This document shows, piece by piece, positions 1-64,000 of a stretch of DNA of 64,000 bases; positions within the stretch are counted from its first letter, which is position 1, and every line of letters starts with the position of its first letter. Position numbers and translations under genes: made by a program. The DNA lies in NCBI GenBank assembly GCA_948099385.1, contig CANUEZ040000191.1, positions 9,796,001 to 9,860,000 on the forward strand, in the 5' to 3' direction. The DNA comes from Fasciola hepatica (lineage: Eukaryota; Platyhelminthes; Trematoda; Plagiorchiida; Fasciolidae). The notes below the pieces were generated by a model. That model was not told where the DNA came from. It did no database searches and worked only from the letters and a program-made list of their open reading frames with translations.

Positions 1-32
1 CTAATCTAATCCAATCTAATCTAATCTAATCT
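1..32 (+). repeat. Partial monomer at left edge (pentamer tract only)
   Basis: The window opens inside the TAATC tract that ends a monomer. The array therefore continues to the left of the window. Confidence 0.9.
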
Positions 33-332
33 CCTACTACTAATCAATTGCATGCATAGTAAGGAAGCTGTGTGAGTTTTTCATTTGGGAATGCGTTGGT
101 TGTACTTAGGCCCCTACAGAGAAGTCATCTATCTTAGGAGTCGATCGGTGTGCGCGAAGCTGGTTGTTACCGTTAAAATTTGAAGCCAGTTTGGGAAGGG
201 TGCTATATATGATGTAGTGTAGATGTTGAACAAAGCGTTGATAGCCATCCCGGATAGCCTTGTGTTGTTAAGTTGTTCGATTCACCATGGTTCAGCGGTT
301 GTTGGAGTCCCCGTGGTTGCTCGGTCGATGTG

Positions 333-380
333 CACTGCTGATGAGTCGAGTTCGAACAAGGATGAAACAGCTGTACAGTG
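333..380 (+). ncRNA. Hammerhead motif, first copy, core intact
   Basis: CACTG 333-337, CTGATGA 338-344, stem II region 345-363 (one loop change, TTCGAAC), GAA 364-366, ACAGCTGT 367-374, A 375, CAGTG 376-380. Predicted cleavage is between 375 and 376. Confidence 0.75.
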
Positions 381-777
381 AGTGCTTCCATGGGTTTCAA
401 TGCTCAGTTGAGCGTTCAAGCTGCATGATCAATAATATTATGCAAATCTAATCTATTCTTATCTAATATAATCTAATCTCCTACTACTAATCAATTGCAT
501 GCATAGTAAGGAAGCTGTGTAGGTTTATCATTTGGGAATGCGTTGGTTGTACTTAGGCCCCTACAGGGAAGTCATCCATCATAGGAGTCGATCGGTGTGC
601 GCGAAGCTGGTTGTTACCATTCAAATTTGAAGCCAGTTTGGGAAGGGTGCTATATCATGTAGTGTAGATGTTGAACAAAGCGTTGATAGCCATCCCGGAT
701 AGCCTTGTTTTGTTGAGTTGTTCGATTCACAATGGTTGACCGGTTGTTGGAGTGCCCGTGGTTGCTCGGTCGATGTG

Positions 778-825
778 CACTGCTGATGAGTCGAGTCCGA
801 ACAAGGATGGAACAGCTGTACAGTG
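778..825 (+). pseudogene. Hammerhead motif, A13G haplotype
   Basis: The GAA after stem II reads GGA (GATGGAAC). A13 is an essential core base in characterised hammerheads, so this copy should not cleave. The same change occurs in 12 copies across the window. Confidence 0.65.
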
Positions 826-1222
826 AGTGCTTCCATGGATTTCAATGCTCAGTTGAGCGTTCAAGCTGCATGATCAATCATATTATACAAATCTAATCTA
901 ATCTAATCTAATCTGATCTAATCTCCGACTACTAATCAATTGCATGCATAGTAAGGAAGCTGTGTAGGTTTTTCATTTGGGAATGCGTTGGTTGTACTTA
1001 GGCTTCTTCAGAGAAGTCATCCATCATAGGAGTCGATCGGTGTGCGCGAAGCTGGTTGTTACCATTCAAATTTGAAGCCAGTTTGGGAAGGGTGCTATAT
1101 CATGTAGTGTAGATGTTGAACAAAGCGTTGATAGCCATCCCGGATAGCTTTGTGTTGTTAGGTTGTTCGATTCACAATGGTTGACCGGCTGTTGGAGTGC
1201 CCGTGGTTGCTCGGTCGATGTG

Positions 1223-1270
1223 CATTGCTCATGAGTCGAGTCCGAACAAGGATGAAACAGCTGTACAGTG
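1223..1270 (+). pseudogene. Hammerhead motif, G5C haplotype
   Basis: Core reads CTCATGA and helix I reads CATTG. G5 is essential in the family. The two changes travel together in six copies (1223, 3466, 6142, 12026, 13836, 17851). Confidence 0.65.
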
Positions 1271-4200
1271 AGTGCTTCCATGGATTTCAATGCTCAGTTG
1301 AGCGTTCAAGCTGCATGATCAATCATATTATACAAATCTATTCTAATCTAATCTTATCTAATCTAATATCATACTACTAATCAATTGCATGCATAGTAAG
1401 GAAGCTGTGTAGGTTTTTCATTTGGGAATGCGTTGGTTGTACTTAGGCCCCCAAAAGAGAAGTCATCCATCATAGGAGTCGATCGGTGTGCGCGAAGCTG
1501 GTTGTTAACATTCAAATTTGAAGCCAGTTTGGGAAGGGTGCTATATCATGTAGTGTAGATGTTGAACAAAGCGTTGATAGCCATCCCGGATAGCCTTGTG
1601 TCGTTAAGTTGTTCGATTCACAAGGGTTCACCGGTTGTTGGAGTCCCCGTGGTTGCTCGGTCGATGTGCACTGCTGATGAGTCGAGTCCGAACAAGGATG
1701 AGACAGCTGTACAGTGAGTGCTTCCATGGATTTCAATGCTCAGTTGAGCGTTCAAGCTGCATGATCAACCATATTATACAAATCTAATCTAATCTAAACT
1801 AATCTAATCCAATCTAATCTAATCTAATCTCCTACTACTAATCAATTGCATGCATAGTAAGGAAGCTGTGTGAGTTTTTCATTTGGGAATGCGTTGGTTG
1901 TACTTAGGCCCCTACAGAGAAGTCATCCATCATAGGAGTTGATCGGTGTGCGCGAAGCTGGTTGTTACCATTCAAATTTGAAGCCAGTTTAGGAAGAATG
2001 CTATATGATGTAGTGTAGATGTTGAACAAAGCGTTGATAGCCATCCGGGATAGCCTTGTGTTGTTAAGTTGTTCGATTCACCATGGTTCAGCGGTTGTTG
2101 GAGTCCCCGTGGTTGCTCGGTCGATGTGCACTGCTGATGAGTCGAGTCCGAACAAGGATGAAACAGCTGTACAGTGAGTGCTTCCATGGATTTCAATGCT
2201 CCGTTGAGCGTTCAAGCTGCATGATCAATCATATTATACAAATCTATTCCAATATAATATAATGTTATCTCCTACTACTAATCAATTGCATGCATAGTAA
2301 TGACGGTGTGTGAGTTCTTCATTTGGGATTGCGTTGGTTGTACTTAGGCCCCTACAGAGAAGTCATCCATCATAGGAGTCGATCGGTGTGCGCGAAGCTG
2401 GTTGTTACCATTCAAATTTGAAGCCAGTTTGGGAAGGGTGCTATATATGATGTAGTGTAGATGTTGAACAAAGCGTTGATAGCCATCCCGGATAGCCTTG
2501 TTTTGTTAAGTTGTTCGATTCACAATGGTTCCGCGGTTGTTGGAGTCTCCGTGGTTGCTCGGTCGATGTGCACTGCTGATGAGTCGAGTCCGAACAAGGA
2601 TGGAACAGCTGTACAGTGAGTGCTTCCATGGATTTCAATGCTCAGTTGAGCGTTCAAGCTGCATGATCAATCATATTATACAAATATATTCTAATCTAAT
2701 CTAATCTAATCTAATCTCCTACTACTAATCAATTGCATGCATAGTGAGGAAGCTGTGTGAGTTTTTCATTTGGGAATGCGTTGGTTGTACTTAGGCCCCT
2801 ACAGAGAAGTCATCCATCATAGGAGTCGATCGGTGTGCGCGAAGCTGGTTGTTACCATTGAAATTTGAAGCCAGTTTGGGAAGGGTGCTATACAATGTAG
2901 TGTTGATGTTGAACAAAGCTTTGATAGCCATCCGGGATAGCCTTGTTTTGTTAAGTTGTTCAATTCACAATGGTTCCGCGGTTGTTGGAGTCTCCGTGGT
3001 TGCTCGGTCGATGTGCACTGCTGATGAGTCGAGTCCGAACAAGGATGGAACAGCTGTACACTGAGTGCTTCCATGGATTTCAATGCTCAGTTGAGCGTTC
3101 AATCTGCATGATCAATCATATTATTCAAATCTAATCTAATCTAATCTAATCTAATCTAATCTAATCTCCTACTACTAATCAATTGCATGCATAGTAATGA
3201 CGGTGTGTGAGTTCTTCATTTGGGATTGCGTTGGTTGTAATTAGGCCGCTTCAGAGACGTTATCCATCATAGGAGTCGATCGGTGTGCGCGAAGCTGGTT
3301 GTTACCATTCAAATTTGAAGCCAGTTTGGGAACGGTGCTATATCATGTAGTGTAGATGTTGAACAAAGCGTTGATAGCCATCCCGGATAGCTTTGTGTTG
3401 TTAGGTTGTTCGATTCACAATGGTTGACCGGCTGTTGGAGTGCCCGTGGTTGCTCGGTCGATGTGCATTGCTCATGAGTCGAGTCCGAACAAGGATGAAA
3501 CAGCTGTACAGTGAGTGCTTCCATGGATTTCAATGCTCAGTTGAGCGTTCAAGCTGCATGATCAATCATATTATACAAATCTGTTCTAATCTAATCTTAT
3601 CTAATCTAATATCCTACTACTAATCAATTGCATGCATAGTAAGGAAGCTGTGTAGGTTTTTCATTTGGGAATGCGTTGGTTGTACTTAGGCCCCCAAAAG
3701 AGAAGTCATCCATCATAGGAGTCGATCGGTGTGCGCGAAGCTGGTTGTTAACATTCAAATTTGAAGCCAGTTTGGGAAGGGTGCTATATCATGTAGTGTA
3801 GATGTTGAACAAAGCGTTGATAGCCATCCCGGATAGCCTTGTGTTGTGAAGTTGTTCGATTCACAAGGGTTCACCGGTTGTTGGAGTCCCCGTGGTTGCT
3901 CGGTCGATGTGCACTGCTGATGAGTCGAGTCCGAACAAAGATGAGACAGCTGTACAGTGAGTGCTTCCATGGATTTCAATGCTCAGTTGAGCGTTCAAGC
4001 TGCATGATCAATCATATTATACAAATCTAATCTAATCTAATCTAATCTAATCCAATCTAATCTAATCTAATCTCCTACTACTAATCAATTGCATGCATAG
4101 TAAGGAAGCTGTGTGAGTTTTTCATTTGGGAATGCGTTGGTTGTACTTAGGCCCCTACAAAGAAGTCATCCATCATAGGAGTCGATCGGTGTGCGCGAAG

Positions 4201-7200
4201 CTGGTTGTTACCATTCAAATTTGAAGCCAGTTTGGGAAGGGTGCTATATCATGTAGTGTAGATGTTGAACAAAGCGTTGATAGCCATCCGGGATAGCCTT
4301 GTGTTGTTAAGTTGTTCGATTCACCATGGTTCAGCTGTTGTTGGAGTCCCCGTGGTTGCTCGGTCGATGTGCACTGCTGATGAGTCGAGTCCGAACAAGG
4401 ATGAAACAGCTGTACAAAGAGTGCTTCCATGGATTTCAATGCTCAGTTGAGCGTTCAAGCTGCATGATCAATCATATTATACAAATCTATTCCAATATAA
4501 TATAATGTTATCTCCTACTACTAATCAATTGCATGCATAGTAATGACGGTGTGTGAGTTCTTCATTTGGGATTGCGTTGGTTGTAATTAGGCCGCTTCAG
4601 AGACGTTATCCATCATAGGAGTCGATCGGTGTGCGCGAAGCTGGTTGTTACCATTCAAATTTGAAGCCAGTTTGGGAAGGGTGCCATATCATGTAGTGAA
4701 GATGTTGAACAAAGCGTTGATAGCCATCCCGGATAGCCTTGTTTTGTTAAGTTGTTCGATTCACAATGGTTCCGCGGTTGTTGGAGTCTCCGTGGTTGCT
4801 CGGTCGATGTGCACTGCTGATGAGTCGAGTCCGAACAAGGATGGAACTGCTGTACAGTGAGTGCTTCCATGGATTTCAATGCTCAGTTGAGCGTTCAAGC
4901 TGCATGATCAATCATATTATACAAATATATTCTAATCTAATCTAATCTAATCTAATCTCCTACTACTAATCAATTGCATGCATAGTAAGGAAGCTGTGTA
5001 GGTTTTTCATTTGGGAATGCGTTGGTTGTACTTAGGCCCCTACAGAGAAGTCATCCATCATAGGAGTCGATCGGTGTGCGCGAAGCTGGTTGTTACCATT
5101 GAAATTTGAAGCCAGTTTGGGAAGGGTGCTATATGATGTAGTGTATATGTTGAACAAAGCGTTGATAGCCATCCCGGATAGCTTTGTGTTGTTAAGTTGT
5201 TCGATTCACAATGGTTCAGCGGTTGTTGGAGTCCCCGTAGTTGCTCGGTCGATGTGCACTGCTGATGAGTCGAGTCCGAACAAGGATGAAACAGCTGTAC
5301 AGTGAGTGCTTCCATGGATTTCAATGCTCAGTTGAGCGTTCAAGCTGCATGATCAATCATATTACACAAATCTATTCTAATCTAATTTAATCTAATCTCC
5401 TACTACTAATCAATTGCATGCATAGTGAGGAAGCTGTGTGAGTTTTTCATTTGGGAATGCGTTGGTTGTACTAAGGCCCCTACAGAGAAGTCATCCATCA
5501 TAGGAGTCGATCGGTGTGCGCGAAGCTGGTTGTTACCATTGAAATTTGAAGCCAGTTTGGGAAGGGTGCTATACAATGTAGTGTAGATGTTGAACAAAGC
5601 TTTGATAGCCATCCGGGATAGCCTTGTTTTGTTAAGTTGTTCAATTCACAATGGTTCCGCGGTTGTTGGATTCCCCGTAGTTGCTCGGTCGATGTGCACT
5701 GCTGATGAGTCGAGTCCGAACAAGGATGGAACAGCTGTACACTGAGTGCTTCCATGGATTTCAATGCTCAGTTGAGCGTTCAATCTGCATGATCAATCAT
5801 ATTATTCAAATCTAATCTAATCTAATCTAATCTAATCTAATCTCCTACTACTAATCAATTGCATGCATAGTAAGGAATCTGTGTGAGTTTTTCATTTGGG
5901 AATGCGTTGGTTGTACTTAGGCCCCTACAGAGAAGTCATCCATCATAGGAGTCGATCGGTGTGCGCGAAGCTGGTTGTTACCATTGAAATTTGAAGCCAG
6001 TTTGGGAAGGGTGCTATATCATGTAGTGTAGATGTTGAACAAAGCGTTGATAGCCATCCCGGATAGCTTTGTGTTGTTAGGTTGTTCGATTCACAATGGT
6101 TGACCGGCTTTTGGAGTGCCCGTGGTTGCTCGGTCGATGTGCATTGCTCATGAGTTGAGTCCGAACAAGGATGAAACAGCTGTACAGTGAGTGCTTCCAT
6201 GGATTTCAATGCTCAGTTGAGCGTTCAAGCTGCATGATCAATCATATTATACAAATCTATTCTAATCTAATCTTATCTAATCTAATATCCTACTACTAAT
6301 CAATTGCATGCATAGTAAGGAAGCTGTGTAGGTTTTTCATTTGGGAATGCGTTGGTTGTACTTAGGCCCCCAAAAGAGAAGTCATCCATCATAGGAGTCG
6401 ATCGGTGTGCGCGAAGCTGGTTGTTAACATTCAAATTTGAAGCCAGTTTGGGAAGGGTGCTATATCATGTAGTGTAGATGTTGAACAAAGCGTTGATAGC
6501 CATCCCGGATAGCCTTGTGTTGTGAAGTTGTTCGATTCACAATGGTTCACCGGTTTTTGGAGTCCCCGTGGTTGCTCGGTCGATGTGCACTGCTGATGAG
6601 TCGAGTCCGAACAAGGATGAGACAGCTGTACAGTGAGTGCTTCCATGGATTTCAATGCTCAGTTGAGCGTTCAAGCTGCATGATCAACCATATTATACGA
6701 ATCTAATCTAATCTAATCTAATCTAATCCAATCTAATCTAATCTAATCTAATCTCCTACTACTAATCAATTGCATGCATAGTAAGGAAGCTGTGTGAGTT
6801 TTTCATTTGGGAATGCGTTGGTTGTACTTAGGCCCGTACAGAGAAGTCATCCATCATAGGAGTCGATCGGTGTGCGCGAAGCTGGTTGTTACCATTCAAA
6901 TTTGAAGCCAGTTTAGGAAGAATACTATATGATGTAGTGTAGATGTTGAACAAAGCGTTGATAGCTATCCGGGATAGCCTTGTGTTGTTAAGTTGTTCGA
7001 TTCACAATGGTTCAGCGGTTGTTGGAGTCCCCGTGGTTGCTCGGTCGATGTGCACTGCTGATGAGTCGAGTCCGAACAAGGATGAAACAGCTGTACAGTG
7101 AGTGCTTCCATGGATTTCAATGCTCAGTTGAGCGTTCAAGCTGCATGATCAATCATATTATACAAATCTATTCCAATATAATATAATGTTATCTCCTACT

Positions 7201-8057
7201 ACTAATCAATTGCATGCATAGTAATGACGGTGTGTGAGTTCTTCATTTGGGATTGCGTTGGTTGTAATTAGGCCGCTTCAGAGACGTTATCCATCATAGG
7301 AGTCGATCGGTGTGCGCGAAGCTGGTTGTTACCATTCAAATTTGAAGCCAGTTTGGGAAGGGTGCCATATCATGTAGTGAAGATGTTGAACAAAGCGTTG
7401 ATAGCCATCCCGGATAGCCTTGTGTTGTTAAGTTGTTCGATTCACAATGGTTCCGCGGTTGTTGGAGTCTCCGTGGTTGCTCGGTCGATGTGCACTGCTG
7501 ATGAGTCGAGTCCGAACAAGGATGGAACAGCTGTACAGTGAGTGCTTCCATGGATTTCAATGCTCAGTTGAGCGTTCAAGCTGCATGATCAATCATATTA
7601 TACAAATATATTCTAATCTAATCTAATCTAATCTAATCTCCTACTACTAATCAATTGCATGCATAGTAAGGAAGCTGTGTAGGTTTTTCATTTGGGAATG
7701 CGTTGGTTGTACTTAGGCCCCCAAAAGAGAAGTCATCCATCATAGGAGTCGATCGGTGTGCGCGAAGCTGGTTGTTACCATTCAAATTTGAAGCCAGTTT
7801 GGGAAGGGTGCTATATCATGTAGTGTAGATGTTGAAAAAAGCTTTGAATACGATCCCGGATTGATTTGTGTTGTTAAGTTGTTTGATTCACAATGGTTCA
7901 GCGGTTGTTGGAGTCCCCGTGGTTGCTCGGTCGATGTGCACTGCTGATGAGTCGAGTCCGAACAAGGATGGAACAGCTGTACAGTGAGTGCTTCCATGGA
8001 TTTCAATGCTCAGTTGAGCGTTCAAGCTGCATGATCAATCATATTATACAAAGATAT

Positions 8058-8120
8058 TCTAATCTAATCTAATCTAATCTAATCTAATCTAATCTAATCT
8101 AATCTAATCTAATCTAATTT
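8058..8120 (+). repeat. Longest clean (TAATC)n pentamer tract
   Basis: About 12 units of the pentamer separate two monomers here and account for the longest monomer spacing in the window (480 bp between ribozymes at 7939 and 8419). Equivalent tracts elsewhere are mostly 3-9 units with interruptions such as TTATC, CAATC, AAATC or ATAATC. It is not the insect telomere repeat TTAGG. Confidence 0.9.
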
Positions 8121-9465
8121 CCTACTACTAATCAATTGCATGCATAGTAAGGAAGCTGTGTGAGGTTTTCATTTGGGAATGCGTTGGTTGTACTTAGGCC
8201 CCTACAGAGAAGTCATCCATCATAGGAGTCGATCGGTGTGCGCGAAGCTGGTTGTTACCGTTAAAATTTGAAGCCAGTTTGGGAAGGGTGCTATATCATG
8301 TAGTGTAGATGTTGAACAAAGCGTTGATAGCCATCCCGGATAGCCTTGTGTTGTTAAATTGTTCGATTCACCATGGTTCACCGGTTGTTGGAGTCCCCGT
8401 GGTTGCGCGGTCGATGTGCACTGCTTATGAGTCGAGTCCGAACAAGGATGAAACAGCTGTACAGTGAGTGCTTCCATGGATTTCAATGCTCAGTTGAGCT
8501 TTCAAGCTGCATGATCAATCATATTATACAAATCTTTTATAATCTAATCTAATCTAATCTCCTACTACTAAACAATTGCATGCATAGTAAGGAAGCTGTG
8601 TGAGTTTTTCATTTGGGAATGCGTTGGTTGAACTTAGGCCCCTACAGAGAAGTCATCCATCATAGGAGTCGTTCGGTGTGCGCGAAGCTGAATGTTACCA
8701 TTCAAATTTGAAGCCAGTTTGGGAAGAATGCTATATGATGTAGTGTAGATGTTGAACAAAGCGTTGATAGCCATCCCGGATAGCCTTGTGTTGTTAAGTT
8801 GTTCGATTCACCATGGTTCACCGGTTGTTGCAGACCCCGTGGTTGCGCGGTCGATGTGCACTGCTGATGAGTCGAGTCCGAACAAGGATGAAACAGCTGT
8901 ACAGTGAGTGCTTCCATGGATTTCAATGCTCAGTTGAGCGTTCAAGCTGCATGATCAATCATATTATACAAATATATTCTAATCTAATCTAATCTAATCT
9001 AATCTAATCTAATCTAATCTTCTTCTACTAATCAATTGCATGCATAGTAAGGAAGCTGTGTGAGTTTTTCATTTGGGAATGCGTTGGTTGTACTTAGGCC
9101 CCTACAGAGAAGTCATCCATCATAGGAGTCGATCGGTGTGCTCGAAGCTGGTTGTTACCATTCAAATTTGAAGCCAGTTTGGGAAGGGTGCTATATGATG
9201 TAGTGTAGATGTTGAACAAGGCGTTGATGGCCAAACCGGATAGCCTTGTGTTGTTGAGTTGTTCGATTCACAATGGTTCAGCGGTTGTTGGAGTCCCCGT
9301 GGTTGCTCGGTCGATGTGCACTGCTGATGAGTCGAGTCCGAACAAGGATGGAACAGCTGTACAGTGAGTGCTTCCATGGATTTCAATGCTCAGTTGATTG
9401 TTCAAGCTGCATGATCATCCATATTATACAAATCTAAACTAGTGAAATCTAATCTAATCTAATCT

Positions 9466-10740
9466 CCTACTACTAATCAATTGCATGCATAGTAAGGAAG
9501 CTGTGTGAGTTTATCATTTGAGAATGCGTTGGTTGTATATAGGCCCCTACAGAGAAGTCATCCATCATAGGAGTCGATCGGTGTGCGCGAAGCTGGTTGT
9601 TACCATTCAAATTTGAAGCCAGTTTGGGAAGGGTGCTATATATGATGTAGTGTAGATGTTGAACAAAGCGTTGATAGCCATCCCGGATAGCCTTGTGTTG
9701 TTAAGTTGTTCGATTCACCATGGTTCAGCGGTTGTTGGAGTCCCCGTGGTTGCTCGGTCGATGTGCACTGCTGATGAGTCGAGTCCGATCAAGGATGAAA
9801 CAGCTGTACAGTGAGTGCTTCCATGGATTTCAATGCTCAGTTGAGCGTTCAAGCTGCATGATCAATCATATTATACAAATCTAATCTAATCTAATCTAAT
9901 CTAATCTAATCTAATCTCCTACTACTAATCAATTGCATGCATAGTAAGGAAGCTGTGTAGGTTTTTCATTTGGGAATGCGTTGGTTGTACTTAGGCCCCT
10001 ACAGAGAAGTCATCCATCATAGGAGTCGATCGGTGTGCGCGAAGCTGTTTGTTACCGTTAAAATTTGAAGCCAGTTTGGGAAGGGTGCTATATCATGTAG
10101 TGTAGATGTTGAACAAAGCGTTGATAGCCATCCGGGATAGCCTTGTGTTGTTAAATTGTTCGATTCACCATGGTTCAGCGGTTGTTGGAGTCCCCGTGGT
10201 TGCTCGGTCGATGTGCACTGCTGATGAGTCGAGTCCGAACAAGGATGAAACAGCTGTACAGTGAGTGCTTCCATGGATTTCAATGCTCAGTTGAGCGTTC
10301 AAGCTGCATGATCAATCATATTATACAAATATATTCTAATCTAATCTAATCTAATCTAATCTCCTACTACTAATCAATTGCATGCATAGTAAGGAAGCTG
10401 TGTAGGTTTTTCATTTGGGAATGCGTTGGTTGTACTTAGGCCCCTACAGAGAAGTCATCCATCATAGGAGTCGATCGGTGTGCGCAAAGCTGGTTGTTAC
10501 CATTGAAATTTGAAGCCAGTTTGGGAAGGGTGCTATATCATGTAGTGTAGATGTTGAACAAAGCGTTGATAGCCATCCCGGATAGCCTTGTGTTGTGAAG
10601 TTGTTCGACTCACAAGGGTTCACCGGTTGTTGGAGTCCCCGTGGTTGCTCGGTCGATGTGCACTGCTGATGAGTCGAGTCCGAACAAGGATGAAACAGCT
10701 GTACAGTGAGTGGTTCCATGGATTTCAAAGCTCAGTTGAG
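9466..10740 (+). repeat. Segment 2: three monomers with intact ribozyme cores
   Basis: S = 9766 (stem II loop reads CCGATC), 10216 and 10661, all with full core. The third has G for C just after helix I (TGGTTCC) and CAAAG for CAATG, which separate it from the following duplicated block. Confidence 0.85.
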
Positions 10741-10837
10741 CGTTCAAGCTGCATGATCAACCATATTATACAAATCTAATCTAATCTAATCTAATCTAAT
10801 CTAATCTAAACTTATCTAATCTAATCTAATCTAATCT

Positions 10838-10864
10838 CCTACTACTAATCAATTGCATGCATAG
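10838..10864 (+). other. Conserved monomer header with nested palindromes
   Basis: The header contains CCTACTACTAATC, CAATTG and the 8-bp palindrome TGCATGCA (10854-10861). It is preserved in nearly all monomers; rare variants are CCTACTTCTAATC, CAATTTCATG (24.2, 25.1 and 27.8 kb) and TTACATGCTTAG (54.9 and 55.7 kb). AATTGCAT is one mismatch from the octamer ATTTGCAT. Function unknown; it could be a protein-binding site or simply a homogenised segment. Confidence 0.5.
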
Positions 10865-10977
10865 TAAGGAAGCTGTGTGAGTTTTTCATTTGGGAATGCG
10901 TTGGTTGTACTTAGGCCCCTACAGAGAAGTCATCCATCATAGGAGTCGATCGGTGTGCGCGAAGCTGGTTGTTACCA

Positions 10978-10989
10978 TTCAAATTTGAA
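10978..10989. repeat. 12-bp perfect palindrome TTCAAATTTGAA
   Basis: A perfect dyad in the middle of the monomer. Copies alternate between TTCAAATTTGAA (perfect) and TTGAAATTTGAA (broken dyad). The G form instead creates a perfect 9-nt complement (CATTGAAAT) to ATTTCAATG just downstream of the ribozyme. Confidence 0.6.
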
Positions 10990-11044
10990 GCCAGTTTGGG
11001 AACGGTGCTATATCATGTAGTGTAGATGTTGAACAAAGCGTTGA

Positions 11045-11056
11045 TAGCCATCCCGG
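11045..11056 (+). promoter_or_regulatory. Weak A-box-like element upstream of the B-box match
   Basis: TAGCCATCCCGG matches the A-box pattern TRGCNNAGYNGG except at the central AG, and lies 21 nt before the B-box match, closer than in tRNA genes. A second partial match (AAGCCAGTTTGG) lies about 80 nt before the B-box. Neither is convincing alone. Confidence 0.18.
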
Positions 11057-11077
11057 ATAGCCTTGTGTTGTTGAGTT

Positions 11078-11086
11078 GTTCGATTC
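11078..11086 (+). promoter_or_regulatory. RNA polymerase III B-box-like element
   Basis: GTTCGATTC matches the B-box core GTTCRANNC at every position. Its neighbours (T before, A after) do not match the outer G and C of the full consensus. It sits 50 nt before the hammerhead helix I in each monomer. Most copies read GTTCGATTC or GTTCAATTC, both allowed; some break it (GTTTGATTC, GATCGATTC, GTACGATTC). Internal pol III promoters are described for the schistosome hammerhead satellite, so an internal promoter is plausible here, but a 9-nt match alone is weak evidence. Confidence 0.4.
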
Positions 11087-11103
11087 ACAATGGTTCACCG
11101 GTT

Positions 11104-11204
11104 GTTGGAGTCCCCGTGGTTGCTCGGTCGATGTGCACTGCTGATGAGTCGAGTCCGAACAAGGATGAAACAGCTGTACAGTGAGTGCTTCCATGGATTT
11201 CAAT
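11104..11204 (+). ncRNA. Hammerhead ribozyme motif, type I-like, extended helix I (reference copy)
   Basis: Seen in sequence: helix I 3' strand CACTG (11136-11140); catalytic CTGATGA (11141-11147); stem II region (11148-11166); GAA (11167-11169); helix III ACAG/CTGT (11170-11177); cleavage base A17 (11178); helix I 5' strand CAGTG (11179-11183). CACTG pairs perfectly with CAGTG, and A15.1-U16.1 is present. Helix I extends outward after an internal loop: CCGUGG (11114-11119) pairs with CCAUGG (11191-11196), and GUUGGAGU (11104-11111) pairs with AUUUCAAU (11197-11204) with G.U wobbles. Predicted self-cleavage lies between 11178 and 11179. Helix III is a self-complementary 8-mer too short for a stable hairpin, as in several animal satellite hammerheads proposed to work as dimers. 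Odd: stem II next to the core is only GUC/GAU with a 13-nt loop, because GAGTC is duplicated; the alternative GUCC/GGAU helix lies 5 nt away from the core. Motif identity is strong; activity is unproven. Confidence 0.82.
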
Positions 11205-11216
11205 GCTCAGTTGAGC
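11205..11216 (+). other. Short hairpin GCTC-AGTT-GAGC after the ribozyme
   Basis: A 4-bp inverted repeat with a 4-nt loop directly follows the outer helix I strand. Some subfamilies change it (CTCACTTGATTG, CTCATATGATTG, CAGTTGATCATT), which removes the pairing, so it is unlikely to be essential. Confidence 0.35.
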
Positions 11217-11326
11217 GTTCAAGCTGCATGATCAATCATATTATACAAATCTATTCTAAACTAATCTTATCTAATATAATCTCCTACTACTAATCAATTG
11301 CATGCATAGTAAGGAAGCTGTGTAGG

Positions 11327-11331
11327 TTTTT
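11327..11331 (+). terminator. T5 run, possible pol III terminator in the following monomer
   Basis: TTTTT follows the header of the next monomer, about 145 nt after the predicted cleavage site. A pol III transcript begun near the B-box would pass through the ribozyme and stop here. Other monomers carry TTTATC or TTCTTC at this place, which would remove the stop and allow multimeric transcripts. TTTATC is uncommon before about 19 kb and frequent after it. Inference only. Confidence 0.25.
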
Positions 11332-12550
11332 CATTTGGGAATGCGTTGGTTGTACTTAGGCCCCCACAGAGAAGTCATCCATCATAGGAGTCGATCGGTG
11401 TGCGCAAAGCTGGTTGTTACCATTCAAATTTGAAGCCAGTTTGCGAAGGGTGCTATATGATGTAGTGTAGATGTTGAACAAAGCGTTGATAGCCATCCCG
11501 GATAGCCTTGTGTTGTTAAGTTGTTCAATTCACAATGGTTGACCGGTTGTTGGAATCACCGTGGTTGCTCGGTCGATGTGCACTGCTGATGAGTCGAGTC
11601 CGAACAAGGATGAAACAGCTGTACAGTGAGTGCTTCCATGGATTTCAAAGCTCAGTTGAGCGTTCAAGCTGCATGATCAATCATATTATACAAATCTATT
11701 CTAAACTAATCTTATCTAATATAATCTCCTACTACTAATCAATTGCATGCATAGTAAGGAAGCTGTGTAGGTTTTTCATTTGGGAATGCGTTGGTTGTAC
11801 TTGGGCCCCTACAGAGAAGTCATCCATCATAGGAGTCGATCGGTGTGCGCGAAGCTGGTTGTTACCATTCAAATTTGAAGCCAGTTTGGGAAGGGTGCTA
11901 TATGATGTAGTGTATATGTTGAACAAAGCGTTGATAGCCATCCCGGGTAGCCTTGTGTTGTTAAGTTGTTCGATTCACAATGGTTCAGCGGTTGTTGGAG
12001 TCCCCGTGGTTGCTCGGTCGATGTGCATTGCTCATGAGTCGAGTCCGAACAAGGATGAAACAGCTGTACAGTGAGTGCTTCCATGGATTTCAATGCTCAG
12101 TTGAGCGTTCAAGCTGCATGATCCATCATATTATACAAATCTATTCTAATCTAATCTAATCTAATCTAATCTCCTACTACTAATCAATTGCATGCATAGT
12201 AAGGAAGCTGTGTAGGTTTTTCATTTGGGAATGCGTTGGTTGTACTTGGGCCCCTACAGAGAAGTCATCCATCATAGGAGTCGATCGGTGTGCGCAAAGC
12301 TGGTTGTTACCATTGAAATTTGAAGTCAGTTTGGGCAGGGTGCTATATGATGTAGTGTATATGTTGAACAAAGCGTTGATAGCCATCCCGGATAGCCTTG
12401 TGTTGGTAAGTTGTTCGATTCACAATGGTTGACCGGTTGTTGGAATCACCGTGGTTGCTCGGTCGATGTGCACTGCTGATGAGTCGAGTCCGAACAAGGA
12501 TGAAACAGCTGTACAGTGAGTGCTTCCATGGATTTCAATGCTCAGTTGAG

Positions 12551-14360
12551 CGTTCAAGCTGCATGATCAACCATATTATACAAATCTAATCTAATCTAAT
12601 CTAATCTAATCTAATCTAAACTTATCTAATCTAATCTAATCTAATCTCCTACTACTAATCAATTGCATGCATAGTAAGGAAGCTGTGTAGGTTTTTCATT
12701 TGGGAATGCGTTGGTTGTACTTAGGCCCCTACAGAGAAGTCATCCATCATAGGAGTCGATCGGTGTGCGCGAAGCTGGTTGTTACCATTCAAATTTGAAG
12801 CCAGTTTGGGAACGGTGCTATATCATGTAGTGTAGATGTTGAACAAAGCGTTGATAGCCATCCCGGATAGCCTTGTGTTGTTGAGTTGTTCGATTCACAA
12901 TGGTTCACCGGTTGTTGGAGTCCCCGTGGTTGCTCGGTCGATGTGCACTGCTGATGAGTCGAGTCCGAACAAGGATGAAACAGCTGTACAGTGAGTGCTT
13001 CCATGGATTTCAATGCTCAGTTGAGCGTTCAAGCTGCATGATCAATCATATTATACAAATCTATTCTAAACTAATCTTATCTAATATAATCTCCTACTAC
13101 TAATCAATTGCATGCATAGTAAGGAAGCTGTGTAGGTTTTTCATTTGGGAATGCGTTGGTTGTACTTAGGCCCCCACAGAGAAGTCATCCATCATAGGAG
13201 TCGATCGGTGTGCGCAAAGCTGGTTGTTACCATTCAAATTTGAAGCCAGTTTGCGAAGGGTGCTATATGATGTAGTGTAGATGTTGAACAAAGCGTTGAT
13301 AGCCATCCCGGATAGCCTTGTGTTGTTAAGTTGTTCAATTCACAATGGTTGACCGGTTGTTGGAATCACCGTGGTTGCTCGGTCGATGTGCACTGCTGAT
13401 GAGTCGAGTCCGAACAAGGATGAAACAGCTGTACAGTGAGTGCTTCCATGGATTTCAAAGCTCAGTTGAGCGTTCAAGCTGCATGATCAATCATATTATA
13501 CAAATCTATTCTAAACTAATCTTATCTAATATAATCTCCTACTACTAATCAATTGCATGCATAGTAAGGAAGCTGTGTAGGTTTTTCATTTGGGAATGCG
13601 TTGGTTGTACTTGGGCCCCTACAGAGAAGTCATCCATCATAGGAGTCGATCGGTGTGCGCGAAGCTGGTTGTTACCATTCAAATTTGAAGCCAGTTTGGG
13701 AAGGGTGCTATATGATGTAGTGTATATGTTGAACAAAGCGTTGATAGCCATCCCGGGTAGCCTTGTGTTGTTAAGTTGTTCGATTCACAATGGTTCAGCG
13801 GTTGTTGGAGTCCCCGTGGTTGCTCGGTCGATGTGCATTGCTCATGAGTCGAGTCCGAACAAGGATGAAACAGCTGTACAGTGAGTGCTTCCATGGATTT
13901 CAATGCTCAGTTGAGCGTTCAAGCTGCATGATCCATCATATTATACAAATCTATTCTAATCTAATCTAATCTAATCTAATCTCCTACTACTAATCAATTG
14001 CATGCATAGTAAGGAAGCTGTGTAGGTTTTTCATTTGGGAATGCGTTGGTTGTACTTGGGCCCCTACAGAGAAGTCATCCATCATAGGAGTCGATCGGTG
14101 TGCGCAAAGCTGGTTGTTACCATTGAAATTTGAAGTCAGTTTGGGCAGGGTGCTATATGATGTAGTGTATATGTTGAACAAAGCGTTGATAGCCATCCCG
14201 GATAGCCTTGTGTTGGTAAGTTGTTCGATTCACAATGGTTGACCGGTTGTTGGAATCACCGTGGTTGCTCGGTCGATGTGCACTGCTGATGAGTCGAGTC
14301 CGAACAAGGATGAAACAGCTGTACAGTGAGTGCTTCCATGGATTTCAATGCTCAGTTGAG
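12551..14360 (+). repeat. Higher-order repeat copy B (4 monomers, 1810 bp)
   Basis: S = 12946, 13391 and 14281 intact; 13836 G5C, in the same order as copy A. Identity continues to about 14380 and then stops abruptly at CATGATCAA, after which copy B reads TAATCATATG where copy A reads CCATATTATA. The closeness of the copies points to a recent unequal exchange or replication-based duplication. Confidence 0.9.
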
Positions 14361-17300
14361 CGTTCAAGCTGCATGATCAATAATCATATGCAAACCTAAT
14401 CTATTCTTATCTAATATAATCTAATCTCCTACTACTAATCAATTGCATGCATAGTAAGGAAGCTGTGTAGGTTTTTCATTTGGGAATGCGTTGGTTGTAC
14501 TTAGGCCCCTACAGAGAAGTCATCCATCATTGGAGTCGATCGGTGTGCGCGAAACTGGTTGTTACCATTGAAATTTGAAGCCAGTTTGGGAAGAATTCTA
14601 TATGATGTATTGTAGATGTTGAACAAAGCGTTGATAGCCATCCCGGATAGCCTTGTGTTGTTAAGTTGTTCGATTCACAATGGTTCACCGGTTGTTGGAG
14701 TCCCCGTGGTTGCTCGGTCGATGTGCACTGCTGATGAGTCGAGTCCGATCAAGGATGAAACAGCTGAACAGTGAGTGCTTCCATGGATTTCAATGCTCAG
14801 TTGAGCGTTCAAGCTGCATGATCAATCATATTATACAAATATAATCTAATCTAATCTAATCTGATCTAATCTCCTACTACTAATCAATTGCATGCATAGT
14901 AAGGAAGCTGTGTAGGTTTTTCATTTGGGAATGCGTTGGTTGTACTTAGGCCCCTACAGAGAAGTCATCCATCATAGGAGTCGATCGGTGTGCGCAAAGC
15001 TGGTTGTTACCATTCAAATTTGAAGCCAGTTTGCGAAGGGTGCTATATGATGTAGTGTAGATGTTGAACAAAGCGTTGATAGCCATCCCGGATAGCCTTG
15101 TGTTGTTAAGTTGTTCGATTCACAATGGTTCAGCGGTTGTTGGAGTCCCCGTGGTTGCTCGGTCGATGTGCACTGCTGATGAGTCGAGTCCGAACAAGGA
15201 TGAAACAGCTGTACAGTGAGTGCTTCCATGGATTTCAATGCTCAGTTGAGCGTTCAAGCTGCATGATCAATCATATTATACAAATCTATTCTAAACTATT
15301 CTTATCTAATATAATCTCCTACTACTAATCAATTGCATGCATAGTAAGGAAGCTGTGTAGCTTTTTCATTTGGGAATGCGTTGGTTGTACTTCGGCCCCT
15401 ACAGAGAAGTCATCCATCATAGGAGTCGATCGGTGTGCGCGAAGCTGGTTGTTACCATTCAAATTTGAAGCCAGTTTGGGAAGGGTGCTATATGATGTAG
15501 TGTATATGTTGAACAAAGCGTTGATAGCCATCCCGGATAGCCTTGTGTTGTTAAGTTGTTCGATTCACAATGGTTCAGCGGTTGTTGGAGTCCCCGTGGT
15601 TGCTCGGTCGATGTGCACTGCTGATGAGTCGAGTCCGAACAAGGATGAAACAGCTGTACAGTGAGTGCTTCCATGGATTTCAATGCTCAGTTGAGCGTTC
15701 AAGCTGCATGATCCATCGTATTATACAAATCTATTCTAATCTAATCTAATCTAATCTAATCTCCTACTACTAATCAATTGCATGCATAGTAAGGAAGCTG
15801 TGTAGGTTTTTCATTTGGGAATGCGTTGGTTGTACTTAGGCCCCTACAGAGAAGTCATCCATCATTGGAGTCGATCGGTGTGCGCGAAACTGGTTGTTAC
15901 CATTGAAATTTGAAGCCAGTTTGGGAAGAATGCTATATGATGTATTGTAGATGTTGAACAAAGCGTTGATAGCCATCCCGGATAGCCTTGTGTTGTTAAG
16001 TTGTTCGATTCACAATGGTTCACCGGTTGTTGGAGTCCCCGTGGTTGCTCGGTCGATGTGCACTGCTGATGAGTCGAGTCCGATCAAGGATGAAACAGCT
16101 GTACAGTGAGTGCTTCCATGGATTTCAATGCTCAGTTGAGCGTTCAAGCTGCATGATCAATCATATTATACAAATATAATCTAATCTAATCTAATCTGAT
16201 CTAATCTCCTACTACTAATCAATTGCATGCATAGTAAGGAAGCTGTGTAGGTTTTTCATTTGGGAATGCGTTGGTTGTACTTAGGCCCCCACAGAGAAGT
16301 CATCCATCATAGGAGTCGATCGGTGTGCGCAAAGCTGGTTGTTACCATTCAAATTTGAAGCCAGTTTGCGAAGGGTGCTATATGATGTAGTGTAGATGTT
16401 GAACAAAGCGTTGATAGCCATCCCGGATAGCCTTGTGTTGTTAAGTTGTTCAATTCACAATGGTTGACCGGTTGTTGGAATCACCGTGGTTGCTCGGTCG
16501 ATGTGCACTGCTGATGAGTCGAGTCCGAACAAGGATGAAACAGCTGTACGGTGAGTGCTTCCATGGATTTCAATGCTCAGTTGAGCGTTCAAGCTGCATG
16601 ATCAATCATATTATACAAATCTAATCTAATCTAATCTTATCTAATATAATCTCCTACTACTAATCAATTGCATGCATAGTAAGGAAGCTGTGTAGGTTTT
16701 TCATTTGGGAATGCGTTGGTTGTACTTGGGCCCCTACAGAGAAGTCATCCATCATAGGAGTCGATCGGTGTGCGCGAAGCTGGTTGTTACCATTCAAATT
16801 TGAAGCCAGTTTGGGAACGGTGCTATATCATGTAGTGTATATGTTGAACAAAGCGTTGATAGCCATCCCGGATAGCCTTGTGTTGTTAAGTTGTTCGATT
16901 CACAATGGTTCAGCGGTTGTTGGAGTCCCCGTGGTTGCTCGGTCGATGTGCACTGCTGATGAGTCGAGTCCGAACAAGGATGAAACAGCTGTACAGTGAG
17001 TGCTTCCATGGATTTCAATGCTCAGTTGAGCGTTCAAGCTGCATGATCCATCGTATTATTCAAATCTATTCTAATCTAATCTAATCTAATCTAATCTCCT
17101 ACTACTAATCAATTGCATGCATAGTAAGGAAGCTGTGTAGGTTTTTCATTTGGGAATGCGTTGGTTGTACTTGGGCCCCTACAGAGAAGTCATCCATCAT
17201 AGGAGTCGATCGGTGTGCGCAAAGCTGGTTGTTACCATTCAAATTTGAAGCCAGTTTGGGCAGGGTGCTATATGATGTAGTGTATATGTTGAACAAAGCG

Positions 17301-18442
17301 TTGATAGCCATCCCGGATAGCTTTGTGTTGTTAAGTTGTTCGATTCACAATGGTTGACCGGTTGTTGGAGTGCCCGTGGTTGCTCGGTCGATGTGCACTG
17401 CTGATGAGTCGAGTCCGAACAAGGATGAAACAGCTGTACAGTGAGTGCTCCCATGGATTTCAATGCTCAGTTGAGCGTTCAAGCTGCATGATCAACCATA
17501 TTATACAAATCTAATCTAATCTAATCTAATCTAATCTAATCTAATCTAATCTCCTACTACTAATCAATTGCATGCATAGTAAGGAAGCTGTGTGAGGTTT
17601 ACATTTGGGAATGCGTTGGTTGTACTTAGGCCCCTACAGAGAAGTCATCCATCATAGGAGTCGATCGGTGTGCGCAAAGCTGGTTGTTACCATTCAAATT
17701 TGAAGCCAGTTTGGGAAGGGTGCTATATGACGTAGTGTAGATGTTGAACAAAGCTTTGAATACGATCCCGGATAGCGTTGTGTTGTTGAGTTGTTCGATT
17801 CACAATGGTTCAATGGTTGTTGGAGTCCCCGTGGTTGCTCGGTCGATGTGCATTGCTCATGAGTCGAGTCCGAACAAGGATGAAACAGCTGTACAGTGAG
17901 TGCTTCAATGGATTTCAATGCTCAGTTGAGCGTTCAAGCTGCATGATCAATAATATTATGCAAATCTAATCTATTCTTATCTAATATAATCTAACATCCT
18001 ACTACTAATCAATTGCATGCATAGTAAGGAAGCTGTGTAGGTTTTTCATTTGGGAATGCGTTGGTTGTACTTAGGCCCCTACAGAGAAGTCATCCATCAT
18101 TGGAGTCGATCGGTGTGCGCGAAACTGGTTGTTACCATTGAAATTTGAAGCCAGTTTGGGAAGAATGCTACATGATGTATTGTAGATGTTGAACAAAGCG
18201 TTGATAGCCATCCCGGATAGCCTTGTGTTGTTAAGTCGTTCGATTCACAATGGTTCACCGGTTGTTGGAGTCCCCGTGGTTGCTCGGTCGATGTGCACTG
18301 CTGATGAGTCGAGTCCGATCAAGGATGAAACAGCTGAACAGTGAGTGCTTCCATGGATTTCAATGCTCAGTTGAGCGTTCAAGCTGCATGATCAATCATA
18401 TAATACAAATCTATTCTATCCTAATCTAATCTGATCTAATCT
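14361..18442 (+). repeat. Segment 5: nine monomers, mostly 445-bp spacing
   Basis: S = 14726 T16.1A (CTGAA for CTGTA, so the A15.1-U16.1 pair is lost); 15171 and 15616 intact; 16061 intact; 16506 intact with helix I CGGTG (a G.U wobble); 16951 and 17396 intact; 17851 G5C; 18296 T16.1A. The monomers at 14726, 16061 and 18296 share CATTGGAGTC, GCGAAACTGG and a TGTATTGTAG variant. They are one subfamily at 3- and 5-monomer distances, but 16061 has the intact CTGTA. Confidence 0.88.
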
Positions 18443-21400
18443 CCTACTACTAATCAATTGCATGCATAGTAAGGAAGCTGTGTAGCTTTTTCATTTGGGA
18501 ATGCGTTGGTTGTACTTCGGCCCCTACAGAGAAGTCATCCATCATAGGAGTCGATCGGTGTGCGCGAAGCTGTTTGTTACCAATCACATTTAAAGCCAGT
18601 TTGGGAAGGGTGCTATATCATGTAGTGTAGATGTTGAACAATGTGTTGATAGCCATCCCGGTTAGCCTTGTGTTGTTAAGTTGTTCAATTCACAATGGTT
18701 CAGCGATTGTTGGAGTCCCCGTGGTTGCTCGGTCGATGTGCACTGCTGATGAGTCGAGTCCGAACAAGAACGAAACAGCTGTACAGTGAGTGCTTCTATG
18801 GATTTCAATGCTCAGTTGAGCGTTCAAGCTGCATGATCAATCATATTATACATATCTATTCTAATCTAATGTAATCTAAACTTACCTAATCTTATCTCCT
18901 ACTACTAATCAATTGCATGCATAGTAAGGAAGCTGTGTAGGTTTATCATTTGGGAATGCGTTGGTTGTACTTCGGCCCCTTCAGAGAATTCATCCATCAT
19001 AGGAGTCGATCGGTGTGCGCGAAGCTGGTTGTTACCATTGAAATTTGAAGCCAGTTTGGGAACGGTGCTATATATGATGTAGTGTAGATGTTGAACAAAG
19101 CGTTGATAGCCATCCCGGATAGCCTTGTGTTGTTAAGTTGTTCGATTCACAATGGTTCAGCGTTTGTTGGAGTCCCCGTGGTTGCTCGGTCGATGTGCAC
19201 TGCTGATGAGTCGAGTCCGAACAAGGATGAAACAGCTGTACAGTGAGTGCTTCCATGGATTTCAATGCTCAGTTGAGCGTTCAAGCTGCATGATCAATCA
19301 TATTATACAAATCTAATCTAATCTAATCTCCTACTACTTATCAATTGCATGCATAGTAAGGAAGCTGTGTAGGTTTTTCATTTGGGAATGCGTTGGTTGT
19401 ACTTAGGCCCCTACAGAGAAGTCATCCATCATAGGAGTCGATCGGTGTGCGCGAAGCTGGTTGTTACCATTCAAATTTGAAGCCAGTTTGGGAAGGGTGC
19501 TATATATGATGTAGTGTAGATGTTGAACAAAGCGTTGATAGCCATCCCGGATAGCCTTGTGTTGTTAAGTTGTTCGATTCACATTGGTTGACCGGTTGTT
19601 GGAGTCCCCGTGGTTGCTCGGTCGATGTGCACTGCTGATGAGTCGAGTCCGATCAAGGATGAAACAGCTGTACAGTGAGTGCTTCCATGGATTTCAATGC
19701 TCAGTTGAGCGTTCAAGCTGCATGATCAATCATATTATACAAATATAATCTAATCTAATCCTATCTGATCTAATCTCCTACTACTAATCAATTGCATGCA
19801 TAGTAAGGAAGCTGTGTAGGTTTTTCATTTGGGAATGCGTTGGTTGTACTTGGGCCCCTACAGAGAAGTCATCCATCATAGGAGTCGATCGGTGTGCGCA
19901 AAGCTGGTTGTTACCATTCAAATTTGAAGCCAGTTTGGGAAGGGTGCTATATGATGTAGTGTAGATGTTGAACAAAGCGTTGATAGCCATCCCGGATAGC
20001 CTTGTGTTGTTAAGTTGTTCGATTCACAATGGTTGACCGGTTGTTGGAATCACCGTGGTTGCTCGGTCGATGTGCACTGCTGATGAGTCGAGTCCGAACA
20101 AGGATGAAACAGCTGTACAGTGAGTGCTTCCATGGATTTCAATGCTCAGTTGAGCGTTCAAGCTGCATGATCAATCATATTATACAAAACTATTCTTACC
20201 TAATCTAATCTAATCTAATATAATCTAATCTCCTACTTCTAATCAATTGCATGCATAGTAAGGAAGCTGTGTAGGTTTTTCATTTGGGAATGCGTTGGTT
20301 GTACTTAGGCCCCTACAGAGAAGTCATCGATCATAGGAGTCGATCGGTGTGCGCGAAACTGGTTGTTACCATTGAAATTTGAAGCCAGTTTGGGAAGAAT
20401 GCTATATGATGTAGTGTAGATGTTGAACAAAGCGTTGATAGCCATCCCGGATAGCCTTGTGTTGTTAAGTTGTTCGATTCACAATGGTTGACCGGTTTTT
20501 GGAGTCCCCGTGGTTGCTCGGTCGATGTGCACTGCTGATGAGTCGAGTCCGAACAAGGATGAAACAGCTGTACAGTGAGTGCTTCCATGGATTTCAATGC
20601 TCAGTTAAGCGTTCAAGCTGCATGATCAATCATATAATACAAATCTATTCTAATCTAATCTAATCTGATCTAATCTCCTACTACTAATCAATTGCATGCA
20701 TAGTAAGGAAGCTGTGTAGCTTTTTCATTTGGGAATGCGTTGGTTGTACTTCGGCCCCTACAGAGAAGTCATCCATCATAGGAGTCGATCGGTGTGCGCG
20801 AAGCTGTTTGTTACCAATCAAATTTAAAGCCAGTTTGGGAAGGGTGCTATATCATGTAGTGTAGATGTTGAACAATGTGTTGATAGCCATCCCGGTTAGC
20901 CTTGTGTTGTTAAGTTGTTCAATTCACAATGGTTCAGCGATTGTTGGAGTCCCCGTGGTTGCTCGGTCGATGTGCACTGCTGATGAGTCGAGTCCGAACA
21001 AGGATGAAACAGCTGTACAGTGAGTGCTTCCATGGATTTCAATGCTCAGTTGAGCGTTCAAGCTGCATGATCAATCATATTATACAAATCTAATCTAATC
21101 TAATCTCCTACTACTTATCAATTGCATGCATAGTAAGGAAGCTGTGTGAGTTTTACATTAGGGAATGCGTTGGTTGTACTTAGGCCCCTACAGAGAAGTC
21201 ATCCATCATAGGAGTCGATCGGTGTGCGCGAAGCTGGTTGTTACCATTCAAATTTGAAGCCAGTTTGGGAAGGGTGCTATATCATGTAGTGTAGATGTTG
21301 AACAAAGCTTTGAATTCGATCCCGGATTGATTTGTGTTGTTAAGTTGTTCGATTCACAATGGTTCAGCGGTTTTTGGAATCCCCGTGGTTGCTCGGTCGA

Positions 21401-24400
21401 TGTGCACTGCTGATGAGTCGAGTCCGAACAAGGATGAAACAGCTGTACAGTGAGTGCTTCCATGGATTTCAATGCTCAGTTGAGCGTTCAAGCTGCATGA
21501 TCAATCAAATTATACAAATCTATACTAATCTAATCTAATCAAATCTAATATAATCTCCTACTTCTAATAAATTGCAGGGATAGTAGGGAAGTTGTGTAGG
21601 TTTATCATTTGAGAATGCGTTGGTTGTACTTAGGCCCCTACAGAGAAGTCATCCATCATAGGAGTCGATCGGTGTGCGCAAAGCTGTTTGTTAACATTCA
21701 AATTTGAAGCCAGTTTGGGAACGGTGCTATATGATATAGTGTAGATTTTGAACAAAGCATTGATAGCCATCCCGGATAGCCTTGTGTTGTGAAGTTGTTC
21801 GATTCACAATGGTTCAGCGGTTGTTGGAGTCCCCGTGGTTGCTCGGTCGATGTGCACTGCTGATGAGTCGAGTCCGAACAAGGATGAAACAGCTGTACAG
21901 TGAGTGCTTCCATGGATTTCAATGCTCAGTTGAGCGTTCAAGCTGCATGATCAATCATATTATACAAATCTATTCTAATCTGATCAAATCTAATCTAATC
22001 TCCTACTACTAATCACTTGCATGCATAGTAAGGAAGCTGTGTAGGTTTATCATTTGGGAATGCGTTGGTTGTACTTAGGCCCCTACAGAGAAGTCATCCA
22101 TCATAGGAGTCGATCGGTGTGCGCGAAGCTGGTTGTTACCATTCAAATTTGAAGCCAGTTTGGGGAGGGTGCTATCTCATGTAGTGTAGATGTTGAAAAA
22201 AGCTTTGAATACGTTGCCGGATTGATTTGCGTTGTTAATTTGTTTGATTCACAATGGTTCAGCGGTTGTTGGAGTCCCCGTGGTTGCTCGGTCGATGTGC
22301 ACTGCTGATGAGTCGAGTCCGAACAAAGATGAAACAGCTGTACAGTGAGTGCTTCCATGGATTTCAATGCTCAGTTGAGCGTTCAAGCTGCATGATCAAT
22401 CATATTATACAAATATAATCTAATCTAATCTAATCTAATCTAATGTCCTACTACTAATCAATTGCATGCATAGTTAGGAAGCTGTGTAGGCGTATCATTT
22501 GGGAATGCGTTGGTTGTACTTAGGCCCCTACAGAGAAGTCATCCATCATAGGAGTCGATCGGTGTGCGCGAAGCTGGTTGTTACCATTGAAATTTGAAGC
22601 CAGTTTGGGAACGGTGCTATTTCATGTAGTGTAGATGTTGAACAAAGCGTTGATAGCGATCCCGGATAGCCTTGTGTTGTTAAGTTGATCGATTCACAAT
22701 GGTTCAGCGGTTGTTGGAGTCCCCGTGGTTGCTCGGTCGATGTGCACTGCTGATGAGTCGAGTCCGAACAAGGATGAAACAGCTGTACAGTGAGTGCTTC
22801 CATGGATTTCAATGCTCAGTTGAGCGTTCAAGCTGCATGATCAATCATATTATACAAATCTAATATAATCTAATCCAATCTAATCTAATCTAATCTCCTA
22901 CTACTAATCAATTGCATGCATAGTAAGGAAGCTGTGTAGGTTTTTCATTTGGGAATGCGTTGGTTGTACTTAGGCCCCTACAGAGAAGTCATCCATCATA
23001 GGAGTCGATCGGTGTGCGCGAAGCTGGTTGTTACCATTCAAATTTGAAGCCAGTTTGGGAACGGTGCTATATCATGTAGTGTAGATGTTGAAAATAGGTT
23101 TGAATACGATCCCGGATTGATTTGTGTTGTTAAGTTGTTTGATTCACAATGGTTCAGCGGTTGTTGGAGTCCCCGTGGTTGCTCGGTCGATGTGCACTGC
23201 TGATGAGTCGAGTCCGAACAAAGATGAAACAGCTGTACAGTGAGTGCTTCCATGGATTTCAATGCTCAGTTGAGCGTTCAAGCTGCATGATCAATCATAT
23301 ACAAATCTTATCTAAGCTAATCTAATCTAATCTAATCTCCTACTACTAATCAATTGCATGCATAGTAAGGAAGCTGTGTAGGTTTATCATTTGGGAATGC
23401 ATTGGTTGTACTTAGGCCCCTACAGGGAAGTCATCCATCATAGGAGTCGATCAGTGTGCGCGAAGCTGGTTGTTACCATTCAAATTTGAAGCCAGTTTGG
23501 GAACGGTGCTATATCATGTAGTGTAGATGTTGAAAAAAGCTTTGAATACGATCCCGGATTGATTTGTGTTGTTAAGTTGTTTGATTCACAATGGTTCAGC
23601 GGTTGTTGGAGTCCCCGTGGTTGCTCGGTCGATGTGCACTGCTGATGAGTCGAGTCCGAACAAAGATGAAACAGCTGTACAGTGAGTGCTTCCATGGATT
23701 TCAATGCTCAGTTGAGCGTTCAAGCTGCATGATCAATCATATACAAATCTTATCTAAGCTAATCTAATCTAATCTAATCTCCTACTACTAATCAATTGCA
23801 TGCATAGTTAGGAAGCTGTGTAGGTTTTTCATTTGGGAATGCGTTGGTTGTACTTAGGCCCCTACAGAGAATTCATCCATCATAGGAGTCGATCGATGTG
23901 CGCGAAGCTGGTTGTTACCATTCAAATTTGAAGCCAGTTTGCGAAGGGTGCTATTTCATGTAGTGTAGATGTTGAACAAAGCGTTGATAGCCATCCCGGA
24001 TAGCCTTGTGTTGTTAATTTGATCGATTCACAATGGTTCAGCGGTTGTTGGATTCCCCGTGGTTGCTCGGTCGATGTGCACTGCTGATGAGTCGAGTCCG
24101 AACAAGGATGAAACAGCTGTACAGTGAGTGCTTCCATGGATTTCAATGCTCAGTTGAGCGTTCAAGCTGCATGATCAATCATATTATACAAATCTATTCT
24201 AATCTAATCTAATCTAATCTCCTACTTCTAATCAATTTCATGCATAGTAAGGAAGCTGTGTAGGTTTATCATTTGGGAATGCGTTGGTTGTACTTAGGCC
24301 CCTACAGAGAAGTCATCCATCATAGGAGTCGATCGGTGTGCGCGAAGCTGGTTGTTACCATTCAAATTTGAAGCCAGTTTGGGAAGGGTGCTATATGATG

Positions 24401-24609
24401 TAGTGTAGATGTTGAACAAAGCTTTGAATACGGTCCCGGATTGATTTGTGTTGTTAATTTGTTTGATTCACAATGGTTCAGCGGATGTTGGAGTCCCCGT
24501 GGTTGCTCGGTGGATGTGCACTGCTGATGAGTCGAGTCCGAACAAAGATGAAACAGCTGTACAGTGAGTGCTTCCATGGATTTCAATGCTCAGTTGAGCG
24601 TTCAAGCTG
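18443..24609 (+). repeat. Segment 6: fourteen monomers, all ribozyme cores kept
   Basis: S = 18741 (stem II variant), 19198, 19630, 20075, 20530, 20975, 21405, 21855, 22300, 22745, 23195, 23637, 24079 and 24519. Several carry AAAGAT for AAGGAT in the stem II loop (22300, 23195, 23637, 24519). The monomers at 21405, 22300, 23195, 23637 and 24519 share a middle-region variant (GCTTTGAAT or close, then GATTGATTTG), also seen at 7939. The pair at 23195 and 23637 is a near-identical adjacent duplication with period 442, marked by CATATACAAATCTTATC at about 23297 and 23739. Confidence 0.88.
18741..18788 (+). ncRNA. Hammerhead motif with canonical C11.1 (variant copy)
   Basis: AAGGAT-GAAAC is replaced by AAGAAC-GAAAC. 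Position 11.1 becomes C and can form the standard G10.1-C11.1 pair, but the third stem II pair becomes C-A. It differs from all other copies at this spot. Confidence 0.55.
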
Positions 24610-27600
24610 CATGATCAATCAAATTATTCAAATCTATAATAATCTAATTTAATCTAATCGAATATAATCTAATCTTATCTCCTACTTCTAATCAATTGCA
24701 TGGATAGTAGGGAAGCTGTGTATGTTTATCATTTGAGAATGCGTTGGTTGTACTTAGGCCCCTACAGAGAAGTCATCCATCATAGGAGTCGATCGATGTG
24801 CGCGAAGCTGGTTGTTACCATTCAAATTTGAAGCCAGTTTGGGAAGGGTGCTATATCATGTAGTGGAGATGTTGAACAAAGCGTTGATAGCGATCCCGGA
24901 TTGACTTGTGTTGTTAAGTTGTTCGATTCACAATGGTTCACCGGTTGTTGGAATGCCCGTGGTTGCTCGGTCGATGTGCACTGCTGATGAGTTGAGTCCG
25001 AACAATGATGGAACGGCTGTACAGTGAGTGCTTCCATGGATTTCAATGCTCAGTTGAGCGTTCAAGCTGCATGATCAATCATATTATACAAATCTATTCT
25101 AATCTAATCTAATCTAATCTCCTACTACTAACCAATTTCATGCATACTAAGAAAGCTGTGTAGGTTTATCTTTTGGGAATGCGTTGGTTGTACTTAGGCC
25201 CCTACAGAGAAGTCATCCATCATAGGAGTCGATCGGTATGCGCGAAGCTGGTTGTTACCATTCAAATTTGAAGCCAGTTTGGGAAGGGTTCTATATGATG
25301 TAGTGTATATGTTGAACAAAGCGTTGATAGCCATCCCGGATAGCCTTGTGTTGGTAAGTTGTTCGATTGACAATGGTTCAGCGGTTGTTGGATTCCCCGT
25401 GGTTGCTCGGTCGATGTGCACTGCTGATGAGTCGAGTCCGAACAAAGATGAAACAGCTGTACAGTGAGTGCTTCCATGGATTTCAGTGCTCAGTTGAGCG
25501 TTCAAGCTGCATGATCAATCATATTATACAAATCTAATCTAATCTAATCTAATCTCCTACTACTAATCAATTGCATGCATAGTAAGGAAGCTGTGTGAGT
25601 TTTTCATTTGGGAATGCGTTGGTTGTACTTAGGCCCCCAAAAGAGAAGTCATCCATCATAGGAATTTATCGGTGTGCACGAAGCTGGTTGTTACCATTCA
25701 AATTTGAAGCCAGTTTGCGAAGGGTGCTATATGATGTAGTGTAGATGTTGAACAAAGCGTTGATAGCCATCCCGGATAGCCTTGTGTTGTTAAGTTGTTC
25801 GATTCACAATGGTTCAGCGGTTGTTGGAGTCCCCGTGGTTGCTCGGTCGATGTGCACTGCTGATGAGTCGAGTCCGAACAAGGATGAAACAGCTGTACAG
25901 TGAGTGCTTCCATGGATTTCAATGCTGGGTTGAGCGTTCAAGCTGCATGATCAAACATATTATACAAATATATTCTAATCTAATCTAATCTTATCTCCTA
26001 CTACTAATCAATTGCATGCATAGTAAGGAAGCTGTGTGAGTTTTTCATTTGGGAATGCGTTGGTTATACTTAGGCCAATATAGAAAAGTCTTCCTTCATA
26101 GGAGTCGATCGGTGTGCGCGAAGCTGGTTGTTACCATTCAAATTTGAAGCCAGTTTGGGAAGGGTGCTATATATGATGTAGTGTAGATGTTGAACAAAGC
26201 GTTGATAGCCATCCCGGATAGCCTTGTGTTGTTAAGTTGTTTGATTCACAATGGTTCAGCGGTTGTTGGAGTCCCCGTGTTTTCTCGGTCAATGTGCACT
26301 GCTGATGAGTCGAGTCCGAACAAGGATGAAACAGCTGTACAGTGAGTGCTTCCATGGATTTCAATGCTCAATCGATCATTCCAGCCATATTATTAATCAT
26401 GCTATACAAATCAGTTTTAAACTAATCTAATCTAATTTCCTACTACTAATCAATTGCATGCATAGTAAGGAAGCTGTGTAGGTTTATCATTTAGGAATGC
26501 GTTGGTTGTACTTAGGCCCCTACAGAGAAGTCATCCATCATAGGAGTCGATCGGTGTGCGCGAAGCTGGTTGTTACCATTCAAATTTAGAGCCAGTTTTG
26601 GAAGAATGCTATATGATGTAGTGTAGATGTTGAACAAAGCGTTGATAGCCATCCCGGATAGCCTTGTGTTGTTAGGTTGTCCGATTCACAATGGTTCAGC
26701 GGTTGTTGGAGTCCCCGTGGTTGCTCGGTCGATGTGCACTGCTGATGAGTCGAGTCCGAACAAGGATGAAACAGCTGTACAGTGAGTGCTTCCATGGATT
26801 TCAATGCTCAGTTGAGCGTTCAAGCTGCATGATCAATCATATTATACCAATCTAATCTAATCTAATCTAATCTAATCTAATCTCCTACTACTAATCAATT
26901 GCATGCATAGTAAGGAAGCTGTGTAGGTTTATCATTTGAGAATGCGTTGGTTGTACTCAGGCCCCTACAGAGAAGTCATCTATCAGAGCAGTAGATTGAA
27001 GTGCGCGATGCTGATTGTTACCAATCAAATTTGAAGCCAGTTTGGGAACGGTGCTATATCATGTAGTGTAGATGTTGAACAAAGCGTTGATTGCCATCCC
27101 GGATAGCCTTGTGTTGTTTCGTTGTTCGATTCACAATGGTTCAGCGGTTGTTGGAGTCCCCGTGGTCTCTCGGTCGATGTGCACTGCTGATTAGTCGAGT
27201 CCGAACAAAGATGAAACAGCTGTACAGTGAGTGCTTCCATGGATTTCAATGCTCAGTTGAGCGTTCAAGCTGCATGATCAATCAAATTATTCAAATCTAT
27301 AATAATCTAATTTAATCTAATCGAATATAATCTAATCTTATCTCCTACTTCTAATCAATTGCATGGATAGTAGGGAAGCTGTGTATGTTTATCATTTGAG
27401 AATGCGTTGGTTGTACTTAGGCCCCTACAGAGAAGTCATCCATCATAGGAGTCGTGCGATGTGCGCGAAGCTGGTTGTTACCATTCAAATTTGAAGCCAG
27501 TTTGGGAACGGTGCTATATCATGTAGTGGAGATGTTGAACAAAGCGTTGATAGCGATCCCGGATTGACTGGTGTTGTTAAGTTGTTCGATTCACAATGGT

Positions 27601-28700
27601 TCACCGGCTGTTGGAATAACCGTGGTTGCTCGGTCGATGTGCACTGCTGATGAGTTGAGTCCGAACAAGGATGGAACGGCTGTACAGTGAGTGCTTCCAT
27701 GGATTTCAATGCTCAGTTGAGCGTTCAAGCTGCATGATCAATCATATTATACAAATCTATTCTAATCTAATCTAATCTAATCTCCTACTACTAATCAATT
27801 TCATGCATAGTAAGAAAGCTGTGTAGGTTTATCATTTGGGAATGCGTTGGTTGTACTTAGGCCCCTACAGAGAAGTCATCCATCATAGGAGTCGATCGGT
27901 ATGCGCGAAGCTGGTTGTTACCATTCAAATTTGAAGCCAGTTTGGGAAGGGTTCTATATGATGTAGTGTAGTTGTTGAACAAAGCGTTGATAGCCATCCC
28001 GGATAGCCTTGTGTTGGTAAGTTGTTCGATTGACAATGGTTCAGCGGTTGTTGGAGTCCCCGTGGTTGCTCGGTCGATGTGCACTGCTGATGAGTCGAGT
28101 CCGAACAAAGATGAAACAGCTGTACAGTGAGTGCTTCCATGGATTTCAATGCTCAATCGATCATTCCAGCCATATTATAAATCATGCTATACAAATCAGT
28201 TTTAAACTAATCTAATCTAATTTCCTACTACTAATCAATTGCATGCATAGTAAGGAAGCTTTGTAGGTTTATCATTTAGGAATGCGTTGGTTGTACTTGG
28301 GCCCCTACAGAGAAGTCATCCATCATAGGAGTCGATCGGTGTGCGCGAAGCTGGTTGTTACCATTCAAATTTAGAGCCAGTTTTGGAAGAATGCTATATG
28401 ATGTAGTGTAGATGTTGAACAAAGCGTTGATAGCCATCCCGGATAGCCTTGTGTTGTTAGGTTGTCCGATTCACAATGGTTCAGCGGTTGTTGGAGTCCC
28501 CGTGGTTGCTCGGTCGATGTGCACTGCTGATGACTCGAGTCCGAACAAGGATGAAACAGCTGTACAGTGAGTGCTTCCATGGATTTCAATGCTCAGTTGA
28601 GCGTTCAAGCTGCATGATCAATCATATTATACCAATCTAATCTAATCCAATCTAATCTAATCTAATCTCCTACTACTAATCAATTGCATGCATAGTAAGG
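24610..28700 (+). repeat. Segment 7: block duplication with an internal two-monomer deletion
   Basis: S = 24979 A13G; 25419, 25855, 26297 and 26737 intact; 27182 G8T (CTGATTA); 27642 A13G; 28082 intact; 28522 core intact but stem II base 10.1 is C. 24610-25486 matches 27273-28149 at offset 2663, including the rare ATTTAATCTAATCGAATATA tract and the GTTCGATTGAC variant. From 28150 to about 28690 the match is instead to 26365 onward at offset 1785, including AATCAGTTTTAAAC. The offset change of 878 bp equals two monomers. Confidence 0.85.
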
Positions 28701-31700
28701 AAGCTGTGTAGGTTTATCATTTGGGAATGCGTTGGTTGTACTAAGGCCCCTACACAGAATTCATCCATCATAGGAGTCGATCAGTGTGCGCGAAGCTGGT
28801 TGTTACCATTCAAATTTGAAGCCAGTTTGGGAAGGGTGCTATATCATGTAGTGTAGATGTTGAACAAAGCGTTGATAGCCATCCCGGATAGCCTTGTGTT
28901 GTTAAGTTGTTCGATTCACAATGGTTCAGCGGTTGTTGGAGTCCCCGTGGTCTCTCGGTCGATGTGCACTGCTGATGAGTCGAGTCCGAACAAGGATGAA
29001 ACAGCTGTACAGTGAGTGCTTCCATGGATTTCAATGCTCAGTTGAGCGTTCAAGCTGCATGATCAATAATATCATACAAATCTAATCTAATCTAATCTAA
29101 TCTGATCAAATCTCCTACTACTAATCAATTGCATGCATAGTAAGGAAGCTGTGTAGGTTTTTCATTTGGGAATGCGTTGGTTGTACTTAGGCCCCTACAG
29201 AGAAGTCATCCATCCTAGGAGTCGATCGATGTGCGCGAAGCTGGTTGTTACCATTCAAATTTGAAGCCAGTTTGGGAAGGGTTCTATATGATGTAGTGTA
29301 GTTGTTGAACAAAGCGTTGATAGCCGTCCCGGATAGCTATGTGTTGTTCAGTCGTTCGATTCACAATGGTACAGCGGTTGTTGGAGTCCCCGTTGTTGCT
29401 CGGTCGATGTGCACTGCTGATGAGTCGAGTCCGAACAAGGATGAAACAGCTGTTCAGTGAGTGCTTCCATGGATTTCAATGCTCAGTTGAGCGTTCAAGC
29501 TGCATGATCAACCATATTATACAAATCTAATCTAATCTAATCTAATCTAGTCAAATATCCTACTACTAATCAATTGCATGCATAGTAAGGAAGCTGTTTA
29601 GCTTTTTCATTTGGGAATGCGTTGGTTGTACTTAGGCCCCTACAGAGAAGTCATTCATCATAGGAGTCGATCGGTGTGCGCGAAGCTGGTTGTTACCATT
29701 GAAATTTGAAGCAAGTTTGGGAAGGGTGCTATATCATGTAGTGTAGATGTTGAACAAAGCGTTGATAGCCATCCCGGATAGCCTTGTGTTGTTAAGTTGT
29801 TCAATTCACAATGGTTCACTGGTTGTTGGAGTCCCCGTGGTTGCTCGGTCGATGTGCACTGCTGATGAGTCGAGTCCGAACAAGGATGAAACAGCTGTAC
29901 AGTGAGTGCTTCCATGGATTTCAATGCTCAGTTGAGCGTTCAAGCTGCATGATCAATCATATTATACAAATCTATTCTAATCTAATCTGATCTAATCTCC
30001 TACTACTAATCAATTGCATGCATAGTAAGGAAGCTGTGTGGGTTTTTCATTTGGGAATGCGTTGGTTGTACTTATTCACTTACATTGGATTCATCTATCA
30101 TAGGAGTCGATCAGTGTGCGCGAAGCTGGTTGTTACCATTCACATTTGGAGCCAGTTTAAGAACGGTGCTATATCATGTAGTGTAGATGTTGAACAAAGC
30201 GTTGATAGCCATCCCGGATAGCCTTGTGTTGTTAGGTTGTTCGATTCACCATGGTTCACCGGTTGTTGGAGTGCCCGTGTTTGCTCGGTCGATGTGCACT
30301 GCTGATGAGTCGAGTCCGAACAAGGATGAAACAGCTGTACAGTGAGTGCTTCCATGGATTTCAATGCTCAGTTGAGCGTTCAAGCTGCATGATCAATCAT
30401 ATTATGTAAATCTAATCTAATCTAATCTAATCTATTCTGGTCTAATCTCCTACTACTAATCAATTGCATGCATAGTAAGGAAGCTGTTTAGCTTTTTCAT
30501 TTGGGAATGCGTTGGTTGTACTTAGGCCCCTACAAATAAGTCATCCATCATAGGAGTCGATCGGTGTGCGCGAAGCTGGTTGTTACCATTGAAATTTGAA
30601 GCCAGTTTGGGAAGGGTTCTATATGATGTAGTGTAGATGTTGAACAAAGAGTTGATAGCCATCCCGGATAGCCTTGTGTCGTTAACTTGTTCGATTCACA
30701 ATGGTTCAGCGGTTGTTGGAGTCCCCGTGGTTGCTCGGTCGATGTGCACTGCTGATGAGTCGAGTCCGAACAAGGATGAAACAGCTGTACAGTGAGTGCT
30801 TCCATGGATTTCAATGCTCAGTTGAGCGTTCAAGCTGCATGATCAATCATATTACACAAATCTAATCAAATATCATCTAATCTAATCTCCTACTATTAAT
30901 CTATTGCACGCATGGTGAGCACGCTGCTAGGTTTAACATTTTGGAATGCGTTGGTTGTACTTAGGCCCCTACGGAGTAGTCATCCTTCATAGGAGTCCAT
31001 CCGTGTGCGCGAAGCTGGTTGTTACCATTCAAATTTGAAGCCAGTTTGGGAAGGGTGCTATATCATGTAGTGTAGATGTTGAACAAAGCGTTGATAGCCA
31101 TCCCGGATAGCCTTGTGTTGTTAAGTTGTTCGATTCACAATGGTTCAGCGGTTGTTGGAGTCCCCGTGGTCTCTCGGTCGATGTGCACTGCTGATGAGTC
31201 GAGTCCGAACAAGGATGAAACAGCTGTACAGTGAGTGCTTCCATGGATTTCAATGCTCAGTTGAGCGTTCAAGCTGCATGATCAATCATATTATACAAAT
31301 CTATTCTAATCAAATCTAATCTAATCTCCTACTTCTAATCAATTGCATGCATAGTAAGGAAGCTGTGTAGGTTTATCATTTGGGAATGTGTTGGTTGTAC
31401 TTAGGCCCCTACAGAGAAGTCATCCATCATAGGAGTCGATCGTTGTGCGCGAATCTGTTTGTTACCATTGAAATTTGAAGCAAGTTTGGGAAGGGTGCTA
31501 TATCATGTAGTGTAGATGTTGAACAAAGCGTTGATAGCCATCCCGGATAGCCTTGTGTTGTTAAGTTGTTCGATTCACAATGGTTCAGCGGTTGTTGGAG
31601 TCCCCGTGGTTGCTCGGTCGATGTGCACTGCTGATGAGTCGAGTCCGAACAAGGATGAAACAGCTGTACAGTGAGTGCTTCCATGGATTTAAATGCTCAG

Positions 31701-34700
31701 TTGAGCGTTCAAGCTGCATGATCACTCATATTATACAAATCTATTTTATTCTAATTTAATCTAATCTAATCTCCTACTACTAATCAATTGCATGCATAGT
31801 AAGGAAGCTGTTTAGGTTTATAATTTGGGAATGCGTTGGTTGTACTTAGGCCCCAAAAGAGAAGTCATCCATCATAGGAGTCGATCGGTGTGCGCGAAGC
31901 TGGTTGTTACCATTCAAATTTGAAGCCAGTTTGGGAAGGGTGCTATATCATGTAGTGTAGATGTTGAACAAAGCGTTGATAGCCATCCCGGATAGCCTTG
32001 TGTTGTTAAGTTGTTCGATTCACAATGGTTCAGCGGTTGTTGGAGTCCCCGTGGTTGCTCGGTCGATGTGCACTGCTGATGAGTCGAGTCCGAACAAGGA
32101 TGAAACAGCTGAACAGTGAGTGCTTCCATGGATTTCATTGCTCAGTTGAGCGTTCAAGCTGCATGATCAATCATATTATACAAATATATTCTAATCAAAT
32201 CTAATCTAATCTCCTACTTCTAATCAATTGCATGCATAGTAAGGAAGCTGTGTAGGTTTATCATTTGGGAATGTGTTGGTTGTACTTAGGCCCCCAAAAG
32301 AGAAGTCATCCATCATAGGACTCGATCGGTGTGCGCGAAGCTGGTTGTTACCATTGAAATTTGAAGCCAGTTTGGAAATGGTGCCATATCATGTAGTGTA
32401 GATGTTGAACAAAGCGTTGATAGACAACCCGGATAGCCTTGTGTTGTTAAGTTGTTCGATTCACAATGGTTCACTGGTTGTTGGAGTCCCCGTGGTTGCT
32501 CGGTCGATGTGCACTCTTAATGAGTCGAGTCCGAACAAGGATGAAACAGGTGTACAGTGAGTGCTTCCATGGATTTCAATGCTCAGTTGAGCGTTCAAGC
32601 TGCATGATCAATCAAATTATACAAATCTATTCTAATCTAATCTAATCTAATCTCCTACAACTAATCAATTGCATGCATAGTAAGGAAGCTGTGTAGGTTT
32701 ATCATTTGGGAATGCGTTGGTTGTACTAAGGCCCCTACAGAGAAGTCATCCATCATAGGAGTCGATCGGTGTGCGCGAAGCTGGTTGTTACCATTGAAAT
32801 TTGAAGCCAGTTTGGGAAGGGTGCTATATCATGTAGTGTAGATGTTGAACAAAGCGTTGATAGCCATCCCGGATAGCCTTGTGTTGTTAAGTTGTTCGAT
32901 TCACAATGGTCCAGCGGTTGTTGGATTCCCCGTGGTTGCTCGGTCGATGTGCACTGCTGATGAGTCGATTCCGAACAAAGATGAAACAGCTGTACAGTGA
33001 GTGCTTCCATGGAATTCAATGCTCAGTTGAGCGTTCAAGCTGCATGATCAATCATATATTACAAATCTATTCTAATCTAATCTAATCTAATCTCCTACTA
33101 CTAATCAATTGCATGCATTGTAAGGAAGCTGTGTAGGTTTATCATTTGGGAATGCGTTGGTTGTACTTAGGCCCCTACAGGGAATTGATCCATCATATGA
33201 ATCGATCGGTGTGCGCGAAGCTGGTTGTTACCATTCAAATTTGAAGCCAGTTTGGGAAGGGTGCTATATCATGTAGTGTAGATGTTGAACAAAGCGTTGA
33301 TAGCCATCCCGGATAGCCTTGTGTTGTTAAGTTGTTCGATTCACAATGGTTCACCGGTTGTTGGAGTCCCCGTGGTTGCTCGGTCGATGTGCACTGCTGA
33401 TGAGTCGAGTCCGAACAAGGATGGAACAGCTGTACAGTGAGTGCTTCCATGGATTTCAATGCTCAGTTGAGCGTTCAAGCTGCATGATCAATCATATTAT
33501 ACAAATCTATTCTAATCTAATCTAATCTAATCTCCTACTACTAATCAATTGCATGCATAGTAAGGAAGCTGTGAAGGTTTATCATTTGGGAATGCGTTGG
33601 TTGTACTTAGGCCCCTACAGAGAAGTCATCCATCATAGGAGTCGATCGGTGTGCGCGAAGCTGGTTGTTCCCATTCAAATTTGAAGCCAGTTTGGGAAGG
33701 GTGCTATATGATGTCGTGTAGATGTTGAACAAAGCGTTGATAGCCATCCCGGATAGCCTTGTGTTGTTAAGTTGTTCGATTCACAATGGTTCAGCGGTTG
33801 TTGGAGTCCCCGTAGTTGCGCGGTCGATGTGCACTGCTGATGAGTCGAGTCCGAACAAGGATGAAACAGCTGTACAGTGAGTGCTTGCATGGATTTCAAT
33901 GCTCAGTTGAGCGTTCAAGCTGCATGATCAATCATATTATACAAATCTATTCTAATCTAATCTAATCTGATCTAATCTCCTACTACTAATCAATTGCATG
34001 CATAGTAAGGAAGCTGTGTAGCTTTTTCATTTGGGAATGCGTTGGTTGTACTTAGGCCCCTACAAATAAATCATCCATCATAGGAGTCGATCGGTGTGCG
34101 CGAAGCTGGTCGTTACCATTCAAATTTGAAACCAGTTTAGGAAGGGTGCTATATCATGTAATGTATCTATTGAACAAAGCGTTGATAGCCATCCCGGATA
34201 GCCTTGTGTTGTTAAGTTGTTCGATTCACAATGGTTCAGCGGTTGTTGGAGTCCCCGTGGTTGCTCGGTCGATGTGCACTGCTGATGAGTCGAGTACGAA
34301 CAAGGATGAAACACCTGTTCAGTGAGTGCTTCCATGGATTTCAATGCTCAGTTGAGCGTTCAAGCTGCATGATCAACCATATTATACAAATATATTCTAA
34401 TCTGATCTAATCTAATCTAATCTAATCTAATCTCCTACTACTAATCAATTGCATGCATAGTAAGGAAGCTGTGTAGGTTTATCATTTGGGAATGCATTGG
34501 TTGTACTTAGGCCCCTACAGATGAGTCATCCATCATAGGAGTCGATCGGTGTGCACGAAGCTGGTTGTTACCATTCAAATTTGAAGCCAGTTTGGGAACG
34601 GTGCTATACCATGTAGTGTAGATGTTGAACAAAGGGTTGATAGCCATCCCGGATAGCCTTGTGTTGTTGAGTTGTTTGATTCACATTGGTCCAGCGGTTG

Positions 34701-37700
34701 TTGGAGTCCCCGTGGTTGCTCGGTCGATGTGCACTGCTGATGAGTCGAGTCCGAACAAAGATGAAACAGCTGTACAGTGAGTGCTTCCATGGATTTCAAT
34801 GCTCAGTTGAGCGTTCAAGCTGCATGATCAATCATATTATACAAATCTTATCTAAGCTAATCTAATCTAATCTCATCTCCTACTACTAATCAATTGCATG
34901 CATAGTAAGGAAGCTGTAGAGGTTTATCGTTTGGGAATGCATTGGTTGTACTTAGGCCCCTACAGAGAAGTCATCCATCATAGGAGTCGATCGGTGTGCG
35001 CGAAGCTGGTTGTTACCATTCAAATTTGAAGCCAGTTTGGGAAGGGTGCTATATATGATGTAGTGTAGATGTTGAACAAAGCGTTGATAGCCATCCCGGA
35101 TAGCCTTGTGTTGTTAAGTTGTTCAATTCACAATGGTTCAGCGGTTGTTGGAGTCCCCGTGGTTGCTCGGTCGATGTGCACTGCTGATGAGTCGAGTCCG
35201 AACAAGGATGAAACAGCTGTACAGTGAGTGCTTCCATGGATTTCAATGCTCAGTTGATCATTCCAGCCACATTATAAATCATGTTATACAAATCTATTCC
35301 AAACTAATCTAATCTAATTTCCAACTACTAATCAATTGCATGCATAGTAAGGAAGTTGTGTAGGTTTATCATTTGGGAATGCGTTGGTTGTAATTAGGCC
35401 CCTAGAGAGGAGTCATCCATCATAGGAGTCGATCGGTGTGCGCGGAGCTGATTGTAACCATTCAAATTTGAAGCCAGTTTGGGAAGGGTGCTATATATGA
35501 TGTAGTGTAGATGTTGAACAAAGCGTTGATACCCATCCCGGATAGCCTTGTGTTGTTAAGTTGTTCGATTCACAATGGTTCACAGGTTGTTGGAATCCAC
35601 GTGGTTGCTCGGTCGATGTGCACTGCTGATGAGTCGAGTCCGAACAAGGATGAAACAGCTGTACAGTGAGTGCTTCCATGGATTTCAATGCTCAGTTGAG
35701 CATTCAAGCTGCATGATCAATCATATTATACAAATCTATTCTAATCTAATCTAATCTAATCTAATCTCCTACTACTAATCAATTGCATGCATAGTAAGGA
35801 AGCTGTGTGAGTTTTTCATTTGGGAATGCGTTGGTTGTACTTAGGCCCCTACAGAGAAGTCATCCATCATAGGAGTCGATCGGTGTGCGCGAAGCTGGTT
35901 GTTACCATTCAAATTTGAAGCCAGTTTGGGAAGGGTGCTATATATGATGTAGTGTAGATGTTGAACAAAGCGTTGATAGCCATCCCGGATAGCCTTGTGT
36001 TGTTAAGTTGTTCGATTCACAATGGTTCACAGGTTGTTGGAATCCCCGTGGTTGCTCGGTCGATGTGCACTGCTGATGAGTCGAGTCCGAACAAGGATGA
36101 AACAGCTGTACATTGAGTGCTTAAATGGATTTCAATGCTCAGTTGAGCGTTCAAGCTGCATGATCAATCATATTATACAAATCTATTCTAATCTAATCTA
36201 ATCTAATCTAATCTCCTACTATTAATCAATTGCTTGTGTAGTAAGTAAGCTGTGTGAGTTTCTTTACTACGGAATGCGTTGGTTGTACTTAGGCCCCTAC
36301 AGAGAAGTCATCTATCATAGGAGTCGATCGGTGTGCGCGAAGCTGGTTGTTACCATTCAAATTTGAAGCCAGTTTGGGAAGGGTGCTATATGATGTAGTG
36401 TAGATGTTGAACAAAGGGTTGATAGCCATCCCGGATAGCCTTGTGTTGTTAAGTTGTTCAATTCACAATGGTTCAGCGGTTGTTGGAGTCCCCGTGGTTG
36501 CTCGGTCGATGTGCACTGCTGATGAGTCGAGTCCGAACAAGGATGAAACAGCTGTACAGTGAGTGCTTCCATGGATTTCAATGCTCAGTTGATCATTCCA
36601 GCCATATTATAAATCATGTTATACAAATCTAATCTAATCGAATCTAATCTAATCTCCTACTACTAATCAATTGCATGCATAGTAAGGAAGCTGTGTGAGT
36701 TTTTCATTTGGGAATGCGTTGGTTGTACTTAGGCCCCTACAGAGAAGTCATCCATCATAGGAGTCGATCGGTGTGCGCGAAGCTGGTTGTTACCATTCAA
36801 ATTTGAAGCCAGTTTGGGAAGGGTGCTATATGATGTAGTGTAGATGTTGAACAAAGCGTTGATAGCCATCCCGGATAGCCTTGTGTTGTTAAGTTGTTCA
36901 ATTCACAATGGTTCAGCGGTTGTTGGAGTCCCCGTGGTTGCTCGGTCGATGTGCACTGCTGATGAGTCGAGTCCGAACAAGGATGAAACAGCTGTACAGT
37001 GAGTGCTTCCATGGATTTCAATGCTCAGTTGAGCGTTCAAGCTGCATGATCAATCATATTATACAAATCTATTCTAATCTAATCTAATCTAATCTAATCT
37101 CCTACTATTAATCAATTGCATGCATAGTAAGGAAGCTGTGTGAGTTTTTCATTTGGGAATGCGTTGGTTGTACTTAGGCCCCTACAGAGAAGTCATCCAT
37201 CATAGGAGTCGATCGGTGTGCGCGAAGCTGGTTGTTACCATTCAAATTTGAAGCCAGTTTGGGAAGGGTGCTATATGATGTAGTGTAGATGTTGAACAAA
37301 GCGTTGATAGCCATCCCGGATAGCCTTGTGTTGTTAAGTTGTTCGATTCACCATGGTTCAGCGGTTGTTGGAGTCCCCGTGGTTGCTCGGTCGATGTGCA
37401 CTGCTGATGAGTCGAGTCCGAACAAGGATGAAACAGCTGTACAGTGAGTGCTTCCATGGATTTCAATGCTCAGTTGATCATTCCAGCCATATTATAAATC
37501 ATGTTATAGAAATCTAATCTAATCGAATCTAATCTAATCTCCTACTACTAATCAATTGCATGCATAGTAAGGAAGCTGTGTGAGTTTTTCATTTGGGAAT
37601 GCGTTGGTTGTACTTAGGCCCCTACAGAGAAGTCATCCATCATAGGAGTCGATCGGTGTGCGCGAAGCTGGTTGTTACCATTCAAATTTGAATCCAGTTT

Positions 37701-40700
37701 GGGAACGGTGCTATATCATGTAGTGTAGATGTTGAACAAAGCGTTGATAGCCATCCCGGATAGCCTTGTGTTGTTAAGTTGTTCAATTCACAATGGTTCA
37801 GCGGTTGTTGGAGTCCCCGTGGTTGCTCGGTCGATGTGCACTGCTGATGAGTCGAGTCCGAACAAGGATGAAACAGCTGTACAGTGAGTGCTTGCATGGA
37901 TTTCAATGCTCAGTTGAGCGTTCAAGCTGCATGATCAATCATATTATACAAATCTATTCTAATCTAATCTAATCTAATCTAATCTCCTACTACTAATCAA
38001 TTGCTTGTGTAGTAGGGAAGCTGTGTGAGTTTCTTTACTAGGGAATGCGTTGGTTGTACTTAGGCCCCTACAGAGAAGTCATCTATCATAGGAGTCGATC
38101 GGTGTGCGCGAAGCTGGTTGTTACCATTCAAATTTGAAGCCAGTTTGGGAACGGTGCTATATCATGTAGTGTAGATGTTGAACAAAGCGTTGATAGCCAT
38201 CCGGGATAGCCTTGTTTTGTTAAGTTGTTCGATTCACAATGGTTCACCTGTTGCTGGAGTCACCATGGTTGCTCGGTCGATGTGCACTGCTGATGAGTCG
38301 AGTCCGAACAAGGATGAAACAGCTGTACAGTGAGTGCTTCCATGGATTTCAATGCTCAGTTGATCATTTCAGCCATATTATAAATCATGTTATACAAATC
38401 TAATCTAATCTAATCTGATCTAATCTCCTACTTCTAATCAAATGCATGCATAGTAGAGAAGCTGTTTAGGTTTTTCATTTGGGAATGCGTTGGTTGTAAT
38501 TAGGCCCCTACAGACAAGTCATCCATCATAGGAGTCGATCGGTGTGCGCGAAGCTGGTTGTTACCATTCAAATTTGAATCCAGTTTGGGAAGGGTGCTAT
38601 ATCATGTAGTGTAGATGTTGAACAAAGCTTTGAATACGATCTTGGATAGCCTTGTGTTTTTGAGTTGTTCGATTGACAATGGTTCCGCGGTTGTTGGAGT
38701 CCCCGTGGTTGCTCGGTCGATGTGCACTGCTGATGAGTCAAGTCCGAACAAGGATGAAACAGCTGTACAGTGAGTGCTTCCATGGATTTCAATGCTCAGT
38801 TGATCATTCCAGCCATATTATAAATCATGTTATACAAATCTAATCTAATCTAATCTAATCTAATCTCCTACTTCTAATCAATTGCATGCATAGTAGAGAA
38901 GCTGTGTAGGTTTTTCATTTGGGAATGCGTTGGTTGTAATTAGGCCCCCAAAAGAGAAGTCATCCATCATAGGAGTCGATCGGTGTGCGCGAAGCTGGTT
39001 GTTACCATTCAAATTTGAAGCCAGTTTAGGAACGGTGCTATATGATGTAGTGTAGATGTTGAACAAAGCGTTGATAGCCATCCCGGATAGCCTTGTGTTG
39101 TTAAGTTGTTCAATTCACAATGGTTCAGCGGTTGTTGGAGTCCCCGTGGTTGCTCGGTCGATGTGCACTGCTGATGAGTCGAGTCCGAACAAAGATGAAA
39201 CAGCTGTACAGTGAGTGCTTGCATGGATTTCAATGCTCAGTTGAGCGTTCAAGCTGCATGATCAATCATATTATACAATAATATTCTAATCAAATCTAAT
39301 CTAATCTCCTACTTCTAATCAATTGCATGCATAGTAGAGAAGCTGTTTAGGTTTAACAATTGGGAATGCGTTGGTTGTACTAAGGCCCCTACAGGGAAGT
39401 CATCCATCATAGGAGTCGATCGGTGTGCGCGAAGCTGGTTGTTACCATTCAAATTTGAATCCAGTTTGGGAAGGGTGCTATATCATGTAGTGTAGATGTT
39501 GAACAAAGCTTTGAATACGATCTTGGATAGACTTGTGTTTTTGAGTTGTTCGATTGACAATGGTTCACCGGTTGTTGAAATCACCGTGGTTGCTCGGTCG
39601 ATGTGCACTGCTGATGAGTCGAGTCCGAACAAGGATGAAACAGCTGTACAGTGAGTGATTCCATGGAGTTCAATGCTCAGTTGAGCGTTCAAGCTGCATG
39701 ATCAATCATATTATACAAATCTATTCTAATCTAATCTAATCTAATCTCCTACTACTAATCAATTGCATGCATAGTAAGGAAGCCGTGTAGGTTTATCGTT
39801 TGGGAAGGCATTGGTCATTTTCCGGCCCCTACAAGGAAGTCATCCATCATAGGAGTCGATCGGTGTGCGCGAAGCTGGTTGTTACCATTCAAATTTGAAG
39901 CCAGTTTGGGAAGAATGCTATATGATGTAGTGTAGATGTTGAACAAAGCGTTGATAGCCATCCCGGATAGCCTTGTGTTGTTAAGTTGTTCGATTCACAA
40001 TGGTTCAGCGGTTGTTGGAGTCCCCGTGGTTGCTCGGTCGATGTGCACTGCTGATGAGTCGAGTCCGAACAAGGATGAAACAGCTGTACAGTGAGTGCTT
40101 CCATGGATTTCAATGCTCAGTTGAGCGTTCAAGCTGCATGATCAATCATATTATACAAATCTATTCTAATCTAATCTAATCTAATCTAATCTAATCTAAT
40201 CTAATCTAATCTCCTTCTACTAATCAATTGCATGCATAGTAAGGAAGCAGTGTGAGTTTTTTTATTAGGGAATGCGTTGTTTATACTCAGGCCCCTACAG
40301 AGAAGTCATCTATTATAGGAGTCAATCGGTGTGCGCGATGCTGGTTGTTACCATTCAAATTTGAAGCCAGTTTGGGAACGGTGCTATATCATGTAGTGTA
40401 GATGTTGAACAAAGCGTTGATAGCCATCCCGGATAGACTTGTGTTGTAAAGTTGTTCGATTCACAATGGTTCACCGGTTGCTGGAGTCCCCGTGGTTGCT
40501 CGGTCGATGTGCACTGCTGATGAGTCGAGTCCGAACAAGGATGAAACAGCTGTACAGTGAGTGCTTCCATGGATTTCAATGCTCAATTGATCATTCCAGC
40601 CATATTATAAATCATGTTATACAAATCTTTTCTAATCTAATTTAATCTAATCTCCTACTTCTAATCAATTGCATGCATAGTAAGGAAGCTGTGTAGGTTT

Positions 40701-41532
40701 TTCATTTGGGAATGCGTTGGTTGTAATTAGGCCCCTACAGAGAAGTCATCCATCATAGGAGTCGATCGGTGTGCGCGAAGCTGGTTGTTACCATTCAAAT
40801 TTGAAGCCAGTTTCGGAATATTGCTATATCATGTAGTGTAGATGTTGAACACAGCGTTGATAGCCATCCCGGATAGCCTTGTGTTGTTAAGTTGTTCAAT
40901 TCACAATGGTTCACCGGTTGTTGGAGTCCCCGTGGTTGCTCGGTCGATGTGCACTGCTGATGAGTCGAGTCCGAACAAGGATGAAACAGCTGTACAGTGA
41001 GTGCTTCCATGGATTTCAATGCTCAGTTGAGCGTTCAAGCTGCATGATCAATCATATTATACAAATATATGCTAATCGAATCTAATCTAATTTCCTACTA
41101 CTAATCAATTGCATGCATAGTAAGGAAGCTGTTTAGGTTTATCATTTGGGAATGCGTTGGTTGTACTTAGGCCCCTACAGAGAAGTCATCCATCATTGGA
41201 GTCGATCGGTGTGAGCGAAGCTGGTTGTTACCATTCGAATTTGAAGCCAGTTTGGGAAGGGTGCTATATCATGTAGTGTAGATGTTGAACAAAGCGTTGA
41301 TAGCCATCCCGGATAGTCTTGTGTTGTTAAGTTGTTCGATTCACAATGGTTCAGCGGTTGTTGGAATCACCGTGGTTGCTCGGTCGATGTGCACTGCTGA
41401 TGAGTCGAGTCCGAACAAGGATGAAACAGCTGTACAGTGAGTGCTTCCATGGATTTCAATGCTCAGTTGAGCGTTCAAGCTGCATGATCAATCATATTAT
41501 ACAAATCTATTCCAATCTAATATAATCTAATC
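28701..41532 (+). repeat. Segment 8: 29 monomers, well homogenised
   Basis: S with full core: 28967, 29412 (cleavage base T), 29857, 30297, 30747, 31186, 31626, 32952, 33832, 34277 (helix III ACAC/CTGT, cleavage base T), 34732, 35179, 35621, 36068 (helix I CATTG mismatch), 36514, 36954, 37399, 37839, 38285, 38725, 39166, 39606, 40046, 40512, 40952 and 41392. Defective: 32071 T16.1A; 32512 CACTCTTAATGA with several core and helix I changes; 33392 A13G. One degenerate header is at about 30889-30920 (ATTAATCTATTGCACGCATGG). GCTTGTGTAGTA replaces the header palindrome at about 36232 and 38003. Confidence 0.86.
36591..36628 (+). repeat. Alternative 3' flank subfamily (GATCATTCCAGCC)
   Basis: After CTCAGTT the usual GAGCGTTCAAGCTGCATG is replaced by GATCATTCCAGCC and an ATAAATCATG link. 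The same replacement begins at 26374, 28159, 35256, 37476, 38362, 38802, 40589 and 61908. Flanks on either side are ordinary, so it behaves as a patch moved between monomers. Confidence 0.75.
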
Positions 41533-44500
41533 TCCTACTACTAATCAATTGCATGCATAGTAAGGAAGCCGTGTAGGTTTATCGTTTGGGAATGCATTGG
41601 TCATTTTCAGGCCCCTACAGAGAAGTCATCCATCATAGGAGTCGGTCGGTGTGCGCGAAGCTGGTTGTTACCATTCGAATTTGAAGCCAGTTTGGGAAGG
41701 GTGCTATATCATGTAGTGTAGATGTTGAAGAAAGCGTTGATAGCCATCCCGGATAGCCTTGTGTCGTTAAATTGTTCAATTCACAATGGTTCAGCGGTTG
41801 TTGGAGTCCCCGTGGTTGCTCGGTCGATGTGCACTGCTGATGAGTCGAGTCCGAACAAGGATGAAACAGCTGTACAGTGAGTGCTTCCATGGATTTCAAT
41901 GCTCAGTTGAGCGTTCAAGCTGCATGATCAATCATATTATACAAATCTAATCTAATCTAATCTAATCTAATCTCCTACTACTAATCAATTGCATGCATAG
42001 TAAGGAAGCCGTGTAGGTTTTTCATTCGGGAATGCGTTGGTTGTACTTAGGCCCCTACAGAGAAGTCATCCATCATAGGAGTCGATCGATGTGCGCGAAG
42101 CTGTTTGTTACCATTGAAATTTGAAGCCAGTTTGGGAAGGGTGCTATATCATGTAATGTAGATGTTGAACAAAGCTTTGAAACAGATCCCGGATAGCCTT
42201 GTGTTGTTGAGTTGTTCGATTCACAATGGTTCAGCGGTTGTTGGAGTCCCCGTAGTTGCTCGGTCGATGTGCACTGCTGATGAGTCGAGTCCGAACAAGG
42301 ATGAAACAGCTGTACAGTGAGTGCTTCCATGGATTCCAATGCTCAGTTGAGCGTTCAAGCTGCATGATCAATCATATCATACAAATATATTCTAATCTAA
42401 TCTAATCTAATTTCCTACTACTAATCAATTGCATGCATAGTAAGGAAGCTGTTTAGGCTTATCATTTGAGAATGCGTTGGTTGTACTTAGGCCCCTACAG
42501 AGAAGTCATCCATCATAGGAGTCGATCGGTGTGCGCGAAGCTGGTTGTTACCATTCAAATTTGAAGCCAGTTTGGGAAGGGTGCTATATCATGTAATGTA
42601 GATGTTGAACAAAGCTTTGAAACAGATCCCGGATAGCCTTGTGTTGTTGAGTTGTTCGATTCACAATGGTTCAGCGGTTGTTGGAGTCCCCGTGGTTGCT
42701 CGGTCGATGTGCACTGCTGATGAGTCGAGTCCGAACAAGGATGAAACAGCTGTACAGTGAGTGCTTCCATGGATTCCAATGCTAAGTTGAGCGTTCAAGC
42801 TGCATGATCAATCATATCATACAAATATATTCTAATCTAATCTAATCTAATTTCCTACTACTAATCAATTGCATGCATAGTAAGGAAGCTGTTTAGGTTT
42901 ATCATTTGGGAATGCGTTGGTTGTACTTAGGCCCCTACAGAGAAGTCATCCATCATATGAGTCGATCGGTGTGCGCGAAGCTGGTTGTTACCATTGAAAT
43001 TTGAAGCCAGTTTGGGAACGGTGCTATATATGATGCAGTGTAGATGTTGAACAAAGCGTTGATAGCCATCCCGGATAGCCCTGTGTTGTTAACTTGTTCG
43101 ATTCACAATGGTTCAGCGGTTGTTGGAGTCCCCGTGGTTGCTCGGTCGATGTGCACTGCTGATGAGTCGAGTCCGAACAAGGATGAAACAGCTGTACAGT
43201 GAGTGCTTCCATGGATTTCAATGCTCAGTTGAGCGTTCAAGCTGCATGATCAATCATATTATACAAATCTGTTCTCATCTAATCTAATATAATCTAATCT
43301 CCTACTACTAATCAATTGCATGCATAGTAAGGAAGCTGTGTAGGTTTTTCATTCGGGAATGCGTTGGTTGTAATTAGGCCCCTACAGAGAAGTCATCTAT
43401 CATAGGAGTCGATCGGTGTGCGCGAAGCTGGTTGTTACCATTGAAATTTGAAGCCAGTTTGGGAAGAATGCTATATGATGTAGTGTAGATGTTGAACAAA
43501 GCGTTGATAGCCATCCCGGATAGCCTTGTGTTGTTAAGTTGTTCAATTCACAATGGTTCACCGGTTGTTGGAATCCTCGTGGTTGCTCGGTCGATGTGCA
43601 CTGCTGATGAGTCGAGTCCGAACAAGGATGAAACATTTGTACAGTGAATGCTTCCATGGATTTCAATGCTCAGTTGAGCGTTCAAGCTGCATGATCAATC
43701 ATATTATACAAATAAATTCTAATCTAATCTAATCTAATCTCCTACTTCTAATCAATTGCATGCATAGTAGAGAATCTGTTTAGGTTTATCATTTGGGAAT
43801 GCGTTGGTTGTACTTAGGCCCCTACAGAGAAGTCATCCATCATAGGAGTCGATCGGTGTGCGCAAAGCTGGTTGTTACCATTCAAATTTGAAGCCAGTTT
43901 GGGAACGGTGCTATATCATGTAGTGTAGATGTTGAACAAAGCTTTGAAAAAGATCCCGGATAGACTTGTGTTGCTGAGTTGTTCGATTCACAATGGTTCA
44001 GCGGTTGTTGGAGTCCCCGTGGTTGCTCGGTCGATGTGCACTGCTGATGAATCGAGTCCGAACAAGGATGAAACAGCTGTACAGTGAGTGATTCCATGGA
44101 GTTCAATGCTCAGTTGAGCGTTCAAGCAGCATGATCAATCATATTATACAAATCTATTCTAATCTAATCTAATCTAATCTAATCTCCTACTACTAATCAA
44201 TTGCATGCATAGTAAGGAAGCCGTGTAGTTTTATCGTTTGGGAATAGATTGGTCATTTTCAGGCCACTACAGGGAAGTCATCCATCATAGGAGTCGATCG
44301 GTGTGCGCGAAGCTGGTTGTTACCATTGAAATTTGAAGCCAGTTTGGGAAGGGTGCTATATCATGTAGTGTAGATGTTGAACAAAGCTTTGAAACAGATC
44401 CCGGATAGCCTTGTGTTGTTGAGTTGTTCGATTCACAATGGTTCAGCGGTTGTTGGAGTCCCCGTGTTTGCTCGGTCGATGTGCACTGCTGATGAGTCGA

Positions 44501-47500
44501 GTCCGAACAAGGATGAAACAGCCGTACAGTGAGTGCTTCCATGGATTCCAATGCTCAGTTGAGCGTTCAAGCTGCATGATCAATCATATTATACAAATCT
44601 ATTCTAATCTAATCTAATCTAATCTAATCTAATCTGATCTAATCTCCTACTACTAATCAATTGCATGCATAGTAAGGAAGCTGTGTAGGTTTTTCATTTG
44701 GGAATGCGTTGGTTTTACTGAGGCCCCTACAGAGAAGTCATCCATCATAGGAGTCGATCGGTGTGCGCGAAGCTGGTTGTTACCATTGAAATTTGAAGCC
44801 AGTTTGGGAAGAATGCTATATGATGTAGTGTAGATGTTGAACAAAGCGTTGATAGCCATCCCGGATAGCCCTGTGTTGTTAAGTTGTTCGATTCACAATG
44901 GTTCACTGGTTGTTGGAGTCCCCGTGGTTGCTCGGTCGATGTGCACTGCTGATGAGTCGAGTCCGAACAAGGATGAAACAGCTGTACAGTGAGTGCTTCC
45001 ATGGATTTCAATGCTCAGTTGAGCGTTCAAGCTGCATGATCAATCATATATTACAAATCTATTCTAATCTAATCTCATCTAATCTAGTCTCCTACGACTA
45101 ATAAATTGCATGCATAGTAAGGAAGCTGTGTAGGTTTATCATTTGGGAATGCGTTGGCTGTACTCAGGCCCCGACAGAGATTCATCTATCACAGCAGTAG
45201 ATCGAAGTGCGCGAAGCTGGTTGTTACCATTCAAATTTGAAGCCAGTGTGAGAAGGGTGCTATATCATGTAGTGTAGATGTTGAACAAAGCGTTGATAGC
45301 CATCCCGGATCTCCTTGTGTTGTTGATTTGTTCAATTGGCAATGGTTCAGCGGTTGTTGGAGTCCCCGTGGTTGCTCGGTCGATGTGCACTGCTGATGAG
45401 TCGAGTCCGAACAAGGATGAAACAGCTGTACAGTGAGTGCTTCCGTGGATTTCAATGCTCAGTTGAGCGTTCAAGCTGCATGATCAAACATATTATACAA
45501 ATCTATATTAATCTAATCTAATCTAGTCTAATCTCCTACTACTAATCAATTGCATGCATAGTAAGAATGCTGTGTAGGTTTATCATTTGGGAATGCGTTG
45601 GTTGTACTTAGGCCGCTATAGAGAATTCATCCATCACAGCAGTAGACCAAAGTGCGCGATGCTGTTTGTGACCATTCAAATTTGAAGCCACTTTGGGAAC
45701 GGTGCTATATCATGTAGTGTAGATTTTGAACAAAGCGTTGATAGCCATCCCGGATAGCCTTGTGTTGTTAAGTTGTTCGATTCACAATGGTTCAGCGGTT
45801 GTTGGAGTCCCCGTGGTTGCTCGGTCGATGTGCACTGCTGATGAGTCGAGTCCGAACAAGGATGAAACAGCTGTTTAGTGAGTGCTTCCATGGATTTCAA
45901 TGCTCAGTTGAGCGTTCGAGCTGCATGATCAATCATATTATACAAATCTATTCTAATCTAATCTAATCTAATCTAATCTCCTACTACTAATCAATTGCAT
46001 GCATAGTAAGGAAGCTGTGTAGGTTGATCATTTGGGAATGCGTTGGTTGTACTTAGGCCCCTACAGAGAAGTCATCCATCATAGGAGTCGTTCGGTGTGC
46101 GCGATGCTGGTTGTTACCATTCAAATTTGAAGCCAGTTTGGGAAATGTGCTATACATGAACTAGTGTAGATGTTGAACAAAGCGTTGATAGCCATCCCGG
46201 ATAGCCTTGTGTTGTTAAGTTGTTCAATTCACAATGGTTCAGCGGTTGTTGGAGTCCCCGTGGTTGCTCGGTCGATGTGCACTGCTGATGAGTCGAGTCC
46301 GAACAAGGATGAAACAGCTGTACAGTGAGTGCTTCCATGGATTTCAATGCTCAGTTGAGCGTTCAAGCTGCATGATCAAACATGTTATGCAAATCTATTC
46401 TAATCTGATCTAATCTAATCTCCTACTACTAATCAATTGCATGCATAGTAAGGAAGCTGTGTAGGTTTATCATTTGGGAATGCGTTGGTTGTACGTATGC
46501 CCCTACAGAGAATTCGTCCATCATAGGAGTCGATCGGTGTGTGCGATGCTGGTTGTTACCATTCAAATTTGAAGCCAGTTTGGGAAGGGTGCTATATCAT
46601 GTAGTGTAGATGTTGAACAAAGCGTTGATAGCCATCCCGGATAGCCTTGTGTTGTTAAGTTGTTCGATTCACAATGGTTCAGCGGTTGTTGGAGTCCCCG
46701 TGGTTGCTCGGTTGATGTGCACTGCTGATGAGTCGAGTCCGAACAAGGATGAAACAGCTGTACAGTGAGTGCTTCCATGGATTTCAATGCTCAGTTGAGC
46801 GTTCAAGCTGCATGATCAATCATATATTACAAATCTATTCTAATCTAATCTCATCTAATCTAGTCTCCTACGACTAATAAATTGCATGCATAGTAAGGAA
46901 GCTGTGTAGGTTTATCGTTTGGGAATGCGTTGGTTGTACGTATGCCCCTACAGAGAATTCGTCCATCATAGGAGTCGATCGGTGTGTGCGATGCTGGTTG
47001 TTACCATTCAAATTTGAAGCCAGTTTGGGAAGGGTGCTATATCATGTAGTGTAGATGTTGAACAAAGCGTTGATAGCCATCCCGGATAGCCTTGTGTTGT
47101 TAAGTTGTTCGATTCACAATGGTTCAGCGGTTGTTGGAGTCCCCGTGGTTGCTCGGTCGATGTGCACTGCTGATGAGTCGAGTCCGAACAAGGATGAAAC
47201 AGCTGTACAGTGAGTGCTTCCATGGATTTCAATGCTCACTTGATTGTTCAAGCTGCATGATCAATCATATCATACAAATCTATTCTAATCTAATCTAATC
47301 TAATCTAATCTCCTACTACTAATCAATTGCATGCATAGTAAGGAAGCTGTGAAGGTTTATCATTTGGGAATGCGTTGGTTGTACTTAGGCCCCTACAGAG
47401 AATTCATCTATCATAGGAGTCGATCGGTGTGCGCGAAGCTGGTTGTTACCATTCAAATTTGAATCCAGTTTGGGAAGGGTGCCATACCATGTAGTGAAGA

Positions 47501-50500
47501 TGTTGAACAAAGCGTTGATAGCCATCCCGGATAGCCTTGTGTTGTTAAGTTGTTCGATTCACAATGGTTCAGCGGTTGTTGGAGTCCCCGTGGTTGCTCG
47601 GTCGATGTGCACTGCTGATGAGTCGAGTCCGAACAAGGATGAAACAGCTGTACAGTGAGTGCTTCCATGGATTTCAATGCTCAGTTGAGCGTTCAAGCTG
47701 CATGATCAATCATATTATACAAATCTATTCTAATCTAATCTAATCTAATCTAATCTCCTACTACTAATCAATTGCATGCATAGTAAGGAAGCTGTGTGAG
47801 TATTTCATTTGGGAATGCGTTGGTTGTACTTAGGCCCCGACAGAGAAGTCATCTATCACAGCAGTAGATCGAAATGCGCGAAGCTGGTTGTTACCATTCA
47901 AATTTGAATCCAGTTTGGGAAGGGTGCTATATTATGTAGTGAAGATGTTGAACAAAGCGTTGATAGCCATCCCGGATAGCCCTGTGTCGTTAAGTTGTTC
48001 GATTCACAATGGTTCAGCGGTTGTTGGAGTCCCCGTGGTTGCTCGTTCGATGTGCACTGCTGATGAGTCGAGTCCGAACAAGGATGAAACATTTGTACAA
48101 GGAGTGCTTCCATGGATTTCAATGCTCAGTTGAGCGTTCAAGCTGCATGATCAAACATATTATGCAAATCTATTCTAATCTGATCTAATATAATCTCTTA
48201 CTACTAATCAATTGCATGCATAGTAAGAAAGCTGTGTAGGTTTTCTCATTTGGGAATGCGTTGGTTGTACTTAGGCCCCTACAGAGAAGTCATCTATCAT
48301 AGGAGTCGATCGGTGTGCGCGATGCTGGTTGTTACCATTGAAATTTGAAGCCAGTTTGGGAACGGTGCTATATGATGTAGTGTAGCTGTTGAACAAATCT
48401 TTGAAAAAGATCCCGGATAGCCTTGTGTTGTTAAGTTGTTCGATTCACAATGGTTCAGCGGTTGTTGGAGTCCCCGTGGTTGCTCGGTCGATGTGCACTG
48501 CTGATGAGTCGAGTCCGAACAAGGATGAAACAGCTGTACAGTGAGTGCTTCCATGGATTTCAATGCTCAGTTGAGCGTTCAAGCTGCATGATCAATCATT
48601 TTATACAAATATATTCTAATCTACTCTAATCTAATCTAATCTCCTACTACTAATCAATTGCATGCATAGTAAGGAAGCTGTGTAGGTTTATCATTTGGGA
48701 ATGCGTTGGTTGTACTTAGGCCCCTACAGAGAAGTCATCCATCATAGGAGTCGATCGGTGTGCGCGAAGCTGGTTGTTACCATTCAAATTTGGATACAGT
48801 TTGGGAAATGTGCTATACATGAACTAGTGTAGATGTTGAACAAAGCGTTGATAGCCATCCCGGATAGCCTTGTGTTGTTAAGTTGTTCGATTCACAATGG
48901 TTCACCGGTTGTTGGAGTCCCCGTGGTTGCTCGGTCGATGTGCACTGCTGATGAGTCGAGTCCGAACAAGGATGAGACAGCTGTACAGTGAGTGCTTCCA
49001 TGGATTTCAATGCTCAGTTGAGCGTTCAAGCTGCATGATCAACCATATTATACAAATCTAATCTAATCTAATCTAATCTAATCTAATCTCCTACTACTAA
49101 TCAATTGCATGCATAGTAAGGAAGCTGTGTGAGTTTTTCATTTGGGAATGCGTTTGTTGTACTTAGGCCCCTACAGAGAAGTCATCCATCATAGCAGTCG
49201 ATCGGTGTGCGCGAAGCTGGTTGTTACCATTGAAATTTGAAGCCAGTTTGGGAACGGTGCTATATCATGTAGTGTAGATGTTGAACAAATCTTTGAAAAA
49301 GATCATGGATAGCCTTGTGTTGTTAAGTTGTTCAATTCACAATGGTTCAGCGGTTGTTGGAGTCCCCGTGGTTGCTCGGTCGATGTGCGCTGCTGATGAG
49401 TCGAGTCCGAACAAGGATGAAACAGCTGTACAGTGAGTGCTTCCATGGATTTCAATGCTCAGTTGAGCGTTCAAGCTGCATGATCAATCATTTTATACAA
49501 ATATATTCTAATCTACTCTAATCTAATCTAATCTCCTACTACTAATCAATTGCATGCATAGTAAGGAAGCTGTGTAGGTTTTTCATTTGGGAATGCGTTG
49601 GTTGTACTTAGGCCCCTACAGAGAATTCATCCATCATAGGAGTCGATCAGTGTGCGCGAAGCTGGTTGTTACCATTGAAATTTGAAGCCAGTTTGGGAAG
49701 GGTGCTATATCATGTAGTGTAGATGTTGAACAAAGCGTTGATAGCCATCCCGGATAGCCTTGTGTTGTTAAGTTGTTCGATTCACAATGGTTCAGCGGTT
49801 GTTGGAGTCCCCGTGGTTTCTCGATCGATGTGCACTGCTGATGAGTCGAGTCCGAACAAGGATGAAACAGCTGTACAGTGAGTGCTTCCATGGATTTCAA
49901 TGCTCAGTTGAGCGTTCAAGCTGCATGATCAATCATATCATACAAACCTATTCTAATATAATCTAATCTAATCTAATCTCCTACTACTAATCAATTGCAT
50001 GCATAGTAGGGAAGCTGTGTTGGTTTATCATTTGGGAATGCGTTGGTTGTACTTAGGCCCCTACAGAGAATTCATCCATCATAGGAGTCGATCGGTGTGC
50101 GCGAAGCTGGTTGTTACCATTCAAATTTGAAGCCAGTTTGGGAAGGGTGCTATATCATGTAGTGAAGATGTTGAACAAAGCGTTGATAGCCATCCCGGAT
50201 AGCCTAGTGTTGGTAAGTTGTTCGATTGACAATGGTTCAGCGGTTGTTGGAGTCCCCGTGGTTGCTCGGTCGATGTGCACTGCTGATGAGTCGAGTCCGA
50301 ACAAGGATGAAACAGCTGTACAGTGAGTGCTTCCATGGATTTCAATGCTCATATGATTGTTCAAGCTGCATGATCAATCATATTATACAAATCTAATCTA
50401 ATCTAATCTAATCTAATCTCCTACTACTAATCAATTGCATGCATAGTAAGGAAGCTGTGTAGGTTGTTCATTTGGGAATGCGTTGGTTGTACTTAGGCCC

Positions 50501-53500
50501 CTACAGAGAAGTCATCCATCATAGGAGTCGATCGTTGTGCGCGAAGCTGGTTCTTACCATTCAAATTTGAAGCGAGTTTGGGAAGGGTGCTATATCATGT
50601 AGTGTAGATGTTGAACAAAGCGTTGATAGCCATCCCGGATAGCCTTGTGTTGTTAAGTTGTTCGATTCACAATGGTTGACCGGTTGTTGGAGTCCCCGTG
50701 GTCTCTCGGTCGATGTGCACTGCTAATGAGTCGAGTCCGAACAAGGATGAAACAGCTGTACAGTGAGTGCTTCCATGGATTTCAATGCTCAGTTGAGCGT
50801 TCAAGCTGCATGATCAATCATATTATACAAATCTATTCTAATCTAATCTAATCTAATCTAATCTCCTACTACTAATCAATTGCATGCATAGTAAGGAAGC
50901 TGTGTAGGTTTATCATTTGGGAATGCGTTGGTTGTACTTAGGCCCCTACAGAAAAGTCATCTATCATAGGAGTCGATCGGTGTGCGCGATGCTGGTTGTT
51001 ACCATTCAAATTTGAAGCCAGTTTGGGAACGGTGCTAAATGATGTAGTGTAGATGTTGAAAAAAACTTTGAAAAATATCCCGGATAGCCTTGTGTTGTTA
51101 AGTTGTTCGATTCACAATGGTTCAGCGGTTGTTGGAGTCCCCGTGGTTGCTCGGTCGATGTGCGCTGCTGATGAGTCGAGTCCGAACAAGGATGGAACAG
51201 CTGTACAGTGAGTGCTTCCATGGATTTCAATGCTCAGTTGAGCGTTCAAGCTGCATGATCAATAATTTTATACAAATATATTCTAATCTACTCTAATCTA
51301 ATCTAATCTCCTACTACTAATCAATTGCATGCATAGTAAGGAAGCTGTGTAGGTTTATCATTTGGGAATGCGTTGGTTGTACTTAGGCCCCTACAGAGAA
51401 GTCATCCATCATAGGAGTCGATCGGTGTGCGTGAAGCTGGTTGTTACCATTCAAATTTGAAGCCAGTTTGGGAACGGTGCTATATCATGTAGTGAAGATG
51501 TTGAACAAACCGTTGATAGCCATCACGGATAGCCTTGTGTTGTTAAGTTGTTCGATTCACAATGGTTCAGCGGTTGTTGGAGTCCTCGTGGTTGCTCGGT
51601 CGATGTGCACTGCTGATGAGTCGAGTCCGAACAAGGATGAAACAGCTGTACAGTGAGTGCTTCCATGGATTTCAATGCTCATATGATTGTTCAAGCTGCA
51701 TGATCAATCATGTTATACAAATCTATTCTAATTTAATCTAATCTAATCTCCTACTACTAATCAATTGCATGCATAGTAAGGAAGCTGTGTGAGTTTTTCA
51801 TTTGGGAATGCGTTGGTTGTACTTAGGCCCCTACACAGAATTCATCTATCCTAGGAGTCGATCGGTGTGCGCGAAGCTGGTCGTTACCATTCAAATTTGA
51901 ATCCAGTTTGGGAAGGGTGCTATATTATGTAGTGAAGATGTTGAAGTAAGCGTTGATAGCCATCCCGGATAGCCTTGTGTTGTTAATTTGTTCGATTCAC
52001 CATGGTTCAGCGGTTGTTGGAGTCCCCGTGGTTGCTCGGTCGATGTGCACTGCTGATGAGTCGAGTCCGAACAAGGATGAAACAGCTGTACAGTGAGTGC
52101 TTCCATGGATTTCAATGCTCAGTTGAGCGTTCAAGCTGCATGATCAATCATATTATACAAATCTATTCTAATCTAATCTAATCTAATCTAATCTCCTACT
52201 ACTAATCAATTGCATGCATAGTAAGAAAGATGTGTAGGTTTATCATTTGGGAATGCGTTGGTTGTACTTAGGCCCCTACAGAAAAGTCATCTATCACAGG
52301 AGTCGATCGGTGTGCGCGATGCTGGTTGTTACCATTCAAATTTGAAGCCAGTTTGGGAACGGTGCTATATGATGTAGTGTAGATGTTGAACAAAACTTTG
52401 AAAAAGATCCCGGATAGCCTTGTGTTGTTAAGTTGTTCGATTCACAATGGTTCAGCGGTTGTTGGAGTCCCCGTGGTTGCTCGGTCGTTGTGCGCTGCTG
52501 ATGAATCGAGTCCGAACAAGGATGAAACAGCTGTACAGTGAGTGCTTCCATGGATTTCATTGCTCAGTTGAGCGTTCAAGCTGCATGATCAATCATTTTA
52601 TACAAATATATGCTAATCTACTCTAATCTATTCTAATCTCCTACTACTAATCAATTGCGTGCATAGTAAGGAATCTGTGTAGGTTGATCATTTGGGAATG
52701 TGTTGGTTGTACTTAGGCCCCTACAGAGAAGTCATCCATCATAGGAGTCGATCGGTGTGCGCGAAGCTGGTTGTTACCATTGAAATTTGAAGCCAGTTTG
52801 GGAAGGGTGCTATATCATGTAGTGTATATGTTGAACAAAGCGTTGATAGCCATCCCGGATAGCCTTGTGTTGTTAAGTTGTTCGATTCACAATGGTTCAC
52901 CGGTTGTTGGAGTCCACGTGGTTGCTCGGTCGATGTGCGCTGCTGATGAGTCGAGTCCGATCAAGGATGAAACAGCTGTACACTGAGTGCTTCCATGGAT
53001 TTCAATGCTCAGTTTATTGTTCAAGCTGCATGATCAATCATATATTACAAACCTATTCTAATCTAATCTAATCTAATCTAATCTCCTACTACTAATCAAT
53101 TGCATGCATAGTAAGGAAGCTGTGTTGGCTTATCATTTGGGAATGCATTGGTCATTTTCAGGCCCCTACAGAGAAGTCATCCATCATAGCAGTCGATCGG
53201 TGTGCGCGAAGCTGGTTGTTACCATTAAATTTGGATAGAGTTTGGGAACGGTGCTATATCATGTAGTGTAGATGTTGAACAAATCTTTGAAAAAGATCCC
53301 GGATAGCCTTGTGTTGTTAAGTTGTTCAATTCACAATGGTTCAGCGGTTGTTGGAGTCCCCGTGGTTGCTCGGTCGATGTGCACTGCTGATGAGTCGAGT
53401 CCGAACAAGGATGAAACAGCTGTACAGTGAGTGCTTCCATGGATTTCAATGCTCAGTTGAGCGTTCAAGCTGCATGATCAATCATTTTATACAAATATAT

Positions 53501-54403
53501 TCTAATCTACTCTAATCTAATCTAATCTCCTACTACTAATCAATTGCATGCATAGTAAGGAAGCTGTGTAGGTTTATCATTTGGGAATGCGTTGGTTGTA
53601 CTTAAGCCCCTACAGAGAAGTCATCCATCATAGGAGTCGATCGGTGTGAGCGAAGCTGGTTGTTACCATTCAAATTTGAAGCCAGTTTGGGAAGGGTGCT
53701 ATATCATGTAGTGGAGATGTTGAACAAAGCGTTGATAGCCATCCCGGATAGCCTTGTGTTGTTAAGTTGATCGATTCACAATGGTTCACCGGTTGTTGGA
53801 GTCCCCGTGGTTTCTCGGTCGATGTGCGCTGCTGATGAGTCGAGTCCGATCAAGGATGAAACAGCTGTACACTGAGTGCTTCCATGGATTTCAATGCTCA
53901 GTTTATTGTTCAAGCTGCATGATCAATCATATATTACAAACCTATTCTAATCTAATCTAATCTAATCTAATCTCCTACTACTAATCAATTGCATGCATAG
54001 TAGGGAAGCTGTGTTGGTTTATCATTTGGGAATGCAATGGTTGTACTTAGGCCCCTACAGAGAAGTCATCCATCATAGGAGTCGATCGGTGTGCGCGAAG
54101 CTGGTTGTTACCATTCAAATTTGGATACAGTTTGGGAACGGTGCTATATCATGTAGTGTAGATGTTGAACAAATCTTTGAAAAAGATCCCGGATAGCCTT
54201 GTGTTGTTAAGTTGTTCGATTCACAATGGTTCACCGGTTGTTGGAGTCCCCGTGGTTGCTCGGTCGATGTGCACTGCTGATGAGTCGAGTCCGAACAAGG
54301 ATGAAACAGCTGTACAGTGAGTGCTTCCATGGATTTCAATGCTCAGTTGAGCGTTCAAGCTGCATGATCAATCATATTATACAAATCTATTCTAATCTAA
54401 TCT
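41533..54403 (+). repeat. Segment 9: 29 monomers with GCTTTGAAA/CTTTGAAAAA subfamilies
   Basis: S with full core: 41832, 42272, 42712, 43154, 43599 (helix III ACAT/TTGT), 44039 (10.1 is A), 44484 (helix III ACAG/CCGT), 44944, 45388, 45833 (cleavage base T, helix I TAGTG), 46280, 46720, 47165, 47610, 48055 (helices I and III weakened), 48496, 49388 (helix I CGCTG), 49833, 50278, 51608, 52048, 52493, 52938 (CACTG, one mismatch), 53382, 53827 (CACTG) and 54272. Defective: 48943 A14G; 50718 G5A; 51163 A13G. Monomers with AAAAGATC or AAACAGATC in the middle region (42.2-44.4 and 48.4-54.2 kb) alternate with the common GCGTTGATAGCC form. Confidence 0.86.
44039..44086 (+). ncRNA. Hammerhead motif with A10.1-U11.1 stem II
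   Basis: CTGATGAATC replaces CTGATGAGTC, turning the G10.1.U11.1 wobble into a Watson-Crick A-U pair, so the proximal stem II becomes AUC/GAU. The same change is at S = 52493. Confidence 0.6.
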
Positions 54404-57400
54404 TCTTCTACTAATCAATTGCATGGATAGTAAGGAAGCCGTGTAGGTTTTTCAATTGGGAAGGCATTGGTTGTACTCAAGCCCCTAAAGAGAAATCATC
54501 TATCACATCATTAGACCAAAGTGCGCGAAGCTGGTTGTTACCATTCGAATTTGAATCCAGTTTGGGAACGGTGCTATATCATGTAGTGTAGATGTTGAAC
54601 AAAGCGTTGATAGCCATCCCGGATAGCTATGTGTTGTTAAGTTGTTCGATTCACAATGGTTCACCGGTTGTTGGAGTCCCCGTGGTTGCTCGGTCGATGT
54701 GCACTGCTGATGAGTCGAGTCCGAACAAGGATGAAACAGCTGTACAGTGAGTGCTTCCATGGATTTCAATGCTCAGTTGAGCGTTCAAGCTGCATGATCA
54801 ATCATATTTTACAAATATTTTCTAATCCAATATTATCTGATCTCCTACTAATAATCAATTACATGCTTAGTAAGGAAGCAGCGTTGGTTTATCATTTGGG
54901 AATGCGTTGGTTGTACTTCGGCCCCTACAGAGAAGTCATCCATCATAGGAGTCGATCGGTGTGCGCGAAGCTGGTTGTTACCATTGAAATTTGAAGCCAG
55001 TTTGGGAAGGGTGCTGTATCATGTAGTGGAGATGTTGAACAAAGCGTTGATAGCCATCCCGGATAGCCTTGTGTTGTTAAGTTGTTCGATTCACAATGGT
55101 TCACCGGTTGTTGGAGTCCCCGTGGTTTCTCGATCGATGTGCGCTGCTGATGAGTCGAGTCCGATCAAGGATGAAACAGCTGTACAGTGAGTGCTTCCAT
55201 GGATTTCAATGCTCAGTTTATTGTTCAAGCTGCATGATCAATCATATATTAAAAACTTATTCTAATCTAATCTAATCTAATCTAATCTCCTACTACTAAT
55301 CAATTGCATGCATAGTAGGGAAGCTGTGTTGGTTTATCATTTGGGAATGCAATGGTTGTACTAAGCCCCTAAAGAGAAATCATCTATCACAACATTAGAC
55401 CAAAGTGCGCGATGCTGGTTGTGACCATTCAAAATTGAAGCCAGTTTGGGAACGGTGCTATATCATGTAGTGTAGATTTTGAACAAAGCGTTGATAGCCA
55501 TCCCGGATAGCCTTGTGTTGTTAAGTTGTTCGATTCACAATGGTTCAGCGGTTGTTGGAGTCCCCGTGGTTGCTCGGTCGATGTGCACTGCTGATGAGTC
55601 GAGTCCGAACAAGGATGAAACAGCTGTACAGTGAGTGCTCCCATGGATTTCAATGCTCAGTTGAGCGTTCAAGCTGCATGATCAATCATATTATACAAAT
55701 ATTTTTTATCCAATATAATCTGATCTCCTACTAATAATCAATTACATGCTTAGTAAGGAAGCAGCGTTGGTTTATCATTTGGGAATGCGTTGGTTGTACT
55801 TAGGCCCCTACAGAGAAGTCATCCATCATAGGAGTCGATCGGTGTGCGCGAAGCTGGTTGTTACCATTCAAATTTGAAGCCAGTTTGTGAAGGGTGCTAT
55901 ATGATGTAGTGTAGATGTTGAATAAAGCGTTGATATCCATCCCGGATAGCGTTGTGTTGTTAAGTTGTACGATTCACAATGGTTCAGCGGTTGTTGGAGT
56001 CCCCGTGGTTGCTCGGTCGATGTGCACTGCTGATGAGTCGAGTCCGAACAAGGATGAAACAGCTGTACAGTGAGTGCTTCCATGGATTTCAATGCTCAGT
56101 TGAGCGTTCAAGCTGCCTGATCCATCATATTATACAAATCTATTCTAATCTAATCTAATCTAATCTAATCTCCTACTACTAATCAATTGCGTGCATAGAA
56201 AGGAAGCTGTGTAGGTTTATCATTTGGGAATGCGTTGGTTGTACTTACGCCCCTACAGAGAAGTCATCCATCATAGGAGTCGATCGGTATGCGCGAAGCT
56301 GGTTGTTACCATTCAAATTTGAAGCCAGTTTGGGAACGGTGCTATGTGATGTAGTGTAGACGTTGAACAAAGCGTTGATAGCCATCCCGGATAGCCATGT
56401 GTTGTTAAGTTGTTCGATTCACAATGGTTCAGCGGTTGTTGGAGTCCCCGTGGTTGCTCGGTCGATGTGCACTGCTGATGAGTCGAGTCCGAACAAGGAT
56501 GAAACAGCTGTACAGTGAGTGCTTCCATGGATTTCAATGCTCAGTTGAGCGTTCAAGCTGCATGATCAATCACATTATACAAATCTATTCTAATCTAATC
56601 TCCTACTACTAATCAATTGCATGCATAGTAAGGAAGCTGTGTAGGTTCTTCATTTGAGAATGCGTTGGTTGTACGTAGGCCCCTACAGAGAAGTCATCCA
56701 TCATAGGAGTCGATCGGTATGCGCGAAGCTGGTTGTTACCATTCAAATTTGAAGCCAGTTTGGGAAGGGTGCTATATGATGTAGTGTAGATGGTGAACAA
56801 AGCGTTGATAGCCATCCCGGATAGCCTAGTGTTGGTAAGTTGTTCGATTCACAATGGTTCAGCGGTTGTTGGAGTCCCCGTGGTTGCTCGGTCGATGTGC
56901 GCTGCCGATGAGTCCAGTCCAAACAAGGATGAAACAGCTGTACAGTGAGTGCTTCCATGGATTTCAATGCTCAGTTGAGCGTTCAAGCTGCATGATCTAT
57001 CACAATATACAATTATAATTTAATCTAATCTCCTACTTCTAATCAATTGCATGCATAGTAAGGAAGCTGTGTTGGTTTATCATTTGGGATTGCGTTGGTT
57101 GTACGTAGGCCCCTACAAAGAAGTCATCCATCATAGGAGTCGATCGGTGTGCGCGAAGCTGGTTGTTACCATTCAAATTTGAAGCCAGTTTGGGAAGGGT
57201 GCTATATCATGTAGTGTTGATGTTGAACAAAGCGTTGATAGCCATCCCGGATAGCCTTGTGTTGTTAAGTTGTTCGATTCACAATGGTTCAGCGGTTGTT
57301 GGAGTCCCCGTGGTTGCTCGGTCGATGTGCGCTGCTGATGAGTCGAGTCCAAACAAGGATGAAACAGCTGTACAGTGAGTGCTTCCATGGATTCCAATGC

Positions 57401-58363
57401 TCAGTTGAGCGTTCAGACACATGATCTATCACATTATACAATTATAATCTAATCTAATCTCCTACTACTAATCAATTGCATGCATAGTAAGGAAGCTGTG
57501 TAGGTTTATCATTTGGGAATGCGTTGGTTGTACTTAGGCCCCTACAGAGAAGTCATCGATCATAGGAGTCGATCGGTGTGAGCGAAGCTGGTTGTTACCA
57601 TTCAAATTTGAAGCCAGTTTGAGAAATGTGCTATACATGCACTAGTGTAGATGTTGAACAAAGCGTTGATAGCCATCCCGGAGAGCTTTGGGTTGTTAAG
57701 TTGATCGATTCACAATGGTTCACCGGTAGTTGGAGTCCCCGTGGTTGCTCGGTCGATGTGCACTGCTGATGAGTCGAGTCCGAACAAGGATGAAACAGCT
57801 GTACAGTGAGTGCTTCCATGGATTTCAATGCTCACTTGATTGTTCAAGCTGCATGATCAATCATATCATACAAATCGTTTCTAATCTTATCTAATCTAAC
57901 CTAATCTAATCTCCTACTACTAATCAATTGCATGCATAGTAAGGAAGCTGTGTAGATTGATCATTTGGGAATGCGTTGGTTGTACTTAGGCCCCTACAGA
58001 GAAGTCATCCATCATAGGAGTCGATCGGTGTGAGCGAAGCTGGTTGTTACCATTCAAATTTGAAGCCAGTTTGAGAAATGTGCTATAAATGCACTAGTGT
58101 AGATGTTGAACAAAGCGTTGGTAGCCATCCGGAAGAGCGTTGGGTTGTTAAGTTGATCGATTCACAAGGGTTCACCGGTTGTTGGAATCACCGTGGTTGC
58201 TCGCTCGATGTGCACTGCTGATGAGTCGAGTCCGATCAAGGATGAAACAGCTGTACAGTGAGTGCTTCCATGGAGTTCAATGCTCACTTGATTGTTCAAG
58301 CTGCATGATTAATCATATCATCCAAATCGTTTCTAATCTTATCTAATCTAACCTAATCTAATC
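54404..58363 (+). repeat. Segment 10: nine monomers with unusual headers and short spacers
   Basis: S = 54702, 55142 (CGCTG), 55586, 56025, 56470, 57330 (CGCTG), 57761 and 58213 keep the core; 56900 has T4C. Headers at about 54844 and 55728 read CCTACTAATAATCAATTACA. Pentamer tracts are unusually short at 56.6, 57.0 and 57.4 kb, giving 430-bp spacings. Confidence 0.85.
56900..56947 (+). pseudogene. Hammerhead motif with T4C and a 4-bp proximal stem II
   Basis: Core reads CCGATGA, a change of a conserved base. The stem II region here starts GTCC and ends GGAT, allowing a 4-bp helix directly next to the core, unlike the usual GUC/GAU. Confidence 0.5.
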
Positions 58364-61300
58364 TCTTACTACTAATCAATTGCATGCATAGTAAGGAAGC
58401 TGTGTGAGGTTTTCATTTGGGAATGCGTTGGTTGTACTTAGGCCCCTACAGAGAAGTCATCCATCACAGCAGTAGACCGAAGTGCGCGAAGCAGGTTGTT
58501 ACCAATCAAATTTGAAGCCAGTTTGGGAAGTGTGCTATATGATGTAGAGTAGATTTTGAACAAAGCGTTGATAGCCATCCCGGATAGCCTTGTGTTGTTA
58601 AGTTGTTCGATTCACAATGGTTCAGCGGTTGTTGGAGTCCCCGTGGTTGCTCGGTCGATGTGCGCTGCTGATGAGTCGAGTCCGAACAAGGATGAAACAG
58701 CTGTACAGTGAGTGCTTCCATGGATTTCAATGCTCAGTTGAGCGTTCAAGCTGCATGATCAATCATATTATACAAATCTATTCTAATCTAGTCTAATCTA
58801 ATCTCCTACTACTAATCAATTGCATGCATAGTAAGGAAGCTGTGTGAGTTTTTCATTTGAGAATGCTTTGGTTGTACTTAGGCCCCTACAGAAATCATCC
58901 ATCATAGGAGTCGATCGGTGTGCGCGAAGCTGGTTGTTACCATTGAAATTTGAAGCCAGTTTGGGAAGGGTGCTATACATGATTTAGAATAGATTTTGAA
59001 CAAAGTGTTGGTAGCCATCCCGGATAGCCCTGTGTTGTTAAGTTGTTCGATTCACAATGGTTCAGCGGTTGTTGGAGTCCCCGTGGTTGCTCGGTCGATG
59101 TGCACTGCTGATAAGTCGAGTCCGAACAAGGATGAAACAGCTGTACAGTGAGTGCTTCCATGGATTTCAGTGCTCACTTGATTGTTCAAGCTGCATGATC
59201 AATCATATTATACAAATCTATTCTAATCTAAACTAATCTAATCTAATCTAATCTAATCTAATCTAATCTAATCTAATCTCCTACTACTAATCAATTGCTT
59301 GCATAGTAAGAACGCTGTGTGAGGTTTTCAGTTGGGAATGCGTTGGTTGTACTTAGGCCCCTACAGAGAGGTCATCTATCACAGCAGTAGACCGAAGTGC
59401 GCGATGCTGGTTGTTACCAATCAAATTTGAAGCCAGTTTGGGAAGTGTGCTATATATGATTTAGAATAGATTTTGAACAAATAGTTGGTAGCCATCCCGG
59501 ATGGCCTTGTGTTGTTAAGTTGTTCGATTCACAATGGTTCACCGGTTGTTGGAGTCCCCGTGGTTGCTCGGTCGATGTGCACTGCTGATGAGTCGAGTCC
59601 GAACAAGGATGAAACAGCTGTACAGTGAGTGCTTCCATGGATTTCAATGCTCAGTTGAGCGTTCAAGCTGCATGATCAATCATATTATACAAATCTATTC
59701 TAATCTAATCTAATCTAATCTCCTACTACTAATCAATTGCATGCATAGTAAGGAAGCTGTGTTGGTTTATCATTTGGGAATGCGTTGGTTGTACTTAGGC
59801 CCCTACAGAGAAGTCATCCATCATAGGAGTCGATCGGTGTGCGCGAAGCTGGTTGTTACCATTCAAATTTGAAGCCAGTTTGGGAAATGTGCTATACATG
59901 AACTAGTGTAGATGTTGAACAAAGCGTTGATAGCCATCCCGGATAGCCTTGTGTTGTTAAGTTGTTCGATTCACAATGGTTCACCGGTTGTTGGAGTCAC
60001 CGTGGTTGCTCGGTCGATGTGCACTGCTGATAAGTCGAGTCCGAACAAGGATGAAACAGCTGTACAGTGAGTGCTTCCATGGATTTCAATGCTCACTTGA
60101 TTGTTCAAGTTGCATGATCAATCATATCATACAAATCTATTCTAATCTAATATAATCTAATCTAATCTAATCTCCTACTACTAATCAATTGGATGCATAG
60201 TAAGAACGATGTGTCAGTTTTTCATTTGGGAATGCGTTGGTTGTACTTAGGCCCCTACAGAGAGGTCATCTATCACAGCAGTAGACCGAAGTGCGCGATG
60301 CTGGTTGTTACCAATCAAATTTGAAGCCAGTTTGGGAAGTGTGCTATACATGATTTAGAATAGATTTTGAACAAAGAGTTGGTAGCCATCCCGGATGGCC
60401 TTGTGTTGCTAAGTTGTTTGATTCACAATGGTTCAGCGGTTGTTGGAGTCCCCGTGGTTGCTCGGTCGATGTGCACTGCTGATGAGTCGAGTCCGAACAA
60501 GGATGAAACAGCTGTACAGTGAGTGCTTCCATGGATTTCAATGCTCAGTTGAGCGTTCAAGCTGCATGATCAATCATATTATACAAATCTATTCTAATCT
60601 AATATAATCTAATCTAATCTAATCTCCTACTACTAATCAATTGGATGCATAGTAAGAACGATGTGTGAGTTTTTCATTTGGGAATGCGTTGGTTGTACTT
60701 AGGCCCCTACAGTGAAGTAATCCATCACAGCAGTAGACCGAAGTGCGCGAAGCAGGTTGTTACCAATCAAATTTGAAGCCAGTTTGGGAAGTGTGCTATA
60801 AGATGTAGAGTAGATTTTGAACAAAGCGTTGATAGCCATCCCGGATAGCCTTGTGTTGTTAAGTTGTTCGATTCACAATGGTTCAGCGGTTGTTGGAGTC
60901 CCCGTGGTTGCTCGGTCGATGTGCGCTGCTGATGAGTCGAGTCCGAACAAGGATGAAACAGCTGTACAGTGAGTGCTTCCATGGATTTCAATGCTCAGTT
61001 GAGCGTTCAAGCTGCATGATCAATCATAAAATACAAATCTATTCTAATCTAATCTAATCTCCTACTACTAATCAATTGCATGCATAGTAAGGAAGCTGTG
61101 TGAGTTTTTCATTTGAGAATGCTTTGGTTGTACTTAGGCCCCTACAGAAATCATCCATCATAGGAGTCGATCGGTGTGCGCGAAGCTGGTTGTTACCATT
61201 GAAATTTGAAGCCAGTTTGGGAAGGGTGCTATACATGATTTAGAATAGATTTTGAACAAAGTGTTGGTAGCCATCCCGGATAGCCCTGTGTTGTTAAGTT

Positions 61301-63744
61301 GTTCGATTCACAATGGTTCACCGGTTGTTGGAGTCCCCATGGTTGCTCGGTCGATGTGCACTGCTGATAAGTCGAGTCCGAACAAGGATGAAACAGCTGT
61401 AGAGTGAGTGCTTCCATGGATTTCATTGCTCACTTGATTGTTCAAGCTGCATGATCAATCATATTATACAAATCTATTCTAATCTAATCTAATCTAATCT
61501 AATCTAATCTAATCTAATCTAATCTAATCTCCTACTACTAATCAATTGCTTGCATAGTAAGAACGCTGTGTGAGGTTTTCAGTTGGGAATGCGTTGGTTG
61601 TACTTAGGCCCCTACAGAGAGGTCATCTATCACAGCAGTAGACCGAAGTGCGCGATGCTGGTTGTTACCAATCAAATTTGAAGCCAGTTTGGGAAGTGTG
61701 CTATACATGATTTAGAATAGATTTTGAACAAATAGTTGGTAGCCATCCCGGATAGGCTTGTGTTGTTAAGTTGTTCGATTCACAATGGTTCAGCGGTTGT
61801 TGGATTCCCCGTGGTTGCTCGGTCGATGTGCACTGCTGATGAGTCGAGTCCGAACAAGGATGAAACAGCTGTACAGTGAGTGCTTCCATGGATTTCAATG
61901 CTCAGTTGATCATTCCAGCCATATTATAAATCATGTTATACAAATCTATTCTAATCCAATCTAATCTAATCTCCTACTACTAATCAACTGCATGCATAGT
62001 AAGGAAGCTGTGTTGGTTTATCATTTGGGAATGCGTTGGTTGTACTTAGGCCCCTACAGAGAAGTCATCCATCATAGGAGTCGATCGGTGTGCGCGAAGC
62101 TGGTTGTTACCATTCAAATTTGAAGCCAGTTTGGGAAATGTGCTATACATGAACTAGTGTAGATGTTGAACAAAGCGTTGATAGCCATCCCGGATAGCCT
62201 TGTGTTGTTAAGTTGTTCGATTCACAATGGTTCAGCGGTTGTTGGAGTCCCCGTGGTTGCTCGGTCGATGTGCACTGCTGATGAGTCGAGTCCGAACAAG
62301 GATGAAACAGCTGTACAGTGAGTGCTTCCATGGATTTCAATGCTCAGTTGAGCGTTCAAGCTGCATGATCAATCATATTACACAAATCTTTTCTAATCTA
62401 ATCTAATCTAGTCTAATCTCCTACTACTAATCAATTGCATGCATAGTAAGCAAGCTGTGTAGGTTTATCATTTGGGAATGCTTTGTTTGTTCTAAGGCCC
62501 CAAAAGAGAAGTCATCCATCATAGGAGTCGATCGGTGTGCGCGAAGCTGGTTGTTACTATTCAAATTTGAAGCCAGTTTGGGAAGGGTGCTATATCATGT
62601 AGTGTAGATGTTGAACAAAACGTTGATATCCATCCCGGATAGCCTTGTGTTGTTAAGTTGTACGATTCACAATGGTTCAGCGGTTGTTGGAGTCCCCGTG
62701 GTTGCTCGGTCGATGTGCACTGCTGATGAGTCGAGTCCGAACAAGGATGAAACAGCTGTACAGTGAGTCCTTCCATGGATTTCAATGCTCAGTTGAGCGT
62801 TCAAGCTGCATGATCAATCATGTTATACAAATCTATTCTAATTTAATCTAATCTAATCTCCTACTACTAATCAATTGCATGCATAGTAAGGAAGCTGTGT
62901 GAGTTTTTCATTTGGGAATGCGTTGGTTGTACTTAGGCCCCTACAGAGAAGTCATCCATCATAGGAGTCGATCGGTGTGCGCGAAGCTGGTTGTTACCAT
63001 TCAAATTTGAAGCCAGTTTGGGAAGGGTGCTATATGATGTAGTGTAGATGTTGAATAAAGCGTTGATATCCATCCCGGATAGCGTTGTGTTGTTAAGTTG
63101 TACGATTCACAATGGTTCAGCGGTTGTTGGAGTCCCCGTGGTTGCTCGGTCGATGTGCACTGCTGATGAGTCGAGTCCGAACAAGGATGAAACAGCTGTA
63201 CAGTGAGTGCTTCCATGGATTTCAATGCTCAGTTGAGCGTTCAAGCTGCATGATCAATCATATTATACAAATCTATTCTAATCTAATCTAATCTAATCTC
63301 CTACTACTAATCAATTGCATGCATTGTAAGGAAGCTGTGTAGGTTTATCATTTGGGAATGCGTTGGTTGTACTTAGGCCCCAAAAGAGAAGTCATCCATC
63401 ATAGGAGTCGATCGGTGTGCACGAAGCAGGTTGTTACAATGCAAATTTGAATCCAGTTTTGGAAGGGTGCTATATCATGTAGTGTAGATGTTGAACAAAG
63501 CGTTGATAGCCATCCCGGATAGCCTTGTGTTGTCAAGTTGTTCGATTCACAATGGTTCATCGGTTGTTGGATTCCCCGTGGTTGCTCGGTCGATGTGCAC
63601 TGCTGATGAGTCGAGTCCGAACAAGGATGAAACAGCTATAAAGGGAGTGCTTCCATGAATTTCAATGCTCAGTTGAGCGTTCAAGCTGCATGATCAATCA
63701 TATTATACAAATCTGTTCTACTCTAATCTAATCTAATCTCATCT
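58364..63744 (+). repeat. Segment 11: twelve monomers with a 5-monomer duplication and G8A ribozymes
   Basis: S = 58663 intact; 59103 G8A (CTGATAA); 59580 intact; 60022 G8A; 60474 and 60924 intact; 61359 G8A and helix I GAGTG; 61831, 62273, 62718 and 63158 intact; 63598 helix III CTAT and helix I AAGGG, so the helices are lost. 58.4-59.66 kb matches 60.66-61.9 kb at offsets 2261, 2256 and then 2251, each 5-bp step matching a pentamer change. The monomer at 63001-63225 repeats the one at 55868-56092 (TGAATAAAGCG, TTGTACGATTC) at offset 7133. Confidence 0.86.
59383..59390 (+). repeat. Alternative 5' subfamily marker (AGCAGTAG)
   Basis: The usual ATAGGAGTCGATCGG is replaced by ACAGCAGTAGACCGA or close. 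Also at 26987, 45193, 45638, 47860, 58468, 60277, 60729 and 61634; related CATTAGACC forms are near 54510 and 55395. It is usually paired with GCGATGCTG or GCGAAGCAGG just downstream. Confidence 0.7.
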
Positions 63745-64000
63745 CCTACTAATAATCAATTGCATGCATAGTAAGGAAGCAGTGTGGGTTTATCATTTGG
63801 GAATGCGTTGGTTGTACTTAGGCCCCTACAGAGAAGTCATCCATCATAGGAGTCGATCGGTGTGCGCGAAGCTGGTTGTTACCATTCAAATTTGAAGCCA
63901 GTTTGCGAAGTGTTCTATATCATGTATTGTGTATGTTGAAAAAAGCGTTGATAGCCATCCCGGATAGCCATGTGTTGTTGAGTTGTTCGATTCACAATGG
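63745..64000 (+). repeat. Partial monomer at right edge
   Basis: Header through the B-box-like site (GTTCGATTC near 63979-63987); the window ends before the ribozyme. The array continues to the right. Confidence 0.95.

Follow-up and report, generated by a model that had tools for sequence, protein, structure and literature searches.

Metazoan non-LTR retrozymes, as portrayed in the accessible part of Cervera and de la Pena (2020; PMC7229834), are small tandem type I hammerhead repeats that lack a coding region, and the family analyzed here is built likewise. Two questions about animal retrozymes are open in the field: the identity of the enzyme that moves them and whether its template is an RNA circle; the same part of that paper presents Penelope-like elements as just a strong candidate. 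The latter leave a recognizable signature: arms inserted head-to-head, one of them bearing a ~30-bp “tail”, between target duplications that are short (PMC11167929; PMC3846280). The liver fluke Fasciola hepatica makes both questions testable in one genome, with thousands of dispersed copies of a hammerhead family, those read having legible ends. The COX1 of this genome, that of a Fasciolidae fluke, matches Fasciola gigantica at 95%.

A hammerhead in every satellite monomer

The window, i.e., the whole 64,000-nucleotide stretch of fluke DNA analyzed here, carries a head-to-tail satellite array: 144 nhmmer matches on the + strand, between 34 and 63999, comprise 143 full monomers and one truncated at the window end, and a separate run on the minus strand (E 1e-3) gave no monomer matches. 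Monomers are most often 445 bp long (53/144 units), with 440 bp in 30/144. The array is a portion of a block seen from 8.53 to 9.90 Mb on contig C191, an extent pieced together from probes and listed matches, not from one continuous reading; the block switches orientation and has a gap near 9.126 Mb. GC content is 42.7% by base counts, and just one ORF of at least 110 aa is present in 64 kb. Short higher-order repeats were rejected, as mean neighbor identity does not change over distances of 1 to 15 units; a few monomer pairs, 2–11 units apart, are >99% alike. The features of the array and its first monomer are as follows.

34..63999, + strand: head-to-tail satellite array, 143 full monomers and one partial
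34..480, + strand: first monomer, 447 bp
300..310, + strand: TGTTGGAGTCC, at the position of the tRNA T-arm/B box in the 400-bp relative
333..380, + strand: hammerhead motif (type I) in the first monomer, the same segment being in register in 143/143
333–337, + strand: CACTG of this hammerhead
338–344, + strand: CTGATGA of this hammerhead
343..352, + strand: 5-nt tandem duplication of GAGTC (second copy GAGTT in the first monomer), which shifts helix II
345–363, + strand: helix/loop II of this hammerhead
364–366, + strand: GAA of this hammerhead
367–374, + strand: 8-nt palindrome ACAGCTGT of this hammerhead
375, + strand: A17; cut predicted between 375 and 376
376–380, + strand: CAGTG of this hammerhead
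377..384, + strand: 4-nt tandem duplication of AGTG, 3' strand of helix I, in the consensus
444..480, + strand: (AATCT)n tract, degenerate and differing in length between monomers, within the region of the apparent reverse transcription starts of dispersed relatives

A sequence-only reading had placed a hammerhead in register on the + strand of all 143 monomers and counted about 110 full cores; both observations hold, the 56-nt segment being free of indels in 143/143 and every core base intact in exactly 110/143, with a broken core base in the other 33/143 (CUGANGA is kept in 129/143, GAA in 127/143, and H17 in 143/143). The same reading granted each copy a perfect helix I and an A15.1–U16.1 pair, which is right for most: the 5-bp helix I consists wholly of standard pairs in 133/143 and the A15.1–U16.1 pair is present in 140/143; the 3-bp helix II is wholly standard in 141/143. 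The motif is above chance in this array: a strict descriptor finds 102 matches on the + strand and none on the − strand of the window, whereas dinucleotide shuffling of the full 64 kb, repeated 200 times, gives only 4 in all. Among 133 satellite copies sampled outside the window, 115 have an intact core. In the suggested covariance check, no window match reaches the Rfam gathering score (RF00163, threshold 34); 79 copies are picked up as RF00163 at 19.1–22.1 bits (E 0.96–9.3 in the 64-kb search), and 2 copies have E 0.39 in a 2.7-kb search. The assignment to hammerhead-derived satellites of the animal retrozyme kind, type I, stands.

A single monomer had no match among plasmids, and exact core patterns had none in IMG/VR or in GTDB contigs; one gapped-pattern match in IMG/VR was judged a chance hit once its stretch was inspected. 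Among the papers listed on Fasciola hammerheads and Fasciola satellite DNA, titles and opening abstract lines report nothing of this family.

Probably mobile relatives outside the window

The undoubled core, with at most one mismatch, occurs at 12,210 places in the 1.5-Gb genome (reversed control, 0), and 37 genome places other than the window pass the RF00163 gathering score. Relatives score 28.8–40 bits; the majority form, with U.U at 10.1–11.1, has 28.8 bits and is also below the Rfam threshold. Of 20 fetched Rfam-match loci, 19 are ~69–89% identical to the monomer and free of the GAGTC duplication. These relatives are dispersed ~400-bp elements, with units of exactly 400 or 401 bp; a tRNA-Val-like part is present in 6/14 loci scanned, and among young relatives both perfect B boxes and tRNA calls occur. 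Target duplications of at least 6 bp flank 19/30 young loci vs 9.3% of mismatched flanks, those of at least 8 bp that are not pure AT flank 15/48 loci, and junctions overlap in 21/31. Dispersed insertions bounded by target duplications, by which retrozymes are recognized, thus occur at the level of the family rather than of the window array. The informative, probably mobile family members are located outside the window.

Several dispersed loci are themselves arrays. Mean differences between units are 0–3.3 within arrays and 1.3–9.0 between arrays, although the former are not always below the latter (2.9 within L050 vs 1.9 to L081). Could such concatemers derive from transcripts of genomic arrays that stayed multimeric for want of cutting, with no need for an RNA circle? 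Tandem arrays exist as transcription templates, ribozyme mutants of an Anolis element inserted equally well in vitro (PMC11167929), and differences reach 2.9 and 3.3 per 400 within two arrays. Against this, a comparison of ten arrays with 80 units shows private alleles carried by every unit of L082 (14/14), L083 (13/13), L051 (5/5) and L085 (3/3), and the two arms of L049, with 7 and 10 units, have the same sequence to within 3 differences. A single-unit circular template accounts most simply for this uniformity, while later homogenization could do likewise; we regard copying from uncut multimers as a possible route, but not the favored one.

Two duplications and a probably weakened ribozyme

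Both tandem duplications of the window monomer, GAGTC and AGTG, are absent in the relatives compared. The first is exact in 128/143 window copies and present in 143/143 when up to 2 substitutions are allowed, as it is in 133/133 copies sampled outside the window; at least 2 GAGTC-doubled copies lie off C191 among the matches listed, a point against spread by DNA exchange, although this listing leaves out known minus-strand copies on C191. As for the second, CAGTGAGTGC, in which AGTG is doubled, occurs exactly at 127 window places and the relatives’ CAGTGCTTCC at none. The shifted helix II is predicted to form either as GUC/GAU with a 13-nt loop, at +1.1 kcal/mol, or as GUCC/GGAU, in which case 5 extra nt adjoin the core; by these predictions, no stable helix II stacks immediately onto the core in the window copies. 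The named hammerhead is 13.7 kcal/mol above the predicted fold in the window and 9.8 and 8.5 in two dispersed forms, an argument that is only relative because folding programs rank the hammerhead poorly in the relatives too (gap 8.5–9.8). The circular 445-nt unit is 63% paired, no better than chance (z −0.5 vs 60 shuffles), so that self-pairing of the RNA unit beyond chance, a mark of metazoan non-LTR retrozymes, is not seen in the window unit.

Where the 400-bp relative has GGTTCGAGTCC, the window monomer has TGTTGGAGTCC, and neither a perfect B box nor a tRNA is found in the window. For the window monomer, an internal pol III promoter was rejected: the score of its best A/B box pair, 15, is reached by 4/100 shuffles, and a B box score of at least 8 by 40/300.

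The sequence-only reading had proposed that window transcripts could be cut and circularized; that this happens efficiently is not supported, given the two duplications and the 33 broken cores. Could the window hammerheads instead be active as dimers joined through the 8-nt ACAGCTGT, the satellite making ~445-nt linear and circular RNAs? Newts and axolotl offer a precedent for dimer action despite a weak helix III (PMC7229834, accessible part). The core is kept as counted above and the palindrome in 131/143 copies, and the majority identity of the hammerhead segment is 98.5% vs 96.2% elsewhere in the monomer, a level also attained by 34/344 other segments of that length. Core positions, however, vary no less than helix I (34/1573 vs 31/1430), and selection on the ribozyme core is not supported. 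RNAcofold does pair the palindromes of two copies (−37.5 vs 2 × −16.0 kcal/mol), but in this dimer fold helix I swallows C3–U4–G5 of the core. With the unfavorable helix II and the missing perfect B box also against it, dimer activity in the window seems unlikely.

To judge from its sequence, the window satellite seems to be an offshoot that was amplified as DNA and has probably been weakened; we infer that its copies cleave weakly and that it spread at the DNA level. Core conservation alone is no proof of activity, and a worn, DNA-amplified satellite has to be set apart from its mobile relatives.

Head-to-head arms and two end sites

We read 48 dispersed loci, taken as the first listed contigs or for the best Rfam scores and not as a random draw. 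Arm layout is −+ in 31, −−+ in 1, + in 12, − in 4, and +− in none; head-to-head arms are thus found in 32/48 loci (one with three blocks) and tail-to-tail arms in 0/48. Of 80 outermost arm ends, 34 fall at site P (u83–108), 38 at site D (u110–136), and 8 elsewhere. The two sites alternate: one P and one D end are combined in 22/25 classifiable pairs (p 7e-5; 7 further pairs are unclassifiable), or 21/24 when one of two loci sharing an element is omitted (p 1.3e-4), at a median P–D distance of 29 nt (n=22). In the 20 loci whose selection did not depend on visible pairs or arrays, the pairing is 6 vs 1, with 4 unclassifiable (p 0.06). Of 10 arms that do not cover the locus-picking stretch, 8 nonetheless end at P or D. 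A few ends are at or near the cut (u33, u34, u43). The cut is crossed in all 48 loci, which is forced because the picking pattern and the Rfam model span it; the weight as regards crossing is only on the second arm, which also crosses the cut in 23/32 multi-armed loci, and on the end positions. Among the papers listed in our searches, titles and opening abstract lines report no head-to-head retrozyme arrays.

The dispersed family thus has head-to-head arms without tail-to-tail ones and a ~30-bp tail on one arm. Because these arms match the published Penelope-like signature, the enzymes that move animal retrozymes are probably of the Penelope type and may use RNA circles as templates. GIY-YIG open frames of ~828 aa, spaced 2,751–2,755 bp, are present in the genome, and their close opposite pairs are head-to-head in 10/10. 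Reverse transcriptases abound (84,892 RVT_1 candidates); none of the best 150 lies at a site of these frames, a search that is uninformative.

LINE twin priming also gives target duplications of 8–14 bp, inverted arms, and junction overlaps, with the second arm beginning at an arbitrary internal point. A LINE-type enzyme using ordinary twin priming would fit these same traits of the dispersed loci, the plentiful reverse transcriptases, the tRNA-bearing, SINE-like nature of several young loci, and the lack of ~828-aa GIY-YIG frames among the best 150 RVT_1 matches, but it is improbable given that the starts of both arms cluster within one ~50-nt stretch and alternate between two sites ~29 nt from each other, a pattern reported for Penelope-like elements (PMC11167929; PMC3846280).

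A model for the family

The sequence anatomy, copy patterns, and end positions of the dispersed family are observed directly; its RNA circle and its moving enzyme we infer. In our model, the window would belong to a fluke satellite of megabase scale whose ancestor was a tRNA-Val/hammerhead retrozyme and which spread mainly through DNA-level exchange rather than RNA; its hammerhead would be inherited and probably weakened by both tandem duplications, and its tRNA B box would have been lost. The family would live on as the dispersed ~400-bp element, whose RNA may be cut at the hammerhead and then closed to a circle, or left as an uncut multimer. A Penelope-type enzyme would then use both strands of an AT-rich target to prime reverse transcription at two sites inside the RNA, ~65–70 and ~90–100 nt beyond the cut. 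The result would be head-to-head arms, each anything from a partial unit to many near-identical ones, flanked by short target duplications. We consider this whole account, a worn satellite spread as DNA plus a mobile 400-bp retrozyme that uses a Penelope-type enzyme, reasonably probable. On a more specific version, our judgment is evenly balanced: that the fluke copies record re-entry of hammerhead circles, with Penelope-type priming from both target strands at two neighboring sites inside one circular RNA, one for each strand, and repeated rounds of copying giving divergent arrays, and that the window satellite is a remnant amplified as DNA after loss of ribozyme and promoter.

Comparison with known systems

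Similar in ribozyme architecture, according to the accessible part of PMC7229834, is HHR_Amex2, which likewise has a two-base-pair helix III closed by a tetraloop and shares the U.U at the helix II base with the majority dispersed form. Compared with the metazoan retrozymes in that part of the paper, window copies have two duplications inside the ribozyme, several dispersed fluke copies have a tRNA-Val part, and the dispersed copies have head-to-head arms with two-site ends, which it does not describe. The schistosome elements SM-alpha and W36.2, compared by description (PMC8490949 and PMC4918200, accessible parts), are also from flukes and SINE-like, combining a type I hammerhead with a tRNA part, but differ in length and have tRNA-Gln or -Glu in place of tRNA-Val. 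The pDo500 satellite of Dolichopoda cave crickets, an unrelated insect host, has a hammerhead-like region that is reportedly no more conserved than the rest; unlike the fluke family, it has no dispersed mobile relatives mentioned in the accessible part of its report (PMC2808323). Penelope-like elements of Adineta vaga (PMC3846280) and Anolis (PAc; PMC11167929) share head-to-head inverted copies in which one arm may carry a ~30-bp tail, insertion into AT-rich targets with short target duplications, and internal reverse transcription starts downstream of the hammerhead. They encode a reverse transcriptase and a GIY-YIG domain, whereas the retrozyme, with no such frame, would use both in trans.

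Hammerhead motif of the satellite

The window is one head-to-tail array on the + strand, made up of 143 complete monomers and a partial one; the modal monomer length is 445 bp, and lengths often differ by multiples of 5 bp because of an (AATCT)n tract. The type I hammerhead motif that the sequence-only reading placed in every monomer is indeed present, in register and without indel, in 143/143 full monomers, and its estimate of about 110 copies with all core bases matches the count (110/143). Its account of the helices was too generous: the 5-bp helix I, said to be perfect throughout, has only standard pairs in 133/143 copies, and the A15.1-U16.1 pair, also claimed for every copy, is found in 140/143 and missing from the others. 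A palindrome, ACAGCTGT, is kept in 131/143 monomers. A strict hammerhead descriptor finds 102 copies on the + strand, 0 on the - strand, and 4 in 200 dinucleotide shuffles of the window; the proposed Rfam covariance check of the window copies came out negative (0 matches over threshold; 79 below, at 19.1-22.1 bits). The motif is genuine and belongs to a type already known, that of animal retrozymes.

What, then, sets the window copies apart? In all of them GAGTC is doubled between CTGAT and the loop (128/143 exact, 143/143 within two substitutions), which gives two alternative forms of helix II: GUC/GAU closing a 13-nt loop, predicted at +1.1 kcal/mol, or GUCC/GGAU, predicted at -3.8, with 5 extra nt adjoining the core. 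AGTG in the 3' strand of helix I occurs twice in the satellite and once in the 400-bp relative; the exact doubled form is present 127 times in the window and the undoubled form 0 times. Part of the core is tied up in the predicted fold; the energy gap from this fold to the named hammerhead is 13.7 kcal/mol, compared with 9.8 and 8.5 in two forms from dispersed loci. Core variation is no lower than that of helix I (34/1573 vs 31/1430), although the 56-nt hammerhead segment taken whole is better conserved than the rest (98.5% vs 96.2%). Satellite copies were also taken from six places on C191, the contig of the window, and C205: 133/133 have the GAGTC duplication and 115/133 an intact core. The window copies are probably weakened as ribozymes and have probably multiplied mainly as DNA.

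Satellite and dispersed relatives in the genome

The genome searched has 656 contigs that total 1.50 Gb. Translated with code 9, its COX1 shows 95% identity to that of Fasciola gigantica and 85% to that of Fasciolopsis, and this mitochondrial gene is repeated on multi-copy contigs (C429, C468, C471 and others) in concatemer-like steps of ~14.2-14.9 kb. Probes and matches show satellite on C191 between 8.53 Mb and at least 9.90 Mb and in parts of C205. The C191 block is interrupted near 9.126 Mb by one non-satellite gap, and its orientation changes: head-to-head (- then +) between 9.07 and 9.08 Mb, + then - between 8.60 and 8.80 Mb. For the doubled core there are 4,624 matching places; among the matches listed, one is on C112, one on C179 and the others on the C191 + strand, and because these end at C191 and omit known C191 minus-strand copies and later contigs, they tell little about dispersal of the doubled form. 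A related repeat at C205:1,000,001-1,000,600 (L102), with only 73-76% identity to the satellite consensus, is perhaps another subfamily.

Outside the window, RF00163 scores above threshold at 37 places, and 19/20 fetched loci (L031 and L032 being one locus) are monomer relatives without the GAGTC duplication. The remaining fetched locus, a hammerhead above the Rfam threshold at C238:657964 (L016), with no similarity found to the satellite/retrozyme family, is perhaps another hammerhead element. The undoubled core occurs at 12,210 places with at most one mismatch (reversed control, 0); most of those listed have T at 10.1, and the score of this form is 28.8 bits. Dispersed units are 400 or 401 bp long and ~80% identical to the satellite consensus. 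ARAGORN calls a tRNA-Val (CAC) directly upstream of the hammerhead in 6/14 loci scanned; Rfam tRNA scores (threshold 29) are 33.1 bits in loci L051 and L056, 30.4 in L030, and lower in L085, L031 and L054. A perfect B box lies somewhere in the fetched stretch of 40/53 loci, and none was found in the window. The best RNAcofold dimer of the majority dispersed form is a newt-type double hammerhead. Near one dispersed retrozyme (L024, 1073-1144 and 1373-1445), Hammerhead_HH9 matches at 38.7 and 29.7 bits, below its threshold of 52.

Insertion pattern of the dispersed copies

The stronger finding comes from other parts of the genome: judged by their sequence, copies of the dispersed family bear a Penelope-like insertion signature. 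We analysed 48 loci, 30 young ones from the first places listed for the undoubled core (10 picked for visible pairs or arrays, 20 others) and 18 picked by Rfam; a second block in L053 was omitted as a separate copy. Blocks lie head-to-head in 31 loci, 1 further locus adds an extra block to such a pair, and 16 have a single arm; tail-to-tail blocks number 0 among the 48. Head-to-head pairs also make up 11/20 of the young loci not picked for pairs.

In the 30 young loci, outer ends are clustered and inner ends spread across the unit. Numbering the unit from the C of CUGAUGA (u1; the cut follows u33), 34 of 80 outermost arm ends fall in u83-108 (lower bound shifted from 85, admitting L033), 38 in u110-136, and the other 8 lie outside both ranges, including three (u33, u34, u43) at the cut or close to it. 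Paired arms have one end per site in 22/25 classifiable pairs (half expected, p = 7e-5; 21/24 once one of two element-sharing loci is dropped), 7 further pairs being unclassifiable; their outer ends lie a median of 29 nt apart (n = 22, range 17-48). Target duplications of at least 6 bp flank 19/30 young loci, at least 3 of them inside AT microsatellites, vs 9.3% of 1000 mismatched flank pairs; they also flank 10/18 Rfam-picked loci, and 15/48 loci have duplications of at least 8 bp that are not pure AT. Arms overlap at the junction in 21/31 pairs, and flanks have an AT content of 0.69 vs 0.57 farther out.

Two cases stand apart. L028 and L029, 7 kb apart on C53, hold one composite head-to-head element (624/625 identical) between different flanks and different target duplications (12 and 13 bp), as if the entire inverted pair had moved again. 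At L052 (C10:3,085,401-3,087,900) the two flanks are reverse complements of each other, and this palindromic locus is either a biological inverted duplication or an assembly artefact.

Which RNA served as template? At least one arm crosses the cleavage junction in 48/48 loci, a figure forced by the picking pattern and the Rfam model, both of which span the cut; more telling, a second arm also crosses it in 23/32 multi-armed loci, and of 10 arms lacking the search stretch, 8 have their ends at the two sites all the same. Such ends would not arise from a linear monomer cut at u33, which makes a circle or an uncut multimer the probable template. Up to 11 hammerheads stand in a single arm. The 17 complete units of L049, counted over its two arms, differ on average at 0.6 positions in 400, and the five 401-bp units of L051 at 0; L050 and L084 are less uniform (means 2.9 and 3.3). 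In 4/10 arrays, every unit carries the array's private alleles.

Comparison with Penelope-like elements

GIY-YIG domains match 90 places in the same genome, 11 within open frames no shorter than 790 aa; none of the 150 best RVT_1 matches, of 84,892 candidates, falls at these frames. Seven same-strand neighbours are spaced 2,751-2,755 bp, and 10/10 opposite pairs no more than 6 kb apart are head-to-head, two on C8 probably being mutual duplicates. It has already been proposed that Penelope-like elements may mobilise retrozymes by reverse-transcribing circles (PMC7229834), and a circle model of retrozymes is described (PMC7761336); a literature search of titles and abstract openings found no earlier report of two-site, head-to-head evidence for retrozymes.

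PMC11167929 reports that the Anolis Penelope-like protein, in purified form, cleaves both strands of the target and extends them, favours AT-rich DNA and initiates reverse transcription at two neighbouring sites within its RNA, the stretch between them being the 30-40-bp 'tail'; the element is cut at +26 and the main start lies at +111 to +118. In Penelope-like elements head-to-head inverted repeats are the commonest arrangement, with a 31-bp tail on one inverted copy and target duplications of 8-10 bp, according to PMC3846280. The dispersed fluke insertions agree with these features. The main start thus lies ~85-92 nt past the ribozyme cut in Anolis (PMC11167929), and the apparent starts in the fluke relatives lie ~65-70 and 90-100 nt past it.
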